NCBI RefSeq assembly: GCF_006965485.1
Contig: NZ_CP041360.1
Span: 3,348,001-3,412,000 of the forward strand
DNA: 64,000 bases
Direction: 5' to 3'
From: Spirosoma sp. KCTC 42546
GTDB taxonomy: Bacteria; Bacteroidota; Bacteroidia; Cytophagales; Spirosomataceae
Positions 1 through 64,000 of this stretch are shown here, in pieces. The position numbers and the translations under genes were made by a program. The notes below the pieces were generated by a model. It searched no databases. It saw nothing but the letters and a program-made list of their open reading frames with translations, and was not told where the DNA came from. Each line of letters begins with the position of its first letter. Within the stretch, counting starts at the first letter, position 1.

Positions 1-386
1 TCAAAGCCTTCGAAAAGTTTGATTCATTTCAAAATCGTTCTTCTTTCTCTACCTGGCTTTATTCAATTGCCTACAACTATTGCGCTGATCAGCTTCGCCT
101 GGCCAAACGATTACCAACAACCACGTGGCAGCCAGATGACATGGCCCATGACAAGCCTGATTTACCCGAAGCCCAGCTCCATGAAGAAACACTTCAACTG
201 GTTCGGCAGGCGATGGAGACACTTTCTGTTGAGGAACGTGCACTGCTTCGCCTTAAATATGAAGATGGGTTGACCATTGATGAGATTGCTCACTTGTACA
301 TGATTAAACCCAGTGCGGTAAAGATGCGACTTAAGCGAAGTCGCCACAAAATACAGCTTCTATACGCTAAGCACTATATGGTATAA
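1..386 (+). CDS. ECF-type RNA polymerase sigma factor, 3' part
   Basis: The reading frame is open from the left edge (first full codon at base 3), so the gene begins outside the window. The visible part starts with the end of sigma region 2 (FDSFQNRSSFSTWLYSIAYN, then CADQLR), the classic ECF signature for -10 recognition and core binding. After a linker comes region 4 (VEERALLRLKYEDGLTIDEI, then a helix-turn-helix ending KMRLKRSRHKI). It should direct RNA polymerase to an alternative promoter set. An internal ATG at 141 would give only region 4 and is unlikely to be the true start. No anti-sigma gene follows within the next 590 bases. Family assignment is firm; the regulon is unknown. Confidence 0.88.
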   Translation, partial: KAFEKFDSFQNRSSFSTWLYSIAYNYCADQLRLAKRLPTTTWQPDDMAHDKPDLPEAQLHEETLQLVRQAMETLSVEERALLRLKYEDGLTIDEIAHLYMIKPSAVKMRLKRSRHKIQLLYAKHYMV

Positions 387-542
387 GTGATTTTGTTGAT
401 CGTTATCACTGATTATGCCTATTCAAACTTGAATGCTATTTGTATGTATTCATCCTTAGAATAGATGTACTTCTTAAATCAGTTCATATGGAGACCTGGT
501 TAATGGGTCTGAGTTCTAGAGAAATAATATAGATTAGCTATT

Positions 543-576
543 TATTGTACCAAATATGTTACTACTTGGTACAATA
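543..576. repeat. 11-bp perfect inverted repeat
   Basis: TATTGTACCAA (543-553) is mirrored by TTGGTACAATA (566-576) across a 12-nt loop. It lies about 160 bases past the sigma gene and has no T-run directly after it, so it could be an operator or an RNA hairpin. There is no other evidence for a role. Confidence 0.45.
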
Positions 577-640
577 TTTGAATATAACATTTCTGATTGC
601 TTTATATTGGACATATAGGCAGGCTCTGTAAATGCATTGG

Positions 641-674
641 AAAAACGCTGATTCTGATAGGGTCAGCGTTTTTT
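641..674 (+). terminator. Rho-independent terminator
   Basis: AAAAACGCTGA (641-651) pairs with TCAGCGTTTTT (663-673) and the right arm runs into a T6 tract (669-674). It is the first terminator-like structure after the sigma factor gene. Its distance from the stop codon (about 255 bases) leaves open that it ends a small RNA instead. Confidence 0.6.
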
Positions 675-983
675 GTGTGAGAGCCTGTTTGATGTTTGTT
701 TCTTTTCGCTTATTAGAAGCTGTAAATCACCTGAGTTTGCACACTTAACCGATACGAGTGGAGAAAAGTTAGCGGGTATGAGGCAAATAGTTATTGAGGG
801 TTGGGTTTTTGCGTGAGCTCATAGTAGCTTGGTTTGTTAAATCTAGAGCTGGAATTGAATAGGCATCCCGAAATTCCCTTCTAGTAAAAGCGCTGGTTTA
901 TGCTCTGTTAATTAATAATGCAACTATAAATATGCAACATAAAACTATAAAGTTAGTTATATTGCTACCTAACTTACTATACC

Positions 984-2054
984 ATGAGAAAACTACTTAC
1001 TATAAGCCTATTAACCTGTATATCCGGTTGTCAAATTATAGCTGTTAGCGCATCATTTGGTCAATCCATCTACAAAATTAAAGCGAATATTATCGGACTG
1101 GGTAATCGTTCGGTGGTTGTACGCTATACGCGACAAGGCATGTTTATGAATGACACTGTAAAAGCCCATCAGGGGCAATTTATTCATCAAATGCCAGTGA
1201 CAGATGGAAATATTGCTACGCTAGTGCTTAATCCATCTACCCAACTGTCTATTTGGCTCGATGCGCCAATTATCTCAATTTCAGGTGAGTTTGGCCCACA
1301 TACTACCCTTACGTGTACAGGTACACCAGAAAATAATATAATGGAGCTTTACCGTGATAAAGTTGAAAAGCCCTATAAACTTAAAAAGGAGGGGAAATCA
1401 AGTGCCGAAGCTGACCCTATTGTTCTGGAGGAATACCAGGCGACCCGCCAATTTATTAAGCAGCATCCTGCCACCCTAACGGCGGCTTATTTACTCTATT
1501 GGCAAGCTATGTATGACATTACCATTTTTGATCAACTTGATAAATTGTTAGCAAGTTTGAGCCCACCAGTAAGAAGCAGCTATTGGGCGCAAAAAGCCAT
1601 TACTCGACTATATAATGTTCGTCACCGACCTCGTATTGGTAGAAAATTGCCCTTATTTAACTTGCCTGATGCAAAAGGTAAGCTTGTATCTCTAAATTCA
1701 TTTAAGGGTAAATATGTACTACTTGACTTTTGGGGTACCTGGTGTATTCCGTGTATACAGGGAATACCTGAATTAAAAGCAGTACATACAAAATTTGGGG
1801 ACCGTTTAGCTATTGTAAGCATTGCTCTTGAACGGCCAACTGACCGAGCGAAATGGCTAAAGGCCATTGACCGATACGGCATGACCTGGATACAAACAGC
1901 TGAGTTTACGAGTGCTAAAAGTGGAATTAATGAACTATATAATCTTGTTGAGTATCCCACGTTGCTATTAGCTGACCCTAAAGGAATTCTAATAGCCAAA
2001 ATAAAGTATGGGGAACGAATAGAAGATAAAGTTCAGCAGCTACTGGACAACTAA
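984..2054 (+). CDS. TlpA-like thioredoxin-fold protein with N-terminal DUF4369-type region
   Basis: A 356-residue exported protein. The N-terminus is a signal sequence with a lipobox-like ISGC at residues 13-16, so it may be a lipoprotein; SFGQ a little further on is an alternative cleavage site. Residues about 30-130 resemble the DUF4369 domain that precedes thioredoxin domains in Bacteroidota. The C-terminal 150 residues are an AhpC/TSA-TlpA fold with the active site WGTWCIPC. Family members act in the periplasm as thiol-disulfide reductases. The gene stands alone and converges on the next gene. Function as a thiol oxidoreductase is well supported; the substrate is not known. Confidence 0.85.
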   Translation: MRKLLTISLLTCISGCQIIAVSASFGQSIYKIKANIIGLGNRSVVVRYTRQGMFMNDTVKAHQGQFIHQMPVTDGNIATLVLNPSTQLSIWLDAPIISISGEFGPHTTLTCTGTPENNIMELYRDKVEKPYKLKKEGKSSAEADPIVLEEYQATRQFIKQHPATLTAAYLLYWQAMYDITIFDQLDKLLASLSPPVRSSYWAQKAITRLYNVRHRPRIGRKLPLFNLPDAKGKLVSLNSFKGKYVLLDFWGTWCIPCIQGIPELKAVHTKFGDRLAIVSIALERPTDRAKWLKAIDRYGMTWIQTAEFTSAKSGINELYNLVEYPTLLLADPKGILIAKIKYGERIEDKVQQLLDN

Positions 2055-2240
2055 ACGCTCAGTATAGCCCTGAATAAATTGGCAATTCACTACGCTTAGC
2101 TATCCCTAATTTCTGCTTCTGTAAAGCTAGAATCACGAAATTAGTAACCAAATCATTCATGATAAATTGACTAACAGCAGTTGGACTTGGCCTAACAGCA
2201 AGCTACCTATAAATCTAAGTATGAGCTAGTTTATCGAGCT

Positions 2241-2714
2241 CTAAGGAGTTGATGACTGCGGTGTTAGGTAGGAAATACTGGAAAAGCCTATCGTTTTTGA
2301 TAACTTTTTGACCGTTTCGTCGAGGGCTATGAAGCCTGCCTTTTCAATTCCACTACCAGATCCTTTATAGCTCAAAGGCACATTGGTATACTTATAACTC
2401 AGGATCTCAGCATCCCCCTGCCCACTAAAAACAGCAATATTGTCTTTGACCTGAACAATCACTTTGAGCGAGATGGCGTCGGCAGCGTCACTCATCTTTT
2501 TATACTCTGTGATCAAATACCCTTTATTCTTATCAAATTGGTCAATAAAAAAACCTGCCGTTTCAAGTCGAAAGGAAATGATATCCAGCAAAGCTGAATC
2601 AGACAAGGTGGCAGCTACTTCAATCCGATGGGCTCGTTTAGGAATGCTTGCTTTTTGTGAATAGCCCGCACTAGCAAGTGAAAAGAATACCAGGGTATAA
2701 AAGTAGCTTTTCAT
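2241..2714 (-). CDS. Small exported protein of unknown function
   Basis: 157 residues with a clear signal peptide (MKSYFYTLVFFSLASAGYSQ, cleavage after SAGYSQ likely). The mature part is a mixed alpha/beta sequence of about 137 residues without cysteines or catalytic motifs I recognise, ending in a Ser/Thr/Pro tail. It probably lies in the periplasm. A good -7 box precedes it, so it appears to be monocistronic. I cannot name a family. Confidence 0.7.
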   Translation of the reverse strand: MKSYFYTLVFFSLASAGYSQKASIPKRAHRIEVAATLSDSALLDIISFRLETAGFFIDQFDKNKGYLITEYKKMSDAADAISLKVIVQVKDNIAVFSGQGDAEILSYKYTNVPLSYKGSGSGIEKAGFIALDETVKKLSKTIGFSSISYLTPQSSTP

Positions 2715-3049
2715 GAAATAATGAGGTTTCTGGCAAATATAATGCCCAAGCCTATAGCTTTGACCATTCCAGGATGCTGATTATAGAATCAGCAACGCAT
2801 TCCTTTCTCGGTATAGCGGGATTCTGATCAGATTGCATAACTACTTGAAAAGGCTAGCCGTACTAATTAATGTGACTTTTTGTTTTTGTTTAGGAGAGTA
2901 TAGTGGACTAAAAGGTGGTAAATTCAAGATTATATGCCTTTTAGTAAATTTATCATAGGAGATAATGTTAATAGGGTGACAAAAATTCTATGAGAACGTC
3001 TAATATGGTAACATATTAAAACTCCTTTTTACTAAGCCATTTTCGACCC
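2715..3049. other. 335-bp divergent spacer
   Basis: The spacer lies between an exported-protein gene on the minus strand and a 44-codon ORF on the plus strand. Apart from the -7 box at 2734-2741 I see no promoter match, tandem repeat or strong hairpin. Composition is AT-rich. Confidence 0.4.
2734..2741 (-). promoter_or_regulatory. -7 promoter box (TATATTTG) for the 2241-2714 gene
   Basis: On the minus strand the bases read TATATTTG, a full match to the Bacteroidota -7 consensus TAnnTTTG, 19 bases upstream of the ATG. No TTTG stands at the usual -33 distance. The expected leader is about 13-15 nt. Confidence 0.5.
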
Positions 3050-3184
3050 ATGAACAACAGGACTAGACCTACTATTCAGGATGTGATAGACATAGCTAAG
3101 ATGTATGTTGAGCAGGGGATAAGCCGGGAGGAAGCCATTCGCCGGGCTATAGCCGCCAGCACGCCTATTGGCAACGAAAAGTAA
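3050..3184 (+). CDS. Small hypothetical protein, 44 aa
   Basis: ATG at 3050 and TAA at 3182-3184 enclose 44 codons: MNNRTRPTIQDVIDIAKMYV followed by EQGISREEAIRRAIAASTPI and GNEK. The composition is that of a real helical protein (amphipathic, charged, no rare-codon clusters), and the DVIDIAKMYVEQGISREEAI stretch resembles short helix-loop-helix sequences. There is no recognisable domain and no promoter match. Either a genuine small protein or a chance ORF in a large spacer. Confidence 0.45.
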   Translation: MNNRTRPTIQDVIDIAKMYVEQGISREEAIRRAIAASTPIGNEK

Positions 3185-3484
3185 AACCGTGCCATATTGA
3201 TAAAAAGTAACACGTCAGGAACCTGTTGACTTCCGGAAATTCACCGTTTTTGTACACCCATGTAGTTAGACTGAATCGCTCGCCAGACGATATGCTGGTG
3301 AGAAATGTGTACAGCTGTTGAATTTCACTGCCGTGAAAAATCTGAATGTGATGACATTGTCAGCTACGGAAGCAGGCTGATTGATAGTGATAATAATCAT
3401 TCTACAGCCTGACCGTCATTAGATTAGTGGCTCCATTACTGAGGTAGTTTTGATAACTACATTTCGAAGAAAGCCACTAATGCT
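3185..3484. other. 300-bp spacer upstream of the universal stress gene
   Basis: Holds a CAGGCTG/CAGCCTG inverted repeat with an AT-rich loop near 3373-3411, a -7-like box at 3445-3452 and a 10-bp inverted repeat that brackets that box. No ORF is credible. Confidence 0.4.
3423..3481. promoter_or_regulatory. -7 box bracketed by a 10-bp inverted repeat
   Basis: TAGTTTTG at 3445-3452 matches TAnnTTTG. It is flanked by ATTAGTGGCT (3423-3432) and its exact reverse complement AGCCACTAAT (3472-3481), the right arm ending 3 bases before the ATG of the stress gene. The left arm would sit near -35 and the right arm would cover the ribosome entry site of the transcript, so the repeat could be an operator or a leader hairpin. 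Role inferred from position only. Confidence 0.42.
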
Positions 3485-4342
3485 ATGAAAAAACTTGTAT
3501 TTCCAACCGACTTTTCAGAAGCCTCTGTTCTGGCCTTACCAGTAGCTGCACAAATAGCCAGAACACTTAGCCTGGAACTGCATCTGGTGCACGTACTCTC
3601 GCCCCGATTCCAAACTACCAATGCACAATATGGGGCAACGCTAAGCCGCCTTGAACATTCCTTCGATGAACTTCAGTTGCAACCTTATCTAAGCGGGATA
3701 CAGGTGCATGCACATGTTATTACGGGTACCTCGCCCGCCGATTTGCTAAACGATAATCGGTTTGCAAAAGCTGACTTGATAGTGATGTCTTCGCGAGGAG
3801 CTACCGGCTTAAAGGAAACGTTGCTTGGCTCCCATGCTGAACACTTGATACGGTCGGCCAGCATGCCCGTGCTGGTACTGAAAAAAGCACCAGCCTCCGT
3901 TGGCTTTAAAACGGTTGTATTTGCATCTGACTTTACCGATGATTATGGGGATTCAGTTGATTTTCTGCAAACCTTGCTCAGCAAGTTTGACAATGCAGTT
4001 ATCCATCTATTATTTGTAAATACCCTCAGCCGTTTTGAACAGACTTCTGAAGTGAAAGCGCGTATGGACACTTTTGCCAAAGAGCATAAGTTGGATGGAT
4101 GTACGTTTAATCTACAGGATGACTTTGAAATTGAAACAGGTTTGCTCAGTTTCGCCATGGAGAAACAGGCGGATCTTATTGTACTCGGTACGCATGGTCG
4201 GCGTGGGCTTCGTCATCTGTTTTCAGGAAGTATAGCGGAAGATGTAGCAAACCACGCATCTATTCCAGTATTGACGTTACCACTCAAGTCGGACCCTATC
4301 CGGATACGTGTTTTGAGTGGCCCGGCTCCTGGCATGATTTAA
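3485..4342 (+). CDS. Universal stress protein with two tandem UspA domains
   Basis: 285 residues forming two UspA modules (about 1-140 and 145-275). The first begins KKLVFPTDFSEASV; the second begins TVVFASDFTDDY. The second module carries an intact nucleotide-binding motif G-x2-G-x9-G-S in GTHGRRGLRHLFSGS. In the first module the equivalent is SSRGATGLKETLLGS, with Ser in place of the first Gly, so the two halves may differ in ATP binding. Such cytoplasmic proteins respond to starvation or redox stress. The gene is alone and preceded by a promoter box inside an inverted repeat. The assignment is secure. Confidence 0.92.
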   Translation: MKKLVFPTDFSEASVLALPVAAQIARTLSLELHLVHVLSPRFQTTNAQYGATLSRLEHSFDELQLQPYLSGIQVHAHVITGTSPADLLNDNRFAKADLIVMSSRGATGLKETLLGSHAEHLIRSASMPVLVLKKAPASVGFKTVVFASDFTDDYGDSVDFLQTLLSKFDNAVIHLLFVNTLSRFEQTSEVKARMDTFAKEHKLDGCTFNLQDDFEIETGLLSFAMEKQADLIVLGTHGRRGLRHLFSGSIAEDVANHASIPVLTLPLKSDPIRIRVLSGPAPGMI

Positions 4343-4666
4343 ATTCAGTCCCAACAAATTGCCCGCAGTAGTTAAGAACAACGAGCTTTTTGTTGACTAG
4401 TTTGACCAACTGGTCTAACCTCAACGAACGGGTGCTTTATCTTGATTGAATAATGCTGCTAATTTATTGTAAGTTTACAATTTTCATAAGTGTAGTACAA
4501 AATTCACATATTTGAATAACTTGCACCAAAATGGTTAATTAACTAAACGGGTATACCTGCCATTTTTCGTATACGGCCATCAACTGCCTCCTTCTTCTTA
4601 GGTAGCTGGTTTGTGCGAAAAGACATTGGTCATTAACCGACATTGTTTTTTAACGAACTACATGGA
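4343..4666. other. 324-bp spacer before the sigma-like gene
   Basis: Holds a short palindrome (ATTGTAAGTTTACAAT, 4466-4481, 7-bp arms and a 2-nt centre), and two GTATAC palindromes near 4551 and 4570. These could be operator sites for the following sigma/anti-sigma pair. No full TAnnTTTG box and no credible ORF were seen. Confidence 0.4.
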
Positions 4667-5113
4667 ATGGGTGCATTGGAACAATCAGATAGCTCACTGG
4701 CTGCTCAGGAAGTTACTCGTGGTAAAGACTGCCTTTCCTTATATGATCGGTATAGTGCTTTAGCGTATGGAATAATTTTGCAGATTATTCCGGAACCTGA
4801 GTTAGCTCAAACGGTATTAATTGATTTGTTTACATCATCACAGCTAAGGCCTTACGCAGAAGAGGCTCTCCTGGGAAGCCGTGATATTATTCGTTTGGCC
4901 AGAGCAAAAGCACTCGAATCAAGACCTGAAAGGTTAACAAAGTCCCTGGCTATTCAGGACTCTATAACGAACGATAGTTTAGGGAAACTCGTTTTTGATT
5001 TGTCGTTCTATAGAGGATACTCAATCGGGGAAATCGCAACTCAATTGCAGCTCACTCAAACGAATGTATTGACTTTGATTCATGATTATTTTAAGCAGCA
5101 ACGTTCGTCTTAA
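4667..5113 (+). CDS. Degenerate ECF-sigma-like protein
   Basis: 148 residues from ATG 4667; a TTG at 4643 would add eight residues and cannot be excluded. LYDRYSALAYGIILQII matches the start of sigma region 2 in SigK-like Bacteroidota factors, and a C-terminal helix-turn-helix (SFYRGYSIGEIATQLQLTQT) matches region 4.2. The usual TFLKIW and RLFTWLxxIARNxAID segments of regions 2.2-2.4 are missing, replaced by about 40 residues with no such motif. It may therefore be an inactive or specialised sigma paralogue. It is followed after 5 bases by a membrane anti-sigma-like gene, as in canonical SigK-RskA operons. Confidence 0.65.
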   Translation: MGALEQSDSSLAAQEVTRGKDCLSLYDRYSALAYGIILQIIPEPELAQTVLIDLFTSSQLRPYAEEALLGSRDIIRLARAKALESRPERLTKSLAIQDSITNDSLGKLVFDLSFYRGYSIGEIATQLQLTQTNVLTLIHDYFKQQRSS

Positions 5114-5118
5114 CTGAC

Positions 5119-5622
5119 TTGACTTTGAAGAACTATCAATATTTAACAAGCGGTGTTCTGGAGGGGTATCTGTTAGGGTTGGTTACTGGACAGGAAAAGG
5201 AGGAGCTAGAGCGTATACTGGCTACGGATGAAGACGTTTTGTCTCAGTTAAAGGAACTGGAAAGAGAAATGGAAGCCTATTTTTTGCAAAACGCCGTTCC
5301 ACCACCACCAGGTATTCGGGAAAAAATTGAATTGCGTATTAGCGAAATAGAGATCAAAAAATGGGTGGAGCCGGCCTCTACCCATTTTACCCCGCCGACA
5401 TCAGAACCGCGTTCAAATGAACCCCATTACGTACATGTTGACGTTGATAATACACATATCCGTGTTCATAAACACTGGAAAACGGCCTTCATTACCATCT
5501 TTATCCTGTCCAAGCTATTTTTGATACTTGGCCTTTATTTTTATTTCAAATCAACTAGTCTGGAGCAGGAAGTTAACCGACTTAAGATTGAAACCCAACA
5601 AACTGAACAGTTGCGTCGTTGA
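5119..5622 (+). CDS. Truncated RskA-like anti-sigma factor, membrane-anchored
   Basis: 167 residues from TTG 5119; no ATG occurs before residue 51, so a TTG start (5119 or 5125) is most likely. The first 70 residues (YLTSGVLEGYLLGLVTGQEK ... AVPPPPGIREKI) match the cytoplasmic N-terminal region of Bacteroidota RskA-type anti-sigma factors. One membrane segment lies at about residues 117-140 (KTAFITIFILSKLFLILGLY), followed by a short charged tail. The large extracytoplasmic RskA domain of usual family members (about 250 residues or more in total) is absent. It should hold the adjacent sigma-like protein at the membrane. Confidence 0.65.
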   Translation: MTLKNYQYLTSGVLEGYLLGLVTGQEKEELERILATDEDVLSQLKELEREMEAYFLQNAVPPPPGIREKIELRISEIEIKKWVEPASTHFTPPTSEPRSNEPHYVHVDVDNTHIRVHKHWKTAFITIFILSKLFLILGLYFYFKSTSLEQEVNRLKIETQQTEQLRR

Positions 5623-5895
5623 CAAATCCAGGAAATCGTATGTTGTCTAGGAATGAGTTACTATTGGTTTCCAACAGTAGTAGCTGGTGCTAAAAAGGAA
5701 GAAGCCATTGAATGATTGCGCGTTTTTTGAAAAAGTACTAATCTTGGAAATGTACAGACGATATACGGCTCTTACGAACGTTTCTTGATGGTATTTTAAG
5801 GCGGTTATCAGCCAAGTTGCTGTGGATTGTCGAACCCAATTTAGGTTAAGCTTGTATTGAATTTGGGAAAGGTTGGTCGTTTACCAGTCGTAATT

Positions 5896-6225
5896 TCAGT
5901 AGAGTACTACTTGATGATGATTTACAAAATTGGCGTCTTCTATCGTCATTAGCTCAACAATTTCTCGCCAGAACCTGCTGGTAAACCCCTGAATTTGTTG
6001 GGGCGTGTAATCAACCATTTCAAACTCCCTAATCATACTCTCACGCGAGTAAGGATCGACTTGTTTAATAATGAGCGACAGAGCAGTATAAATCTCGTAT
6101 AGTTCGGCATTGCTGAACGGTGTTTCCCACTGTCGGGCCTGTACAGTGGGAAATATAGGCTTTGTGGTAAAACGGGAATTGATGTATTCCTTTAGTAAGT
6201 CTGATGGATTGTGTTGGCAGATCAT
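5896..6225 (-). CDS. Hypothetical protein, 109 aa
   Basis: I chose ATG at 6225; a TTG at 6261 would add the hydrophobic stretch VIGFVIIYIT and turn it into a possible membrane-anchored protein. The sequence is alpha-rich, with SNAELYEIYTALSLIIKQVD and QIQGFTSRFWREIVELMTIE, and contains no catalytic motif that I recognise. It lies downstream of a hairpin that probably ends the preceding gene. Function unknown. Confidence 0.55.
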   Translation of the reverse strand: MICQHNPSDLLKEYINSRFTTKPIFPTVQARQWETPFSNAELYEIYTALSLIIKQVDPYSRESMIREFEMVDYTPQQIQGFTSRFWREIVELMTIEDANFVNHHQVVLY

Positions 6226-6280
6226 AATCGTTATGTAGATAATAACGAAACCAATTACCAAAACCTTGCCAATTTTGAAA

Positions 6281-6310
6281 ACAGCCGCTATCTAAGAAGA
6301 TAACGGCTGT
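6281..6310 (-). terminator. Hairpin terminator of the 6393-6803 gene
   Basis: ACAGCCGCTATCT (6281-6293) pairs with AGATAACGGCTGT (6298-6310) with one mismatch and a 4-nt loop. Read on the minus strand the stem is followed by TTTTCAAAATT, a weak U-tract. Confidence 0.5.
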
Positions 6311-6392
6311 AGAAACCTACCAAAGTATGTACCACATACCATGCGGCTTTACGAGTCGTTTAATCTGTTTGTTTTGCAACTAGAAAGAATAA

Positions 6393-6803
6393 CTAATTCT
6401 TGTTCGTTTTCGTGGAGTGGCCATTGCTCATCTTTCTTTTGCTGCTATTTTGGCTTCGGCTAGCATTGGTTTTTTGTTGGGATGAATTTTGATTAATAGC
6501 CGCTGACTGATTAGCAATTGGACTGCCGCTCTGACCGCTGGCTCCGTCGTTGGTTGCACTACCATTTGTAGAACCGTCGACTGTTGAACTGCTTGTTGAG
6601 GGATTACCTGGCTTACTACGAATAGCCGCACTACTCCCAGTGGTTCCTGAACTATTTTTACCACTGGCACCTGATAAACCATTTTGCGAGGTTGAGGGTA
6701 TTGTGCCATTGCGAATCCCGCTCGTGGAATTAGTTGCCTGGCCTTTGGCGTTAAAGCTAGCTATCGTGAATAACAAGGCTCCTAGTAATAGGCTCTTTTT
6801 CAT
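6393..6803 (-). CDS. Exported low-complexity Ser/Asn/Gly-rich protein
   Basis: 136 residues from ATG 6803; an upstream start at 6836 would put eleven charged residues before the signal peptide and looks wrong. MKKSLLLGALLFTIASFNAK is a signal peptide, cleavage near AKGQA. The remainder is almost entirely Ser, Asn, Gly, Thr, Gln and Ala, ending in a basic SKRKMSNGHSTKTNKN tail. Such sequences are disordered and give no enzymatic hint. Overlapping long ORFs in other frames are by-products of the repetitive codons. Confidence 0.6.
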   Translation of the reverse strand: MKKSLLLGALLFTIASFNAKGQATNSTSGIRNGTIPSTSQNGLSGASGKNSSGTTGSSAAIRSKPGNPSTSSSTVDGSTNGSATNDGASGQSGSPIANQSAAINQNSSQQKTNASRSQNSSKRKMSNGHSTKTNKN

Positions 6804-6989
6804 ATGTCCTGTTGATTTATATTTTCTGTTCATCATATAATGTAGTAAACAACTGTGGCAGAAAAAGAAGGATTAACTGAGCGTACGGTATGGCATTGGT
6901 AGAAGGCTATGCGACACCTCCTGAGTAAGCGTGAAGCCCAGTAGAAAATGAACTAATCGGAAGTTGTTCTTTCTTACAATCGTGATCAC

Positions 6990-7040
6990 ACAACACAAAA
7001 AAAGCCCTTCGGACTTTCCGAAGGGCTTTTTTTGTGTTGT
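6990..7040. terminator. Bidirectional terminator, 24-bp perfect stem
   Basis: The left arm (6990-7013) and right arm (7017-7040) are exact reverse complements around a CTT loop. The core is GCCC TTCGGA / TCCGAAGGGC flanked by A7 and T7 tracts, so U-runs follow the stem on both strands. It closes the left end of the polysaccharide locus. Confidence 0.88.
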
Positions 7041-7045
7041 AGTGC

Positions 7046-8254
7046 CTATAAGTAGTCTACAATTCGTTTTCCAGTGATGCCATTTTGTAATTCCCGGCGT
7101 ATAACCGCCCGTCGACGACGTGGGTGGGTTGATACATACTTTACACGCATTTTAAGGGTAAAACTTACCAGCATGTAAACACCGAACAAGCAACCCAAAA
7201 TCACGATGGACAGCGTATTGGAAATATTACGGTGTAATAACAGGAACGTAATTGTATTGAATAAGGATGCCCCGCAGAGTACAGCGGTTGCGCCTATATG
7301 AGAGAGCCCATTATCCAACAGAATATGGTGCATGTGATTCCTGTCAGCTGAGAAAGGTGACCGACCTGCCAGTATCCTAACCAGAAAAACCCGTAACGTA
7401 TCGAAAATTGGGACGATCAGGATTACGATGGCAATTATGGGGGCATTGAAAAAGGCAGTTGGTTCATAACGATACGAAGCGTTTAGGCTAACGAACCGTA
7501 CCGCAAAGAAAGCCAGCATAAAACCAATAATGAGTGAGCCAGTATTGCCCATGAAAATTTTACTGGTTTTCGAGAAATTAAATCGTAGAAAACCCAGCAG
7601 AGCGCCTGTTAGCGTGAAGGCTAAACAAGCCATTGTAAAATGATTTGTTAATAAAAACCAGCCACCAAATGTACCACTGGCAATGGTTGCAATACCACCC
7701 GCCAACCCATCGATTCCATCAATCAAGTTAATTGCATTTGTAAGCGTGATAAAAATAAAGCACGTCAACAAAATACCAACTACTATATCAATGTGATGAA
7801 ACCCCATAATTCCGTATAAATAATCCACGCGCAAGTCGCCAAAGAGAATCAGGATCATGGCGGCCAGCACTTGAAATAGTAACTTTTTGGCGGGGTCAAT
7901 GCCAACTAAATCGTCTTTGATGCCGATAAAAAACAAAATTGTCATACCAACAATAGACAGATTCGTCCGGTAGATTTCGGTCTGATCAATACTAGGCCAT
8001 AAGAAATAGGCAATCAGGATAGCAGCAAAAATGGCAATGCCACCAAAGGTTGGAGTAGGGGTAGAGTGAGACCGACGTTCGCCGGGCTTCTCCATAAGCG
8101 ATTTTAGCTCGGAAATCTTAATGATAACGGGAATAGCTATCACAGAAACAAAGCAGGCAACCAGAAACGCAAGGATACACTGATAGAGCCCGAGCGTAAA
8201 CAGGTCGTCACTGAATTTATGCTGTAGATAGGCAATAAATAAATCAATATTCAT
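7046..8254 (-). CDS. Undecaprenyl-phosphate glycosyl-1-phosphate transferase, MraY/WecA family
   Basis: 402 residues with about ten membrane helices. Family landmarks are present: RRSHSTPTPTFGGIAIF (cytoplasmic loop), GIKDDLVGIDP (Mg-binding DD), NAINLIDGIDGLAGG (NxxNxxDGxDGLA motif) and SADRNHMHHILLDNGLS (HxHH sugar-phosphate site). It transfers a GlcNAc-1-P-like sugar phosphate to undecaprenyl phosphate at the inner membrane, starting the polysaccharide unit. The PTPTFGG and HMHH motifs favour WecA-like enzymes over true MraY. Last gene of the minus-strand group, ending next to a strong terminator. Confidence 0.9.
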   Translation of the reverse strand: MNIDLFIAYLQHKFSDDLFTLGLYQCILAFLVACFVSVIAIPVIIKISELKSLMEKPGERRSHSTPTPTFGGIAIFAAILIAYFLWPSIDQTEIYRTNLSIVGMTILFFIGIKDDLVGIDPAKKLLFQVLAAMILILFGDLRVDYLYGIMGFHHIDIVVGILLTCFIFITLTNAINLIDGIDGLAGGIATIASGTFGGWFLLTNHFTMACLAFTLTGALLGFLRFNFSKTSKIFMGNTGSLIIGFMLAFFAVRFVSLNASYRYEPTAFFNAPIIAIVILIVPIFDTLRVFLVRILAGRSPFSADRNHMHHILLDNGLSHIGATAVLCGASLFNTITFLLLHRNISNTLSIVILGCLFGVYMLVSFTLKMRVKYVSTHPRRRRAVIRRELQNGITGKRIVDYL

Positions 8255-8420
8255 AAGGCAGGACGTTTAGATATTGTTTCCCTTTCGGGGTTTTCATAAA
8301 CAACTCGTCGAGTAACGCTACCTGGGCCGTAGTGGTCATGAATTTCGGCTAGGAAAGGAGCGTAAAATTTTTGGGTTTAGCTAATCGCTGGGGCAAAATT
8401 TGATTTAACGGTTTGACTTG

Positions 8421-9191
8421 TTATTTATCAAGCGCTTCGGGGGGCTTGGTAATGTACTGTTTAACTTTGCGTAAAGGTTTCAGCCAGAACGTAAAAAAAT
8501 AGGGAGTCAGACCGTTAAGTTGCCAGGCTAGTTTATCTTCTCGATTTGCCCGTAGTCGATTTTGCAAACTACTGTTACTGATTCCTCCAGCTCGCATCAC
8601 AATAGTTACTTCATCCATATACGCAAGTTTGGCCTTGTTTTTGTGAATGAAGCGTAACAGCAACTCATAGTCGGCTGCACTCTTCATATCCAGCCGAAAC
8701 GTACCATATTGCTCATACAGCCATCTTTTCGCAAAGAACGATAAGTGGCCTGGCATCCAACCCCATAAAAACGCATTCTCGCTATACCAGCCCGAGCGCC
8801 AGTAGCGTTTAAGCTTTGCTGGATTTGTACGCTCTACGTACAGCATATCACCATAAACAGCGTCACTGCCGGTTTGCTCAAAGGTGGCAACCATGTTTTC
8901 GATGACACGAGTATGGCGGTAGAAGTCGTCAGCATTTAACAGCCCGATTACGTCACCGGTAGCTAATTTGATGCCTTTGTTCATAGCATCATATAACCCT
9001 TTATCGGGTTCTGATATAAAGCGGGCAATTTTCGTGCCGTAGGACTGTACTAATTCTACAGTGCCATCCGTCGATTTTCCGTCGACAATAATGTACTCGA
9101 TATCAGAATACGTCTGATTCAGAATCGATTCGATGCAGTCCCGAATAAACTCTGCGCCATTATAAACAACCGTTATTATTGAGACTTTCAC
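8421..9191 (-). CDS. Glycosyltransferase family 2
   Basis: 256 residues starting at GTG 9191. The upstream frame is open to 9320 but lacks GT2 character before VKVSIITVVYNG, and the GTG shares its TGA with the stop of the gene before it (GTGA, 4-bp overlap), which supports translational coupling. GT-A landmarks: SIITVVYNGAEFI, YIIVDGKSTDGT, ISEPDKGLYDAMNKGIKLAT and the metal-binding LLNADDFY. Similar enzymes transfer one sugar from a nucleotide donor to a lipid-linked chain at the cytoplasmic membrane. Sugar specificity cannot be read from sequence. Confidence 0.9.
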   Translation of the reverse strand: MKVSIITVVYNGAEFIRDCIESILNQTYSDIEYIIVDGKSTDGTVELVQSYGTKIARFISEPDKGLYDAMNKGIKLATGDVIGLLNADDFYRHTRVIENMVATFEQTGSDAVYGDMLYVERTNPAKLKRYWRSGWYSENAFLWGWMPGHLSFFAKRWLYEQYGTFRLDMKSAADYELLLRFIHKNKAKLAYMDEVTIVMRAGGISNSSLQNRLRANREDKLAWQLNGLTPYFFTFWLKPLRKVKQYITKPPEALDK

Positions 9192-9784
9192 GCTGTAATA
9201 GTTCGTTTCCGGACAAAAACGGCCGGAATACCCTGATAAACACCATATGCATCTAATGAATGCGTGGCTACTGAATTGACCGAAAGTACTGCATGAGATC
9301 CACAACGGACACCAGCACATACGACGGCCCTAGCCCCGATCCAGACACCATCCTCCAGTGTAATAGGGCGGGTGGTTAGGTCAAATGTGGACATACGATA
9401 ATTATGGTTACCGGTTAGCAACATAGACCCCTGAGATAGGCAGGCATTGTCTCCGATAACAACTTCACTTAAATTATCGATCCAAACCTGCTCTCCAATC
9501 CAGACGTAATTGCCTAATTGAAGTAACCAGGGGTATTTAATATTTACCGCTGGTTTAATCATAACGTTATGGCCGATTTTAGCCCCAAAAAGCCGTAAAA
9601 CGGCTACTTTAAGGCTAGCGGGAATGGGGAGATAAGTATTTAAAAACCAGGCATTTACCAAAAACCATAAAATAACCCGCCAGCGTGGACCATGATCGTA
9701 CCAACTGTTGTCGAAACGGGATAGGTCAGTTTTTCCGATGGGGCTATCAGTGATTGGATCGCTTTTTTTCTGGTAAGATTCCAT
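9188..9784 (-). CDS. WcaF-like hexapeptide acetyltransferase
   Basis: 198 residues. The N-terminal DLSRFDNSWYDHGP followed by an amphipathic WRVILWFLVNAWFLNTYLPI region is typical of colanic-acid WcaF-type enzymes. The rest is a left-handed beta helix of hexapeptide repeats (GAKIGHNVMIKPAV, LGNYVWIGEQVWI, VVIGDNACLSQGS, LEDGVWIGARAVV), with the catalytic His in LLTGNHNYR. It should O-acetylate a sugar of the polysaccharide using acetyl-CoA. It lies 12 bases after a GT2 gene and overlaps the next GT2 gene by 4 bases. Confidence 0.87.
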   Translation of the reverse strand: MESYQKKSDPITDSPIGKTDLSRFDNSWYDHGPRWRVILWFLVNAWFLNTYLPIPASLKVAVLRLFGAKIGHNVMIKPAVNIKYPWLLQLGNYVWIGEQVWIDNLSEVVIGDNACLSQGSMLLTGNHNYRMSTFDLTTRPITLEDGVWIGARAVVCAGVRCGSHAVLSVNSVATHSLDAYGVYQGIPAVFVRKRTITA

Positions 9785-9796
9785 AGGTTGACGAGT

Positions 9797-10750
9797 TTAG
9801 GACTGACTAACCTGCTCCGGGCGGCTTGGGCGGAGATCTTTACCATATTCCGTTCGGAAGTAGTCAATCAGCGCTTCTTTATCATCGCCAACCCGCAGGT
9901 GTACTTCCATCAGTTTGGCATCGACCAGAAAGCGATACCACAGGCCTTGCAGAAAACACCAGGCAAGTCCCGCCCGACCATCCAGAAAGCCTAAACGAAT
10001 AAAGTATCTGTAAATGAAATAGAGGATCGGCCGGGTGAAAAAAGGTAGCGATGCATATTTCTCTTTTAAAAATCGCATGCGCTGATCCTGGGTTCCGAAA
10101 AATCGGGCTTCTACAGTCTCTGCCTGATCGAAATGATGGCGATAGTTCAACAGGTTAATCATTTCCAGAATGGTATAATGATTATGCTTCTGCGTCCACC
10201 AGGTTAGGTTGTTCAGATTGTGATCAACAATGTCGTGCTCGAAATGAAAAGGATTTCCTTTGGTTAATTTGATATGCTCATCGTGCCAGACCTGTTCACA
10301 AAAGCCATCGCCCCGTCGCCAGATACGCATAAGCCAAATTGGGTAAAAGCTTCCGTGACGCATCCACCGATTCAGAAAAAATACCCGGCGTTTTACATGG
10401 ATGCCACCCACTTCAGCAGGCAAATCAGACAGGCGCCGATTAATTTCGTCCCCTAACTCGGGCATTACGTATTCATCGGCATCCATACGCATCAACCAGG
10501 CGGTTTTAAAGGGCGTATGTTCAATGCCGAAATTAAATTGCGTGGCGTAGTTGACCCAGGCGTTTTGTACCACAACGGCACCCATTGACCGAGCTATTTC
10601 AACCGTTCGATCGGTGGAAAATGAATCGACAATAAATATTTTATCGGTAAAAGAAAACAAGCTCTGTAAACACCGAGTAATGTGTTTTTCCTCGTTGTAT
10701 GTCAGGATGATGACAGATACGTCGGCCATACTTTTTGTCGCTTTAGGCAT
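9797..10750 (-). CDS. Glycosyltransferase family 2, WaaE/KdtX-like
   Basis: 317 residues; ATG 10750 is used, with MADVSVII at 10729 as an alternative. VSVIILTYNEEKHITRCLQS, then IVDSFSTDRTVEIARSMGA and MRMDADEYV give the nucleotide-binding and DxD-like elements of LPS-core-type GT2 enzymes. The C-terminal half has aromatic-rich segments (MRHGSFYPIWLMRIWRRGDG, FEHDIVDHNLNNL) seen in the WaaE-like group. First gene of a three-gene minus-strand operon, divergent from the secreted esterase gene. Confidence 0.87.
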   Translation of the reverse strand: MPKATKSMADVSVIILTYNEEKHITRCLQSLFSFTDKIFIVDSFSTDRTVEIARSMGAVVVQNAWVNYATQFNFGIEHTPFKTAWLMRMDADEYVMPELGDEINRRLSDLPAEVGGIHVKRRVFFLNRWMRHGSFYPIWLMRIWRRGDGFCEQVWHDEHIKLTKGNPFHFEHDIVDHNLNNLTWWTQKHNHYTILEMINLLNYRHHFDQAETVEARFFGTQDQRMRFLKEKYASLPFFTRPILYFIYRYFIRLGFLDGRAGLAWCFLQGLWYRFLVDAKLMEVHLRVGDDKEALIDYFRTEYGKDLRPSRPEQVSQS

Positions 10751-10757
10751 GATAAAT

Positions 10758-10789
10758 AGCCTTTTTAATTCTTTTGTATGAAAAAGGCT
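10758..10789. repeat. 9-bp inverted repeat in the divergent spacer
   Basis: AGCCTTTTT (10758-10766) and AAAAAGGCT (10781-10789) form a hairpin 7 bases upstream of the minus-strand GT2 start codon. Because both flanking genes point away, it is not a terminator of either; it could be an operator or leader hairpin. Confidence 0.35.
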
Positions 10790-10807
10790 GTAATTTTATC
10801 CGCCCGT

Positions 10808-10843
10808 TTTGAGCTTTATAAATCATGCAATATTATAACTTTT
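10808..10843 (+). promoter_or_regulatory. Possible promoter of the secreted esterase gene
   Basis: TTTG at 10808-10811 stands in for the -33 element, with TATTATAA (10831) or TAACTTTT (10836-10843) as imperfect -7 elements 20-25 bases before the ATG. Neither fully matches TAnnTTTG. Confidence 0.3.
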
Positions 10844-10862
10844 TTTAGACCGGACAAAGCCG

Positions 10863-12851
10863 ATGAAGAGACTTTTCGTAGCCTTAATATTGTTTTTGTC
10901 ATATTTTTCTTCTTTTGGACAGGTAGTATTTGATCAATTGCCCCGTGACTTACAACTGTATCCCCGCGATGGGAACAATCAGGCGGTTGTGGTTGTGAGT
11001 GGCAGAATGAACACGGCGGGTTATACAAAAATCGGAATGCAGGTACTGCGTGAGGGTGTCCTTACTAAAGCAGCCAGTCAAACACTCGCTCCATCGGTAG
11101 GTAATACGGCTTTTACCTTTTCGTCAATTATAAAAGCTGAGCCGGCAGAATATGCGTTCCGGGTATTTGTTTATAAAGGAGTTGATTCACTACTCATTGT
11201 GGAACGGAAACGAGTAGTTTGTGGTGATGTGTACATCTTTCATGGTCAGTCGAATGCCCTGGCACTGGCTGGTCTGGACACCTATTACTCCGTTAATTTC
11301 GACGATAAATACCTTCGAAATGCGTCTTCCGCATACGGAGGGCCAGCCTCCAATATGGCATGGTATCCTGCCAAGCTACCCTATGCCAGTGTGGGTGGAT
11401 TAGGCCTAACAATTCAACGTCTGATTCTGCAAACCTACGGGATTCCAACCTGTGTATTAAATGGGGCTCAGGGGGGAACGGCTATTTCACTCCTTTTAGC
11501 GCGTAATCCGGCTAATCATGCTGATACAAATACATTTTATGGAAATCTGTTATATCGGGCACAATGGGCCGGAGTGGCAAAGCAGGCTAAGGCTATTATC
11601 TGGCGGCAGGGCGAAGAAGATGCCGGAACGGGAATTCCTGGATACGTAGAGAAATTTACGACGCTCTACAATCAGTTTCGCGAAGATTATGGCGATGCTC
11701 CTCGTCTTTATGTTGGCCAGATTAATATTCTAGCCAATAGAACGGACAGTGCAGCTGCTCTGCGGGATTTTCAGCGACGAACAAAGTACCTGTTCAAAAA
11801 TGTAGAAACAATCGCGACCGTTGGAACGCAGGGTTATGATGGCGTTCACTATGACCCATTAGCCTATCAGCAGCTTGCCTTTGAACAATTTAGACAGATT
11901 GCCCGTGATATTTATGGGTCGACCGATACGCTTCAGATCAATTCACCGGATGTGAAAAAGGTGTTCTACAATGTTCGGAAAGATTCCATTACCCTGGTTT
12001 TCAATGAACAGATGCAGATGGTCTGGAAGAGCGATAGCTCGTTTTACAGTTTTGCTACAGGGGTAAAAAACTATGGTCGTGAGCTAAAGGATTTTTTCTA
12101 CTTAGATCGCCAGACAGGTTTGCTGGCAGGCGGCTCAGCAACGGGGAATCGGGTAACGCTGGCCTTAAAACAACCTTCTACAGCCAAAACCATACGGTAT
12201 CTGCCCGCTTTTTTCTCCGATAATTTCTCTAACTACTATGATGGACCTGTCCTGAAAAACACGCGCAACATGCGGGCTTTTTCATTCGATGGAGTTTCGA
12301 TTGCCGATGCAATTGCAACAGTAACGACCCTGGCGGCTAAACCGCTATCAGAAAAACAGATTCAGTTGAACTGGACGGCTTCGGCATCTTCCCAGACGCA
12401 ACTTCTGGAGCGATCAGACGGTAATGCCGCTACCTATAAACAAATTGCGTCCATTGCTGGTACTGCTGCCACCTATACAGATACGAACTTGCCCGATCCC
12501 TACGGAACCTACTATTACCGATTGCGAGCTTTTAGTAGTACATCGGAGTCAATTTATAGTAATGTTGTTGTTGCCCGACCGCTTATATTGGGACTGGAAC
12601 CAACTGAACCACTGGTACAATTGTACCCGAATCCGTTGAGTGCCGATCGTTTACTGCATGTGGAAGCCAACCAGGTTACCTTTACCGAATTCCTACTGCG
12701 CGACATGCTGGGGCGGGTTGTGAAAAGCTGGCATGGTACGGCTAAAAACACGCTGTCGGTTGGGTTAAATGATGTAGAAGCCGGATTGTATATCGCCAAT
12801 CTCCAAACCGCCGATGGGCAAACGCTAAATCGGAAAATCGTGATCCGTTAA
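10863..12851 (+). CDS. Secreted SASA-type SGNH carbohydrate esterase with T9SS sorting domain
   Basis: 662 residues. Signal peptide at 1-20 (ends SSFGQ). Residues about 115-340 are a sialate O-acetylesterase-like (SASA) SGNH domain: nucleophile Ser130 in FHGQSN, glycine motif GAQGGTAI, IIWRQGEEDAG, and the catalytic Asp/His pair in DGVHYDP. A linking beta region is followed by a fibronectin type III-like module (about 485-570). The C-terminus (LYPNPLSADRLLHVEANQ to the end) is a type A T9SS sorting domain, so the enzyme should cross the outer membrane. In this locus it could remove acetyl groups from the polymer. Substrate is inferred from context. Confidence 0.88.
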   Translation: MKRLFVALILFLSYFSSFGQVVFDQLPRDLQLYPRDGNNQAVVVVSGRMNTAGYTKIGMQVLREGVLTKAASQTLAPSVGNTAFTFSSIIKAEPAEYAFRVFVYKGVDSLLIVERKRVVCGDVYIFHGQSNALALAGLDTYYSVNFDDKYLRNASSAYGGPASNMAWYPAKLPYASVGGLGLTIQRLILQTYGIPTCVLNGAQGGTAISLLLARNPANHADTNTFYGNLLYRAQWAGVAKQAKAIIWRQGEEDAGTGIPGYVEKFTTLYNQFREDYGDAPRLYVGQINILANRTDSAAALRDFQRRTKYLFKNVETIATVGTQGYDGVHYDPLAYQQLAFEQFRQIARDIYGSTDTLQINSPDVKKVFYNVRKDSITLVFNEQMQMVWKSDSSFYSFATGVKNYGRELKDFFYLDRQTGLLAGGSATGNRVTLALKQPSTAKTIRYLPAFFSDNFSNYYDGPVLKNTRNMRAFSFDGVSIADAIATVTTLAAKPLSEKQIQLNWTASASSQTQLLERSDGNAATYKQIASIAGTAATYTDTNLPDPYGTYYYRLRAFSSTSESIYSNVVVARPLILGLEPTEPLVQLYPNPLSADRLLHVEANQVTFTEFLLRDMLGRVVKSWHGTAKNTLSVGLNDVEAGLYIANLQTADGQTLNRKIVIR

Positions 12852-12882
12852 GGAACGGGCACTTCCTTTCCGCTGGATTCCG

Positions 12883-12890
12883 TAGTTTTG
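12883..12890 (+). promoter_or_regulatory. -7 promoter box (TAGTTTTG) for the formyltransferase gene
   Basis: TAGTTTTG matches TAnnTTTG and ends 25 bases before the ATG at 12916. There is no TTTG at the -33 distance. It lies in the short gap after the esterase gene, so the next genes may have their own promoter. Confidence 0.42.
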
Positions 12891-12915
12891 TGGCATTACC
12901 ATTAGCCAATTGTTT

Positions 12916-13680
12916 ATGCGCCTTGTGATTCTTACGCAGGATGATCCATTTTATCTCGCCCGCAATATTGATTACCTGCTGAAAAAACTGCCACCTTACG
13001 CCGAAGTTGTGGCAACGGTGGTGTTCGATGTGTCGCCATTTGGTAAGCGCGAAAGTTTCAGCGAGAAGATGAAGAAAACCTACGATATCTTCGGCCTGCC
13101 TTTTTTTGTACGCTACGGATTCAAATATGTCATGTCGAAGTTAGACAGCCGGAATAACGTTCGAAAAACGCTGGCTGACCGAAACATCCCGCTGATTCAT
13201 ATTGAAGGCAATATCAATAAAGACGAAAACTTAGAAAAATTACGGGAATACAAGCCAGACTTACTGGTATCTATTGCTGGTAATCAGATATTTAAACAAA
13301 AGTTACTGGATGTTGCAACCTATGGTTGTATCAATCTCCATACCGCTTTACTGCCGAAGTATCGTGGCCTGATGCCTTCTTTCTGGGTATTGAAAAACGG
13401 AGAAACGCATACTGGGGTGTCTGTATTTTTTGTGGACGAAGGCATTGATAGCGGCCCGATTCTGGTTCAGGATAAGCTCGCTATTGGTACTATGAGCCAG
13501 GCTGAGTTGATCGACGTAACCAAGAAAATGGGAATGGATGCCATTTTGAAATCCATCGATAAAATTCATTCAGGTACGTACACGCTCATCGAGAATGATG
13601 CCTCGCAAATGACCTATTTCACCTTTCCCACCAAAGAAGATGTAAAGGCCTTCCGCGATGCCGGGAAACGGTTTTACTAA
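12916..13680 (+). CDS. Formyltransferase family protein
   Basis: 254 residues from ATG 12916 (a TTG six bases earlier is less likely). The C-terminal part carries the formyltransferase core: LLVSIAGNQIFKQKLL, GCINLHTALLPKYRGLMPSF (with the HxxLLPxYRG catalytic loop) and GVSVFFVDEGIDSGPIL (catalytic Asp). The N-terminal 80 residues are not those of methionyl-tRNA formyltransferase. Relatives in sugar clusters N-formylate amino sugars with 10-formyl-tetrahydrofolate. A DegT aminotransferase in the same locus could supply such an amino sugar. Family is secure; sugar N-formyl transfer is inference. Confidence 0.82.
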   Translation: MRLVILTQDDPFYLARNIDYLLKKLPPYAEVVATVVFDVSPFGKRESFSEKMKKTYDIFGLPFFVRYGFKYVMSKLDSRNNVRKTLADRNIPLIHIEGNINKDENLEKLREYKPDLLVSIAGNQIFKQKLLDVATYGCINLHTALLPKYRGLMPSFWVLKNGETHTGVSVFFVDEGIDSGPILVQDKLAIGTMSQAELIDVTKKMGMDAILKSIDKIHSGTYTLIENDASQMTYFTFPTKEDVKAFRDAGKRFY

Positions 13681-13771
13681 AAAAGGAAGGAAAGGGAGAC
13701 AGGAGGAAGGGACGAAGGATTAATCACTTCCCTTTTCCTTTGCTCCCTTTCCTTCCTTTCCTCCCTTTTTT
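13681..13771 (+). repeat. Polypurine/polypyrimidine intergenic hairpin ending in T6-ATG
   Basis: The spacer is nearly all purine in its left half and pyrimidine in its right half. AAGGAAGGAAAGGGAG (13683-13698) has an exact mirror at 13743-13758, and the inner parts (AGGAGGAAGGGAC against CTTCCCTTTTCC) pair imperfectly. A T6 tract (13766-13771) follows and the next ATG begins at 13772. It looks like a terminator fused to a start codon. Confidence 0.75.
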
Positions 13772-14620
13772 ATGAATATCCTGACGTTTGATATTGAAGA
13801 GTGGTTCCATATTCTGGATAATGCCTCAACCCGAACCGAATCGGAATGGGGTCGCTACGAGAGTCGGATTCACCAGAATATGGATCTTATTTTCCAGCTT
13901 TTAGACGAAACGAATAGCCGGGCTACGTTTTTCTGTCTGGGTTGGGTTGCTGATAAACACCCCGATGTAATTCGACGCATTGATGCGGCCGGTTATGAAA
14001 TAGCGACGCACTCGTATGCGCATCAGTTAGCGTATGAGCAGACACCAGCCCAGTTTCAGGACGACCTAGTACGCTCGATTAAGCATTTGCAGGATATTAC
14101 GGGCAAAAAAGTGCGGTCCTATCGGGCACCGGGTTTTTCTATTAAAGAATATAATCGGTGGGTATTCCCGATTCTGGTTGAGCAGGGTATTGAAATCGAC
14201 TGCTCTGTATTTTCGGCCCGACGTGCCCACGGGGGCGATGCGTCGCTGGCGATGTTTGAGCCAGGTTATCTAAACGTTGGAGGAACACTTCTGAAAGAAT
14301 TTCCGATCAATACGGCAGCCGTATTAGGGCAGGACCTGATTTTCTCGGGCGGGGGATACTTTCGATTGTTTCCCTATAGAGTGATCAAGGGATTCATGCG
14401 TCGCTCTCCTTATGTGATGACCTATTTTCACCCGCGTGATTTCGATGCAAAGCAACCGATGATTCCGGGGCTAAGCCGGACACGCCAGTTTAAGTCCTAC
14501 TATGGCCTCCAAAACTGCTGGCCTAAGTTAAAGAACTTACTACTCGAATTCCCATTTGTAGATCTGGCTGAAGCCGACCGACAGGTGGATTGGACTAACG
14601 TAGTGCAGCGATCGGTGTAG
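13772..14620 (+). CDS. Polysaccharide deacetylase (NodB family, DUF3473-like C-terminus)
   Basis: 282 residues. The NodB fold is clear: NILTFDIEEWFH (catalytic D-E metal motif), RATFFCLGWVADKHP, YEIATHSYAHQ (H-S-x-A-H metal ligands) and SYRAPGFS. The C-terminal FSGGGYFRLFPY and TYFHPRDFD match the DUF3473 extension of exopolysaccharide deacetylases. No signal peptide is visible, so it probably acts in the cytoplasm or on a lipid-linked intermediate. It removes N-acetyl groups from amino sugars. ATG 13772 directly follows the T-run of the preceding hairpin. Confidence 0.88.
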   Translation: MNILTFDIEEWFHILDNASTRTESEWGRYESRIHQNMDLIFQLLDETNSRATFFCLGWVADKHPDVIRRIDAAGYEIATHSYAHQLAYEQTPAQFQDDLVRSIKHLQDITGKKVRSYRAPGFSIKEYNRWVFPILVEQGIEIDCSVFSARRAHGGDASLAMFEPGYLNVGGTLLKEFPINTAAVLGQDLIFSGGGYFRLFPYRVIKGFMRRSPYVMTYFHPRDFDAKQPMIPGLSRTRQFKSYYGLQNCWPKLKNLLLEFPFVDLAEADRQVDWTNVVQRSV

Positions 14621-14683
14621 AGAGTATTTAAAGAGGATTAATTCAACTACCAACTACGGTAAAAACTTCACTACGTTAAAAAA

Positions 14684-16408
14684 ATGGTTGCTGATTACGC
14701 GAAGAATAGACAGACGGCTACATGGTTTAGTTTACTCAGCGCCATTCCTATACTGATTTTTTTCTATACCTTTTTTCAATTCATCAGTAATATTCCATTC
14801 CAGGATGATTATGATGCTTTATTAGAACCTGTAACAAAGTTCAAGCAACTAACTCATTTTTCCTGGTCTGAGTTTGTGAATATTGTTTGGACGCAGGATG
14901 ATGAACGACGAATTGTGGTCGATCGACTTGTTGCGATCACTACCTATCTGATAACAAGTAAACTAGATTTACGGCTTCAGGCATTTTTAGGATTGCTATC
15001 ATTGCTTGGTATATTTTACCTGATTTATACCATTATCAGAGATGGAAAACTGCCAGTTAGTTTAGTACTTATCTGTGCGTTATTGTTATTTCATATTCAG
15101 TACTATGAGACGATATTCTGGGCAATGATCCCATTGCAGCATGTCATTGTTTATTTCTTTGTTTTACTATCATCTTACTATTTATATTCAACTAAGCCCT
15201 CCAACCTTATTGCTGCGTTAATCATTGCAATCTTTGCCATTTTAAGTGATGTAAGCGGAACGTTTATTTTACCCGTTGGCTTATTTCTATTGTTGGTGCA
15301 ACATCGCTGGAAACACAGTATTATCTGGGCTCTCGTAATTGGGGGAATGGTGTTTCTGTATTACCAAAATTTTGAAGTACCGTCATTTCGCCCCAAGCTC
15401 TCCGATAATCTCCAACGCCCTGATCTGATCATCAGTCGAATTTTAGTTGCAAGTGGGGTTGCATTCGATGCTAATACCCTATTCCCCTCCAAGGTCCGTA
15501 TCGGGTTTATTATGGCGGCTGGTGCTGTTTTATGGGGTATTGTGATCTATTTTGGATTTGGTCTTATCAAAGCTGCCTTCAATCGGTCAGGCATTCTATT
15601 TGCCCGTTGGGAGAGTACATTGTGGGGGGGATTACTTCATTTCGGTATAACCCTGCTTGCGCTGGCAGTAGGAAGAGCCATTGAAGGTATTGATCCATTA
15701 TTAATTAGCCGTTACAAACACATAGGGTTCATCTGGTTAATTCTTATCATTCTTTTGGTCGCCAGCCAATTGAAAACCAGAAATCAGGTTTTATTCAGTA
15801 AAGCATGGATTGTAGTCAGTATCGGCATTTTTCTATTTAGCTATTTTTATTATTTAGTACCCCTCGATTATTATTATAAAGAGCGATACACGGATATATA
15901 CGGATGGGAATACAATCGAGCCATACCCAGCTCCCCGATTTATATAAGCGTCAGGCCATCGGTAGATACAATGACAATTCAGGCTATTCGATCTGGTGTG
16001 TATGAATTACCGAAGAATTACTTTTTTAATGGACCTTATCAGAATAAAAAGGAGCTGATTAATTTGTCCGTTGAGCATGTAGGTGGACATACGTTATCCT
16101 TTACAAATAATACATTTTCCCGGAAATTTGGAAAACAAAATGGAGCGTTTATTATTCTTAAAAGTGACGCCCAGCAGCAAATTATCCCAACCCAGCAGAA
16201 TAGATTTTCGTTGAAACCTTTTCTGCTTTCGTTCGGAAGAAACTATTATGCAACTGGGTTTTCGGGGATACTTTCCAGTAAATACTTGCTGCCTAATCAG
16301 ACGTATCAGATATTTGTTTTAGAGATTGATGGGGATAAGAAAAACCTCTACCCTACAAAATCTAAAATAGAAACTGGGAGTGATTCCGTAAACGTTGTCA
16401 GATTATAG
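14684..16408 (+). CDS. Polytopic membrane protein, GT-C-like, paralogue of 59361-61100
   Basis: 574 residues with about ten membrane helices in the first 400 residues and a soluble C-terminal domain of about 170. After the first helix a loop reads IPFQDDYDALL; a paired-Asp motif here is typical of GT-C glycosyltransferases that use polyprenyl-phosphate sugars. The DDERRIVVDRL that follows is echoed in the 59-kb paralogue (QHNEHRIVYDRI). The C-terminal domains also match (ending YQIFVLEIDGDKKNLYPTKS here, YQLFILTFSDGKANLSPTNQ there). Role as a periplasm-facing sugar transferase is inference; I do not recognise a named family. Confidence 0.65.
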   Translation: MVADYAKNRQTATWFSLLSAIPILIFFYTFFQFISNIPFQDDYDALLEPVTKFKQLTHFSWSEFVNIVWTQDDERRIVVDRLVAITTYLITSKLDLRLQAFLGLLSLLGIFYLIYTIIRDGKLPVSLVLICALLLFHIQYYETIFWAMIPLQHVIVYFFVLLSSYYLYSTKPSNLIAALIIAIFAILSDVSGTFILPVGLFLLLVQHRWKHSIIWALVIGGMVFLYYQNFEVPSFRPKLSDNLQRPDLIISRILVASGVAFDANTLFPSKVRIGFIMAAGAVLWGIVIYFGFGLIKAAFNRSGILFARWESTLWGGLLHFGITLLALAVGRAIEGIDPLLISRYKHIGFIWLILIILLVASQLKTRNQVLFSKAWIVVSIGIFLFSYFYYLVPLDYYYKERYTDIYGWEYNRAIPSSPIYISVRPSVDTMTIQAIRSGVYELPKNYFFNGPYQNKKELINLSVEHVGGHTLSFTNNTFSRKFGKQNGAFIILKSDAQQQIIPTQQNRFSLKPFLLSFGRNYYATGFSGILSSKYLLPNQTYQIFVLEIDGDKKNLYPTKSKIETGSDSVNVVRL

Positions 16409-16410
16409 TT

Positions 16411-16432
16411 CTCTACATTGCCCACTGTAGAG
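16411..16432. terminator. Bidirectional hairpin between convergent genes
   Basis: CTCTACA (16411-16417) pairs with TGTAGAG (16426-16432). It fills the 26-bp gap between two convergent stop codons. The U-tract is weak on both sides. Confidence 0.45.
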
Positions 16433-16434
16433 GC

Positions 16435-17589
16435 TTATTTCTTCCGGCTAATTTTTGTGTACTCATCTAAGAGTTGCTTTGCCACCACGTCAATATCATA
16501 CTTCTCTTTTACCATCTTTGTGGCATTATTGGCAATCTGAGTACGGAGCGTGTCTTTACTCAGCAACGTTTCCAAACCAGCTGTAACGGCTTCAGGGGTT
16601 AAGCTGGACAAGATACCAGCCGCTTCGTGTTGCCGAATGGCATCGCTAAAACCAACCCGGTCCGAAACCAACGTGGGCGTTCCGGCGGCCATTGCTTCAA
16701 GAACAGCCATCGAAAATCCTTCAGAATAGGAGGGGAGCGTGAATAAGTCGGCGTCAGCGAGGGCTGCTTTCTTATCGTCGCCAGTAAGCATACCAACTAG
16801 CCGAATTGAATTGTCAAGCTTATATTGGCTAATAAACTGCCGGGTTGTGGCTTCGTAGCCATCATCGGAGCCTGCTAAAGCCAATACGGTATCAGGGTGT
16901 TGCAGCACATAATCCCGAAAACCGGGCAGGAGTAAATCCAGGCCTTTTTTGGTGTTCAACCGACTCATAAACAGGACTAATTTCTTATCTGTAGGTAGGT
17001 TGAATTTATGTCGGAATGTGCCTTTGGGCGGTAGTACGGCAAAATCACTCGTCTTTACACCATTTGGAATAATAACCACATTGGGATGTGGTTGACCCAG
17101 GTAACGCAATAGATCTTCCTGCTCGTCGGCATTGTTAATCTGAACTAAATCGGCTCGTCGTAAATACGCTTTTTGGGCCAGCGTATTCATCAACTCCTTT
17201 TTCCAGTTGTGATGAGCATATACCCAACGGTCTAATACCCCATGAATGGTAATGACTTTCGCCACGGTACGGTCGAGCATAAACGGAGCCAGGGTTCCGA
17301 AATGCCACAAACCGTGGCAGTGAATGACATCGTATTCGTGAACGTGTTTCTTGAGATACTGGTACAGTTCGATCGAAAACTCCCGAAAAAAACGGCTGAC
17401 TGGCGGGGTACGCTTGCACAGAATAAGCCGGGCGCCCTCAGGAACAGGGTAGGGCTTTTCGCCGGGAGAGTAAGGACTTAGGATATCTACCTGATGCCCA
17501 TAGCGAAGAACAACCTGCGTATGGTCAAAAATAATTTTGGGTGGACCACCGGCTTGCCAGGTGTATGCACAAATATTTAGAATTCGCAT
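16435..17589 (-). CDS. Glycosyltransferase family 4 (GT-B)
   Basis: 384 residues. The N-terminal domain has AYTWQAGGPPKIIFDHTQVV and DVIHCHGLWHFG; the C-terminal domain has LFMSRLNTKKGLDLLLPGF and SYSEGFSMAVLEAMAAGTPT, the EX7E donor-site motif of retaining GT4 enzymes. It should act on the cytoplasmic face, adding a hexose from a nucleotide sugar. The gene lies 20 bases after another GT4 gene in the same direction. Confidence 0.9.
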   Translation of the reverse strand: MRILNICAYTWQAGGPPKIIFDHTQVVLRYGHQVDILSPYSPGEKPYPVPEGARLILCKRTPPVSRFFREFSIELYQYLKKHVHEYDVIHCHGLWHFGTLAPFMLDRTVAKVITIHGVLDRWVYAHHNWKKELMNTLAQKAYLRRADLVQINNADEQEDLLRYLGQPHPNVVIIPNGVKTSDFAVLPPKGTFRHKFNLPTDKKLVLFMSRLNTKKGLDLLLPGFRDYVLQHPDTVLALAGSDDGYEATTRQFISQYKLDNSIRLVGMLTGDDKKAALADADLFTLPSYSEGFSMAVLEAMAAGTPTLVSDRVGFSDAIRQHEAAGILSSLTPEAVTAGLETLLSKDTLRTQIANNATKMVKEKYDIDVVAKQLLDEYTKISRKK

Positions 17590-17609
17590 AGATGCCGCGA
17601 AATAACCGA

Positions 17610-18776
17610 TTAGTTAGTGATTTTAATAAAACCGTCAAGCATCTCCTGGGCAACCACTTCTGGTGCATAAGGGGCAATCAACTGTTTGGCTGCTTTTCCC
17701 ATCTGCTCTGTATCGACGGAGTTGTCCATAAACAGAACCAATTGATGGGTCAGTTGAGCAGGTTGATCTGGATCGAATACAAAGCCATTTTGGCCGTTAC
17801 GGACCAGATCAATAGCGCAGCCACACCGATCTGATACAATAACGGGTAGTCCGCATGCCATTGCCTCGTTAACCACCAGGCCCCAGGGTTCTGAGCGACT
17901 GGGTAAGACGAGTACATTACTAAGGGCCAGCAACTCCGGCACCTTGAACCAGGGGCGCCCTGGCAAATGAATGACTTGCTCGGTTAACCCAAGTGTGTGT
18001 ATTAGCTGGGTCAGGTTGGCTTGTTCAACCCCATCGCCAAGCAGAATGACCCCCCACTTGGCGCCGTTGGCTGATTCTTTGCTCGCTTCGGCAAAGCTAG
18101 TGAGTAGCATCGGTAAGTTCTTGGCCTCAATGAGCCGACCGACAAACACAAAATTATTTGGCCGTACCCCTAGTACCTGCTGTTGTTGAGCGCGAGAAGC
18201 CAATGCACGTTCGAACGTGGAACGAAGGGCCGTATTATCGACGGCGTTTTTGCGAAGTAAAATTTTTGAAGCGGGAACGCCTAGCTGAATCACATAATCG
18301 GCAGCCTGACTACCAAAACAGAAAAAGCCATCGCATTGCCTGAATACCCACCGTTTAACCCGTTCTTTCCAGCCTCCTCGTTGTTGATCAGCAGCTGTAC
18401 TTTCGGTCTGCATAACAACCCGAATGCCATTAGCTTTGGCCCATACTAAGAGTAGCAGCTGCGCGGGGTCATAATACCCAGTCAGATTGATAACATCTGG
18501 CCTATAGGCTCTGGCCTGCCGGAGCAATGCCTGTGTCCGCTCTCGAACACTAATATCTTCCACATATCGGTCGAAGAGCAATTCGTAGTTATACGTGTAC
18601 GTAGGTGGGGCTTCTTCTGGATTTGCTTCCAAACGAGCGCGGGAGCGCTCGTTACGGGCAATTTGTATTACCTGCACCGATATGTCGTTCCGCTGGTTGA
18701 CCAGTTGCTGTAATGCCTGAAATACGCTGGATTTATAGTGTGCCCAGAGTAAATTGTGGACAATAAGGATACGCAT
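17610..18776 (-). CDS. Glycosyltransferase family 4 (GT-B)
   Basis: 388 residues. VHNLLWAHYKSSVFQALQQL at the N-terminus and FVGRLIEAKNLPMLLTSFAE plus SRSEPWGLVVNEAMACGLPV in the C-terminal domain give the standard GT4 fold; EPWGLVVNE is the EX7E motif. The ATG shares one base with the stop codon of the upstream ligase/polymerase gene (TGATG), indicating coupled translation. The acceptor is not predictable. Confidence 0.9.
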   Translation of the reverse strand: MRILIVHNLLWAHYKSSVFQALQQLVNQRNDISVQVIQIARNERSRARLEANPEEAPPTYTYNYELLFDRYVEDISVRERTQALLRQARAYRPDVINLTGYYDPAQLLLLVWAKANGIRVVMQTESTAADQQRGGWKERVKRWVFRQCDGFFCFGSQAADYVIQLGVPASKILLRKNAVDNTALRSTFERALASRAQQQQVLGVRPNNFVFVGRLIEAKNLPMLLTSFAEASKESANGAKWGVILLGDGVEQANLTQLIHTLGLTEQVIHLPGRPWFKVPELLALSNVLVLPSRSEPWGLVVNEAMACGLPVIVSDRCGCAIDLVRNGQNGFVFDPDQPAQLTHQLVLFMDNSVDTEQMGKAAKQLIAPYAPEVVAQEMLDGFIKITN

Positions 18777-20155
18777 CAGGCCGATTCGGGATTTGATACC
18801 ACAATATATTGATCATGGGCGTCGACCGGCGCATTGTCCAGTAAATGGGCCGGGAGCAAGTGTTCGACTCCCATAAATCGAATCATGAGTGCTAATGGGA
18901 ACCAGAATGAAATCTCAAACGGTCTTCCGTTCGTGATCGATTGAATTAGAATCAATAGGAAAAAATAAGCCAGAAAGACGCTCAGCGGATTCGGATTCTG
19001 GCGCATGATTCGTATCGCATAGTATCCTGACATGCCAATGACACCTCCGAACAGGGCTAATCCTAGAATCCCCATATCCGCAAGGGCTTCCATAATGGGC
19101 ACATCCAGGTATAGGAACTTATAGCCGTATCCAAAAATGAGCATCTCGAGGTGGCCCAAGAGTACGTTTCGAAGAAAGGTGGCACTTACAGAACGGTTAG
19201 CGGTCGAGTCATCAAGAGCGGCCTTATAATCAGCTCCCTGTGCTTTCAGACCCAGCAAGGCATACAAGGTTTCTAAATTTCGCTCCGCAAACGAGGTGAC
19301 ATAATCATATAAAACCAGGTAAACGGTCAGGTATCGTTGGAAAAAATAAAGAACCCCGAAAAAACCAACCACCATAATCATGATGGGGATAGGGCTAATC
19401 AAACTACGGGCAGCCGCGCGAATCTGGGCGGGCCGAACATTGAAATACATGAATAAAACCACTGCCAAAATCAGCGCGACGATAGCCGACCGAGTTTGGG
19501 TGAGCACCAGAACCGCAATATTCAGAATACCGGCAAAAAATGAAAGGAGTCGAAATAAGACATGGGTTTTTGGGCGAAGGAGCCAGATGGCGCAGGCAAT
19601 AACACCCATAAACGCGTTCCTGGAAAAAGCATGCGGGTTTCCTGATCCTGGATCACCGTTATTCAGCGTAATGGTTGCTCGTTGCCCAATAGCCCATGTT
19701 GGGTCCGTAATCAGTGAATAAATCAGTCCCAAATTAGATACTAGGGTAAAGAGTACCACTACTGGAATAAACAACGGGATAATATCATTCGGTATATTGA
19801 TAAGCAGGAATAGAAAAATAAGCATGTACGCATAATAGATCATATCCCGGTCATAGTCTATGAAACCTGGTACACCATTATACACAAACATGTACAATAT
19901 ACTAAGCAATAGGAAGGATAATCCCATCCAGAACATAGTCATATTGGGGCGGTAAAGTCGGCGTAAGGCAGTAAATGGAATCATTAATACCAATCCACCG
20001 GCCAGAGCGGCTGCAGTAAACGCGGTGCTACCCGGTGCCAGGCGCATTGTTTCCCGGAAAAAGAAGATTAGTGGGTAGCCATCCACAAGAATACAGATGC
20101 CGACAACCATCCGCATGTAATCGAGGGCTTTCACTAAGCGAATAAAGTTGCTCAT
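18776..20155 (-). CDS. O-antigen ligase/polymerase-like membrane protein (Wzy/WaaL)
   Basis: 459 residues with about eleven membrane helices and a large periplasmic loop (about 290-350). The segment VLTQTRSAIVALILAVV matches the conserved TxSR-like helix of Wzy_C/WaaL proteins. Such proteins polymerise undecaprenyl-linked repeat units or ligate them to an acceptor in the periplasm. No Wzx flippase was found in the window, while an ABC exporter is present, so ligation or a second acceptor is as likely as Wzy polymerisation. One-base overlap with the next GT4 gene. Confidence 0.78.
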   Translation of the reverse strand: MSNFIRLVKALDYMRMVVGICILVDGYPLIFFFRETMRLAPGSTAFTAAALAGGLVLMIPFTALRRLYRPNMTMFWMGLSFLLLSILYMFVYNGVPGFIDYDRDMIYYAYMLIFLFLLINIPNDIIPLFIPVVVLFTLVSNLGLIYSLITDPTWAIGQRATITLNNGDPGSGNPHAFSRNAFMGVIACAIWLLRPKTHVLFRLLSFFAGILNIAVLVLTQTRSAIVALILAVVLFMYFNVRPAQIRAAARSLISPIPIMIMVVGFFGVLYFFQRYLTVYLVLYDYVTSFAERNLETLYALLGLKAQGADYKAALDDSTANRSVSATFLRNVLLGHLEMLIFGYGYKFLYLDVPIMEALADMGILGLALFGGVIGMSGYYAIRIMRQNPNPLSVFLAYFFLLILIQSITNGRPFEISFWFPLALMIRFMGVEHLLPAHLLDNAPVDAHDQYIVVSNPESA

Positions 20156-20263
20156 AAACAGGTATTAGTTTAGAGTTTGACGTTTGTCGTTTGATGTTAG
20201 TTGCTATACAGTTGCTTTCGTGCCAGCTAACATCGAACAACAAACTATAAACTTAGACCCTTG
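20156..20263. repeat. Intergenic imperfect hairpin (GTTTGA words)
   Basis: Left arm 20168-20200 is built from GTTTAGA, GTTTGAC, GTTTGTC and GTTTGAT words. The right arm (20227-20258) carries the mirrored CTAACATC, GAACAA, CAAAC and AAACTTAGAC words and pairs along most of the length with a few mismatches. Position and size match the other spacer hairpins. Confidence 0.6.
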
Positions 20264-21163
20264 CTACTTTCTTGACCGATTCAGGTTCAGTCGGTGACGA
20301 ACGTACCCGAACTCACCTTTGAGAGCAAAAGTCAATAATTTACGCACGCGACAATAACGTTGCCAGAATGATGGACCCATTGATGACGTTAGCATGGGCA
20401 GGTATTTTTCTTTCACCAGCTTATGTTCCTGTATGCCTACGGTAGCGGCAATAGTTGACGATTTAGCATCAGGCTGTACCCGAAAACCACCCCAGAAGCC
20501 ATCGACGTGCCGGAATTGTATGCCTGGCTGAACGCCTAGCCGGGCCACAATTTCGTAGTCGATCACGAAACGTAGCGTTTCATCAAGCAAACCAAACTCG
20601 CTCAGTCGGTCGCGCCGGATAAACAATGACTGATTAAACACCTGCATGCCTTCGTAAAGCTGACATTCCACACAAAATTCGGGTGCCCGCATTTCTTCCA
20701 GAATAACGTCGTCTTCGTCGGTGATGTACATATCACCAAAAAAAACATCAGTTGTGGGTGCTTTCTGCCAGGCTGTAGCCACGCGGCTAAATGCATCCGG
20801 CGCAAACACATCATCAGAATTCTGAAACGCAACATAATCGCCCGTGGCCCGGCGAAACCCTTTATTGATGGCATCTGTCTGGCCCCGGTCTTTTTCGCTC
20901 ACCCAGCCAGCCAGATACGGCTCGTATTTTTTGATGATCTCAAGACTCCCATCCGTTGATCCACCATCCATAATGAAATACTCCAGATTAGGATAGTGTT
21001 GGTTTAGAACGCTTAAAATTGTCCGTTCGAGATACTGGGCCTGATTGAACGACGGGGTAACAACCGTTAGCTTCGGGTAAGCTTTTGGGTCAGCCGCAAG
21101 ATTTGTTTGCGGTCTATACGGTAGATTTACAAATGAATGGAGCGAGTTGTTCGTAGGCTTCAT
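20264..21163 (-). CDS. Glycosyltransferase family 2
   Basis: 299 residues from ATG 21163; an upstream ATG at 21220 would overlap the preceding gene by 50 bases and adds no family sequence. LTVVTPSFNQAQYLERTILS, YFIMDGGSTDGSLEIIKKYE, GWVSEKDRGQTDAINKGFRR and AFQNSDDVF give the GT-A core with the DD metal site. This subgroup often follows a GT4 gene in surface-polysaccharide loci. It starts 7 bases after the upstream GT4 stop. Confidence 0.9.
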   Translation of the reverse strand: MKPTNNSLHSFVNLPYRPQTNLAADPKAYPKLTVVTPSFNQAQYLERTILSVLNQHYPNLEYFIMDGGSTDGSLEIIKKYEPYLAGWVSEKDRGQTDAINKGFRRATGDYVAFQNSDDVFAPDAFSRVATAWQKAPTTDVFFGDMYITDEDDVILEEMRAPEFCVECQLYEGMQVFNQSLFIRRDRLSEFGLLDETLRFVIDYEIVARLGVQPGIQFRHVDGFWGGFRVQPDAKSSTIAATVGIQEHKLVKEKYLPMLTSSMGPSFWQRYCRVRKLLTFALKGEFGYVRHRLNLNRSRK

Positions 21164-21170
21164 ACTGTCG

Positions 21171-22280
21171 TTAGCGCAGAGATTGGTAAACCTCCAGCGT
21201 TTGCTGAGCAGTTTTGTCACATGAAAAATGAAGAAGTCGCTCGGTGCCTTTCCGACGCAGATCGGCGCAGAGAGCGTCGTCGGTTACCACGCGCTCAATG
21301 GCAGCTGCCATCGAATCATCGTCTTCAGGATCAAAATAAATGGCAGCATCGGCTCCAACTTCGGGTAATGAACTCCGATCGCTCAACACAACCGGGCAAT
21401 TGCTACTGTAGGCTTCCAGAACAGGAATCCCGAATCCTTCATTCAGCGATGGAAAGACAAATGCACGTGCGTGTTGATACATCGTTACCAGGCCAGCGTC
21501 TGTCAGGGGACGATAATGGATTCGCTCATTGAGCCGAGCGGCATGGAACAACGCTTGTTCTTCAGCGGTAAACGAACCTCCTCCTGCACAAATGATGTGC
21601 AAATCTGTATGCCGATGTAAGACGGGCTGAATGGCTCTAAAGAAACCGCTGAAGTTTTTATAAAGCCCTCGTTTACCAACATACAATAAATAGGGTACCG
21701 CTAAGGGAGACTCCTGCGGCTTGGTCTGGGCTACGTACTCATTGAAGGTGGAACCAAGTAGAACAACCTTTATTTTATCCGGCTCAATCGGGAAGTAACG
21801 AAGCAAATCCTGTTTTGAGAACTCTGAAATACAGATGACACAGTCGGCCCGGCGCAGGAGTTGCTTTTTCGTTTCATAGATCCCTTCGCCCAATTCAGGA
21901 TATTGTTCACCGTATCGCTCGCTGGTAGCATCGAAAAACGTAAGGACAAATGGTTTTTTGCCGATATCCTTCAAAAAATAGCGATGGTAATACGTTGGAT
22001 GAAAAATATCGAATTTACCCGCCCGAACCCGCTGCAGGCTGCTCAGACGATTTAAGACAGACGCTACCCGGTGGGCATTTCGCAGGTGGGCAAAGCGTGG
22101 GTAACGCAGATGATTGCTCAGTGATGCCTGATTCAGGTATTCATTATTCGAGAATCGCAACGATAGTTCAAATTCAATATCTGACCGTTTGGAAAACGAG
22201 CGCATCAGGTCAAAAAAATAGCGGGAAACACCCCCATAAGGCAGGCCCGTAAACGATTGATGGTCGAAGAGTACTTTCAT
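21171..22280 (-). CDS. Glycosyltransferase family 4 (GT-B)
   Basis: 369 residues from MKVLFDHQSFTGLPYGGVSR (ATG 22280); the frame runs 19 codons further upstream without family sequence. LPYGGVSRYFFDL is the acceptor loop, LYVGKRGLYKNFSGFFRAIQ starts the donor domain, and SLNEGFGIPVLEAYSSNCPV carries the EX7E motif. Similar enzymes transfer mannose or related sugars. Preceded by a 115-bp spacer with a promoter box. Confidence 0.9.
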   Translation of the reverse strand: MKVLFDHQSFTGLPYGGVSRYFFDLMRSFSKRSDIEFELSLRFSNNEYLNQASLSNHLRYPRFAHLRNAHRVASVLNRLSSLQRVRAGKFDIFHPTYYHRYFLKDIGKKPFVLTFFDATSERYGEQYPELGEGIYETKKQLLRRADCVICISEFSKQDLLRYFPIEPDKIKVVLLGSTFNEYVAQTKPQESPLAVPYLLYVGKRGLYKNFSGFFRAIQPVLHRHTDLHIICAGGGSFTAEEQALFHAARLNERIHYRPLTDAGLVTMYQHARAFVFPSLNEGFGIPVLEAYSSNCPVVLSDRSSLPEVGADAAIYFDPEDDDSMAAAIERVVTDDALCADLRRKGTERLLHFSCDKTAQQTLEVYQSLR

Positions 22281-22334
22281 GAAAGGAAAACCTACAAACC
22301 AATCGATTTGTATTTTTCTGAGAAAATTGACTGG

Positions 22335-22342
22335 CAAAAATA
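22335..22342 (-). promoter_or_regulatory. -7 promoter box (TATTTTTG) for the 21171-22280 gene
   Basis: On the minus strand TATTTTTGCC matches TAnnTTTG, 54 bases upstream of the ATG. No -33 TTTG is apparent. It could start a sub-operon of the polysaccharide locus. Confidence 0.4.
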
Positions 22343-22395
22343 GGGCTATTTGCCGATAAATCCTTAACCAGGATTGATTATTCGGTCAGTATTCC

Positions 22396-23424
22396 TTACT
22401 TGATGACAGGGACGTATACTCGATCAAGAAAACGGGTAATGGTTCGCATCGACTTAATCGTAGCATATTGCCAGCCCCGTACCACTGGCGGCTCAGGTTG
22501 CTGCCCGTATGCAGGATTACTCGTCTCAACGAGTAATGACTGAGCTGTAACTGATTGACGATAGGCACTTAATAAACTTACAATTTCGGGCCGACTTGAG
22601 AGACGGACCCGATTCTGATGCGGGAAAAAACCTTCGTCTGGATTGAATAAACCCTTGAAATTAACAAAAACCAAGGGCTCATTCTGGCCTGTAGGGCCAC
22701 TGGCTTTCCAGGTATTGGCTTTCGAGTGGATGGTTCGTTCCGATAGATTCCAAAGGGCGACATGCCAGCCTGGGTTTTTGACAATGGTTACTCCCCGAAA
22801 CATGACCGGTACATGCATTAGCCAGAGTTGATCCAGACACAGCCCCTCACAAAAGTTAATAAAAGCTCGTTCCCGCACCCGATTATCCCACCAGGCCAGG
22901 AACCGATCCGTTTCGGCTGAGCGCCTAAATGCCAGGAAATCGGAACAGTACAGGCCAATATTCTGAAAAAATTTTTCATCAGGCCACGATTTATCCTGTA
23001 AGCCAGTTGTTGGATTTCTCGTAATAAAGGGTGTCAGCAAGATAGTCGATTTGGCCAGTAACGCCCAGATTGGGGTAGGAGAACTCAAAAAGCAGCTATT
23101 CGGATCGGCGTATATGAGCTGGTTTGTATCGGGATACCGCCGAAATGCTTCGGCAATAAATAACGGCTTACAGGCAGCTGCAAACTCGGTTGGCGTATAC
23201 ATAGCCGACAACTGCGCTAGCTGCTCAGCAGGTACTACTTCACCAATTGGAAGTAGCGGATAGGGCGACACAAAGCCAGTAGGCAGTTGGGCCGGATCAT
23301 CTACTAAACCAATTAATACCGGTTCCGATTGGCCGGTAGTCGTGAATAGATTGATACTCGCACCCAGTGCAAGAGCCTGGGGTAATTGACGGATTGTACA
23401 GATTGTTAGTAGCACAGTGGGCAC
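22396..23424 (-). CDS. GT-A-fold glycosyltransferase-like protein with altered DxD
   Basis: 342 residues from GTG 23424. It is a full-length paralogue of the 26314-27360 protein: LLTICTIRQLPQALALGASI against AFTICSINYLAQARTLGDSL, CKPLFIAEAFRRYPDTNQLIY, CEGLCLDQLWLMHVPVMF and GWHVALWNLSERT. The paralogue has YFDPDI at the metal site; here it reads YADPNS, so the second Asp of the DxD-like motif is Asn. The protein may use another donor, work without metal, or be inactive. Role in polysaccharide sugar transfer comes from context. Confidence 0.68.
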   Translation of the reverse strand: MPTVLLTICTIRQLPQALALGASINLFTTTGQSEPVLIGLVDDPAQLPTGFVSPYPLLPIGEVVPAEQLAQLSAMYTPTEFAAACKPLFIAEAFRRYPDTNQLIYADPNSCFLSSPTPIWALLAKSTILLTPFITRNPTTGLQDKSWPDEKFFQNIGLYCSDFLAFRRSAETDRFLAWWDNRVRERAFINFCEGLCLDQLWLMHVPVMFRGVTIVKNPGWHVALWNLSERTIHSKANTWKASGPTGQNEPLVFVNFKGLFNPDEGFFPHQNRVRLSSRPEIVSLLSAYRQSVTAQSLLVETSNPAYGQQPEPPVVRGWQYATIKSMRTITRFLDRVYVPVIK

Positions 23425-23433
23425 AAAACTACA

Positions 23434-24456
23434 TTATTCAAATATATCGCCCAAAACGGCTAGTAAAGGGGCATACCAGTTGGCTGCGGCATCCGCATAG
23501 CGTCGATAATTACCCCGTAATAAATTAGAAAGTACGGGAGAGATTCGTTTCAGTCGATTATGGGGCAAATTACTGCGCATGCTGAAATGATCCAACCGCC
23601 GGTAGAGTTGGGGTAGACCTGGCGAATTTGCCGGAACACGTTTACTTAACAATTCACTAATTGTGCTTAATTGAACCCGTTTTTTGAGGAGTGGAGCTAG
23701 TTTCCTGGCCCTATGCCTCGTCAAACGATCCCGAAGTCTTATTCGATCGCCCACTTCCTGTTGTCGAACACCTACCTGCTGTTGAACGTGAGTACGGTAG
23801 AGTTGGAGAGGCTTATCAATAAAATGGATGGCATTCTGCGTAGCAGCTACCATGGCAATCCAACCATCGTAAATATACCCTGGTATTTTATCTGGAATGG
23901 GCAACAAGGTGGGTAGAAAGGCTCTACGGATTACCGTGGCACAGCCCATCATCCGGTTTCCGTCGAGCAGAACGTCCATGGTTTCGCCAGCTTTCCAACG
24001 CTTCTGGGTTTCTTTATCGAAGCGAACAGCTTCCCAGAATCGGTTCTGGCGCCCCTCCAGATTTTCATCAGTTACCCAGGCATCACAAAACGCAATCTGA
24101 ATTTCGGGATGTTGAACCATATACTGGACCATGGTGCTGATTTTTTCCGGTAACCAAAAATCATCCTGGTCGCAGATAAAGATCAGATCACCCGTACACG
24201 CTGCTAAGGCTCGTTCAAAGTTTTTATTATACCCTAAACGCGTTTGATTTTCCAGAATACGTACGAGAAAAGGGGCTGTAGCGGCTAACGTTTCCAGTAA
24301 GCTGCCCGTACCATCTGTTGATCGGTCGTCAGAAATAACCACTTCATCCGGTAACCGTTCTTGTCCTAGCAAACTGTTCCATTGCGTAGTGAGATAGGCC
24401 ATGCCATTGTAGGTACAGAGGGCAATGGAGACTGTTGGTTGCACTGATGTAGTCAT
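23434..24456 (-). CDS. Glycosyltransferase family 2
   Basis: 340 residues from ATG 24456, which overlaps the upstream stop codon by 4 bases (ATGA); a longer frame to 24525 is not supported. VSIALCTYNGMAYLTTQWNS, VISDDRSTDGTGSLLETLAA, LGYNKNFERALAACTGDLIF and CDQDDFW (metal site) are textbook GT2, close to the rhamnosyltransferase-like group. Third of a chain of tightly coupled genes (26311 to 23434). Confidence 0.9.
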   Translation of the reverse strand: MTTSVQPTVSIALCTYNGMAYLTTQWNSLLGQERLPDEVVISDDRSTDGTGSLLETLAATAPFLVRILENQTRLGYNKNFERALAACTGDLIFICDQDDFWLPEKISTMVQYMVQHPEIQIAFCDAWVTDENLEGRQNRFWEAVRFDKETQKRWKAGETMDVLLDGNRMMGCATVIRRAFLPTLLPIPDKIPGYIYDGWIAMVAATQNAIHFIDKPLQLYRTHVQQQVGVRQQEVGDRIRLRDRLTRHRARKLAPLLKKRVQLSTISELLSKRVPANSPGLPQLYRRLDHFSMRSNLPHNRLKRISPVLSNLLRGNYRRYADAAANWYAPLLAVLGDIFE

Positions 24457-25280
24457 ATTTGGTAACCATATTGGGCAAAAATCGGACGCCAGTACTCTGT
24501 TCCATGAATGTTCCAGGCATGACAACCAAAAGGTAACTGACCTTGATTATAATGTTCAACGGCCCATTTTGGATAAAACTCAATCGCAAAATAGAGGGCT
24601 TTCCTATACGTAGGAATACGTAATCGCGGCCAGTAGCGATTTACTTCGATACCCCAAAAAACGTCTTCATGATATTGGTGCAGAGCAATACGTTCGTATT
24701 CAGCAATTTTTTCCCTGAAAGGTTCAAGGCAACGCAACATGGCTGAAACACGCCGAAGGGAAAAACCACCGCAACCGACGCCATTCAGATTGATGATCTC
24801 GCGGGGGGTGATGCCGTCCGGTTTTTTAAGGTTAACCCAGGTGGCTACCCTTTGTTTAATGCTAAACCAAAGTTTATCGCCAAAACCGGTAAAGTCACGG
24901 TCGCGCAACCAGGGGGCGCCAATGTAGTCGTAATTTTGCTGACACCAGTACGCCAGGTCATCCTGAAAGACAAAGGCATCTAATTGGTAAATCAGCATGT
25001 ATTCCTGATCGGCAAATGCTTCGTAAAATTCAGCCGACATCATGAGTCGGTTATAACCTTGAACGTCGGCAAAGTAGCTATCGTCAAATGTTCGTGCCTG
25101 CAACGTTGGACCTAGTTCGCGATAGGCTGAAATGTCAAGCGAATGAGGGGTAGCTAACCAGATTGGGTAATTTCCCAGTATGCGTAAGCATTGGGTCAGG
25201 GCTATACGTTCGTAATCGGTAAGCTGTTGTTTATAAACGGGTAAAACAATGTTTACACTAACAGTAGTAGACGACTTCAT
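24453..25280 (-). CDS. DUF5672-like protein
   Basis: 275 residues from ATG 25280, again overlapping the upstream stop by 4 bases. Family-like segments are VNIVLPVYKQQLTDYERIAL, FDDSYFADVQGYNRLMMSAE, YMLIYQLDAFVFQDDL, YDYIGAPWLR, GVGCGGFSLRRVSAML, HEDVFWG and PFGCHAWN. The QLDAFVF segment sits where GT-A enzymes have a DxD, and HEDVFWG resembles an ED-type catalytic site. DUF5672 members occur in glycan loci and are thought to be glycosyltransferases; activity here is inferred. Confidence 0.8.
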   Translation of the reverse strand: MKSSTTVSVNIVLPVYKQQLTDYERIALTQCLRILGNYPIWLATPHSLDISAYRELGPTLQARTFDDSYFADVQGYNRLMMSAEFYEAFADQEYMLIYQLDAFVFQDDLAYWCQQNYDYIGAPWLRDRDFTGFGDKLWFSIKQRVATWVNLKKPDGITPREIINLNGVGCGGFSLRRVSAMLRCLEPFREKIAEYERIALHQYHEDVFWGIEVNRYWPRLRIPTYRKALYFAIEFYPKWAVEHYNQGQLPFGCHAWNIHGTEYWRPIFAQYGYQI

Positions 25281-26311
25281 ACAAGTTTGGGTTGACCTAA
25301 TCGCTCCTGAGCAGCCTCCTGTACCCAGCTGTACGGTAGCTCGGAACACGGATGACCGTAATCATTTAGGAGGGTGATGTCTTCACCCCGTTTGAAACGA
25401 CCAGAATAAGGCAGGTAATCGACAAAGTCGAACAGTTTGCCTAGTAAAATAATCCCCTCTGTATTCATGGCATTTGCCATGTGAGCGGGGCCACTATCAA
25501 TGCCGATAAACAGGCGGGCCTGCCGAATTACTTCAGCAGTTTCGAGTAAGCTCAGTTGACTGCATAAACTGCGGAAATTCGAATGCTCTTCGGTTACCGT
25601 TGGGGTTAACCCTACTTCAATAATTGGATACGGGTACGTAGCGAGTAACCACTTCACAAGTTTATTCCAGTTGGCAGCAGGCCAGTCGCGCATGACATGG
25701 CTCGACTGACAGTGAATGACAATTGGGCTGGCTTGTATGGCCAGGGCTTTCACCTTTTGTCGAACACTATCTGGAATATACATCTTCGGGTCAGCAGTTA
25801 AGGCTGGTAACCCTGCTGCCTGCGAAAACATATACAACAGATCGCCCCGATGATAATAATTGTCAAATGTTAGGCCAATGTGATCGGCGGTTGGGTTAAT
25901 CGGGTCTTCGAGACAGTATTTACACTTCCTGTGTGAGATGTGCATATTGTATACTTTATCGAAGATACCCGATCGAAGCAGGCGTACCCGTTCGCCGGGG
26001 CATTTTTCGATCAAAAACCCATCCAGATCCGGATGGTATTCGACTAGCTCGACATAAGGCTTCCGCACCATCCAGATAATGTAGTCATCTGGATGAAGCT
26101 TCCGCACTTCGCGGGCAACTGGCTCGCAGGCGATAATGTCGCCCATTTGCTCAGAAAGGATAATGACCACCAACTGTCGGCTCCCAATTTTCTGTTTGAG
26201 CCAACGTAACTGTACATATTTGACGGCAAATGACCAAAACTTCCCCACGATGTGGGTGTATTTGTGAAAGCGATATGTCCAAAGCGCTTGCAAGCGCGAC
26301 CAATCAGCCAT
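25277..26311 (-). CDS. Glycosyltransferase family 9 (heptosyltransferase-like)
   Basis: 344 residues. LVVIILSEQMGDIIACEPVA is the N-terminal GT9 motif, SSHVMRDWPAANWNKLVKWL the middle element and ARLFIGIDSGPAHMANAMNT the C-terminal donor-binding motif. An unusual insertion NMHISHRKCKYCLEDPINPT carries a CKYC pair and is not seen in typical WaaC/WaaF. It should add a heptose or related sugar. Two bases separate it from the upstream gene, and it overlaps the DUF5672-like gene by 4 bases. Confidence 0.85.
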   Translation of the reverse strand: MADWSRLQALWTYRFHKYTHIVGKFWSFAVKYVQLRWLKQKIGSRQLVVIILSEQMGDIIACEPVAREVRKLHPDDYIIWMVRKPYVELVEYHPDLDGFLIEKCPGERVRLLRSGIFDKVYNMHISHRKCKYCLEDPINPTADHIGLTFDNYYHRGDLLYMFSQAAGLPALTADPKMYIPDSVRQKVKALAIQASPIVIHCQSSHVMRDWPAANWNKLVKWLLATYPYPIIEVGLTPTVTEEHSNFRSLCSQLSLLETAEVIRQARLFIGIDSGPAHMANAMNTEGIILLGKLFDFVDYLPYSGRFKRGEDITLLNDYGHPCSELPYSWVQEAAQERLGQPKLV

Positions 26312-26313
26312 AC

Positions 26314-27360
26314 TTAACGAGATTCTAACAGGGCAATTACTCGGTTGAACGGTGTTTTTAGCAATTTACGAACGCGAAGATAACGAAGCACTACGGGAGG
26401 CTTAATATAAATGCACGGATACGTCCGATATTGATCATTATGATTGGCTATCAGTCGTTCACGATACAAATCGAAAAGTGGTTTTACGTCAGGCCGCTGT
26501 TTCTTTTGTGGGGTAGAGTCGCCAAAAGAAAACCGCGTTTGGTATTTTGAGATTTCATTGGGCCGCTCGGGATGATAGCCGCTGTAATGAAAAAACTGTA
26601 ACGGTTCTCCTTCGTTAACATCGGCTGATTGGCCAGCATGTTCATCTAAACTCGTCACCTGCCACTGACCAGCTTCGTTTTTTGAGAAGTAGCGTTCGTG
26701 CAGATTCCAGTAAGCCACGTTATATCCTAAATGATGATCGATCAGAACGTTATCGAAATAAACTGGGGCAAAATTTACCCAATGCTGATCCACAAACAGG
26801 CCTTCACACAAATCAATTCGGCATTCATACACCAGCCGATCTTTCCACCAGTTTACAAACTTACGTGCTGTGGCATCGTTCCGTAAGCCGATAAAGCCAA
26901 GGTTGAAAATTCCTGTGTTCAGGTGGTGTTGCTCGTTTGGGCGCTCCCAGTCTGGCGTGGGTGAACATGTATGGGGAGTCAGAACTAAGCTATAGGTTGT
27001 AAGGGCTTCGTTCAGTTCCTCCAATGGCTGAAAAACAATAATATCAGGGTCAAAATAAATGACCTCGGTGGCTTCAGGATAGGACTGGTAAAAGTAGTCG
27101 ATGAAAAATGGCTTAACGGCCGTATTCAATTCCGTAATATCGTAGCGGTCGCACATGGCCGCGAAGTCCGGAATCCCAATCTTATCCACTTCAATCATTG
27201 GATAGGCGGGTATCAATTCAGCGGGCAAATTGGCGTCGCTCAACTTATCGACCAAGCCAATTATATACTGATAGCTGGGGTTGGTCTGCCGAAGCGAATC
27301 ACCCAGGGTTCGGGCCTGGGCGAGGTAATTTATTGAACAGATGGTGAATGCAAGCGTCAT
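26314..27360 (-). CDS. GT-A-fold glycosyltransferase-like protein
   Basis: 348 residues. LAFTICSINYLAQARTLGDS opens a GT8-like Rossmann region; IYFDPDIIVFQPL supplies a DxD metal site; HHLNTGIFNLGFIGL, CEGLFVDQHWVNFAPVYF and GYNVAYWNLHER follow as in GT8-type enzymes that act on nucleotide sugars. It shares the whole length with the 22396-23424 protein, which has a changed metal motif. The gene begins the coupled chain of four glycosyltransferase-type genes. Confidence 0.75.
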   Translation of the reverse strand: MTLAFTICSINYLAQARTLGDSLRQTNPSYQYIIGLVDKLSDANLPAELIPAYPMIEVDKIGIPDFAAMCDRYDITELNTAVKPFFIDYFYQSYPEATEVIYFDPDIIVFQPLEELNEALTTYSLVLTPHTCSPTPDWERPNEQHHLNTGIFNLGFIGLRNDATARKFVNWWKDRLVYECRIDLCEGLFVDQHWVNFAPVYFDNVLIDHHLGYNVAYWNLHERYFSKNEAGQWQVTSLDEHAGQSADVNEGEPLQFFHYSGYHPERPNEISKYQTRFSFGDSTPQKKQRPDVKPLFDLYRERLIANHNDQYRTYPCIYIKPPVVLRYLRVRKLLKTPFNRVIALLESR

Positions 27361-27406
27361 AAATCAATCGGGGAGTTGGTTAGTAATTCAGTTATACAAC
27401 ACTGAT

Positions 27407-28507
27407 TCACCGACTTATCGGCTGACTAACTAGCTTGTAGGGTACGTATCGTTTTAAGTTGTTCAATGGTTTTTCAAAAATATACCAGGACAATGAGGCC
27501 GAAGTTAGTAGTATAACCAGGCTAAGCAGCCGATGGGTCCAGTAGCCGAGCGTTAGTGAAACGCCAAAGCGATGGAACGCTGTCACCACCAGTTCAACAC
27601 CAAAGCTAGGCACGAGCATATGAAAGACGTAAATGCCATAACTGATCCGTCCAAAATACTGAAGGGCTTTATTGTTAAGCACTTGACCTATCCAGCCGCC
27701 AACACCAATACTGGCCCGGGAAATAGCGAATAAAGCTAGTATTGAAATGGTGAAGCGCTGCAAAAGAACGACTACGAAATGGGTGGTTGGTAGGAAAAGT
27801 AGAGCGAAAAAGGTGCCTAATGCCAATAGACTTGCTATAGACATTTTTTTCAAAAAAGACGGGATCAAAGTAGACTGGTCAATTGTAACATAAGCCCAGA
27901 GCGCTCCCATACCAAATGAATCGAGGCAGGCGGGTGTAAGAACGCCGTCGAGATTTCCCTGGACATATGCAAAAGCTCGAAAGGCAACGCCACTCCCAAT
28001 CATGAGACCTAAAATCCAGTGGAAGGCATTTTTCGGGGTTACCAGCACGACCCATGGCCAGATAAGATAGAGTTGTTCCTCAACAGCCAGCGTCCAGAAA
28101 GGAGAGAGGATGTCAGCCCAGTTTCCTGTCCGTTGGAGGAGGATATTAGAGCCGTAAAAATAATAGTATAGAGGATGTTCGTCGATATCCGAGAATTTCG
28201 GTAATAGGATGAACACAAACGTGATGGTGAGGTAGTACAATGGATAGATTCGCAGGGCACGTCGAATTAAAAAATTACGGTATACATGACCTGGGGTTGT
28301 TTGGCCTGCGTGAATTGCGTTTCGGTTCTTCAGGAGAATCTGAGTGATCAGAAAGCCGCTAAGCACAAAAAAGATTAATACGCCAATGGTTCCGTTAGGT
28401 AAGCGATTAATGCCTTCACCTGTTGGAAACCAGTGGAAAACGATGACTAATAGAACGGCAACTGTTCGTAGTGCGTCTAATTGGGGCATATAGCCGGAAG
28501 GTCGCAT
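27407..28507 (-). CDS. Acyltransferase 3 family membrane protein (OafA/YrhL-like)
   Basis: 366 residues, about ten membrane helices. MPQLDALRTVAVLLVIVFHW has the conserved Arg and His of the family; IGVLIFFVLSGFLITQILLK follows, then RRALRIYPLYYLTI with the second conserved Arg pair and WTLAVEEQLYLIWP. Members move acetyl or other acyl groups across the membrane to modify periplasmic glycans. It is paralogous to the 58185-59345 protein. It follows a GT4 gene after 6 bases. Confidence 0.9.
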   Translation of the reverse strand: MRPSGYMPQLDALRTVAVLLVIVFHWFPTGEGINRLPNGTIGVLIFFVLSGFLITQILLKNRNAIHAGQTTPGHVYRNFLIRRALRIYPLYYLTITFVFILLPKFSDIDEHPLYYYFYGSNILLQRTGNWADILSPFWTLAVEEQLYLIWPWVVLVTPKNAFHWILGLMIGSGVAFRAFAYVQGNLDGVLTPACLDSFGMGALWAYVTIDQSTLIPSFLKKMSIASLLALGTFFALLFLPTTHFVVVLLQRFTISILALFAISRASIGVGGWIGQVLNNKALQYFGRISYGIYVFHMLVPSFGVELVVTAFHRFGVSLTLGYWTHRLLSLVILLTSASLSWYIFEKPLNNLKRYVPYKLVSQPISR

Positions 28508-28513
28508 TGGTAT

Positions 28514-29716
28514 TCAGGCAGTCAATTGGGTAAACAAAGTTACGAGAGTTTCGACACTTTGCTGAGCTGGATGGCGTTCCAGAATCTTTTGACTGAGCCG
28601 ACGGCCCATTCTTTTTCGGAGTTGGGGCTGGTCGAGTAACTCGAGAATCCGATTACTCATAGCGTCCAGATCCAGATAGGGTACCACAAATCCGCCATCT
28701 GTTTCAACGAGTTCCGGGGATCCACCAGCGCCTTCAAAACAAACAACAGGGATCTCACTCAAACCAGCTTCAAACACAACTAAGGGATAAGGGTCTTCCC
28801 GAGAGCAGAGGACGAACACGTCAAATCGGCTCATATAACGCAGCACCTCAGGCGTGGGTGGAATCAAATGAACCTGATGAGCCAGGCCAGCTTTTTGAAT
28901 GTCCAGCAATAAATCGTCATGCAGCGTACCCGCTGGCATACCCACCCAAACAAAATGAATGGGTTGAGTTAAGGTTGGGTTTTCTGATTTGGTCCGGCCA
29001 ATTACCTGACGGGCCAGCGTAATAAATAGGTCATTGCCTTTTCGCCACTCTGCATTTCCACAACCGCCTACAATCAATGCATTTGTAGGTAAACCCAGGG
29101 AGGCATATAGGCTTGGTTGCTCACGTGCCTGTTGGACCTTTTGCTCCAGCGTTGGCGTGTCAATAAGTGTATAAAGCGTGATGCGGGCAGGGTCGAAACC
29201 ATGCTGTTGCTCATAATACCGTGCTGTTGCTTTCGATACGGCCAGCAAATGGGTGGTACGATTCAAGAGATAAGCCAGCTCGTCAGGTTGCGAATAAATT
29301 CGGACCGACATAGCCAGTTCGTGTACGAACGTTACTACTGGAGTTTTATCTGGAATGGCTAATTGTGTAAACCAGTGACTACCGGCAACTGTGTTAACCA
29401 GTACTAAATCAACGGAATCGAGCCCAAGTTCAGCCCGGATTTCCTGCTGCCGAGCCTTTACCTGCCGATCATAAAACTGCTGCCACAAGCCTAGTTTTCC
29501 AAGCACTTTATCTGCCAATGCGCCCACTACATACTGATTGGGTGCGGATGCAATAGTGACTGGGCAAATAGCTTGATAATCAGCCAGAATTGGGCCCCCT
29601 TCGCCCAATAATAAGCGCATTTGTATGCCTTCAGCCTTTAGCAAACGCATTAGGTTCAGCAATACAAGTGGCGCTCCGGCACGGTTGGCATCGTGGCCAA
29701 TTAACAAAATGGTCAT
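28514..29716 (-). CDS. Glycosyltransferase family 4 (GT-B)
   Basis: 400 residues. LIGHDANRAGAPLVLLNLMR is the acceptor-side loop common in capsule GT4 enzymes; VNTVAGSHWFTQ and VTFVHELAMS follow; VGGCGNAEWRKGNDLFITLA and CSREDPYPLVVFEAGLSEIP form the donor side, with EDPYPLVVFE in the EX7E position. Cytoplasmic, membrane-associated enzyme. Followed by the acyltransferase 3 gene after 6 bases. Confidence 0.9.
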   Translation of the reverse strand: MTILLIGHDANRAGAPLVLLNLMRLLKAEGIQMRLLLGEGGPILADYQAICPVTIASAPNQYVVGALADKVLGKLGLWQQFYDRQVKARQQEIRAELGLDSVDLVLVNTVAGSHWFTQLAIPDKTPVVTFVHELAMSVRIYSQPDELAYLLNRTTHLLAVSKATARYYEQQHGFDPARITLYTLIDTPTLEQKVQQAREQPSLYASLGLPTNALIVGGCGNAEWRKGNDLFITLARQVIGRTKSENPTLTQPIHFVWVGMPAGTLHDDLLLDIQKAGLAHQVHLIPPTPEVLRYMSRFDVFVLCSREDPYPLVVFEAGLSEIPVVCFEGAGGSPELVETDGGFVVPYLDLDAMSNRILELLDQPQLRKRMGRRLSQKILERHPAQQSVETLVTLFTQLTA

Positions 29717-29821
29717 TCGTAGTCATTCTTTGTCATGCCTAGTCATTCAACCGTTTGTGGTGACAAAGAACAACTGCCTGAGCAGCCACGCAATGACAAT
29801 GGATGACTAAAGATGACAAAT
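29717..29821. repeat. Intergenic hairpin with 10-bp periodic arms (GTCAT words)
   Basis: From 29711 four consecutive 10-mers read GGTCATTCGT, AGTCATTCTT, TGTCATGCCT and AGTCATTCAA. The right arm (29792-29817) carries the mirrored AATGAC, GGATGAC and AGATGAC words. An inner stem pairs TTCTTTGTCA with TGACAAAGAA. One of the clearest periodic arms in the window. Confidence 0.7.
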
Positions 29822-30475
29822 TTAATAGGCTTCGTAACTTGGTTTAGGTAGTTTTTTTGCCGGGTTACCCAAATACATACCCCACTCTTCGGTGTCTTTA
29901 TAGATGGCAGATGCCATAGCTAATAACGTACCAGTAGCAACATGTAGGTAGTCGCGAATGGTGCTGTTGACACCAAAGAAGCAGTAAGGTTCAATGACAC
30001 AATGCCCCGACATCACCACATGCGACGTAAAGAAAACGTGGTCTTTGATCTGACCATGATGGCCAATGTGGTTACCGCTCCAAAGAACAACATTGTTACC
30101 GATGGTGGTGAAAGGCTGAATGGTGTTGTCTTCCAGAATAAAGCAGTTTTCACCAATCTGGTTGCCAAAGAGAGTTGCTTTGGAGCTGATATACGAGATG
30201 AACTCGTAGCCCTTGGCTTTAGCTTCGAGGTAAATCCGCTCGCGGTTCCGGTTCATGTTCCGGCCCGTCATTGGTGCGAAAAATTTGTATTCCTGCGGTG
30301 AAAACAGTGTTTCTACCTCTTCAAACGCTACCAGTGGCAAGCCTTGAAACTCGGTGCCATTCATGTACTCGCGGCTGACGGTGAAGGCCACCACCTCATG
30401 CTCGGAATCGTGTTTGAGATAGAAATGAGCCAGCTCGGCCGTATCCATTACCCCGAAAATAATAACCTTTGCCAT
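29822..30475 (-). CDS. NeuD/PglD-type sugar acetyltransferase
   Basis: 217 residues. The N-terminal 90 residues form a PglD-like Rossmann domain (KVIIFGVMDTAELAHFYLKH, EVVAFTVSREYM); the C-terminal part is a hexapeptide left-handed beta helix (IGENCFILEDNTIQPFTTIG, NVVLWSGNHIGHHGQIKDHV, SHVVMSGHCVIEPYCFFG) with the catalytic His within GNHIGHHG. Such enzymes acetylate or acylate an amino sugar at a UDP- or dTDP-sugar stage. Placed between the hairpin spacers C (29.7 kb) and D (30.5 kb), in line with WbqC and DegT genes that fit amino-sugar synthesis. Confidence 0.83.
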   Translation of the reverse strand: MAKVIIFGVMDTAELAHFYLKHDSEHEVVAFTVSREYMNGTEFQGLPLVAFEEVETLFSPQEYKFFAPMTGRNMNRNRERIYLEAKAKGYEFISYISSKATLFGNQIGENCFILEDNTIQPFTTIGNNVVLWSGNHIGHHGQIKDHVFFTSHVVMSGHCVIEPYCFFGVNSTIRDYLHVATGTLLAMASAIYKDTEEWGMYLGNPAKKLPKPSYEAY

Positions 30476-30572
30476 GTTTTGATAAGGAGTGAGGAGTGAG
30501 GAGCGAGGAGTGAGGAGTTACTGACATGTCTATATGTCTACACTCCTCGCTCCTCACTCCTCACTCCTAATA
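30476..30572. repeat. Intergenic hairpin with 27-bp perfect arms (GGAGTGA units)
   Basis: Left arm 30485-30511 consists of 7-bp units GGAGTGA, GGAGTGA, GGAGCGA and so on, and its exact reverse complement occupies 30542-30568. The single variant unit (C for T) is matched by G for A in the other arm, so the stem is unbroken across 27 bp. Loop about 30 nt. Confidence 0.85.
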
Positions 30573-31286
30573 CTACACTAACTCATATGCATCCAGCATC
30601 GTCCTGACTGTGGCGATGTCGTTGAACATCAATATATCGATAATTGACAACCAGGGAACGAACTCGTTGCGACCGTCGCCCCGGTTAAACTGGGTATAGT
30701 CGACCTTCGTTGATTTTATAAAATTCAGTTCGATGCCTGCCTGAGCAAAGGTTGGTTTGTCGTACAGCTCAATGCCACCAATTGGATTAATATACCGTTG
30801 CGCGTTTTCCTGTCGACAGATGTCCAAAATCCGCTCCTGTGCTTTCAACTCTCCATTGGCATAAATCGTTGACGATTGGACAAGTCGGGTTGTAATACCC
30901 ATATACTGACTTAGCTCAACAAGGCTAAAATAGATCAGGTCGGCAATTGAATCAGTCGTAAAATTGATGATTTTTTCGGTTATCGGCATAACCGTTTGAT
31001 AACAGGGGGCTTTGCGGTATCCCTGCTCAATTGTTTTTAACAGTTTACTACGCCACTTAGGATCATCGGCCAGATGAACCTCATTAATTCGCTTATTCTG
31101 GCTCGCATCTTTAAGGGGTACGGTGAAAAGATGCTCCTGACCATTAATAAGCAGCCGATTCCGATTCACCCAGCCTCGATTAATGAACGCCACATCGTCG
31201 TATAGAACAAACGTGTCAACGGCATTCATAAGCTGCATGTAGCCAATGTAGGGCAGAAAATAGGGCTGCATGATGGCAAGGGTCAT
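30573..31286 (-). CDS. WbqC-like family protein
   Basis: 237 residues covering the whole WbqC family: LAIMQPYFLPYIGYMQLMNA, VDTFVLYDDVAFINRGWVNR, LFTVPLKDASQNKRINEVHL, YINPIGGIELY and NEFVPWLSIIDILMFN. The family occurs in O-antigen and amino-sugar loci next to DegT aminotransferases and is thought to act in acyl transfer to amino sugars, though the reaction is not settled. Here it lies between a NeuD-type acetyltransferase and (after a membrane protein gene) a DegT aminotransferase. Confidence 0.9.
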   Translation of the reverse strand: MTLAIMQPYFLPYIGYMQLMNAVDTFVLYDDVAFINRGWVNRNRLLINGQEHLFTVPLKDASQNKRINEVHLADDPKWRSKLLKTIEQGYRKAPCYQTVMPITEKIINFTTDSIADLIYFSLVELSQYMGITTRLVQSSTIYANGELKAQERILDICRQENAQRYINPIGGIELYDKPTFAQAGIELNFIKSTKVDYTQFNRGDGRNEFVPWLSIIDILMFNDIATVRTMLDAYELV

Positions 31287-31373
31287 TGTGTTTACGATTT
31301 ACGATTTACAATTTACGATGTGCGGACTACAGAAAATCGTACCGCCCGGGCAACCCCGATCGTAAAGCATAAA
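31287..31373. repeat. Intergenic TTTACGA array with partial inverted partner
   Basis: Four 7-bp units (TTTACGA, TTTACGA, TTTACAA, TTTACGA) fill 31291-31318. A shorter mirrored word (ATCGTAAA, near 31359) lies in the right half, so the hairpin is less complete than others. The same ATTTACGA word recurs in the spacers at 35.9 and 49.1 kb. Confidence 0.6.
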
Positions 31374-33431
31374 TCAATGTAGTTTTCTTAAATAATAATC
31401 TTCTCCTGGCACAATTACGGCTGCCCGCATGGTAGTGTCGGTGCCTAAACGCAAATCGCCAGGTTGTGGACTGATTACACTTTTGTCGAAAAAGAGATAA
31501 CCAGCATTCGATGGTATAGGCCTTAGGGGTTGCTCAAATGGGTGAATCGCAATGAGCCGCCGGGAAAGCTTTGGTCCATATAGTGGGTACTCGTAGTCGT
31601 CGTTGATGGTAGCCAGAGCAACCGTTGCCGTATCAGGTACTAATTCGTCGAACCGTTTGTAGGGAATATAGATGTCCGGGCGTCCAAGCGTCATTTGCTG
31701 AATCCGATCTGAATGAAACGCTGAAGGAAATACTTTTCCATCAGGCGCAGTCCAGCCAAACGGTAAGGCTCTGGTATTTAAGAATATACATAATACAGCT
31801 GATAGACAGCCTAGGATCGTCACGAACCCAACGTACCCTTTCCAGATTAGTCGGCCAGGGTGATCCACCGTTGTGCGCGGGTGCAGAAACACGAGCGCCA
31901 GAAATGTGATTCCGAACAGACCTGTTTCGATGAAATAACGACCTTTAAATGGATCGTAGGGAGCTGAGTAGGAGAGGGCTGCAAAGTGAAGCAATAACGC
32001 GAATCCCAGATAGGTGTGCGGTGTTGACCGCACATAACCAATCAATACGAGTATAAGCAGAGGGAATATGAGGCCAAATCCAAAGATACCCCAATACGGA
32101 TTGGCATTGTAGAAGACAAACTTCCGGTCGAAGGCGAAGGGTTGGATCGAAAAGTCTGTCTCTTCATCCAGACGCATATGTAGTTTATCTTCCAGCACCA
32201 CAATGGGCTGGCGCATGGCATGATTAATTTTAGCCCCAATTGCCAGGTTCCGGATGCCATCTAAATTGGCATGATCGTAACCATAACGAATCAGGTTCCG
32301 ACTCCCCTGCTCCAGCAGATTTGACAGTGGTCCTGCTCGCTCAACCGACTGATGCTTAAGCGCCGTTGGCGGCCCAATGGGATGGCCAAACACTTCGATA
32401 TTCTTCAGATAACCCGTTGGAAGTGTCCATAAGCAGACACCTACAAAGATCGCTGCTGCCAGTCGCCAGGTGCGCTCAAAGGTTATAGCCCAGGATGGCG
32501 ATAGGAAAACGGTGTAAATCATGATAACAAACACCGAAGGGAGAAGTAACGCAAACGTAATCTTATGCCCGAAGGCTATACCAAAGGCTATCCCCGCCAG
32601 ATAGAGATAACGGCTATCTGGCTGAGTCCCCGTGTTTCGGTAGCTAAACAGCATATACAACAGTACACTCAGGTAAGCCGTCAGCACAATATCCGTTTCG
32701 GTTGTGATCGACTGCATCAGGAAGTCGGGCAGGAGCGCATAGGCTAATGCACAAAAAAAACTAGCCGATAATCTGCTCTGTCCAATACGCTGCACAATGC
32801 CAAATACGGCAACGATGGCTGTCCAGTAACTCAGGTGATGAATGAACTTGAAACCATTTTCGAAATGGCCGGTCATCAGAAACGAATAGATCTGGAGCGT
32901 ACAAACACTTTTCGGATAGGTGTCGATGTTCCAGTTGGTACCGCCAAAATGGCGCATGGTTCCTCGTTGAACGTACTGCATGACCCGGTTTAAGTGGCCC
33001 GTCATGCTATCCCATTCATTCGGAACGGTGAACAGCACCAGAAGTACATTCGTGACACCAACAATTACCAGTGTACCAAATAGGATTGAGAAAATAAACC
33101 GGGCATAGCCTGATAAGCCGCTGAACCAGTCTCTACCCGTTTGCCAACGCTCCCGGATAAGGGGAATAACCGAAAACCGTTCCTGCTTTCCCAGCCGACT
33201 AAGTATCCCACCGATGACCGTAGCTGTAATGAAAACAGAACCTGCCCATACGGGCGCATTCGCTGTCAGATAAAGTGCCGATAGCACAAAGCCCGTCAGA
33301 ATAACACTTCCTGCTCCCAGTAGAAACGTTGTTAACCACCACTCGGTTAGTGATCGACGGCAGATACGCGTCGATAGCTGACCGGTATAAACGACAAACA
33401 GAATGAGTGAAAGAAGATAAAATAGGGTCAT
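31374..33431 (-). CDS. Large polytopic membrane protein, probable GT-C glycosyltransferase
   Basis: 685 residues from ATG 33431 (a start at 33482 would overlap the aminotransferase gene). About twelve membrane helices and a C-terminal soluble tail of about 120 residues. The first periplasmic loop carries PNEWDSMTGHLNRVMQYVQR, with the acidic residue pair typical of GT39/ArnT-like enzymes that use polyprenyl-phosphate sugars. SITTETDIVLTAYLSV is also common in this superfamily. It may add a side sugar in the periplasm. Fold prediction is fairly good; the substrate is unknown. Confidence 0.7.
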   Translation of the reverse strand: MTLFYLLSLILFVVYTGQLSTRICRRSLTEWWLTTFLLGAGSVILTGFVLSALYLTANAPVWAGSVFITATVIGGILSRLGKQERFSVIPLIRERWQTGRDWFSGLSGYARFIFSILFGTLVIVGVTNVLLVLFTVPNEWDSMTGHLNRVMQYVQRGTMRHFGGTNWNIDTYPKSVCTLQIYSFLMTGHFENGFKFIHHLSYWTAIVAVFGIVQRIGQSRLSASFFCALAYALLPDFLMQSITTETDIVLTAYLSVLLYMLFSYRNTGTQPDSRYLYLAGIAFGIAFGHKITFALLLPSVFVIMIYTVFLSPSWAITFERTWRLAAAIFVGVCLWTLPTGYLKNIEVFGHPIGPPTALKHQSVERAGPLSNLLEQGSRNLIRYGYDHANLDGIRNLAIGAKINHAMRQPIVVLEDKLHMRLDEETDFSIQPFAFDRKFVFYNANPYWGIFGFGLIFPLLILVLIGYVRSTPHTYLGFALLLHFAALSYSAPYDPFKGRYFIETGLFGITFLALVFLHPRTTVDHPGRLIWKGYVGFVTILGCLSAVLCIFLNTRALPFGWTAPDGKVFPSAFHSDRIQQMTLGRPDIYIPYKRFDELVPDTATVALATINDDYEYPLYGPKLSRRLIAIHPFEQPLRPIPSNAGYLFFDKSVISPQPGDLRLGTDTTMRAAVIVPGEDYYLRKLH

Positions 33432-33447
33432 AATAAACAATATACCG

Positions 33448-34551
33448 CTATGCGTTTTCGCTAACAGCCACCACAGCTTCATTAACTAGCGAGGCAATCC
33501 GGTCAATATCTGCTTCGGCCAGATCGGGATACATAGGTAAGCACAGTACCCGAAGTGCTATGTCTTCTGAGATTGGGCAAGGCTGCGCTGTTCCGGAAAT
33601 AAGAGCAAAAGGCAGCGTGTTCAATGAAGGATAGAAATAGCGCCGAGGTACAATATTTTGTGCAACTAGCGTCTCCATAACGCGCAGTAAGGTCTCCTCC
33701 GAATCGAATACCACCGGATAATAGGCGTAGTTATAGACCATACCGGGTGTTAGGGTGGGGCGGGTAATCCGGGAGAAATCAAGTCGACTGTCGTAAAAAC
33801 CAAATCGCTGTTTCCGTGCTGCAATCAGATCAGGAACTTTAGGTAATACACACAAACCCATCGCTGCATGCAACTCCGAGTTTTTGGCATTGATCCCCAA
33901 CCCGTAATAGGTGTCATTTTTATGGCCGAACGAGCGATAATGGTGCAGTTTCTCGGCAATGGCATCGTCGTTGGTGACAATACAGCCACCCTCAACGGTA
34001 TGAAATACTTTAGTGGCGTGAAAACTGCAGGTACTGATGTCGCCGTAGCTTAGGATCGAACTTCCTTTATAGGTAGCTCCGAAGGTATGGGCTGCATCGT
34101 AGATAACCTTTAAATTATGTTTCTGAGCAATCGCTTCAATCTGTTCGATCTGACAGGCATTTCCGTATACGTGTGTAGCCATAATAGCCTCCGTATTTTC
34201 GGTAATCAGCGATTCGATTTTGTTGGGGTCAATGTTAAAATCGCCCGGGCGAATGTCGGCGAAAATGGGGGTACATCCTTCCCAAAGCAGCGCATTGGTC
34301 GTAGCTACATAGGAAAACGGAGTGGTAATTACCTCTTTTTTAATATCCAGCACCTTGAGTGCCATCTGGAGAACAATGGTACCATTCGTACAGAATTTCA
34401 GGTGTTTAACGCCCAGATATTCTTTAAGTTGCCCTTCTAAGTCGCGCAATAAGGGCCCATCATTTGTCAGGTGAACGCGCTCCCAGACACCTTTCAGCAG
34501 GGTAACATACTCCTCAAGGTCTGGTAAATATGATTTGGTTACGTTAATCAT
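33448..34551 (-). CDS. DegT/DnrJ/EryC1/StrS aminotransferase
   Basis: 367 residues from MINVTKSYLPDLEEYVTLLK (ATG 34551). PLP-dependent sugar aminotransferase: FCTNGTIVLQMALKVLDIKK (cofactor phosphate loop), TPFSYVATTNALLWEG, VIYDAAHTFGATYKG (Asp for the pyridine nitrogen), STCSFHATKVFHTVEGGCIV (Lys Schiff-base site in FHATKVF) and RSFGHKNDTYYGLGINAK. It converts a keto-deoxy nucleotide sugar into an amino sugar, for example in dTDP-Fuc3N-type pathways. Upstream sugar-nucleotide genes are not in the window. Confidence 0.92.
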   Translation of the reverse strand: MINVTKSYLPDLEEYVTLLKGVWERVHLTNDGPLLRDLEGQLKEYLGVKHLKFCTNGTIVLQMALKVLDIKKEVITTPFSYVATTNALLWEGCTPIFADIRPGDFNIDPNKIESLITENTEAIMATHVYGNACQIEQIEAIAQKHNLKVIYDAAHTFGATYKGSSILSYGDISTCSFHATKVFHTVEGGCIVTNDDAIAEKLHHYRSFGHKNDTYYGLGINAKNSELHAAMGLCVLPKVPDLIAARKQRFGFYDSRLDFSRITRPTLTPGMVYNYAYYPVVFDSEETLLRVMETLVAQNIVPRRYFYPSLNTLPFALISGTAQPCPISEDIALRVLCLPMYPDLAEADIDRIASLVNEAVVAVSENA

Positions 34552-34636
34552 TAGATTAGTTATCGGAGAATAGCTATCAGTCGATAGGAATGAGTCGTCA
34601 GTTACCAACTATAGACTGGTAGCTGATACCGGTTTG
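34552..34636. repeat. Intergenic imperfect hairpin (TATCAG/CTGATA words)
   Basis: GAATAGC and TATCAG near 34568-34580 are mirrored by CTGATA and GCTATTC near 34623-34642; CAGTTACCA pairs with TGGTAGCTG closer to the loop with one mismatch. The right end overlaps the stop region of the ABC ATPase gene. Confidence 0.5.
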
Positions 34637-35890
34637 CTATTCACTGACAACGGGGTCCAGCATTTTTATATGAAAAGGAAACTGCGGACGAACATAGCCC
34701 GGCCATTTTCCGTACCAGGCGATTCCTTCGCGGTAATCTTCTACGTCAAAGGTAATGCCTTCTTCCATAACATAGAGCGGTGTAACGGTATCCTTAACGA
34801 TCATTATTGAAATGGTATAGGAACCATCGTTGAGGAAATAGCCTGGAATGGTACATTCTGCAGCAATCAATCCTTTTCCATAAGGCTGAGATTGTGTGCC
34901 GATGTTAAAGATACATTCACCCGTAAGTGAATTGAGGTGCAGGCTTAAATTCAGGTTCGCATGATCCATCTGATTCCAGAATTCGAACTGGAACGTCATG
35001 GAGGTTCGAACATCGATGTGGGTTAGTTGATCCAGATAGTCGGGGATCAACTCCATCCGACGAACACGCACCAGATCATTGCCCGGTGCTTCTTCGGGCG
35101 TATCCCACTGGCGGAGCAAGCGGGTTTTGGAAACTTTACTCAGATACGAAGCGATAACCTGATTGGTTTCTCCCTGCTCGATCAAACGACCTTTTTCAAA
35201 ATAAAATGTCTTATTGCAGAGTGCCTGAACGGCAGTCAGGTTATGACTAACAAAGATGACGGTTCGGCCACTTGCAGAGTTATCCCGCATTTTGCCAAGG
35301 CTTTTTTTCTGGAACTCCGCATCACCTACCGCCAGTACTTCATCAACGATCATGATCTCAGGATCCAGGTGGGCGGATATCGCAAAGCCCAGCCGAACGT
35401 ACATTCCTGATGAATACCGTTTGACGGGCGTATCCAGGAATTTTTCAACACCAGCGAACGCCACAATCTCGTCGAACTGCCGCTTGATCTCGCTACGGCT
35501 CATGCCCAGCAATGAACCGTTCAGAAAGATATTTTCCCGACCTGTCAGTTCTGGGTGGAAACCTGTACCTACTTCGAGTAAACTGGCTACCCGACCCCGA
35601 ATACGTACGGTGCCTGTAGTAGGTTGAATAATCTTGCTCAGAATTTTGAGCATCGTTGATTTACCGGCACCATTATGTCCAACGAGACCCACCCGGTCGC
35701 CCTGTTCAATCGAAAAATTCACATCACGTAACGCCCAGAACTCCTCGTGCGTAATGGCATTCTTTGTTTTTTTGCCAAACATCGACCGGAAATTCTCCGT
35801 CAGAACATCGCGCAACGTGTTGGTACCCTTGCCCTTCTGATGGTCAATGATGTATTGCTTACTTATATTTTCGACAGTGATAACAGACAT
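34637..35890 (-). CDS. wzt: Polysaccharide ABC exporter ATP-binding protein (Wzt-like)
   Basis: 417 residues. ABC domain at about 1-250: Walker A GHNGAGKST, signature RYSSGMYVRLGFAI, Walker B EIMIVDEVLAVGD, switch His in VIFVSHNL. The C-terminal 150 residues (WNQMDHANLNLSLHLNSLTG ... GITFDVEDY) look like the Wzt_C beta-sandwich domain, which binds the polymer end in O9a-type systems and defines the substrate. With the following permease it exports a finished lipid-linked polysaccharide across the inner membrane. Gene symbol by family analogy. Confidence 0.92.
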   Translation of the reverse strand: MSVITVENISKQYIIDHQKGKGTNTLRDVLTENFRSMFGKKTKNAITHEEFWALRDVNFSIEQGDRVGLVGHNGAGKSTMLKILSKIIQPTTGTVRIRGRVASLLEVGTGFHPELTGRENIFLNGSLLGMSRSEIKRQFDEIVAFAGVEKFLDTPVKRYSSGMYVRLGFAISAHLDPEIMIVDEVLAVGDAEFQKKSLGKMRDNSASGRTVIFVSHNLTAVQALCNKTFYFEKGRLIEQGETNQVIASYLSKVSKTRLLRQWDTPEEAPGNDLVRVRRMELIPDYLDQLTHIDVRTSMTFQFEFWNQMDHANLNLSLHLNSLTGECIFNIGTQSQPYGKGLIAAECTIPGYFLNDGSYTISIMIVKDTVTPLYVMEEGITFDVEDYREGIAWYGKWPGYVRPQFPFHIKMLDPVVSE

Positions 35891-35970
35891 AATGATTTAC
35901 GATGTGTGAGTTACGAGTTACGAATTAACCAGTACTAAAATCGTACATCGTAACTCGAAATTCGTAATTC
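35891..35970. repeat. Intergenic imperfect hairpin (TTACGA words)
   Basis: CGAGTTACGA (35914-35923) is the exact mirror of TCGTAACTCG (35948-35957), and GATTTACGA (35894-35902) pairs with TCGTAATTC (35962-35970) with one mismatch. The vocabulary is shared with the spacer at 31.3 kb. Confidence 0.62.
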
Positions 35971-36810
35971 TTATATATCATCTACAAAGGTATTCTCTCG
36001 TTTCCGAAAAAAGTACAGCGACAGGGCTAAACACACGGCCACTATGCTAACGGATAAGAGTAAACTCTGAGGATTAAAGTACGCTTTTTCGCCGAGTAAT
36101 GACCAGCGGAAACCGTCAATGATGCCTACCATTGGATTGAACCAATAAAACGGGGCCCACCACTCGTTCGCTTTATCGGCCACAAGCCGACTGCTATAGG
36201 CAATTGGGCAAACGTAAAAACCAACCTGAACAATAAATGGAATAAGTTGGCCTATATCCCTGAATTTAACATTGACAGCCGCAAAGAATAATCCAAAAGC
36301 AAAGGAGGCTAGTAAAGCCAACAGAATAAAGGCAGGCAATAAAATTAAATGCCAGTCGGGAATAAACCGATACCAGATGGATAGCAGGATGAACAGACCC
36401 AGAGAAACCAGAAAGTCGACAAAGCTAACGGCTATTGAGCTGATGGGCATAATGAGCCTTGGGAAATAGACCTTCGTGACCAGGTTGGAGTTCAGGGTTA
36501 CGCTATTGCTGATTTGAGTAAAAGCGGTTGAGAAAAAAGTCCAGACCGTAATTCCTCCCAATACCATAAGGGGGTAAGGAACACCCGGATCGGCGGGTAG
36601 CTTGGCAATCTTACTGAAAACAAACACCATAATCAGCATGGTTGTCAGAGGCCGAATAAGTCCCCAGGCTGTGCCGAGAGCTGTTTGCTTATAACGAACG
36701 GACACATCGCGCATGGACAGGATGTACATCAATTCCCGGTTGCGCCATAGGTCTCGCCAGTAATGCCGCTCCGAGCGACCAGGCTGAATAATTACTTCGT
36801 GGGTTTTCAA
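35971..36810 (-). CDS. wzm: Polysaccharide ABC exporter permease (Wzm-like)
   Basis: 279 residues, six membrane helices, ABC2-type. WRNRELMYILSMRDVSVRYK is the cytoplasmic gate helix region; QTALGTAWGLIRPLTTMLIM and PYPLMVLGGITVWTFFSTAF are family landmarks, and FNPMVGIIDGFRWSLLG lies near the C-terminus. Starts at TTG 36810; the next in-frame ATG would remove 27 conserved residues. Partner of the ATPase encoded just downstream. Confidence 0.92.
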   Translation of the reverse strand: MKTHEVIIQPGRSERHYWRDLWRNRELMYILSMRDVSVRYKQTALGTAWGLIRPLTTMLIMVFVFSKIAKLPADPGVPYPLMVLGGITVWTFFSTAFTQISNSVTLNSNLVTKVYFPRLIMPISSIAVSFVDFLVSLGLFILLSIWYRFIPDWHLILLPAFILLALLASFAFGLFFAAVNVKFRDIGQLIPFIVQVGFYVCPIAYSSRLVADKANEWWAPFYWFNPMVGIIDGFRWSLLGEKAYFNPQSLLLSVSIVAVCLALSLYFFRKRENTFVDDI

Positions 36811-36865
36811 AATCAGTTAAAAGGTTGGTAACAGAATCGGTTGGCTGGTCAGTTCATTAACAACG

Positions 36866-37984
36866 TCACTCTTCCCTCATAATGGTGCGATACGTCTCTC
36901 GTATGAAAATGACAATGATCGCTACTACAAACGAAAGTACGGTGCCAATCTGTAGGCCTTGCGTTCCTAGTACTTCCCGGTATAGGGGCAGCGTAACCGG
37001 CTCAATAATTGTAAAGAGGGGGGTCTCCCGAATCAATGATAAACGCATGTTATCGGCTTGTTGCAAGGCCTGATAATACAAGGAAGTGAGAAAGGTTGAG
37101 TTCCGTGTCAGTTTGTTTTCCTTGATACGAGCCGCTGCCACAACTACCTGCTGGTTCTGATCCATATACTGCGCCAACTGACTCTCAGTGCCATTTAGGA
37201 TTCTGGAAATAGAATCGGCCCGTGAATTAAGCAGGTCATACATTTCGCGGGTTTTTTTGGTTTGCTTGCGCTGATAATCTTCTTCAATCGTTTTGAGATG
37301 CCTGCTCAGGAAGGTGGCTGTGAGTAACTCATCTTCCATAAAGCAACTCAGCTCCATAAACGACGATTTGCGCTCCGGTTGTTTGATGGCAATCTCCCCT
37401 TTAATACGCGAGTAAATATCGGCCATCGCCAACTGCTCCAGTTTGGTATACTCGTTTGGCTTTTTGGCCTGCTTGAAGTAAAACGCACGCAGCGAGTCGT
37501 TTTCCTCCCATTCTTTATCGCGAATACCACTGTGACGGATGTAATAATTGACGAGCAGGGTGTCTTTTCCACGAATGGTATCATGCTGCATCAGTGTTTT
37601 TTCAACAACGGGTCGTGATTGCGCATAAATTAAAAAGTTATCCCCAACGAAGATATTCGCATCGGGAGCCCCCGAACTTAGGCCGAAAGCACCGGCAAGT
37701 TGACCAAGTTCGCCAAAGCCGTTACCCGATGAACCCCCGCCCAGATTGAACATAATCGAACCAGTATAAGTGGTCCGCTTCTTATGCATGAAGTCATAGA
37801 TAAACCCAATAGCAGCACCCAGAGCTACTAAGACGACTAATAGCTTCCAGTTACGCCGAAATACATTCTTAACCTGAAATAGGCGTAATACAACAGCTTT
37901 TGGCGAAATCTGGTCGGGAGGTAATGACCGTGCCGGTGCCAAAGGACTGGGGTTGTTTGAGTCCGTTAAATTAGGTGATGCCAT
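36866..37984 (-). CDS. Wzz-like polysaccharide co-polymerase / chain-length protein
   Basis: 372 residues with a membrane helix near 47-65 (KLLVVLVALGAAIGFIYDF) and another near 345-362 (IGTVLSFVVAIIVIFI), and a long periplasmic helical part with a coiled coil (about 225-320). No tyrosine-kinase domain follows, so it is a short Wzz-type protein. Glycine-rich FNLGGGSSGNGFGELGQLAG is a notable loop. It probably regulates chain length or bridges to the SLBB export protein encoded just upstream, 17 bases away. Confidence 0.82.
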   Translation of the reverse strand: MASPNLTDSNNPSPLAPARSLPPDQISPKAVVLRLFQVKNVFRRNWKLLVVLVALGAAIGFIYDFMHKKRTTYTGSIMFNLGGGSSGNGFGELGQLAGAFGLSSGAPDANIFVGDNFLIYAQSRPVVEKTLMQHDTIRGKDTLLVNYYIRHSGIRDKEWEENDSLRAFYFKQAKKPNEYTKLEQLAMADIYSRIKGEIAIKQPERKSSFMELSCFMEDELLTATFLSRHLKTIEEDYQRKQTKKTREMYDLLNSRADSISRILNGTESQLAQYMDQNQQVVVAAARIKENKLTRNSTFLTSLYYQALQQADNMRLSLIRETPLFTIIEPVTLPLYREVLGTQGLQIGTVLSFVVAIIVIFIRETYRTIMREE

Positions 37985-38001
37985 AGACTGAAAAGGCCTG
38001 C

Positions 38002-40557
38002 TTAGGGAATACGAGTAATCAATAAGACCGTGGTAATAAGGGTTAACAAGGAACCCGCAATACCAACGGTTGATGTTAACACTTGTTGGGCAGTAAGCGG
38101 GTTAGTGGTCCTTCTGGGAACAATGATTTCAGCCCCAGGCTCAACGCGCGGATATACATTAAAGAACATAAACTTGCGCGTTCTGTCAACAGAGCCATTG
38201 GCATATACGATAAACGATCGCCGACGTTGCGATTTGGTAGTGAAGCCGCCCGTTTCGGAAATGTAATCCTGGAAGGTCTGCCCACTTCGGAATTTAACCG
38301 TTTTAGGTAATTGGACTTCGCCCTGAATACGAACCGTTTCAAGTAGTTTGGGTATCCGCAAGGTATCGCCTTCCTGAACCAGAATATCTTCTGTTGAGCC
38401 CGGCTTAGCCAGAATCTTTTTCAGGTTAATGTCAATTGACTCAACGGAGTTCGGCGAAACAGTCTCAGTAACAACCGCAGATTTCGTTGCATTATCGGCA
38501 ACTTCTTCAATAGAACGTTGCTTGCGTCGTAATTCTTCTGCACTTAGCCTCACTGGCCGAACCAGCGTGGCCCCTTCGACATAAGCCTGAGGAGTAAGAC
38601 CACCTGCCTGATTGACCAGATCGGAAATTTTCTGGTCTTTACTAATAATCGCATACGAACCCGGCAGAATAACTTCACCGGCTACCGTTGCATACGTTTG
38701 AACCGAGTAATTAGGTGACCGGCGGACAATAATCTGATCGAAGGGCTCCAGCGTGAACGTTTTGTTCGCATCTGAATTGATAGATAAATCACGGTTGACG
38801 TTGAAACGGAAAATCTCGGCAATCTGAGCCGAAGGTGAACGGGGATCAACATCCTTTTTGCGACGGATGACTTCCACCAGCGATGCCGCAGCCGACTCCT
38901 TGAGGCCACCCGTCCGTACGAGAGCATCATTCAGGGTCATATTGGCCATATACGGCATATCCGTGTCTATGCTATTTACTTCGCCCGTCACCGAGATAGT
39001 TGCCGCCTGAGCTAGTTGGAAGCGCGACGGAATAATGACCTGATCTTCGCGTTGTAACGGGATGTCGGGTTCAGTACCTGCCATAATATTGGCCAAATTG
39101 ATGGAAAGGTTTTCCATGGCAAGGTCTTCGCGGGTACGGCTGATGGTAATACGACCCGTAAATGCATCGCCTTTCAGGCCTTCGGCAGAGGCAATCAATT
39201 GTTTGAGCGTCTTGTTGTTATCCAGAGAATACTCGCCGGGCCGATAAACGGCTCCTTCGATGGTTAATTTGTTTTCAAAACGATTCAGCAACCGTTCTAT
39301 GGTAACTACATCGCCATCCCGCATCACAAACGTCTTGAATTCAGGAACGGTCACGTCCATGACTTTTAACTCCCGGTCTGTAATCCGTGTTAACTGAATT
39401 CGGTTTTTATAGGCGTTAGATGTGAAGTCCCCGGCATAGAACAGGAGTCGCTCCATGGTTTCGCCCTGTAGCATTTCAAAAATATTCGATCGCTTAACTG
39501 CTCCGTTAATTTCAACTCGTTCAATGTATGTAGTGAACCGAATATTGTCATTATCCTGTAACCGCAAATCGTTCCGTTGAATTCCGTTTAACAAGTAATC
39601 ATACAGGTCAAGGGTTGCAACCACTTTGTTGTTACGAATGAGCTGTACTCTACGAAACGATCCAATATCGTTAGGACCACCTGCCTGATAAATGGCGTTC
39701 ATAACTGTCGATAGTCCAGACATTGTATAAGTACCGGGTCGCACTGCATCGCCCGTTACCGTTACCCGGATACTGCGAATATTACCAAGCGAGACTTCCA
39801 GAAAGGTATTCTGCGCACCATAGGACGAGTTACGAAGACCAACAAATTTGGTCGACATTCGGCTTATTAAACGCTCTTTCGCTTTGTCGACACTCAAGCC
39901 TGATACAAAAATGGGCCCAATACCTGACTGTCCTGCGATATAAACGTACCCTTCCGGCGATACTTTCTGAGAAAAATCGCCTACCGAATAGCCATACATC
40001 TGAATATTCAGTTCATCGCCCGGCCCCACAATATAATTACGGGGTGTCGCCATGCTCATATTGGGTTGGAAGGTGGTAGCCATGGCCGGGTCATTGAAAA
40101 GCGAATAGCCAAACAATTTCTCCCGTCTTTCTGTCAACTCTCGGTTTCGCGCCCGCCTAACGCTTTCGGCAGCGATTTCCTTATCGGTTAGCCCTTGTTG
40201 TGTCGAATCTACTTTCTGCGAAAAGTCATTTCCGGTTGGCGATTGATTCGTACCAGGGGTGGCGGTACGGCCATTGGTAGCCCCCTGACCATTTCGTTGG
40301 TTAATCTGTTGCTGAACGCCAGCAGGCAGGTTATTTATATTAACTCCTTGTGGTAGAGCTTGTCCTTTGGCAGGTGACGACGGTGAGCTACTGGGCAAAC
40401 CTGAAGCCGGAGCCGGTCCAACACCAGATGATGGAGCAATTTGCGCCTGCGTTGTTACCCTAACCAGGATGATCAGAAGAACGGTTAAACCAAAACGAAA
40501 GTAACGTTGTAAACGGGTTGCCACAAAATGAAAAAAAATTAGCGGCAAGACGTGCAT
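38002..40557 (-). CDS. Outer-membrane polysaccharide export protein with several SLBB domains (Wza-like)
   Basis: 851 residues from ATG 40557, which places a signal-like segment (FRFGLTVLLIILVRVTTQA) near the N-terminus; ATG 40575 or longer forms up to 40782 are possible. A Ser/Gln/Pro-rich linker is followed by a poly-export domain (NYIVGPGDELNIQMYGYSVG), then about five SLBB modules (for example VTGDAVRPGTYTMSG, IEGAVYRPGEYSLD, VTGEVNSIDTDMP, VAGEVILPGSYAI, IQGEVQLPKTVKF). A hydrophobic C-terminal helix ends the protein. It should form the periplasm-spanning outer-membrane channel. First gene of the long minus-strand polysaccharide run. Confidence 0.9.
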   Translation of the reverse strand: MHVLPLIFFHFVATRLQRYFRFGLTVLLIILVRVTTQAQIAPSSGVGPAPASGLPSSSPSSPAKGQALPQGVNINNLPAGVQQQINQRNGQGATNGRTATPGTNQSPTGNDFSQKVDSTQQGLTDKEIAAESVRRARNRELTERREKLFGYSLFNDPAMATTFQPNMSMATPRNYIVGPGDELNIQMYGYSVGDFSQKVSPEGYVYIAGQSGIGPIFVSGLSVDKAKERLISRMSTKFVGLRNSSYGAQNTFLEVSLGNIRSIRVTVTGDAVRPGTYTMSGLSTVMNAIYQAGGPNDIGSFRRVQLIRNNKVVATLDLYDYLLNGIQRNDLRLQDNDNIRFTTYIERVEINGAVKRSNIFEMLQGETMERLLFYAGDFTSNAYKNRIQLTRITDRELKVMDVTVPEFKTFVMRDGDVVTIERLLNRFENKLTIEGAVYRPGEYSLDNNKTLKQLIASAEGLKGDAFTGRITISRTREDLAMENLSINLANIMAGTEPDIPLQREDQVIIPSRFQLAQAATISVTGEVNSIDTDMPYMANMTLNDALVRTGGLKESAAASLVEVIRRKKDVDPRSPSAQIAEIFRFNVNRDLSINSDANKTFTLEPFDQIIVRRSPNYSVQTYATVAGEVILPGSYAIISKDQKISDLVNQAGGLTPQAYVEGATLVRPVRLSAEELRRKQRSIEEVADNATKSAVVTETVSPNSVESIDINLKKILAKPGSTEDILVQEGDTLRIPKLLETVRIQGEVQLPKTVKFRSGQTFQDYISETGGFTTKSQRRRSFIVYANGSVDRTRKFMFFNVYPRVEPGAEIIVPRRTTNPLTAQQVLTSTVGIAGSLLTLITTVLLITRIP

Positions 40558-40767
40558 ATTTCCTGATTTTTGCATATTTTTAAGATGTCGAACAACTCGC
40601 GAACGATGAAGACGGAGCCTGTATCTAACGAACAGATAGGTTACGTAGTACATAGGACAGTTCAGTCGGCAAAGTAAGCGAACTTTTGTTGGATTATAAA
40701 TAGTTTCCTCTTCAACGGTAACTTTTATACCCTTGATAGACTGGGTATGATTTTTCCGATGTTCACT

Positions 40768-40802
40768 TTTGAGTAGATACACTACACAGCTGCTTACTTT
40801 AG
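40768..40802 (+). promoter_or_regulatory. Candidate promoter of the topoisomerase IV B gene
   Basis: TTTG at 40768-40771 and TACTTTAG at 40795-40802 (7 of 8 to TAnnTTTG) are separated by 23 bases; the -7-like box ends 21 bases before the ATG. Confidence 0.38.
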
Positions 40803-40823
40803 TTTATTAGTTTACAACTCTCT

Positions 40824-42722
40824 ATGGCAGAATTGCTGAATCAGTCAGTTCAATACAACGAAGACAGTATCCGCTCGCTGGATTGGCGCGAGCACATTCG
40901 CCTGAGACCAGGCATGTACATCGGCAAACTTGGCGATGGATCGGCTGCCGATGATGGCATCTATGTGCTTATTAAAGAAACCATTGACAACTGCATCGAC
41001 GAACACGTAATGGGCTTTGGCAAGACCATTGACGTTCGTGTCACGGACCATCGGGTAGAGGTGCGCGACTATGGCCGGGGTATTCCACTGGGAAAGGTTG
41101 TTGAAGTCGTTTCGAAAATAAACACGGGTGGTAAATACGACTCGGGAGCGTTTCAGAAGTCGGTGGGCCTTAATGGCGTGGGTACAAAAGCTGTAAACGC
41201 ATTGTCCACCTATTTTCGCGTGCAATCGTTCCGTGAAGGCCGCACCGTCTGGGCCGAATTTGAGCGGGGCGAACTCAAGCAAAAGGGTGAAGATACCACC
41301 ACTGAACGAAATGGTACACTGATCTGCTTCGAGCCCGACGATACCGTATTTAAGAATTTTCATTTCATTCCGCAGTTTCTGGAGAATATGATCTGGAACT
41401 ACTGCTATCTGAATGCTGGCCTGACCATTGCCTTTAACAAGCAAAAATATATTTCGCAGAACGGGCTGCTGGATCTGCTTCGTGACAAGACCAAGAAAGA
41501 TGAAGATTCTCTTCGATACCCTATCATTCACCTGAAAGGGAACGATCTCGAAATTGCCATGACCCACGGCAATCAGTACGGAGAAGAATATTACTCATTT
41601 GTGAATGGTCAATACACAACGCAGGGCGGCACACATCTGAACGCACTTAAAGAGGCTGTCGTTGAAACAGTTCGTCGTCACTTCGACAAAAATTATGAGG
41701 TATCGGATATTCGGTCCTCAATCATCGCAGCTGTTAGTATCCGGGTTCAGGAGCCTGTTTTTGAGTCACAGACAAAAACAAAGCTTGGCTCACAAAACAT
41801 GTCGCCCGAGCAAAATGCCCAATCGGTAAGCTCGTTCGTAAAGGATTTTGTTAAAGAACGCCTGGATAATTACCTGCACATTAACCCCGCCGTACGTGAT
41901 GCCCTTAAAAAGCGAATCGAACAGTCGGAGCGGGAGCGCAAAGAACTCGCCGGTATCAAAAAATTGGCCAATGATCGTGCCAAAAAAGCAAGCCTTCACA
42001 ATAAAAAATTACGCGATTGCCGTAACCACCTGCCCGACCTGAAAGCCGACGATCGGTACCAGTCTACATTGTTTATTACGGAGGGAGATTCGGCCAGTGG
42101 CTCTATTACCAAATCGCGCAATGTGCAGTCGCAGGCCGTGTTCAGTTTGCGAGGTAAACCGTTGAATTGCTTCGGACTGACCAAAAAAGTGGTGTATGAA
42201 AACGAGGAATTTAACTTGCTTCAACATGCCCTGGATATCGAAGAAGGACTGGACGGGCTTCGTTACAATCGAATTGTGATTGCTACCGATGCTGATGTCG
42301 ATGGCATGCACATCCGTTTGTTGATGCTGACGTTTTTTCTTCAGTTTTTCCCCGATCTGGTGCGTAACGGCCACCTCTATATTCTTGAAACGCCCCTATT
42401 CCGGGTTCGGAATCCGAAAAACCATAAAGAAACAACCTACTGTTATTCGGAAGACGAAAAGCAGAAGGCTACGGATAAATTAATAAAAAGCGGCAAAAAG
42501 GTAGAAATCACCCGATTCAAAGGATTAGGAGAAATTTCGCCGGATGAATTTGGCCTGTTCATTGGTGAAAATATGCGTCTTGAACCCGTAATTATGGAGA
42601 AGGAAACCTCTGTTCCCAAATTACTTAGCTATTATATGGGCAAGAACACGCCCGACCGCCAACGGTTTATTATTGACAATCTACGTATCGAAAAAGATGT
42701 AGACGAAGTCGCGTTGGTGTAG
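40824..42722 (+). CDS. parE: DNA topoisomerase IV subunit B
   Basis: 632 residues. GHKL ATPase: [51 protein letters not shown]. Transducer region with [52 protein letters not shown]-terminal [14 protein letters not shown] and [19 protein letters not shown]. The EGDSASG variant and the short length point to ParE rather than GyrB (usually EGDSAGG). With ParC it decatenates daughter chromosomes. parC is not adjacent here; pheA follows. Confidence 0.92.
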
Positions 42723-42832
42723 AAAATTTAGTGAGTCAGTAAGTCGGTAAGTCGGTAAGTGGTAAGTTTGTGAGTCGGCATGATGTAGTGTACTGCCCGA
42801 CTGACTGACTTATTGACTTACCGGCTTTTTTA
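42723..42832 (+). repeat. Intergenic hairpin with 8-bp GTCGGTAA units ending in T6-A-ATG
   Basis: Left arm units GTCAGTAA, GTCGGTAA, GTCGGTAA and GTGGTAA (42735-42765) are mirrored by CTTACCGGC and related GACTTA/GACTGA words at 42797-42825. A T6 tract (42826-42831) follows and the ATG of the next gene begins at 42833. It resembles a terminator for parE built onto the next start codon. Confidence 0.72.
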
Positions 42833-43906
42833 ATGACTCTTGACTCTCTCCGTAATAACATTGACGCCCTCGACGATCAATTACTGACATTGCTGAATCA
42901 GCGCATGGAACTGGTGCGCCAGGTGGGTGAACTAAAGCGTTCAACCAATGCCGTTATCTATCGTCCCGAGCGCGAAAAGCAAATCATTGATCGGCTTCAT
43001 GAGCAGAATAATGGTTTGTTGAACCGTCCGGCAATTGAGGCCATCTTCCTGGAAATCTTTGCCGTGTCCCGCAATCTGGAACTGCCCGAACGCGTGGCCT
43101 ATCTGGGACCCGAAGGCAGTTTTACGCATCAGGCCGCCGAAAGCCGTTTTGGAGCTTTGAGCACCTATATGGCGTTGCCAACGATTCGATCCGTATTCGA
43201 GAGCGTCGAAACGGGGCGGGTTCGATTTGGCGTCGTGCCTATTGAAAATAATCAGGAAGGTGTTGTTAGTGAAGCTATCGACCTGTTGCTCGAAAAGAAC
43301 CTGAGCATTGCGGCTGAGGCTGAAATTCCGGTGCATTTTACTTTTGCAACCAAGGCTGAAAATCTAGCCGATATCACACACGTTTATTCTAAAGACATTG
43401 CTTTCCGGCAGTGCAGTCGGTTCTTACACGATTCATTCGATGGGTTCAAGGCTGAGTTCGTTCCGGTCGAATCGACCTCAAAAGCGGCTAAGATGGCGTC
43501 CCAAAACCCGAATGCGGCAGCATTGTGTTCCAGTATTGCGGCCAAGTTGTTCGATGTGCCGGTTTTGTTCGATAATATTGAAGACAGCGATCTAAACCGA
43601 ACTCGTTTCCTGATTTTGGCGAAAGACTTTGTGAATCAACCCAGCGGCCACGACAAAACCACGCTTATTGCCCGTTTGCCCAATACCGAATCGCCGGGGG
43701 TACTGGCCGAGTTTCTTCAGGAATTTAACGCCCGACGGATCAACCTGACAAAAATTGAAAGCCGACCACTGCGCGATGGAGCCACGTTCCGCTACTGGTT
43801 TTTGCTCGAATGTGAGGGCCATGCCAGCGATCCTGATTTGCAGGAAATTCTGAATCACCACTCCGCCGAGGTAAAACTGCTGGGAAGTTATGTGCGTGTT
43901 GCCTAG
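42833..43906 (+). CDS. pheA: Bifunctional chorismate mutase / prephenate dehydratase
   Basis: 357 residues with three domains. Residues 1-85: AroQ chorismate mutase (LRNNIDALDDQLLTLLNQRM, VGELKR, YRPEREKQIIDRL). Residues about 90-270: prephenate dehydratase (VAYLGPEGSFTHQAAESRFG, VPIENNQEGVVSEAIDLL, NRTRFLIL). Residues about 280-357: ACT domain with the Phe-binding GVLAEFLQEF and ESRP motifs. It converts chorismate to phenylpyruvate for phenylalanine synthesis, with feedback by phenylalanine. Its start codon abuts the hairpin described before it. Confidence 0.93.
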   Translation: MTLDSLRNNIDALDDQLLTLLNQRMELVRQVGELKRSTNAVIYRPEREKQIIDRLHEQNNGLLNRPAIEAIFLEIFAVSRNLELPERVAYLGPEGSFTHQAAESRFGALSTYMALPTIRSVFESVETGRVRFGVVPIENNQEGVVSEAIDLLLEKNLSIAAEAEIPVHFTFATKAENLADITHVYSKDIAFRQCSRFLHDSFDGFKAEFVPVESTSKAAKMASQNPNAAALCSSIAAKLFDVPVLFDNIEDSDLNRTRFLILAKDFVNQPSGHDKTTLIARLPNTESPGVLAEFLQEFNARRINLTKIESRPLRDGATFRYWFLLECEGHASDPDLQEILNHHSAEVKLLGSYVRVA

Positions 43907-44006
43907 TCGTTTAATTCAGATAATACCGTACGGGCAGTTGGTTACTACTGATAAAAATGTTGGATAAACGTAATAACTTTTTTTGACGGATTTGGCTTAT
44001 AAAGGT

Positions 44007-44699
44007 ATGGATGCGAACGAAAAAACCGATCGAATTATTGAAGCCCGGATGAAACTCAAACGCCGGTTTGAGGGCAAAATGGCTCAGACGCCTTCTCTTA
44101 CCGACGAAAAGCCGCGGGGGTCTGGTCCCGCAAATCGCCATGGTATGCCAACTGTACCGGTCGGGCAGACAGTGACGACTAAATGGCCCGTTCTGGACTT
44201 AGGCTACCAGCCGAATATTCCACTCGACAAATGGCAGCTCAATATTGATGGAGCTGTAAACCACCCTGTCCGACTCAAGTGGGAAGATTTGATGGGGTTA
44301 CCGCAGGTAGAGGATACTAGTGATTTTCATTGTGTTACCACCTGGTCTCGGCTGAATATCCCCTGGGTAGGCGTTCGATTTATGGACCTGGCTGCTTTGG
44401 TTGATCCAAAAGGTTCAGCAACGCACATTATGTGTTATGGCTATGATGGCTATTCAACGAATGTGTCGCTTGAAGAGGCTCTCAAGCCTGATGTGTTATT
44501 GGTCCATACCGCCGATGGTCAGCCGTTACCGCTAGAACACGGTGGACCACTTCGTATGATAACGCCCCAACTATACGCCTGGAAGGGGTCCAAGTGGATT
44601 AAACGAATTGAATTTCTTGATAAAAATCAGCTAGGCTTCTGGGAGGAGCGGGGCTATTCAAGTACAGCTTATCCCTGGCGGAATGACCGATATTCCTGA
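44007..44699 (+). CDS. Sulfite-oxidase-like molybdopterin oxidoreductase
   Basis: 230 residues from ATG 44007; a TTG at 43983 would add eight. The oxidoreductase molybdopterin-binding fold is visible: DKWQLNIDGAVNHPVRLKWE, TSDFHCVTTWSRLNIPWVGV with the Mo-ligating Cys, GYDGYSTNVSLEEAL, and PLRMITPQLYAWKGSKWIKR. There is no Tat signal, so it belongs to the short cytoplasmic group rather than MsrP. The substrate is not known. Converges on a GDPD gene through a shared terminator. Confidence 0.87.
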   Translation: MDANEKTDRIIEARMKLKRRFEGKMAQTPSLTDEKPRGSGPANRHGMPTVPVGQTVTTKWPVLDLGYQPNIPLDKWQLNIDGAVNHPVRLKWEDLMGLPQVEDTSDFHCVTTWSRLNIPWVGVRFMDLAALVDPKGSATHIMCYGYDGYSTNVSLEEALKPDVLLVHTADGQPLPLEHGGPLRMITPQLYAWKGSKWIKRIEFLDKNQLGFWEERGYSSTAYPWRNDRYS

Positions 44700-44710
44700 T
44701 TTGGTTATAG

Positions 44711-44764
44711 GTTATTGAGTTACTGGTTATTCTAAAAGCTATGTATAACCAGTAACTCAATAAC
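44711..44764. terminator. Bidirectional terminator-like hairpin with 20-bp perfect arms
   Basis: GTTATTGAGTTACTGGTTAT (44711-44730) is the exact mirror of 44745-44764, with a 14-nt loop. The left arm sits in a run of GGTTAT-like words. It lies between convergent stop codons and overlaps the last base of the GDPD stop. No long U-tract, but the position fits termination on both strands. Also counted in the spacer-hairpin family. Confidence 0.75.
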
Positions 44765-45792
44765 TACCTACTTACTAACTTCAGGAGCAACTCTGGTTCA
44801 TTAGTTGTAATGTAATCCACATGTTGATCCAGAAACCACTGAAGGGTTGGCTGATCATTCACCGTCCAGGCATTCGTTGTCAGATGCCGTTGTTTAGCAT
44901 CCTGTAGCCAGGCTTCGTTCTTTTTCAGAACAGAAAAATGGTAATCAAAACCGTTTAACCGATCTGCTTCCAATTGAGCCGGTGATTTATCTCCATTGAG
45001 GTAGGACACCTTCGCCACCGGATCCAAGGCTTTAACTTTCTTGCAGACGTCGTAATCAAAGGCAATATACTCCACCCAGGCCTGCGCTTTTAAGTGATGC
45101 ACCATGGCTACGACCCGTTCCGTTAACGCCATCGACCGGCCTAGCTTAGAGGTTTTGATCTCCAGAATCAGACGAGTGCGATTCTGTTTCATGCCTTCCC
45201 GCAAGTACGCATCCAGTGTGGGTAAGGCCTCCCCGTTACTAAGTTTGAGCTTAGCCAATTCACTGGCTGGTGTTTTTTCAATCTCTATCCCCTCAATGGT
45301 TGGGTCATGATGAATAAATAAAACGGAATCGGACGACATGTGAACATCGAACTCGCTCCCCATACAACCCAGTTTGACTGCATTGTTTAAAGAGGTAAGA
45401 GAGTTTTCGGTGGTTCCGCTTTGCTTCCAGGCACCCCGGTGGGCAATAACCTGATTTCGAATGAACTGATCGTTTACCAGCCGAAATGTATCCCGTTGCG
45501 TACCCTTTTCGCCCCGACCTTCAATAATAAGATCATACCATTGCGTTGAGGATTTTGTGGCTGCTGATTTTATGGCCAGTTGATTATCCTTGTTTACACT
45601 AAAAAGAGCCGCATTTGGGCCTCGCAATGTAAATCGGGCCACTGATTCTTTTGACTGAATCGTACCAATAACCAGTTGCGTTGGCGAGTACGTATAATTC
45701 GTAAGAGACAACGCTGATTGAGCCATACTAACGGCAGCTCCAGAGAAGGCTGCGAATATCAAATTGATAACGAAAAGGAGCGTCTTATTCAT
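44764..45792 (-). CDS. Exported glycerophosphodiester phosphodiesterase
   Basis: 342 residues. A signal peptide (NKTLLFVINLIFAAFSGAAV, then SMA) is followed by a small beta region of about 80 residues with a cadherin-like look, then the GDPD TIM barrel: VIAHRGAWKQSGTTENSLTS (HRG and E), GSEFDVHMSSDSVLFIHHDP (E-x-D and HD), LILEIKT, and NAWTVNDQPTLQWFLDQHVD, DYITTNEPELL. It should hydrolyse glycerophosphodiesters to glycerol 3-phosphate in the periplasm. First gene of the 45.8-44.8 kb minus-strand group. Confidence 0.9.
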   Translation of the reverse strand: MNKTLLFVINLIFAAFSGAAVSMAQSALSLTNYTYSPTQLVIGTIQSKESVARFTLRGPNAALFSVNKDNQLAIKSAATKSSTQWYDLIIEGRGEKGTQRDTFRLVNDQFIRNQVIAHRGAWKQSGTTENSLTSLNNAVKLGCMGSEFDVHMSSDSVLFIHHDPTIEGIEIEKTPASELAKLKLSNGEALPTLDAYLREGMKQNRTRLILEIKTSKLGRSMALTERVVAMVHHLKAQAWVEYIAFDYDVCKKVKALDPVAKVSYLNGDKSPAQLEADRLNGFDYHFSVLKKNEAWLQDAKQRHLTTNAWTVNDQPTLQWFLDQHVDYITTNEPELLLKLVSR

Positions 45793-45818
45793 AAAACGTT
45801 GTTCTGGGAACAGATGAT

Positions 45819-46388
45819 TTATCCGTTTCTGCCTTCTTCAATAAATCCATAACACAGCATATGGCAAATGGTCATCTGGGCATCTTCAACTCGGCCATAA
45901 TGCTCATCCTGAATAACAATCGACTCATGGGCGAGATCAGCTAATTGCCCACGTTTAGCACCAACAAGGGCAATGGTAGTTAATCCATTATCATTGGCCC
46001 ACTGTACCGCTTTGACTACATTGGGGGAATTTCCGCTCACGCTGAGTGTCAATACCAGATCGCCGGGGCGGGCATAGTTCTGGAGCTGACGGAGGAAAAT
46101 ATCTTCGTAAGCGTAATCATTCCCAAGCGCTGTAATCCACGAAACACTTTCGTTGAGCGACGTGCACCGGAACCGCTTGCCCATGATGTCGGACGCACTT
46201 TTGCCAAGGTCGGTAATAAAGTGCGATACATTAGACGCACTTCCCCCATTGCCAAAGGCGAATAACTGTCGATCATCTTCCCAACATTTTTTGATAAGAT
46301 TGATTAACTGTTCTACCTGATCAATGGGGATGGCTTCGTAGGCCGCTTTTTGCTGGTCGAGGTAATTTTTAAAATAAGTTTGGTTCAT
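45819..46388 (-). CDS. SIS-domain phosphoheptose isomerase-like protein
   Basis: 189 residues. LFAFGNGGSASNVSHFITDL and GDLVLTLSVSGNSPNVVKAV are the GmhA-type SIS phosphosugar-binding motifs; FRCTSLNESVSWITALGNDY and the C-terminal HMLCYGFIEE match the same group. It may isomerise sedoheptulose 7-phosphate to a heptose phosphate, as a start of ADP- or GDP-heptose synthesis, which agrees with the GT9 gene in the window. A regulatory SIS role is the alternative. Confidence 0.82.
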   Translation of the reverse strand: MNQTYFKNYLDQQKAAYEAIPIDQVEQLINLIKKCWEDDRQLFAFGNGGSASNVSHFITDLGKSASDIMGKRFRCTSLNESVSWITALGNDYAYEDIFLRQLQNYARPGDLVLTLSVSGNSPNVVKAVQWANDNGLTTIALVGAKRGQLADLAHESIVIQDEHYGRVEDAQMTICHMLCYGFIEEGRNG

Positions 46389-46467
46389 GGACTTAGGTAA
46401 TAGGTAATTTGGGGTACAAGGATAGTACGCTATAAGTTGGCCTAAAGGCTATTGCAAATTGTATAAA

Positions 46468-47409
46468 TTAAATAGGAGTGGTCACTAGTTCTAACGCCCC
46501 AACTGGTACGGCATCTTCGCCGAGTTTGGCTAGCAGGACAATTGGTGGTGGCTGAAATGATTTCATGACAAAGCGGGGTAAAGCCTGCCGGATTGCTGCG
46601 CGTAAAGGCTCTCCAATGAGTGAAATTCCACCGCCTAATACGATGGCATCGGGGTGGAATAGATGGACCACATGGGAGAGTCCCAGGGCAGCTACCGAGC
46701 CAATTTGCTCAATTAGCATGCGCGCAACGGGATCACTCGCTTCGTAGGCAGGGTGCAAAAAACGAGCTTCTTTGCCAACAGACCCATTAGCATGAGCTTG
46801 CTGGACGGCTAGTTTCAGCGCCGAATCATCGGGCAGTTGCGGGAGTAAGTCGCGAATCTGCTGATCAACAGCCCAGCCGGATATTGTTTGCTCAACTGTT
46901 TGCCCAGGTGTTGAATCGCCGGGTGGTACAAGCCAAAGATGACCAATTTCAGCTTCGCCAGGTAAGGCCCCGTGGTAGAGTTGGTTATCTACGATCATGC
47001 CACCACCAACGCCACTACCCAGAGTAACGTAAAACACCCGTTTAAAGCCAGTTGCAACACCTCGCCGAGCTTCTCCAAGAGCCGCAACGTTGGCATCATT
47101 CTCAATTCGTACGGTAGCTCCTGGTATTTGCTCCTGAAGCCAATTGGCCAACTCAAAGCCTGCCCATCCCGCAATTTGGTGTGACGTAGCAATCTGCCCG
47201 GTCTGCCAATTAACCGGTCCACCAAAGCCAACGCCAATTGATTGAGGGGGCTCCGGGAGTTGCCGAATCGTCGTTGCAATTTGAGAAAGAATACCGTCTG
47301 CGCCCTGAGATGGGTCAATCATAAAACGAAATCGCTGCGTAATCTGGCCGGTTATATCACCCGTAACCAATTGCAATTTCGTTCCGCCAATTTCAATACC
47401 AAGATTCAT
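46468..47409 (-). CDS. ROK-family sugar kinase
   Basis: 313 residues from MNLGIEIGGTKLQLVTGD (ATG 47409). ROK landmarks: GVGFGGPVNWQTGQI, IENDANVAALGEA (catalytic Asp), YVTLGSGVGGGMIVDNQL, PGEAEIGHLWLV and IVLGGGI. The usual zinc site CxCGxxGC after GEIGH is missing; here the segment reads PPGDSTPGQTVEQTISGWAV. It likely phosphorylates a hexose or amino sugar. A -7 box stands only 4 bases upstream of the ATG. Confidence 0.85.
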   Translation of the reverse strand: MNLGIEIGGTKLQLVTGDITGQITQRFRFMIDPSQGADGILSQIATTIRQLPEPPQSIGVGFGGPVNWQTGQIATSHQIAGWAGFELANWLQEQIPGATVRIENDANVAALGEARRGVATGFKRVFYVTLGSGVGGGMIVDNQLYHGALPGEAEIGHLWLVPPGDSTPGQTVEQTISGWAVDQQIRDLLPQLPDDSALKLAVQQAHANGSVGKEARFLHPAYEASDPVARMLIEQIGSVAALGLSHVVHLFHPDAIVLGGGISLIGEPLRAAIRQALPRFVMKSFQPPPIVLLAKLGEDAVPVGALELVTTPI

Positions 47410-47413
47410 GCGG

Positions 47414-47421
47414 CAAAGATA
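47414..47421 (-). promoter_or_regulatory. -7 promoter box (TATCTTTG) directly upstream of the ROK kinase ATG
   Basis: The minus strand reads TATCTTTGCCGC-ATG. The box matches TAnnTTTG fully and ends four bases before the start codon, so the transcript would be leaderless or nearly so. It abuts the hairpin arm beginning at 47422. Confidence 0.5.
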
Positions 47422-47491
47422 GTTTGTTGTTTCAGGTTTCAATCGGGCCGCTGGTGCATTTATGAACTACCTGAAATCTGAAACAACAAAC
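47422..47491. repeat. Intergenic hairpin, 20-bp arms with one mismatch
   Basis: GTTTGTTGTTTCAGGTTTCA (47422-47441) pairs with 47472-47491, one G/A difference. It lies between a minus-strand gene of unknown function (ending upstream on the right) and the ROK kinase promoter box on the left. Confidence 0.72.
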
Positions 47492-47505
47492 GTCTACCTT
47501 ATTGA

Positions 47506-49116
47506 TCAGCCCTTTTTCATCGTAGTCCGGCCCAGGTAGATTTCGTCGCCTTTAAGCGAAATAGTCGTGTAAAAACTGTAGCCATTTTGCACATAACGCA
47601 TCATGACCTGGTTCGTTTGGCCTGATCGGGCGTAGGCTTTTGTAGCGGCTACCAGAATCTGATCGCCATTGACAATAGCCCTAACGAAAGGTACGTTGTG
47701 GGTTTTAATCTGATTCGCGTTGTATTTGTACCAGGTTTGGCCACCATCATAGGAACACTCCGTCGCTTCGTTTAGGTAGGTCTCTTTGCCATTGAAAAGG
47801 TCGCCGTGGTGCTTAAATAAACGCCATAGGCCGTGAACATAATGCTCATAGCAAGCGTAGTTCCGGTCGTTGCCAAGGCCTTTCTGGTTTGGATCAGCAG
47901 GAGAGGGTAGGTCGGGAGTTAGGTCAATCTGATCGTCCCAGAATAACACCCCGTAGGCCCCCGTAAACCAGTAAAAAATGCCCATACCCTCGGCCACGGC
48001 GGGGGGGGCAGCATGCTCTGCTTTGGCACTGTTCGGATGATCGCTCTGGGTATTGAACAGCCATTGCCAGGCAATACGTTTCTTTGGCGATAGTTTCATG
48101 TTGACTTCCTGTTCACCTAGCAACGCGGCTAACCAGTGCCGGTCGCCATCGCCCGTATGATTGGTAGAATAGTCGAAATCAGGATATACATAGTACGTAC
48201 CAGGCATCTGAAAATCGGCATAATCACCAAAGGATTTACCCAGAATGTCATCGGGCATACCCCGTTGGCGACTGGTGGCTGTATGTTTGGCAGGGGTAGT
48301 CCAGAGCCACTCGGGCGCGGCTTTATAGTCTTCGGCCCGAGAATAGCCTACGCTGTTATGGAGTACGGGCGCAATGGAGCCAACCAATGTTTGCGCACTG
48401 GAATTCTCCTTGATCGTTTTGATCATGTACGTATACAAATTTGCCTGTTCCTGACGGTTGGCTACACTGGCTCCATCATTTTCAATGTCCAGATAAATCA
48501 GGCCAAACGTACTTTTCCAGTCTGTTTCCGGGCAGTCGCCAAAGCTCAGGCACCCCCCTCTTAACTCCGAAGAGGCCTGGAACAGGGTATTACGATTAAC
48601 TCGGGCTGACGCATCGGCACGGTTCGGAATAGCCCGATATAAAGTCTCACTGGCTTTCTCACTATTCTGCGCCCAGGCAAGCCCAAAAGCGTCCCGAAAG
48701 TGATTCTGGTAAACTATCCAGGCTCGCTGGCTTTGTTTGAGGGAGCTTTTCCAGCCTTTACCCGGTAAACCATCCTTCCAGATTTCAATGTTCGGAACCA
48801 TCCGGCTCTGATCCACGGACGAAAAGCCGCGTCGGAAAATTTTCGTTCGATCCTGTTGCACATGCAGGTTACGCCCAGCTCCGCAGAATGTCAGGATTTT
48901 GGTAGCAGGCAATGTAAAATCATCCACAACGTCGAGGCTGTAAAAGCCTTTTCTGGTGCTGGGCGTGAACCGGGCACGTGGTGTAGCTGCCAGCGACGTT
49001 TGCGGAGGAACAGTTCCCTGCAGTTTTATGGCAACCGGTTCAGGCAAAGTCGTACGCGAAGACCAGTAGCCAGCACCCGCCAAACCAGCCGTTATGCCTA
49101 AAATGAGTAACTTCAT
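47506..49116 (-). CDS. Large exported protein of unknown function
   Basis: 536 residues from MKLLILGITAGLAGAGYWSS (ATG 49116), with a membrane anchor or signal segment in the first 20 residues. The body has many aromatic residues and acidic clusters (LIYLDIENDGASVANRQEQA, FQMPGTYYVYPDFDYSTNHT, KRIAWQWLFNTQSDH, GMGIFYWFTGAYGVLFWDDQ). The spacing of D/E-containing strand-like segments suggests a TIM-barrel glycoside-hydrolase-like fold, but I see no signature of a named family. A G8 tract lies at 48001-48008. Assignment beyond exported protein is speculative. Confidence 0.6.
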   Translation of the reverse strand: MKLLILGITAGLAGAGYWSSRTTLPEPVAIKLQGTVPPQTSLAATPRARFTPSTRKGFYSLDVVDDFTLPATKILTFCGAGRNLHVQQDRTKIFRRGFSSVDQSRMVPNIEIWKDGLPGKGWKSSLKQSQRAWIVYQNHFRDAFGLAWAQNSEKASETLYRAIPNRADASARVNRNTLFQASSELRGGCLSFGDCPETDWKSTFGLIYLDIENDGASVANRQEQANLYTYMIKTIKENSSAQTLVGSIAPVLHNSVGYSRAEDYKAAPEWLWTTPAKHTATSRQRGMPDDILGKSFGDYADFQMPGTYYVYPDFDYSTNHTGDGDRHWLAALLGEQEVNMKLSPKKRIAWQWLFNTQSDHPNSAKAEHAAPPAVAEGMGIFYWFTGAYGVLFWDDQIDLTPDLPSPADPNQKGLGNDRNYACYEHYVHGLWRLFKHHGDLFNGKETYLNEATECSYDGGQTWYKYNANQIKTHNVPFVRAIVNGDQILVAATKAYARSGQTNQVMMRYVQNGYSFYTTISLKGDEIYLGRTTMKKG

Positions 49117-49198
49117 AGTGGATTTCAAGGAAGTATTGATTTACGAGAAGAGCACCCTGTTGACTGACGCACGAAGGAAATCGTAATTCGAAAATCAA
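49117..49198. repeat. Intergenic imperfect hairpin (ATTTACGA / TCGTAATTCG words)
   Basis: ATTGATTTACGA (around 49136-49147) pairs with the mirrored region near 49187-49198 (10 of 12). The right half also holds ATCGTAATTCG, the same vocabulary as the 31.3 and 35.9 kb spacers. Confidence 0.48.
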
Positions 49199-50068
49199 TT
49201 AGTCAATATAGCGTTTCGTGATCGGCTGATAGGAGTCGATACGCCGGTCGCGGAAGTAGGGCCAGGTCGTTCTGTATTTTTCCGATAGGGCTAAGTCGAT
49301 GGTTTGCACATGCACCAGTTCCTGATCGTGCGGAGCCAGGTACAATAAAGACCCAAACGGATTAGCGATAAACGAACCACCCCAGAATTTCTGGTCGGCC
49401 TCGCGCCCGACCCGGTTAACGGCAACAACATGAACCCCATTGGCGATGGCGTGACTCCGTTGAATGGTTTGCCAGGCGTTATACTGTTCTTCGTTTTGTT
49501 TTGGATCGGGTTCATTGGTATCCCAACCAATAGCAGTAGGGTAAACGAGCAATTCGGCACCCATCAGGGCGGTAATGCGGGCTGCTTCGGGATACCACTG
49601 ATCCCAGCAGATCAGCACCCCAATCCGGGCAAACTTCGTATCGAAAACTTTATAACCGAGGTCGCCGGGGGTGAAGTAAAACTTTTCGTAGTAACCCGGA
49701 TCATCAGGAATGTGCATCTTTCGATACTTACCCAGATAGGAGCCATCAGCATCCAGAACGGCCGTAGTATTATGATATAACCCCATCGCTCGTTTCTCGA
49801 ATAAAGAAGCGACAATGACAACTCCCAACTCACCTGCCAACTTCCCCAGGCGGTCGGTCGTTGGGCCGGGTATAGCCTCAGCAAGACTGAAATTGTGATG
49901 ATCTTCAACATCACAGAAATAAAGCGATGTGAATAATTCCTGCAAACAAACAATCTGAGCGCCTTGCTGGGCTGCTTCGCGAATGCCGCTGATCGCTTTC
50001 TGAATATTAGCCTCGACATCTGCCGAGCAACTCATTTGTACTAAACCGATATTGACGTTCTTAGACAT
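49199..50068 (-). CDS. aguB: N-carbamoylputrescine amidase-like carbon-nitrogen hydrolase
   Basis: 289 residues spanning the nitrilase superfamily. Catalytic Glu in CLQELFTS, Lys in GKYRKMHIPDDPGYYEKFYF and Cys in GVLICWDQWYPEAARI. The PDDPGYYEKFYFTPGDLG segment is characteristic of the AguB group, which cleaves N-carbamoylputrescine to putrescine, CO2 and ammonia in arginine-derived polyamine synthesis. The usual partner, agmatine deiminase, is not adjacent. Function is well supported by motif spacing. Confidence 0.88.
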   Translation of the reverse strand: MSKNVNIGLVQMSCSADVEANIQKAISGIREAAQQGAQIVCLQELFTSLYFCDVEDHHNFSLAEAIPGPTTDRLGKLAGELGVVIVASLFEKRAMGLYHNTTAVLDADGSYLGKYRKMHIPDDPGYYEKFYFTPGDLGYKVFDTKFARIGVLICWDQWYPEAARITALMGAELLVYPTAIGWDTNEPDPKQNEEQYNAWQTIQRSHAIANGVHVVAVNRVGREADQKFWGGSFIANPFGSLLYLAPHDQELVHVQTIDLALSEKYRTTWPYFRDRRIDSYQPITKRYID

Positions 50069-50072
50069 AGGG

Positions 50073-50080
50073 CAAAAGTA
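50073..50080 (-). promoter_or_regulatory. -7 promoter box (TACTTTTG) directly upstream of the amidase ATG
   Basis: The minus strand reads TACTTTTGCCCT-ATG. The full TAnnTTTG match ends four bases before the start codon, the same arrangement as at the ROK kinase gene. Confidence 0.5.
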
Positions 50081-50198
50081 GGACGTTCTCTATGAACAGA
50101 CCCCATTTTCAACAAAAAGGTTATCGGGCGGGTTCAGCCGGAAAAGTTTTTGGGATTACAGTTTAAAGGTTGAAGTTTGTAGTTCAAACGCTAACTAA

Positions 50199-51296
50199 AT
50201 GGCCACCCGTCGAACCTTCCTGCATACAACTGCCCTTACGGGCATTGCGACAACACTTTCGCCTAATTCACTTTGGGCAGCTACCAGGCCCGCTAAAGAC
50301 CGACTTGGGGTAGCGCTTGTGGGACTGGGTTATTACAGTACCGATCTGCTGGCACCTGCCCTGCAAAAAACGAAGAACTGCTACCTGGCCGGTATCGTGA
50401 CGGGTACGCCCGAAAAGGCCGAGAAATGGAAGAAACAGTATAATATCCCTGATAAGAATATCTATACCTATCAGAATTTCGACCAGATCGCTAGTAATCC
50501 CGACATCGATGTTGTTTACGTAGTGCTACCCCCATCCATGCACGAAGAATACGTAGTACGCGCGGCCAAAGCAGGTAAGCACGTCTGGTGCGAGAAACCG
50601 ATGGCGGTTACAGCAAAGGAATGCCAGAATATGATCGACGCCTGCGCTAAAAATAAGGTGTCGCTGGCAATCGGGTATCGACTTCACCATGAGCCGAATA
50701 CGCAGGAGTATGTGAAGGGATTACGCGACGGGAAAATTGGTAAAATTCTGATGGTCAGTTGTTCGGCAGGTTATTATGATGCCCGTACGACTCACTGGAA
50801 ACAGAAAAAGGAAATGGGCGGTGGCGTCATGTACGACATGGGAGTGTATGTACTGCAAGGTGCCCGACTGGCAACAGGAGAGGAACCCATTGCCGTGACG
50901 GCCCAGCAGTATACCGCCCGTCCCGACGTCTATAAAAACGGCCTGGATGAAACCTCAATGGCCCAACTCATTTTCCCCAGCGGAGCGCGGGCGGCTGTAC
51001 AAAGTAGCTACGGGATGAATATGAACTTTTTGAACGTTACCGGCTCAAAAGGCACATTGATGATGGAACCTTACTCGGCTTACAATGGCCAGAAGGGCAT
51101 ATGGAGCAATGGTGGGAAAATTGAACACCCATACGAAGTCCCCTGGCAGCAAACGAAACAAATGGATGACGATGCCGAAGCGATCATGAACAAAAAACCA
51201 ATGTTGGTACCGGGCGAAGAAGGGCTTCGTGATATCAAAATCGTTGAGGCCATCTACCAGGCTGCCCGAACGGGGCGGGAAGTGAAAATTGGCTAA
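50199..51296 (+). CDS. Gfo/Idh/MocA family oxidoreductase with Tat signal
   Basis: 365 residues. ATRRTFLHTTALTGIATTLS is a twin-arginine signal, so the protein is exported folded with its NAD(P) cofactor. Rossmann domain: LGVALVGLGYYSTDLLAPAL, VVYVVLPPSMHEEYVVRAAK, HVWCEKPMAV (conserved EKP). The C-terminal substrate domain begins near residue 170 with ILMVSCSAGYYDARTTHWKQ. It resembles glucose-fructose oxidoreductase-type enzymes. It may act on sugars in the periplasm; the exact substrate is unknown. Transcribed divergently from the amidase gene. Confidence 0.88.
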   Translation: MATRRTFLHTTALTGIATTLSPNSLWAATRPAKDRLGVALVGLGYYSTDLLAPALQKTKNCYLAGIVTGTPEKAEKWKKQYNIPDKNIYTYQNFDQIASNPDIDVVYVVLPPSMHEEYVVRAAKAGKHVWCEKPMAVTAKECQNMIDACAKNKVSLAIGYRLHHEPNTQEYVKGLRDGKIGKILMVSCSAGYYDARTTHWKQKKEMGGGVMYDMGVYVLQGARLATGEEPIAVTAQQYTARPDVYKNGLDETSMAQLIFPSGARAAVQSSYGMNMNFLNVTGSKGTLMMEPYSAYNGQKGIWSNGGKIEHPYEVPWQQTKQMDDDAEAIMNKKPMLVPGEEGLRDIKIVEAIYQAARTGREVKIG

Positions 51297-51470
51297 TTTA
51301 TTTTGTGGTCCGGTAAACTTATCCGGGCTACAGAACCAGGCTGTATTGTAGACTTTTAGACTACTTTTATTTTAGTTGTAGATTGGCAGTGTTTTAGTTG
51401 TATTATATAAAGTTGGGGAAGGGGTTTGGCAAGGCGTCGGCTTTTTGCTTATTTCGCCTGTCAACCCCAA

Positions 51471-51713
51471 ATGCCCATGCAACCAGCCGACTTCTCCAGC
51501 CTACCCGCCCAACAGCAACTCGACACCCTTTACTTTACTGGCGACATTCTAGCTAACCGCTACGAGGGCGATACTATTTTCCTGCTTTATAATCTTCGTG
51601 ATTTCTACGTCGAACTCTGTTACGATGCCTATAATAGTAAGCTTCATCAGGTTACCGCATTTCGGGATACGGGCAAATTAGAGCCCTATTTGCCCTATTT
51701 GTCAGTAGATTAA
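51471..51713 (+). CDS. Small hypothetical protein, 80 aa
   Basis: From ATG 51471 (MPMQPADFSSLPAQQQLDTL); ATG 51477 is an equal choice and a TTG at 51426 would add 15 basic residues. Middle part YEGDTIFLLYNLRDFYVELC and a C-terminal YLPYLSVD. The composition is protein-like and acidic, with no known motif that I recognise. It lies between the Gfo/Idh/MocA gene and a convergent gene. Confidence 0.6.
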   Translation: MPMQPADFSSLPAQQQLDTLYFTGDILANRYEGDTIFLLYNLRDFYVELCYDAYNSKLHQVTAFRDTGKLEPYLPYLSVD

Positions 51714-51767
51714 CAGCCATCCAAAAATTTGACTGGGGTTAGCTCGGTTAATAAGCCCAAACCAGGC

Positions 51768-52769
51768 TTAAATCCGCAATTTCTGGCGGACCTGATTGAG
51801 CCATATGGCCCGGCCTTCGCAATTCCAGTGGGTATCGCTTTTCAGATAAGGTGATGCCGTAGCACGCTTGTAGAAGTCGTAGACGTTGATCGTTGGGACA
51901 ACTAAGTTTGGATTATTCTGGATTCGCTCGATCAGGTGATTATAGTCCGTACGATTCGTTTCCAGAATAGTCGCTTTATTGGGAATGATAGAGAGGTAAA
52001 CTTCATCGAAACCTAACTGCCGATACTGCTTCGCTACTGCATTCACGCTGTCGACCAGCACATTGACTTCCTGATCGGTCAGCCCGGAGAATGACGAGAC
52101 AACTTGTAGGGTTGTATCCGTATCCAGATGGAGGAACACATTCTTTTTATCGTTCGATAGGCTCACCTTTGTATTGGTTCGATCAAACCAGTTGAGTGTT
52201 AGAGCAGCTTTAAGTTCTTTAAACCAAAAGGCCCAATCCTGACTAAATAAGGTCGACTCCAGCCGTTCTTCTACATCAGTACGATGGAAGTCATCACTAA
52301 TACGTTTGCTCAGGGTTGGCTGATTAACTAAGGTGTGGCTGGTATCGTTTTCAACAACAAAATCAGTTACCGGATGGGAAAAGTGTTGTCGGAAATGCCG
52401 TTCTACCGATTCAATCAGTAGGATATTTCGCTTGGTTGTATCTAACTGGACCGCTTGCTTATTATCCCACCCAACCCGCTGAAAATGGCTAACATGAAAG
52501 TCTTCCTTGTTGAGTCGTTGCGGCTCGGTGAAACTGTCGCCAATGAGGTAAAGATGTGTTGATGCTGTGTCACTTGACAACTTAGCAGGTGGACAAGTCG
52601 GGTGGGCTTGTTTAAATTGAGGTAGAGCCGATAGCCGGTATAGATCACCATACCGATAGTCGTCGGCGATTACACCAATTTCATAAAGCCAGTGTGACAC
52701 AGTACTGGAAAGACCCCCCCCCCATAGTATAAGGGCAAGCAATAAAACAGTATAACGAAGAAAACGCAT
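51768..52769 (-). CDS. SGNH-hydrolase-like protein of the AlgX/AlgJ type
   Basis: 333 residues. One N-terminal membrane or signal segment (LRYTVLLLALILWGGGL). Block I is LYLIGDSFTEPQ with Ser79; the C-terminal LKSDTHWNCEGRAIWL gives the DxH(W) pair, the layout of AlgJ/AlgX-like O-acetyltransferase partners. A middle region carries IIPNKATIL. It probably binds or acetylates sugars in the periplasm. The signal segment is encoded over a G10 tract (52714-52723), so translation could be switched by slippage. Confidence 0.72.
   Translation of the reverse strand: MRFLRYTVLLLALILWGGGLSSTVSHWLYEIGVIADDYRYGDLYRLSALPQFKQAHPTCPPAKLSSDTASTHLYLIGDSFTEPQRLNKEDFHVSHFQRVGWDNKQAVQLDTTKRNILLIESVERHFRQHFSHPVTDFVVENDTSHTLVNQPTLSKRISDDFHRTDVEERLESTLFSQDWAFWFKELKAALTLNWFDRTNTKVSLSNDKKNVFLHLDTDTTLQVVSSFSGLTDQEVNVLVDSVNAVAKQYRQLGFDEVYLSIIPNKATILETNRTDYNHLIERIQNNPNLVVPTINVYDFYKRATASPYLKSDTHWNCEGRAIWLNQVRQKLRI
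52714..52723 (-). repeat. G10 homopolymer tract within a coding signal segment
   Basis: Ten C on the plus strand, G10 on the coding strand, encodes the end of Trp16 and Gly17-Gly19 of the AlgX-like protein. Ten-base G tracts are hotspots for slipped-strand length change. In one other frame the reading continues through GGGVFPVLCHTGFMKLV and stops at 52670. Confidence 0.8.
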
Positions 52770-52886
52770 TTGGTTAACTTTTGTGAAATGAGTGGAGTTG
52801 GTGGAGTTAGTGAAATGAGTGGAGCAGCTTGGTCATGACCATTTACTGACTCCACCTACTTAACTGACTTTACTCATTATACCACC
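52770..52886. repeat. Intergenic imperfect hairpin (GTGGAG words)
   Basis: GTGAAATGAGTGGAG occurs twice (52783-52797 and 52810-52824). AGTTGGTGGAGTTAG (52796-52810) pairs with CTGACTCCACCTACT (52846-52860) at 13 of 15 positions, and ACTCATT and CCTCAT words in the right half mirror the ATGAG words on the left. Confidence 0.65.
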
Positions 52887-55604
52887 TCATCTTAGTCGAA
52901 TACTAAATAACAGAACGGCTTGCTGCGCGCCACTCAGAATATATAATTCATTGGTGCGCTCGTCGAATTGCAGAGCCACCGGAAAATCACTTGGAATAGG
53001 ACGTTCTCCAATAATACGACCATTCAGGTCATACAAAGTCGTGAATCCACCCGACTTAACACTAATCAGATCGATACCGGCACCAAGCCGATGATACCGA
53101 ACGTTGTTTCGCCCCGATTGCAACGCCCGAACATCGAATAACCGTTGTCCGCGCTGATCAAGAATGGTTATTTCAGTATCTGTCGTACGTAGCAGCAACC
53201 AATTCGTTTGATCTTCATCCGGGAAAAGCCGGAACGAGCCATTCCGAACTGGGCGATAGAGCTGCGTTCGTTTGGCAATCAGTCCGTTAGTATTTATCGT
53301 AAGTAGTTGACCTTCATCGGCAATCGTTTGAATCAACGATTGCCCCGCTGGTAGTAGTGCTGGTCCAACGAACTTAATTTCGGGCTCCTCTTCGTTTGTC
53401 CGTTCAATTCGAGCTGGGAAGTGGGGAAACTCGCTTCCATTTTCACGCCAGTAATTCAGTGTGCCATTGGCCTGCATACCCAGAATGTTCATACCAGCTG
53501 GCGTGGCTATAACCTGAAACGGTAGTTGGAGCACGCCCTTATTCGGAGCCGTCATGATACGTACAAAGGCCCGACGCTGACGGTCGAGAGCATAAATGTG
53601 TCCATCTTCATGAGCGGCTAAGGCAACCAGATTTCGTTGCTGACTACCTCGAGGGCGTGCCAGATACGATGGGTCGATACCATGTGGTAGCGGGATAGCC
53701 TGAAGCGCTACTTGTTTACTGATGCGTACGGGATCAGCCACATAGAGTGTCCGGTCAGTCATGAACAAATATTGCAAGCGGCCATTATTCAGGAAGTCGA
53801 CACCTAAGGCGTTGCTACGAATCGGCCCATCGGTGTTATTCTGTACGAGTTTATCGCCTTCGGGCGTTACCAGCACAAATTGCCCCGCGTTATTCTGAGC
53901 ATAAAACTGAGCCGAACTGTCGCTGAGATTTCCCGTCACAATGGGGGCTGCAATCAAGGGGGCGTTGAACTCCGTTTTCTTGTGCAACAGTAATTTATTG
54001 AGCACCGCCCGACTAGCCCGACGGGTTGTGCGTCCCAGAATTACGGTCGACTGAACGTTTTCGTTGCCGTAGCTGGCCTGGTAGGCCATATTTTCCAGAT
54101 TAGACAATGCTGTGCTACCAGAAACTGGATCAACCTGATCGAGCAGGTTTTGCCAGGCCAGCGGCCAGGTTGTTGGGACAGTTGTCTGAGCCCGGTTCAG
54201 TCGAATAAAAGCTGTAAAATTGGCGGGGCGAAGGGTTGTCGTGAGCAATTCTGCCTGGCGTACGTCCGCTGTCCAGACCGCTCCCCGTTGTAACTGTTGC
54301 AGATAATCCTGCATGGTCTCTTCACTATTAGCCACAATCAATGAGGAGCCATGCTGCGTTATCCAGCTTTGCGAAAAACCGGAAAATAAGCTACTGAATA
54401 AGGAGGCAGGTAACTCGGGTACGTTCAACTGCAATAGTTTATGGCCCAGATAATCTTTAGGAGGAGTAGGTGTTCTGGCACCTGCCCGATAGGCTATCTG
54501 TTGGTAGGCGTTGGCAAGCTGCTTGCCATTTTGGGCTGTCAGAATCAGTATTTGCCGGAGTGAACCGGTTGGTGATTCCATGCGGCTCAATAAAAGATCG
54601 CTGCCCAGTGACTGGTAAAGTACCTTGGTATCTGGTTCAATTTGACTGAATCGATCCCGCAAAAAATCACTGGAAGCTGACCCGAGTAGTTTGCTCAACG
54701 AACGACCAAAACGGGGTGCATCGCTAATACTGATATGATAAAGAGTAGCAGTTGTTTGCGGAATTAGATTAGCATGCTGAATCCGTTGGGGTGTTTGATT
54801 GGCGAATAGCGCTGCTACATCGCGCCGACCGCCAATTTTGTCAACGGCATAGCCAATCAGGTGCGACCGGGAGGCCGATTGCCGGAATTGCAGGTTTAAT
54901 TCTTCGGGTAAGAATAAACGCACTAGTGACCCCACATTACTAAACAACGACTGGAGTACTTCCGGTCGAACCGACACAACAGCCAGGTGATCGGCATCGA
55001 CCCGAAAATCAGGCTCTGAGTGCGTCAGTTTGAGCGATTGGTGCATTCGCTTGGCAACGTTCTCGATCAGGATACCGGACACGCTACCCACCAAAAAACC
55101 ATCTGTCAGGATAAATGAGCCTATTGGTTCATTCATCCGGGAAACAAAGTCCAGAATTTTTTCGCCTGAAAATGTGTGATTCAATACCCGGTACTGACGA
55201 GGATCAGGGTTTGTTACCCGGTTCAGAAAGGCCTGATCTTTGTCGGTTAGCGGAATATAAAAAATAAAATCAAGCGTAGTTTTTGAAACCGAATGGAGGG
55301 AGTAGCGAATCGTTCGGCCCGAAACAAACCGTAGTACCGTAGCCGAATCAGCGGTTGCATACAGAAATCGGTCGAGACGTTGGCGGGCTTCATCAAAGAC
55401 CGGAATCTGCCGCAATGACATCTCGGTTCGCAATGACCGGGCTGAAATGGTATCCTGCAGACGGTCGCTGGCCAGTACCATCAACGCGCCCGGCGGAACA
55501 AGTGAGCCAACGGAGCGAGTCACTGGAAAGAATTGTCGGTATCCCCACCAGCAAGCCGCTAGCAGAAGCAGTACACCAACTCCAATCCAGAGATTTCGTT
55601 TCAT
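52887..55604 (-). CDS. Large protein with N-terminal membrane anchor, DUF3352-like start
   Basis: 905 residues. A single membrane segment at the N-terminus (LWIGVGVLLLLAACWWGYRQ) and an entirely extracytoplasmic remainder. Residues 30-470 are reminiscent of DUF3352 (VPPGALMVLASDRLQDT at the start, repeated F-x-A-F-I-R-L strands). From about 575 on, the sequence shows repeated W/G-rich strand patterns (FLNNGRLQYLFMTDRTLYVA, ALAAHEDGHIYALDRQRRAF, SFRLFPDEDQTNWLLLRTTD, FDERTNELYILSG), suggesting a beta-propeller. I do not know the function; a large cell-surface or periplasmic scaffold is likely. Confidence 0.62.
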   Translation of the reverse strand: MKRNLWIGVGVLLLLAACWWGYRQFFPVTRSVGSLVPPGALMVLASDRLQDTISARSLRTEMSLRQIPVFDEARQRLDRFLYATADSATVLRFVSGRTIRYSLHSVSKTTLDFIFYIPLTDKDQAFLNRVTNPDPRQYRVLNHTFSGEKILDFVSRMNEPIGSFILTDGFLVGSVSGILIENVAKRMHQSLKLTHSEPDFRVDADHLAVVSVRPEVLQSLFSNVGSLVRLFLPEELNLQFRQSASRSHLIGYAVDKIGGRRDVAALFANQTPQRIQHANLIPQTTATLYHISISDAPRFGRSLSKLLGSASSDFLRDRFSQIEPDTKVLYQSLGSDLLLSRMESPTGSLRQILILTAQNGKQLANAYQQIAYRAGARTPTPPKDYLGHKLLQLNVPELPASLFSSLFSGFSQSWITQHGSSLIVANSEETMQDYLQQLQRGAVWTADVRQAELLTTTLRPANFTAFIRLNRAQTTVPTTWPLAWQNLLDQVDPVSGSTALSNLENMAYQASYGNENVQSTVILGRTTRRASRAVLNKLLLHKKTEFNAPLIAAPIVTGNLSDSSAQFYAQNNAGQFVLVTPEGDKLVQNNTDGPIRSNALGVDFLNNGRLQYLFMTDRTLYVADPVRISKQVALQAIPLPHGIDPSYLARPRGSQQRNLVALAAHEDGHIYALDRQRRAFVRIMTAPNKGVLQLPFQVIATPAGMNILGMQANGTLNYWRENGSEFPHFPARIERTNEEEPEIKFVGPALLPAGQSLIQTIADEGQLLTINTNGLIAKRTQLYRPVRNGSFRLFPDEDQTNWLLLRTTDTEITILDQRGQRLFDVRALQSGRNNVRYHRLGAGIDLISVKSGGFTTLYDLNGRIIGERPIPSDFPVALQFDERTNELYILSGAQQAVLLFSIRLR

Positions 55605-55713
55605 AGATAGTTGATACGTGCAGTACGTGCAGTAGGTGGAATAAGGTAACTAAGTGCAGTAAATAAACGACACTCAATTAACGTACTCCACCTACTGCAC
55701 GTACTCCACTAGT
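55605..55713. repeat. Intergenic hairpin with 19-bp perfect arms (ACGTGCAGT units)
   Basis: The 9-bp unit ACGTGCAGT occurs twice in tandem (55616-55633). AGTACGTGCAGTAGGTGGA (55622-55640) is exactly mirrored at 55687-55705. The loop of 46 nt holds further GTGCAGTA and ACGTAC-like words. Confidence 0.78.
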
Positions 55714-57105
55714 TTACTTTCCCCACATTGCGTTAGCTGTTTCGGGGAAAGGCATGGTTACTTCGGGTACATTGGCCGCTACTCGGTTTGCCCATTCAAC
55801 ACCCTGCATGAGCGAGTGGTCCTGATTACTGACCTCGTATTTCCAGGCACCAAAACGACCTCTTGAGTAGATGCCAAACGGCTCCAACTGAGGCAGAACG
55901 GCTTTCAGAATGCCATCCCGCTCTACCGAGGGGGTTGGATAACCGTAATCGAATGCCATGTGGAACGTTGAGATCACATCGTCGGCCGATTCAATCAGCT
56001 TATCTTCGATCAGGGCACGAATCGTGTCATCAATCAGCGTTTCCCGGTTAACAGGTTTGGCCGATGACTCGCTCGTTTCGGTCATTAACGACCAGTTCTG
56101 CGTGATATCTGGTACGTTGTTAGGGCTATAGTTCGAGAACACCGTTACGCGATAGTAGGGGCTGTTGTATTCTGGAAAATACATCCAGCACATGGTTTTC
56201 AGGCTCTCTTTTGGTTTGCCTTTCAGCCCGATTCCCACCACGTTGGTTGATGAATGCTTGAGCCCTTGCGCCGTCTGTACGGTTTCGGAGGAGAGGCCTT
56301 CCACCCGTTGCGTGAACAAATCGAGGGGCATGGTGCTCAACAAATTCTCGTACTGAATTTCTTCACCATCGGCCAGCACGATTTTTTTCTCTGACCCGAT
56401 TACCTTTTCGACGGTAGCATTCAGCTTTACATACTCGCGGCCAACGAGGTCACCAACGGCTTCCCAGATACCACCTGTACCGCCCTGCTTCGGAAATTTA
56501 AAGGTGCTATTGGGCCCCCAGGAAAAATCGTCCTGATCGAAAATGATATTCTTGGTAACCCGCTGTAAATCCGTGACGGCCACTCGTTCTCCCACCCAAA
56601 CAGCATTCATATCTTCGGGGGGATAGGCCCACACTTTGAAGTTGTATGGGAACATGAACGTTTCGGCTAGCCCTGGCCCGAACGTAGCCAGAATCCACTC
56701 CCGAAAGTTTGCGGGCTTCTGGTTGGTTGGGAATTTATAATTGTGGATAATGCCTTCCAGGCACTTCCACATCGTTTCAGGGGTCAGGTACTTTATATTG
56801 TTCTGAAACGGATAGGGTACAAAGCGATTTTCGATCCAGACCCACGATTCACGTTGGTGACTAAGCCATCCATCTTCGCCCAATGCTTTTAACATCAGGT
56901 CGTCGAAGTATTTATAGTGCGAAAATTGAACATGACCACCAACGTCCCAGGTGAATCCTTTTTCGTCCACAAAACTTTTAGACAGACCTCCAATGCGATT
57001 TTCTTTCTCTAAAACAATAAAGTCGGTAATACCTAACTCTTTCAGACGATAAGCGGCTCCCAGACCTGTTGGGCCAGAGCCAATAATTACATACTTATAC
57101 TTCAT
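55714..57105 (-). CDS. FAD-dependent amine-oxidase-like oxidoreductase
   Basis: 463 residues. YVIIGSGPTGLGAAYRLKEL is the dinucleotide-binding motif, followed by FIVLEKENRIGGLSKSF and DVGGHVQFSHYKYFDDLM. NLLSTMPLDLFTQR and FGIYSRGRFGAWKYEVSNQD near the end resemble protoporphyrinogen-oxidase and UDP-galactopyranose-mutase-like proteins of sugar loci. It probably oxidises or rearranges a nucleotide sugar. The gene lies in line with the DPM1-like GT2 gene. Confidence 0.82.
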   Translation of the reverse strand: MKYKYVIIGSGPTGLGAAYRLKELGITDFIVLEKENRIGGLSKSFVDEKGFTWDVGGHVQFSHYKYFDDLMLKALGEDGWLSHQRESWVWIENRFVPYPFQNNIKYLTPETMWKCLEGIIHNYKFPTNQKPANFREWILATFGPGLAETFMFPYNFKVWAYPPEDMNAVWVGERVAVTDLQRVTKNIIFDQDDFSWGPNSTFKFPKQGGTGGIWEAVGDLVGREYVKLNATVEKVIGSEKKIVLADGEEIQYENLLSTMPLDLFTQRVEGLSSETVQTAQGLKHSSTNVVGIGLKGKPKESLKTMCWMYFPEYNSPYYRVTVFSNYSPNNVPDITQNWSLMTETSESSAKPVNRETLIDDTIRALIEDKLIESADDVISTFHMAFDYGYPTPSVERDGILKAVLPQLEPFGIYSRGRFGAWKYEVSNQDHSLMQGVEWANRVAANVPEVTMPFPETANAMWGK

Positions 57106-57222
57106 AAGTTGGAATCAGATGTATGATATAGGATGTAAGATGTATAGTGTATAATAGATGATCCAACCTATATGTTTAATTAGTTGACATCATACACCAT
57201 ACACGCTATATCCTACACCAAT
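57106..57222. repeat. Intergenic imperfect hairpin (GTATGATATAGGATG words)
   Basis: Left half holds GATGTATGATATAGGATG, AAGATGTATAGTGTATAA and similar words; the right half holds CATCATACACCATACACGC and TATATCCTACACC, which pair with the left with gaps and mismatches (core AGGAT and GTGTAT words conserved). Unit length is not constant. Confidence 0.6.
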
Positions 57223-57984
57223 CTACGCTGTTACAGGTTCTGGTTTCTTGAGGGCTTTGACTTTACTGCCTAATTCGAAGCGGAATTGAGCGAGTTCTTT
57301 GAAACTCTGAATACAAACCTTGAGGAGTTTCCACTTTAAAATAGACACGGTACCCGTTAAGCGTTCTTTGTGGGTTATTGGAATATCGAAGGTATTGAAG
57401 CCTGCTTTTTTCGACATTACGGCCAGGAAAATATTGGGAGCAAATGGGGTAGGATCAGGCAACTGAGCCAAAAGCTTTTTCAAAAATGTACCTCGAATTA
57501 GCCGGAAGGGAATATTGCTGTCCATGATATACGTTCCATAGATGAACGCAATGCTCCACCGAAGAATCCGGGTAATGATCAAGCGGGCCAGGGCATCGTA
57601 CCGTTCTTCACGATAGCCCAGAATAAACGGAGATTCGTTACGCTTAGCCCATAATTTACCAAAGTCGTCAGTAATGAACTGGTCATCGCTATCGGTTTGG
57701 AAAACGTATTCTGAATCCAGTGCAACTGCCTGTCGATATCCATTGACAACCGCATTTCCATGACCACCATTAACCTGATGGACCACCATCAGTTTTGGGT
57801 AACGATCTTTAATTTGGTCCAGGATAGCACCCGTTTTATCGCGCGAGCCGTCATTAACGACGATCAGGCGGGTGTTTTCAGTTGGAAACTGACGGGTCAA
57901 CAAATCGGTCCACTGTTTTACAACAGTTTCGATCACTTCTTCTTCATTGTAAGCCGGCATTACAATTGACAGCAGGAGGCTCAT
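57223..57984 (-). CDS. Glycosyltransferase family 2 (DPM1-like)
   Basis: 253 residues. LLSIVMPAYNEEEVIETVVK, LIVVNDGSRDKTGAILDQIK and YVFQTDSDDQFITDDFGKLW give a GT-A core with DSDD metal motif. There are no clear C-terminal membrane helices, as in soluble dolichyl-phosphate-mannose-synthase-like enzymes that make undecaprenyl-phosphate sugars. Could supply the lipid-linked donor for the GT-C-like protein encoded nearby. That link is inference. Confidence 0.87.
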   Translation of the reverse strand: MSLLLSIVMPAYNEEEVIETVVKQWTDLLTRQFPTENTRLIVVNDGSRDKTGAILDQIKDRYPKLMVVHQVNGGHGNAVVNGYRQAVALDSEYVFQTDSDDQFITDDFGKLWAKRNESPFILGYREERYDALARLIITRILRWSIAFIYGTYIMDSNIPFRLIRGTFLKKLLAQLPDPTPFAPNIFLAVMSKKAGFNTFDIPITHKERLTGTVSILKWKLLKVCIQSFKELAQFRFELGSKVKALKKPEPVTA

Positions 57985-58092
57985 TCAGTGTACTTTAGGA
58001 GGTTGGCTAGGCGCCCAGCGCTCGCCAACAGGTTTGAAATAAGTTGGACCAACTACTAGTGCCAACGGGATTAGGTATTCTTATCAATACTG

Positions 58093-58100
58093 CAAATATA
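58093..58100 (-). promoter_or_regulatory. -7 promoter box (TATATTTG) for the DPM1-like GT2 gene
   Basis: The minus strand reads TATATTTGCAG. The full TAnnTTTG match lies 108 bases upstream of the ATG in a 200-bp spacer; the leader would be about 100 nt. Confidence 0.4.
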
Positions 58101-58184
58101 GGAAATTGTTAACGGCTAACGGTCTCGATGGCACATGACATTAGCAAGCGGTTAGCATTCCCGGATGCCCCTTGACTCTACGAA

Positions 58185-59345
58185 TTAATACGAAAATTTA
58201 TCTTTCAGTGCATTAATTGGTTTTTCAATGAGGTGCCAGGAGACCACAGCGATTAAGAGAGTCAGGAAGAAAAAAAACGAAAATTGAAAAAAATACGAGC
58301 TGTTCAAAAACGGAAGCTGGTTGGTAAGCCAGTTCCAGGATCGTACGGTAAAATGCGTCGGTTTGGTATGATATACATTGAAGACGAAGTTGTGATAGAG
58401 ATATAAGCCGTAGCTGATACGACCCAAATATTGGCTGACAGGGTTTTCGAGTACCCATTGCATTAGTCCACCAAATCCCAGGATAGCCCGGCCAATCAGG
58501 AAAAAACCAAATAATGAAGCTGCCAACCGTTCCCATACATCAGACATGATATTATGGTAACCCCTGGGCGAATCAATTGAAATCCAGTTATTTAATACGC
58601 CTACTGCTATAAAACCTATTAAGCTTAACCAAACCCAGCTAGTTGGTGTGAAGAATCGAACGAACCGTTCTCGCTGATAGAGCCAGCCGTAGGCCATAAG
58701 CGCCCCTAACCCAAATGAATCTAAGCAAGTAGGCGTTGATACGTACCCAATAAACCAGGGTAGATGAGCGCGGTATAATACATAACGCAGACCAACGCTA
58801 CCAACAATCATGCAGAGTGCGGTTACGGGCACGTACCGACGTGGGATAATAAATAATAATAAAGGCAGAAAAAGATAGACCTGCTCTTCGACAGCCAGCG
58901 ACCAGAGGTGATCGACGGTGCCCATCCAGGTATGGTAAAACGCAATATAAATGTTTGTGGCGTACAGTGCCAGCCAGCCAAATTTTTGCCGAACCGGTGG
59001 TTCGTTGACTAGTGCCAGTATAAATAAAGTTAGGTAATAGACCGGGAAGATTCGGATGGTTCGGCGGATGTAAAATGTTTTCAGGTATTTCGACAGGCCG
59101 CCATTGGGTTGGTTGCTGAGTTTGTCTTTGCTGGAAAGCAGAATGCGGGTAATCAGGAAACCACTTAGTACAAAGAATATTGTAACGCCTAAGGCTCCTA
59201 ACGCACCCACTGGTAATTCGATACGCTCCATTGTCCAGTGGTCAAATAACACTAGGGCAACCGCAATAAACCGAACCCCGTCTAATTGGATAAGGTGGGT
59301 CAGCGTTGGGCGTGTGGGTGTACTTATTGGGGTGTTTGTTTGCAT
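58185..59345 (-). CDS. Acyltransferase 3 family membrane protein
   Basis: 386 residues with about ten membrane helices. LIQLDGVRFIAVALVLFDHW gives the conserved Arg and His; VTIFFVLSGFLITRILLSSK, IRRTIRIFPVYYLTLFI and WSLAVEEQVYLFLPLLL follow. It matches the 27407-28507 protein over most of its length, including CLDSFGLGALMAYGWLY against CLDSFGMGALWAYVTID. It should O-acylate a periplasmic glycan. Follows the GT-C-like gene after 15 bases. Confidence 0.9.
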   Translation of the reverse strand: MQTNTPISTPTRPTLTHLIQLDGVRFIAVALVLFDHWTMERIELPVGALGALGVTIFFVLSGFLITRILLSSKDKLSNQPNGGLSKYLKTFYIRRTIRIFPVYYLTLFILALVNEPPVRQKFGWLALYATNIYIAFYHTWMGTVDHLWSLAVEEQVYLFLPLLLFIIPRRYVPVTALCMIVGSVGLRYVLYRAHLPWFIGYVSTPTCLDSFGLGALMAYGWLYQRERFVRFFTPTSWVWLSLIGFIAVGVLNNWISIDSPRGYHNIMSDVWERLAASLFGFFLIGRAILGFGGLMQWVLENPVSQYLGRISYGLYLYHNFVFNVYHTKPTHFTVRSWNWLTNQLPFLNSSYFFQFSFFFFLTLLIAVVSWHLIEKPINALKDKFSY

Positions 59346-59360
59346 AATTTACATCATTAC

Positions 59361-61100
59361 TTACCAGTTCTTCGCTGCTGTCGTAACGGGTGGGCCTTCC
59401 GATTCGATCGTCTGATTCGTAGGGGAGAGATTCGCTTTCCCATCCGAAAAGGTCAGAATAAAAAGCTGATAACTACCTGCGTCCAGATCGGCAGAAGATA
59501 TACTCGTTCGGAATCCTGTTGTAAACAAGTTCGCGGGACGGATGATTGCTTTTCGGATTGATTGTTGATTTTGCCGGACCGGAAATAAATAGGTTCGTTT
59601 TGACGACCGCGCCACTATATAGGCTCCCGCATCACCCAATCCCTGGGCAGGCGTAGTCGTGTTTTGTAGATCGTACCCGCCCGCTTGTTTAGCGATCTGA
59701 AGACTAACGAGTGGTGGTTGGGCAGGTTCATAAATCGTTGCCAGGGCCGAGTCGTAGAAGCCAGGTGATAAATCAATGTAGCGATTGGTTGTGGAGTCGA
59801 TGCTGGGTGTGGGACTGTTGCCGGGATGGGTCCAGTTAAATTGACTAGTAAGCAAGTACTGTCGTAGCCAGATGGTGTCGCTCAGATAGGTCAGGTAAGA
59901 ACTCCACATCAGGCTGATGCTGAATAATAGTCCTAAAGCCAGTATCCATTTTTTTGCTGATTGCTGAATCTCACCGACGATGTAAGTGTATACCAGAGCC
60001 ATCAACAGCAATGAATAGAGCTTATAACGACTGGTAATGAGTGTATTAATCCCAAACCCTGCTCTTGTCCAGGCTACAATCACGCCTGTACCAACTAAAA
60101 AAGCTGCGGTACCCAGAAAGAAATAATCGAAAGGGGACAGGGTTCTACGACTTAGCCATTTACGCAGAATGTATAAACAGATAGCCAGAACGATGAGTAA
60201 GATCAGTCCACCAAACAACATACAGTTACCAATAACTGGACGTATGGGCAACGCTTCGGCAGCCGATCCAATAAAAGCTAACCAGCCCCCAATCAACTCA
60301 GTGATAGAACCTTTGGCAGGAGGGTTACCAGGCGGGCTTTTGTAATGCAGAAAATAGAGCGGAATCGAAATGAGCGTACTTAAACTCCAGAAAATTAATG
60401 GCTTACGCTTTTGCCGATCCTTAAGTACAAGCTGTAAAAGCAATAGCGCGAAGCCAATGGGCCAGACAAGCAATCCATTACCACTGGTTAAGGTAGCTGC
60501 CAGCGCAACTAGTAACGCAGGACCAATTTTTTGAGTAAAGGCGAGCAGATAAATGGCCCAAACGATCCAGAGGATTACCGTGAAGTTCTGTAGAGCGGCC
60601 ATGCCCCAATACATATTCTCCCACTGAGATAGGTTTAGCAGCAGAAAGGCAACAGGAGGGAGGTAAACCAGGCAATCGGCCAGATTGGGAGAGGGCCTAT
60701 ACTTCAGCCCTCGTTGCGTAACTGAATGACCTATTGCCAGCCCGAAAATAGCAATCAACCCCAGGAGGCTCATGTTGCCAATCACCATTAAATGGCGGTA
60801 ATTGAACTTGCCAAACAGATGGAAATCAAACCAGGTTATGATGCGGTCATAAACGATTCGGTGCTCATTATGCTGTCGGAAAAGCTCATAAAGCTTTCCC
60901 GAAACGGATGTTTCCTTATCCAGATTGAACAAAAATGCTCGTAGAACATGATCGTCCCACTTAGGTACATTCACCGCATAGCTTGCCCATACATACCAAA
61001 ACACGAAGACCGGAATCAGAATCAGAAACGCAGCTACCCATAGATCGAAGGGTTTGTAGCGAGTCTGGTGTGATTGCCGGGTATTGGATAGCGTAACCAA
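59361..61100 (-). CDS. Polytopic membrane protein, GT-C-like, paralogue of 14684-16408
   Basis: 579 residues from TTG 61100; no in-frame ATG lies near the N-terminus, so a non-ATG start is needed. About ten membrane helices and a C-terminal soluble domain. The first periplasmic loop has PKWDDHVLRAFL, and QHNEHRIVYDRIITWFDFHL parallels DDERRIVVDRLVAITTYL of the other copy. The C-terminal domains are also alike (YIVARSSKRTYLFPVRQNQQ against FIILKSDAQQQIIPTQQNRF). Probably a periplasm-facing sugar transferase; no named family recognised. Confidence 0.65.
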   Translation of the reverse strand: MVTLSNTRQSHQTRYKPFDLWVAAFLILIPVFVFWYVWASYAVNVPKWDDHVLRAFLFNLDKETSVSGKLYELFRQHNEHRIVYDRIITWFDFHLFGKFNYRHLMVIGNMSLLGLIAIFGLAIGHSVTQRGLKYRPSPNLADCLVYLPPVAFLLLNLSQWENMYWGMAALQNFTVILWIVWAIYLLAFTQKIGPALLVALAATLTSGNGLLVWPIGFALLLLQLVLKDRQKRKPLIFWSLSTLISIPLYFLHYKSPPGNPPAKGSITELIGGWLAFIGSAAEALPIRPVIGNCMLFGGLILLIVLAICLYILRKWLSRRTLSPFDYFFLGTAAFLVGTGVIVAWTRAGFGINTLITSRYKLYSLLLMALVYTYIVGEIQQSAKKWILALGLLFSISLMWSSYLTYLSDTIWLRQYLLTSQFNWTHPGNSPTPSIDSTTNRYIDLSPGFYDSALATIYEPAQPPLVSLQIAKQAGGYDLQNTTTPAQGLGDAGAYIVARSSKRTYLFPVRQNQQSIRKAIIRPANLFTTGFRTSISSADLDAGSYQLFILTFSDGKANLSPTNQTIESEGPPVTTAAKNW

Positions 61101-61119
61101 GGGATAACGGATAAAATGT

Positions 61120-62028
61120 CTAATTCGTGAAGGAGGCTAATTGCCGGGCAATAGTGGCCGGGTCTAATCCCGATAGTTGCTGGTGGTATTTCTGATCGCC
61201 GTACAGGCCATTCGGATAGCCCTGTGCCGAAAGGCTCACAAACCGGCTGGGCATGACCCCATCTGCCAGCAATTTGACAGATAGCTGTTGGGCGAGACCA
61301 CCGACCGATACGTGCTCTTCAACGACCAGCAGCGGTTTCCCTGCCCAGCGGTGTGCTAAATCGGAAGGCAGATCAAGAGGGAGATTGGTTGCCGTAAACA
61401 CATCGAATTGACCTGTCAACAGCTCGTCTTTAAGCGCTGTCAATACATTGGCTGCCACAGGGCCTAACGCCACAACCGTTCCAATGGAAGCTGGGCTTTT
61501 AACAATGTGTTTAAACGAACCATAGGTTTTGGCTCCATCGGGCGTGTTCGGACCTGCGCCTAAGCGCAAATAGGTTGGGCGGCCTTCAGCTACAATCTGA
61601 TCCAGCATTGGCGCTACTTCGTCGGCAAAGGCCGGGATGTAGGTATTCACATTTTGCAGGCTACTCAGGCAGGCCAGATCCTCAATGGCGTGGTGCGTAC
61701 TACCCATGATGCCGTAGCCATACCCTCCGCCATTGCCGACCAAAAACACCGGCATTTTGTGTAGACACACATCGTTTCGAAACTGCTCAAGGCATCGATA
61801 CACGACAAAGGGGGCAATACTGTAACAGAATACTTTATAGCCTTTATAGGCCATACCAGCAGCTACACCAACCATATTCTGTTCGGCAACGCCCGCATTG
61901 ATGAAGCGGGGACCCAACGCATCGACCACGTTTTCGAGGGCGGCATACCCCAAATCGCCCGTGATAAAAACTACTTTATCGTCTTCGCGCCCGATTTTCT
62001 CGATGGCGGCTGAAAATTCTTTACGCAT
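61120..62028 (-). CDS. Transketolase, C-terminal (pyrimidine plus C) half
   Basis: 302 residues holding only the pyrimidine-binding and C-terminal domains: VVFITGDLGYAALENVVDAL, FINAGVAEQNMVGVAAGMAY (the catalytic-site E), STHHAIEDLACLSSLQNVNT and EEHVSVGGLAQQLSVKLLAD. Split transketolases need a separate thiamine-diphosphate-binding N-terminal subunit, and none is adjacent; the next gene upstream is an unrelated DUF433/DUF5615 remnant. The partner may lie beyond the window. Sugar-locus versions transfer ketol groups for unusual sugars. Confidence 0.85.
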   Translation of the reverse strand: MRKEFSAAIEKIGREDDKVVFITGDLGYAALENVVDALGPRFINAGVAEQNMVGVAAGMAYKGYKVFCYSIAPFVVYRCLEQFRNDVCLHKMPVFLVGNGGGYGYGIMGSTHHAIEDLACLSSLQNVNTYIPAFADEVAPMLDQIVAEGRPTYLRLGAGPNTPDGAKTYGSFKHIVKSPASIGTVVALGPVAANVLTALKDELLTGQFDVFTATNLPLDLPSDLAHRWAGKPLLVVEEHVSVGGLAQQLSVKLLADGVMPSRFVSLSAQGYPNGLYGDQKYHQQLSGLDPATIARQLASFTN

Positions 62029-62057
62029 ACTATTTTTGACAGTGGTAAAACCGTCTA

Positions 62058-62410
62058 CTAGTAAATTAAAATAGTGTCAGGATTGATTTCCATATAAAAT
62101 GAATCCTCCTGATCCAATTTCTTAATTAATACTAACTGATTTTCGAATAATGCTAGCAAACGATCATTGGTAATATTGCCTAGACATACCCGAATCAGTT
62201 TACGGGGCGATTTTTTCAATAAATAAGCGTTTCGAAAATCAGTGTCTTTGGTGATGACAATATAATCGTTCTGATCAGCATACTGAGTTATGGCCGAGTC
62301 AGGGGTAGATGAACCGTTTAATATCTGATTGACGTGAACAGAATCATGTCCATGCGCTGCTAAAATTTAGACTAGCGAATTGGCATATGAACGTCGCAGA
62401 TAAATTTCAT
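62058..62410 (-). pseudogene. DUF5615 PIN-like toxin remnant, frameshifted
   Basis: From ATG 62410 the frame reads MKFICDVHMPIR and then hits TAG. In the next frame the sequence continues (LAAHGHDSVHVNQILNGSST, then YADQNDYIVITKDTDFRNAY and further to TAG 62058-62060), matching a DUF5615-type PIN-like domain with the ITKDTDF motif. Joining them needs one extra base near CCAATTCGC and a change at a TAA codon before ATTTTAGCA (CTA GTC TAA), so there are two lesions. The start shares the TAATG overlap with the DUF433 gene, confirming a former toxin-antitoxin-like pair. Confidence 0.8.
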
Positions 62411-62634
62411 TAGGCCGCTGCTGATATCTGCCCAGATAAAAGGATTCGGGCATAGTTCAGGCTGGCAATGATGTTTTCCCGCTCCAGTTCAGGATGATCG
62501 ATAAGTATATCATTAATCGTCATGCCCGATCCTAATAAATCGAGCACGACTTCAACTGGCCATCGCATTCCTCTTATACAAGGCTTTCCATGACAGACGG
62601 CAGGGTCAACTGTTATACGATTGAGTAGTGTCAT
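62410..62634 (-). CDS. DUF433 antitoxin-like protein
   Basis: 74 residues from ATG 62634. LLNRITVDPAVCHGKPCIRG is the DUF433 start, followed by WPVEVVLDLLGSGMTINDIL, the helix-turn-helix region, and HPELERENIIASLNYARILL. DUF433 proteins pair with DUF5615 proteins as antitoxin-like partners. This copy is intact while its partner is broken, so the antitoxin may survive alone. The TAA overlaps the partner start by one base. It has its own -7 box. Confidence 0.88.
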   Translation of the reverse strand: MTLLNRITVDPAVCHGKPCIRGMRWPVEVVLDLLGSGMTINDILIDHPELERENIIASLNYARILLSGQISAAA

Positions 62635-62654
62635 ACTGGCCAATATTGTTCACA

Positions 62655-62662
62655 CAAATTTA
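62655..62662 (-). promoter_or_regulatory. -7 promoter box (TAAATTTG) for the DUF433/DUF5615 pair
   Basis: The minus strand reads TAAATTTG, a full TAnnTTTG match, 20 bases upstream of the DUF433 ATG. It overlaps the stop codon of the upstream SDR-GT2 gene, so the pair is probably transcribed on its own. Confidence 0.45.
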
Positions 62663-64000
62663 CTTACTTTTTCGTTGCTCGATCATCGTACTGATTTCAG
62701 CCGCCGTTTTATAAGTCCGATCTCCCTTGCGAACCATCGTTCGGATAAATTTCGGACGTTTTTTGGTCTCCTCAAATATCTTACTGATATACTCGCCTAA
62801 AAACGAAATACCCAACAAATTGATACCACCGAAAAACATGACCAGAATAATAACGGTCGATAACCCATAGGGAGTGTTTGGGTCGAAGTTGAAAAGTCGG
62901 GAAATGATCTGCCAGACAATACCCAGCATGGACAAGCCCGTCAGCACAAAACCCGCGTAGGTCATCAACTCAAGTGGCGCAAAGCTGAATGAGAAAATGG
63001 CTTTCTTAGCCCACCAGATATTCTTGGTCCAGTTGTTGGTTGAAATGCCAAACATCCGTTCCGGACGTACATAGTCTACCCCTGTTTGTTTGAATCCTAC
63101 CCACGCCCGAAGTCCCCGCAGGAATTGCTCCGTTTCGGGCAAATTGACCAGCTCGCGCACCACCTTCCGGTCAATGATCGAAAAGTCACCCGCATCGACC
63201 GGGATATTGATGTACGCTGTCCGTTTGAAGAGCCGGTAAAACTGTTTATAAAAAAAGTGCACGTGAGGAGGCATTTCACGTTGCACCCGAACGCCATATA
63301 CCACATCGAATCCCTGTTGCCACTTTTCGTAAAACTTCGGAATCACTTCGGGCGGGTCCTGCAAATCACCATCCATCAACACGACAGCATCGCCCGTTGC
63401 GATTTCCATACCACTCAGAAAAGCCGATTGAGATCCAAAATTCCGCGAATGTTTAATCGCAATTACGTTCGGGTCTTTGGCGCAAATTTCGTTCAACACC
63501 TCATCTGTATTATCGGGCGAGTTATCGTTCACGAAAATGATTTCGTAGCGCACCTTCATTTCATTGAAGGTTTTTACCAACCGCTCGTACATGTACGGAA
63601 TTGCCTGTGCGTCTTTGTAACAGGCAATAATGGGTGATATAACCGGGTTGAGCGTAGGCGTTTGAAAGGCCGGGATAACCCGGCTCTCATACTGGTGCGC
63701 AATCTGCCAGTCGGCGGTTTGGCGAAGGCCGTCGCTGAGTGAGGTCGTAGCTTTCCAGCCCAGATCGGTTTCGGCAGCAGTCGGATCGCCATACCAGTCG
63801 GAGAGGTCCCAGTTGCGGTTCGTCATACTCCCCCAAACGGGTTCCTGCGTCAGCCCAAAGGTTTGCCGGGCTACATCGACCAACTCGCGCATAGTGGTTT
63901 TTTGTCCCGTTGCGATGTTGTACGACCGGCCCCGAATGCTGGCATTGACTCGCAGAGCCGCCTGCACAAAAGCATTGATACAATCGTCCACATACACAAA
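62660..64000 (-). CDS. Fusion of SDR epimerase/dehydratase C-terminus with GT2 glycosyltransferase, 5' truncated by the window edge
   Basis: The frame is open at the right edge (Phe codon at 63998-64000; an ATG at 63995-63997 is internal). First about 115 residues: end of an extended SDR (FMYVDDCINAFVQAALRVNA, SYNIATGQKTTMRELVDVAR, GDPTAAETDLGWKATTSLSD), as in NDP-sugar epimerases. From residue about 118: GT2 with VISPIIACYKDAQAIPYMYE, IIFVNDNSPDNTDEVLNEIC, VVLMDGDLQDPPEVIPKF and two membrane helices near residues 345-410 (DPM1/ArnC-like layout). A single protein may make a nucleotide sugar and pass it to a polyprenyl phosphate. Confidence 0.87.
   Translation of the reverse strand, partial: FVYVDDCINAFVQAALRVNASIRGRSYNIATGQKTTMRELVDVARQTFGLTQEPVWGSMTNRNWDLSDWYGDPTAAETDLGWKATTSLSDGLRQTADWQIAHQYESRVIPAFQTPTLNPVISPIIACYKDAQAIPYMYERLVKTFNEMKVRYEIIFVNDNSPDNTDEVLNEICAKDPNVIAIKHSRNFGSQSAFLSGMEIATGDAVVLMDGDLQDPPEVIPKFYEKWQQGFDVVYGVRVQREMPPHVHFFYKQFYRLFKRTAYINIPVDAGDFSIIDRKVVRELVNLPETEQFLRGLRAWVGFKQTGVDYVRPERMFGISTNNWTKNIWWAKKAIFSFSFAPLELMTYAGFVLTGLSMLGIVWQIISRLFNFDPNTPYGLSTVIILVMFFGGINLLGISFLGEYISKIFEETKKRPKFIRTMVRKGDRTYKTAAEISTMIEQRKSK

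Follow-up and report, generated by a model that had tools for sequence, protein, structure and literature searches.

Mirrored hairpins built of short words recur at gene ends across the genome of Spirosoma sp. KCTC 42546

The window analyzed here, a 64,000-nt stretch of Spirosoma sp. KCTC 42546 (contig NZ_CP041360.1, positions 3,348,001 to 3,412,000), contains fourteen intergenic gaps in which a sequence-only reading had reported two mirrored arms. In the comparison with shuffled sequence which that reading had proposed (200 dinucleotide shuffles), 12 of the 14 spacers exceeded the shuffles in both inverted repeat (p ≤ 0.005) and folding (p ≤ 0.01), one was borderline and one was unsupported. 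The first hairpin, at 13682..13759 (arms 13682-13712 and 13729-13759; inverted-repeat p 0/200, folding z -4.2), used a GGAGGAAAGG vocabulary and fell in a cluster of 8. The hairpin at 20168..20258 (arms 20168-20203 and 20224-20258; p 0/200, z -4.9) used a GTTTGNN vocabulary with period 7 (cluster of 21), and that at 29722..29817 (arms 29722-29747 and 29792-29817; p 0/200, z -3.2) a GTCATT vocabulary with period 10 (cluster of 11). At 30482..30571 (arms 30482-30514 and 30538-30571; p 0/200, z -11.0) the words were GGAGTGA with period 7, and relatives carried AATGAGTG, AAAGAGTG or AATGATG words, or no hairpin, at this site. The borderline spacer, at 31287, held a weak hairpin of TTTACGA words with period 7 at 31291..31373 (arms 31291-31305 and 31359-31373; p = 0.025 for the repeat and 0.06 for folding); the matching junction measured 3 bp in the relative G008, 11 bp in G018 and -4 bp in G003.

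No clear period was found in the hairpin at 34570..34627 (arms 34570-34587 and 34609-34627; match 0.36; p 0.005, z -3.5). The hairpin at 35894..35970 (arms 35894-35926 and 35938-35970; p 0/200, z -5.1), of TTACGA words with period 7, sat between an ABC ATPase gene (34637-35890), 3 bp off its start, and an ABC-2 permease gene (35971-36729 as called), both assigned by Pfam. A AAGTCGGT hairpin with period 8 (42731..42821; arms 42731-42760 and 42792-42821; p 0/200, z -5.7) followed a gyrase-B-type topoisomerase gene. In a convergent gap, the hairpin at 44712..44763 (arms 44712-44734 and 44740-44763; p 0/200, z -6.5) had a weak period (0.43), and both G003 and G008 had an unrelated GACCCCGATGGGGTC hairpin at the same site. 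GTTTCAGGTTTCA words formed the hairpin at 47417..47495 (arms 47417-47441 and 47472-47495; p 0/200, z -4.9). The unsupported spacer, at 49117 (49136..49198), gave p = 0.115 for the repeat and 0.925 for folding (z +1.4). A GTGNAGTNN vocabulary with period 9, in a cluster of 13, was shared by the hairpins at 52771..52884 (arms 52771-52820 and 52838-52884; p 0/200, z -5.1) and 55615..55711 (arms 55615-55656 and 55671-55711; p 0/200, z -7.7), and the last hairpin, at 57120..57217 (arms 57120-57159 and 57179-57217; p 0.005, z -2.5), used GATGTATGATATAGG words with period 7 (cluster of 3). The remaining window gaps of 40-300 bp, 16 in number, were compared with 60 shuffles: no repeat z exceeded 2.7 (maximum at 5623), and by folding alone two unlisted gaps stood out, at 51297 (z -3.5) and 22281 (z -2.3). 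Gaps shorter than about 60 bp had been said to lack hairpins. For codirectional gaps this was correct (at 30-60 bp, 5% of 43 exceeded shuffles), whereas convergent gaps departed from it (70% of 10); some short convergent-gap hairpins were ordinary GC-rich terminators with short loops.

The host genome is 8.66 Mb in length. The portion of this genome (G000) that was examined comprised 40 evenly spaced stretches of 20 kb and 464 kb around and including the window. The pattern was seen in the 20-kb stretches and was not confined to the window: their gaps held 141 hairpins scoring at least 15, as many-copy extragenic palindromes. In the 464-kb region, a hairpin of any kind lay within 130 nt past the stop codon in 118 of 366 genes, whereas none of 330 mid-gene controls had one and coding sequence was nearly free of hairpins; of the gap hairpins in this region, about half (50/91) matched a listed vocabulary. 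The mirrored-arm observation is real and genome-wide. Codirectional and convergent gaps were richer in hairpins than divergent gaps, and median arm length was 35 nt. Stems began a median of 5 nt past the stop (80 of 84 within 15 nt in gaps up to 130 bp; 89 of 98 word-family hairpins within 15 nt) and, in gaps up to 130 bp, ended a median of 11.5 nt before the next called start, a distance that is approximate as the home-made gene finder mis-calls some starts. The tip motif GCTGRCGC occurred at higher density in hairpin gaps (24 times in 31.5 kb) than in coding sequence (52 times in 745 kb), but lay close to the loop in just 14 of the 226 hairpins. An Rfam scan of the window returned no match, and the literature searched yielded no named family with a rule of word-built gene-end hairpins. 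A consensus scan of 28000-47900 was uninformative (terminator-like sites 28 vs 20.1 ± 5.6; promoter-like 24 vs 30.1 ± 5.0).

Only a part of the arms were built of a short repeated unit. Among 207 arms of at least 20 nt, 66 had a best-lag match of at least 0.6, at periods of 7 (38 arms), 8 (6), 9 (12), 10 (9) and 12 (1), where shuffles gave 0.8-1.5 arms per period, and for 47% of the 207 at most 1 in 20 shuffles reached the period match. Degenerate near-tandem heptamers in intergenic DNA, the mark of STRR-type sequence, were thus present (38 period-7 arms vs 1.1 shuffled). Cyanobacterial STRR sequences are degenerate near-tandem heptamers, and in the Nostoc tRNA-Leu intron degenerate heptanucleotide words are paired as a hairpin. 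The TAACTGA heptamer arrays of Beggiatoaceae, which share the degenerate 7-bp near-tandem words and occur in five Bacteroidetes too, are described in PMC4679880 as direct repeats of a single word that, in the marine Beggiatoaceae, lie mostly immediately ahead of start codons. The hairpins here differ from them in having several vocabularies, mirrored arms and positions at gene 3' ends.

The units had been thought to differ by locus, but 16 recurring families together held 143 of 226 hairpins, each sharing its family with at least two others, and arm pairs scoring at least 16 numbered 473 as against 2 with shuffled arms. The statement that the hairpins are not copies of one mobile element stood insofar as no single element was seen; what it missed is a limited dictionary recurring at many loci. 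Some vocabularies are strongly species-biased among congeners: the CACAGAG pattern matched 62 times in this genome and 0-19 times in 35 congeners (19, 11, 5, otherwise 0-2). In a phylum search it matched 1 of 148 genomes, this one, and GTTTG words matched 10 of 148, GTTTGAGG-type arrays among them; the backward control for the GTTTG search was uninformative, with the reversed pattern matching the same arrays. In the AATG family arm identity was 0.82 within the hairpin and 0.77 between hairpins, a small margin in which the within-arm value is inflated, the hairpins having been picked by arm pairing. Across 52 comparisons within families (28 of them CACAGAG and 8 in a REP-like family, counting both orientations), loop similarity was no higher than for shuffled loops (3.02 vs 3.04). 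The best other full-length copy of an identical-arm hairpin of this genome was 83% identical, with 40 of 70 candidates scored, and for a G007 hairpin that occupies a 138-bp spacer the corresponding value was 72% over 123 bp in a genome-wide search. Because these two hairpins, the ones searched genome-wide, yielded no near-identical full-length copy, simple copy-paste is disfavored.

Hairpin positions recurred across species, and orthologous spacers often had unrelated hairpins or none. Junctions of this genome (OWN), G008 and G032 were scored with 70-bp extensions, against a coding background of 10/250 and with three-species pairs that are not independent. Among 146 codirectional junctions, 12 had the same words, some resting on conserved coding flanks in the extended arms, 10 had unrelated hairpins, 3 were unclear, 31 had a hairpin in one species only, some of these being repeats within coding sequence, and 90 had none; the 13 convergent junctions gave 0, 6, 1, 3 and 3, respectively. 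In three junctions read closely, a relative had at most 11 bp in place of the hairpin spacer, and the homologue of the 138-bp spacer of G007 was 3 bp in both G010 and G027. By eye, two clean filled/empty pairs showed no obvious target-site duplication. Many homologous spacers of close relatives lacked hairpins, the outcome that the sequence-only reading had named as a refutation; this weighs against an essential role for the hairpins and leaves their reality as structures untouched. Where both species had a hairpin, 11 of 34 orthologous pairs kept the locus vocabulary with the words re-shuffled (rank < 0.1 vs random pairs). Independent local slippage in each gap, with no spread between loci and with recurring words reflecting mutation bias, would accommodate these re-shuffled words and the missing near-identical copies; it is nevertheless improbable, since the same vocabularies turn up at numerous unrelated loci and their abundance varies strongly from one congener to another.

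Intrinsic (Rho-independent) terminators resemble these structures in placing a hairpin past the stop codon, and PMC13155455 describes inverted repeats past stop codons as general in bacteria. That the hairpins are ordinary intrinsic terminators, over-read earlier, would suit some convergent gaps with short, GC-rich, short-loop hairpins, but is highly improbable given the median arm length, the word periods in about one-third of arms and the frequency of stops with a hairpin, 32% here as against 5 of 51 when 50 kb of E. coli K-12 was scored with an equal threshold. T-runs lay on the sense side in 39 of 154 hairpins and on the other side in 42 of 154 (25/98 and 36/98 for word families), with no sense-side excess of the kind that the U-tract of intrinsic terminators would give. 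The hairpins differ from such terminators in their long word-built stems, in T-runs that are not sense-biased and in often filling codirectional gaps.

Arm mismatches were likewise unbiased. Of the mismatches in 265 codirectional hairpins drawn from five species, 242 would pair as G-U in the sense RNA and 246 in the antisense RNA (p 0.89), and 98 codirectional word-family hairpins of this genome gave 85 and 86, so that selection for pairing in the sense RNA is not apparent. Convergent-gap hairpins gave 85 vs 78, and the 49 vs 30 (p 0.04) in 29 divergent-gap hairpins, for which 'sense' is undefined, was taken as chance. Because the mismatches have no sense-strand wobble bias, arm pairing looks made at the DNA level, although the absent bias would fit a neutral decay of inserted elements equally well. 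These data bear on an RNA function that retains the hairpins while their words are free to drift, by blocking 3' exonucleases, ending transcription or slowing ribosomes at the stop. Such a function agrees with stems mostly within 15 nt past the stop, the distance at which E. coli REPs are reported (PMC12306157) to stall ribosomes, and with the strong folding z, the positions shared across species and T-runs beside stems (25-27%) slightly above random gap spots (18%, 95/516). We consider it unlikely in view of the unbiased T-runs and wobble, the 31 codirectional junctions with a hairpin in one species only and, in gaps up to 130 bp, the median of 11.5 nt to the next called start, a distance that leaves little room for a promoter. 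The suggestion that the hairpins serve as terminators or 3'-end protectors fits their position but not the T-runs, the wobble or the three junctions in which a relative has at most 11 bp.

Comparison of arms within and between species bears on how the pairing arose. In diverged pairs, arm identity within a hairpin (0.84) exceeded that between species (0.58) in 42 of 43 cases, a set selected for intact pairing. In the close pair G010/G027 (92.6% nucleotide identity) the arm mismatches were shared, with identity at an AAGTC locus of 0.98 between species and 0.82 within the hairpin. Because these mismatches are shared, the arms do not appear to be continually homogenized, and gradual arm conversion was rejected as the sole process. 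A scan for inversions flagged 12 of 213 partly non-independent comparisons, of which 2 were judged clear; both were loop inversions between G010 and G027, one in a word-built hairpin and the other in a hairpin without words. Loop inversion with mirrored arms is described as a template-switch footprint in PMC8604942 and PMC8794818. This is the likeness to template-switch hairpins and quasipalindrome correction; the passages describing it treat single stems, not a genome-wide population sharing tandem-word vocabularies. The idea of single-arm precursors was dropped: in 8 of 9 candidate gaps a full repeat (score at least 15) extended into a gene whose end or start had been called wrongly, and in the ninth (G007, GGAAGG words) the repeat scored 10.

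A spread of the hairpins as REPIN-like non-autonomous mobile DNA, in which a transposase (RAYT or other) copies them into gene ends and the copies diverge fast, would account for the species-biased bursts, sites filled in one relative and of 0-3 bp in another, and 3'-end placement with scarcity in divergent gaps. The genome has five Y1_Tnp genes, and CACAGAG arms, up to 97% alike between loci, are closer to a copied element. The likeness to REP, BIME and REPIN sequences with RAYT (TnpA-REP) lies in multi-copy extragenic palindromes, and REP-type families seem to coexist here, beside Y1 genes. However, the flanks of the Y1 genes (5 loci of about 3.3 kb each, by eye) carried other, mostly GC-rich palindromes and no word family, the sole ACAGGATT hairpin near such a gene being about 1 kb away, so that RAYT mobilization of the word families is not supported. 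In REPINs, according to PMC3116915, conservation is lower in the spacers than in the repeats, and compensatory changes occur commonly; the word hairpins differ from REPINs in being near-tandem, mostly without a fixed consensus, in loops that are unrelated between loci even where arms match, and in having no near-identical full-length copy of the two hairpins searched. On balance a REPIN-like origin is rather unlikely. Word hairpins do not qualify fully as intrinsic terminators or as REPINs, at least one defining test having failed for each class.

We tentatively favor, as plausible though short of probable, the reading that the palindromes are made by template switching and tolerated at gene ends, with word arrays varying by slippage and switching. 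A replicating strand would give rise to a palindrome by changing template and copying a word array in reverse onto itself; the second arm would thus be copied from the first, and the loop would consist of local sequence. The arrays would vary through slippage and through switches among similar words at other places in the genome, each hairpin thereby becoming a newly composed sentence that draws on the common vocabulary. Blocks would be gained and lost as wholes, tolerated chiefly in the interval from a stop codon to the following start or stop, and effects on mRNA ends or translation would be side effects, sometimes perhaps useful. Slippage plus template switching had been proposed from the window, and the two clear loop inversions, mismatches without strand bias and unrelated loops support it in part; the spread of vocabularies is left unexplained. 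A many-copy vocabulary needs a spreading step beyond template switching within one locus, and where relatives have 0-3 bp the hairpin spacers resemble insertions, no precursor in the form of a word array having been observed.

The varying words at orthologous hairpins point to a putative fast, poorly understood DNA process, not to ordinary terminators. It is a doubtful further step to propose that in Spirosoma, and probably in much of Bacteroidota, a DNA-writing process inserts mirrored word arrays at gene ends, each composed anew from a species-specific vocabulary, in a manner distinct from transposition and simple-repeat slippage. Should template switching at the DNA level be what generates the arms, related genome pairs would offer many natural events of palindrome birth, inversion and loss; if a dedicated enzyme writes the hairpins, they would represent a new kind of mobile DNA. 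A hairpin kept in place while its content is replaced also cautions against judging 3' structures by sequence conservation alone.

Hairpins, many with arms built of near-tandem 7-10 bp words (word hairpins), had been placed in at least 14 spacers of the window by the sequence-only reading. Each of the 14 listed gaps was folded and its strongest imperfect inverted repeat located, with 200 dinucleotide-preserving shuffles as the comparison; 12 of the 14 exceeded chance, the gap starting at 31287 was borderline and that at 49117 was unsupported. The top repeat in the 16 other window gaps of 40–300 bp had a z of 2.7, and two other gaps folded better than shuffled sequence (51297, z -3.5; 22281, z -2.3). 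The genome is one contig of 8.66 Mb, with the window at bases 3348001-3412000; the nearest named relatives of the gyrase-B-type topoisomerase subunit are those of Spirosoma terrae (92%) and S. oryzae (90%). Twenty window proteins were scanned: enzymes of polysaccharides or of transport make up most of those around 18776-36810, and the other proteins are housekeeping or unassigned. ARAGORN found no tRNA in the window, and Rfam gave no match there.

The sequence-only reading had left it to a genome scan whether the pattern was general, and it proved to be so. Genes were called with a home-made codon-model finder in 40 evenly spaced 20-kb stretches plus the window, and strong repeats (score of at least 15 and above 15 shuffles) were counted in gaps of 60–200 bp. 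They occurred in 89/202 codirectional and 29/49 convergent gaps, compared with 5/32 divergent gaps (Fisher p = 0.0006 for the first two classes combined against the third), and in 0/283 coding segments. In a contiguous 464 kb, 118/366 genes had a hairpin scoring at least 15 within 130 nt of the stop codon (mid-gene controls, 0/330); the counts were 105/330 in G008 (control, 1/292) and 77/348 in G032 (control, 1/291), two congeners, with hairpins of every kind included and a convergent pair possibly counted twice. With the threshold unchanged, the count was 5/51 in 50 kb of E. coli K-12. Gaps of 30–300 bp in the 40 stretches (800 kb) held 141 hairpins scoring at least 15, which extrapolates to about 1,500 per genome. 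Word hairpins are real and abundant.

Among 226 hairpins scoring at least 15, the median arm was 35 nt and the median loop 11 nt. A best-lag match of at least 0.6 was found in 66/207 arms of 20 nt or more, with periods of 7 (38 arms), 8 (6), 9 (12), 10 (9) and 12 (1); shuffles gave 0.8–1.5 each. G exceeded C in the 5' arm of 169/226 hairpins, whichever strand was read, so that the arms lean to a three-letter alphabet. The tip GCTGACGC / GCGTCAGC lay close to the loop in 14/226 hairpins, and its density per base was about 11 times that in coding DNA; it was noted in the L003 spacer and in hairpin tips of this genome, G008, G027 and others, and also in a Larkinella hairpin made of different words.

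Stems began a median of 5 nt past the stop codon in the 154 hairpins of codirectional gaps. In the 84 such gaps of at most 130 bp, the stem was no more than 15 nt from the stop in 80 and from the next called start in 58. For word-family hairpins of codirectional gaps (n = 98), the median distance from the stop was 3.5 nt, and 89 lay no farther away than 15 nt. This position fits the suggestion that the hairpins serve as terminators or 3'-end protectors, but T-rich runs flanked the stem about equally on the sense side (39/154) and the opposite side (42/154), both slightly more often than at random spots in gaps (95/516), and the sense T-tract of terminators is not a feature of word hairpins. 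At the junction orthologous to window position 31286 in G007, G010 and G027, a word array enters the 3' end of the upstream frame as called and provides its stop codon.

The words had been thought to differ by locus, a view contradicted by clustering of the 5' arms: 16 families of three or more, common to many loci, took in 143/226 hairpins, and 473 arm pairs scored at least 16, versus 2 with shuffled arms. The vocabularies included GTTTGNN (21 hairpins), CACAGAG (18), AATGNAT (16), GTGNAGTNN (13), GTTTACG (12), GTCATT (11), GGAGGAAAGG (8), ACAGGATT (6), CGCAAAG (5) and GATTTACGA (4). Among the 16 families, the GGTTTCTCAAAACC and CATTCCGACG types (12 hairpins) look like ordinary REP-type families; the others hold 131 hairpins. 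In contiguous regions, hairpin gaps matched a hand-made vocabulary list, drawn up mainly from this genome, in 50/91 cases here, 26/82 in G008, 27/56 in G032, 3/12 in G010 and 4/15 in G027. Whole-genome searches, with overlapping matches counted, gave 62 CACAGAG matches here, 19 in G032, 11 in G006, 5 in G016 and 0–2 in the other 32 congeners, and none in 102 genomes of other genera of the family or in a further 147 genomes sampled from the phylum. AATG words numbered 82 here, 63 in G032, 24 in G008, 16 in G022 and 0–5 in the remaining congeners; GTGNAGTNN had 55 matches here and was present in 2/110 other family genomes. These uneven counts show bursts of vocabularies. Uninterrupted AATGAAT heptamer arrays, each of more than 130 bp, lie at G000:C1:3284725-3284896 and 3924556-3924692 of this genome.

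Ten congeners were largely syntenic with the window region (gene identity 74–81%). The divergent spacer 40576-40823, before the topoisomerase gene, was recognisably conserved across all ten, unlike most other spacers. The words in gap 30476 were GGAGTGA here, AATGAGTG in G008, AAAGAGTG in G032 and AATGATG in G003, and no repeat above 9.5 was found there in G007, G010, G016 or G027; gap 29717 had GTCATT here and in G003 and G032, GATTTACGA in G008 and GTTTATGG/GTATTC in G018. With 70 bp added to junctions as a margin for mis-called starts, comparison of this genome, G008 and G032 at codirectional junctions (n = 146) gave the same words in 12, unrelated words in 10, unclear cases in 3, a hairpin in one species only in 31 and none in 90; convergent junctions (n = 13) gave 0, 6, 1, 3 and 3, respectively, and divergent junctions (n = 15) the same words in 2, one species only in 3 and none in 10. 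Orthologous pairs, ranked against random pairs in an earlier count, fell below 0.1 in 11/34, at 0.1–0.5 in 9 and at 0.5 or above in 14. By these junction counts and ranks, some loci keep but rewrite their vocabulary, and others are replaced. In the close pair G010/G027 (92.6% nucleotide identity), codirectional junctions (n = 70) had the same words in 6, one species only in 3 and none in 61, and convergent junctions (n = 8) the same in 3, unclear in 1, unrelated in 1 and none in 3; several hairpins were unchanged, mismatches included, and a few were wholly different, which suggests that hairpins change in blocks.

Arms resembled each other more within a species (mean 0.84) than between orthologs (0.58) in 42 of the 43 pairs whose between-species identity was below 0.85, the hairpins having been selected for pairing. 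A 74-bp GTTTG hairpin, with identical arms, had a best other full-length match of 83% in this genome among the 40 of 70 first-look candidates scored, and 97 word-sharing matches were listed on both strands, itself included. In G007 a GGGCAGAGG-word hairpin sits in a spacer of 138 bp between genes (86–87% identity with G010 and G027) that lie 3 bp apart in those two congeners. Elsewhere in G007 its closest long match was 72% over 123 bp, shorter ones reached 94% over 32 bp (49 matches altogether), and no match with E < 0.01 was found in seven other genomes searched. Provided that the start in alignment with the G008 one is correct, a CGCAAAG hairpin occupies a spacer of about 90 bp here between two genes that directly adjoin in G008. 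Loops of same-family hairpins with similar arms were unrelated (mean score 3.02 versus 3.04 shuffled; 28 of the 52 comparisons, counting both orientations, were of CACAGAG hairpins). These findings favour hairpins each composed anew from shared words over hairpins copied from one another; the identity of CACAGAG arms between loci, up to 97%, counts against this reading.

In a codirectional gap one strand is the message, and we counted arm mismatches that are G-U in the sense RNA and those that are G-U only in the antisense RNA. If sense-RNA pairing were under selection, the former should outnumber the latter; no such bias was seen in 265 hairpins of five species (242 sense versus 246 antisense, p = 0.89) or in 98 word-family hairpins of this genome (85 versus 86). 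G010 and G027 differed by two clear loop inversions, of which one affected a word hairpin and the other a plain one, and loop inversion is a described footprint of polymerase template switching (PMC8604942, PMC8794818). The wobble balance and the two inversions speak for arms that were mirrored at the level of DNA. They are also compatible with possible RNA effects of stems so near stop codons; ribosomes have been reported to stall at E. coli REPs located 15 nt or less from a stop (PMC12306157). The inversions and the lack of wobble bias lend partial support to the proposed slippage plus template switching, which does not account for the spread of vocabularies.

Five Y1-transposase matches were found in the genome, set among other palindromes, and inspection by eye of the five loci showed no word family beside the genes. 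One gene (locus L232, 1396-1932) has a long GC-rich GGTTTCTCAAAACC-type palindrome on one side, and another (locus L233, 1285-1827) a long GC-rich GGCTTCGCCGAG inverted repeat on both sides; in placing a Y1-transposase gene beside a palindrome, both resemble REP/RAYT units. A 2018 survey describes a TnpA-REP subclass, mostly of Bacteroidetes, with atypical flanking structures (PMC6006769). Word hairpins differ from REPINs in that no cognate RAYT (TnpA-REP transposase) was found among these five loci. In a wider survey of 80 loci, 394 non-divergent gaps held 68 hairpins scoring at least 15, and 89 divergent gaps held 6. Among the 68, word-like hairpins with other words were recognised by eye at loci of Larkinella, Pedobacter, Sphingobacterium, Niastella and Mucilaginibacter, so that the architecture seems to extend beyond the genus. 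We regard word hairpins as a variant form of extragenic palindromes, with template switching as their likeliest maker, the latter at somewhat less than even confidence.
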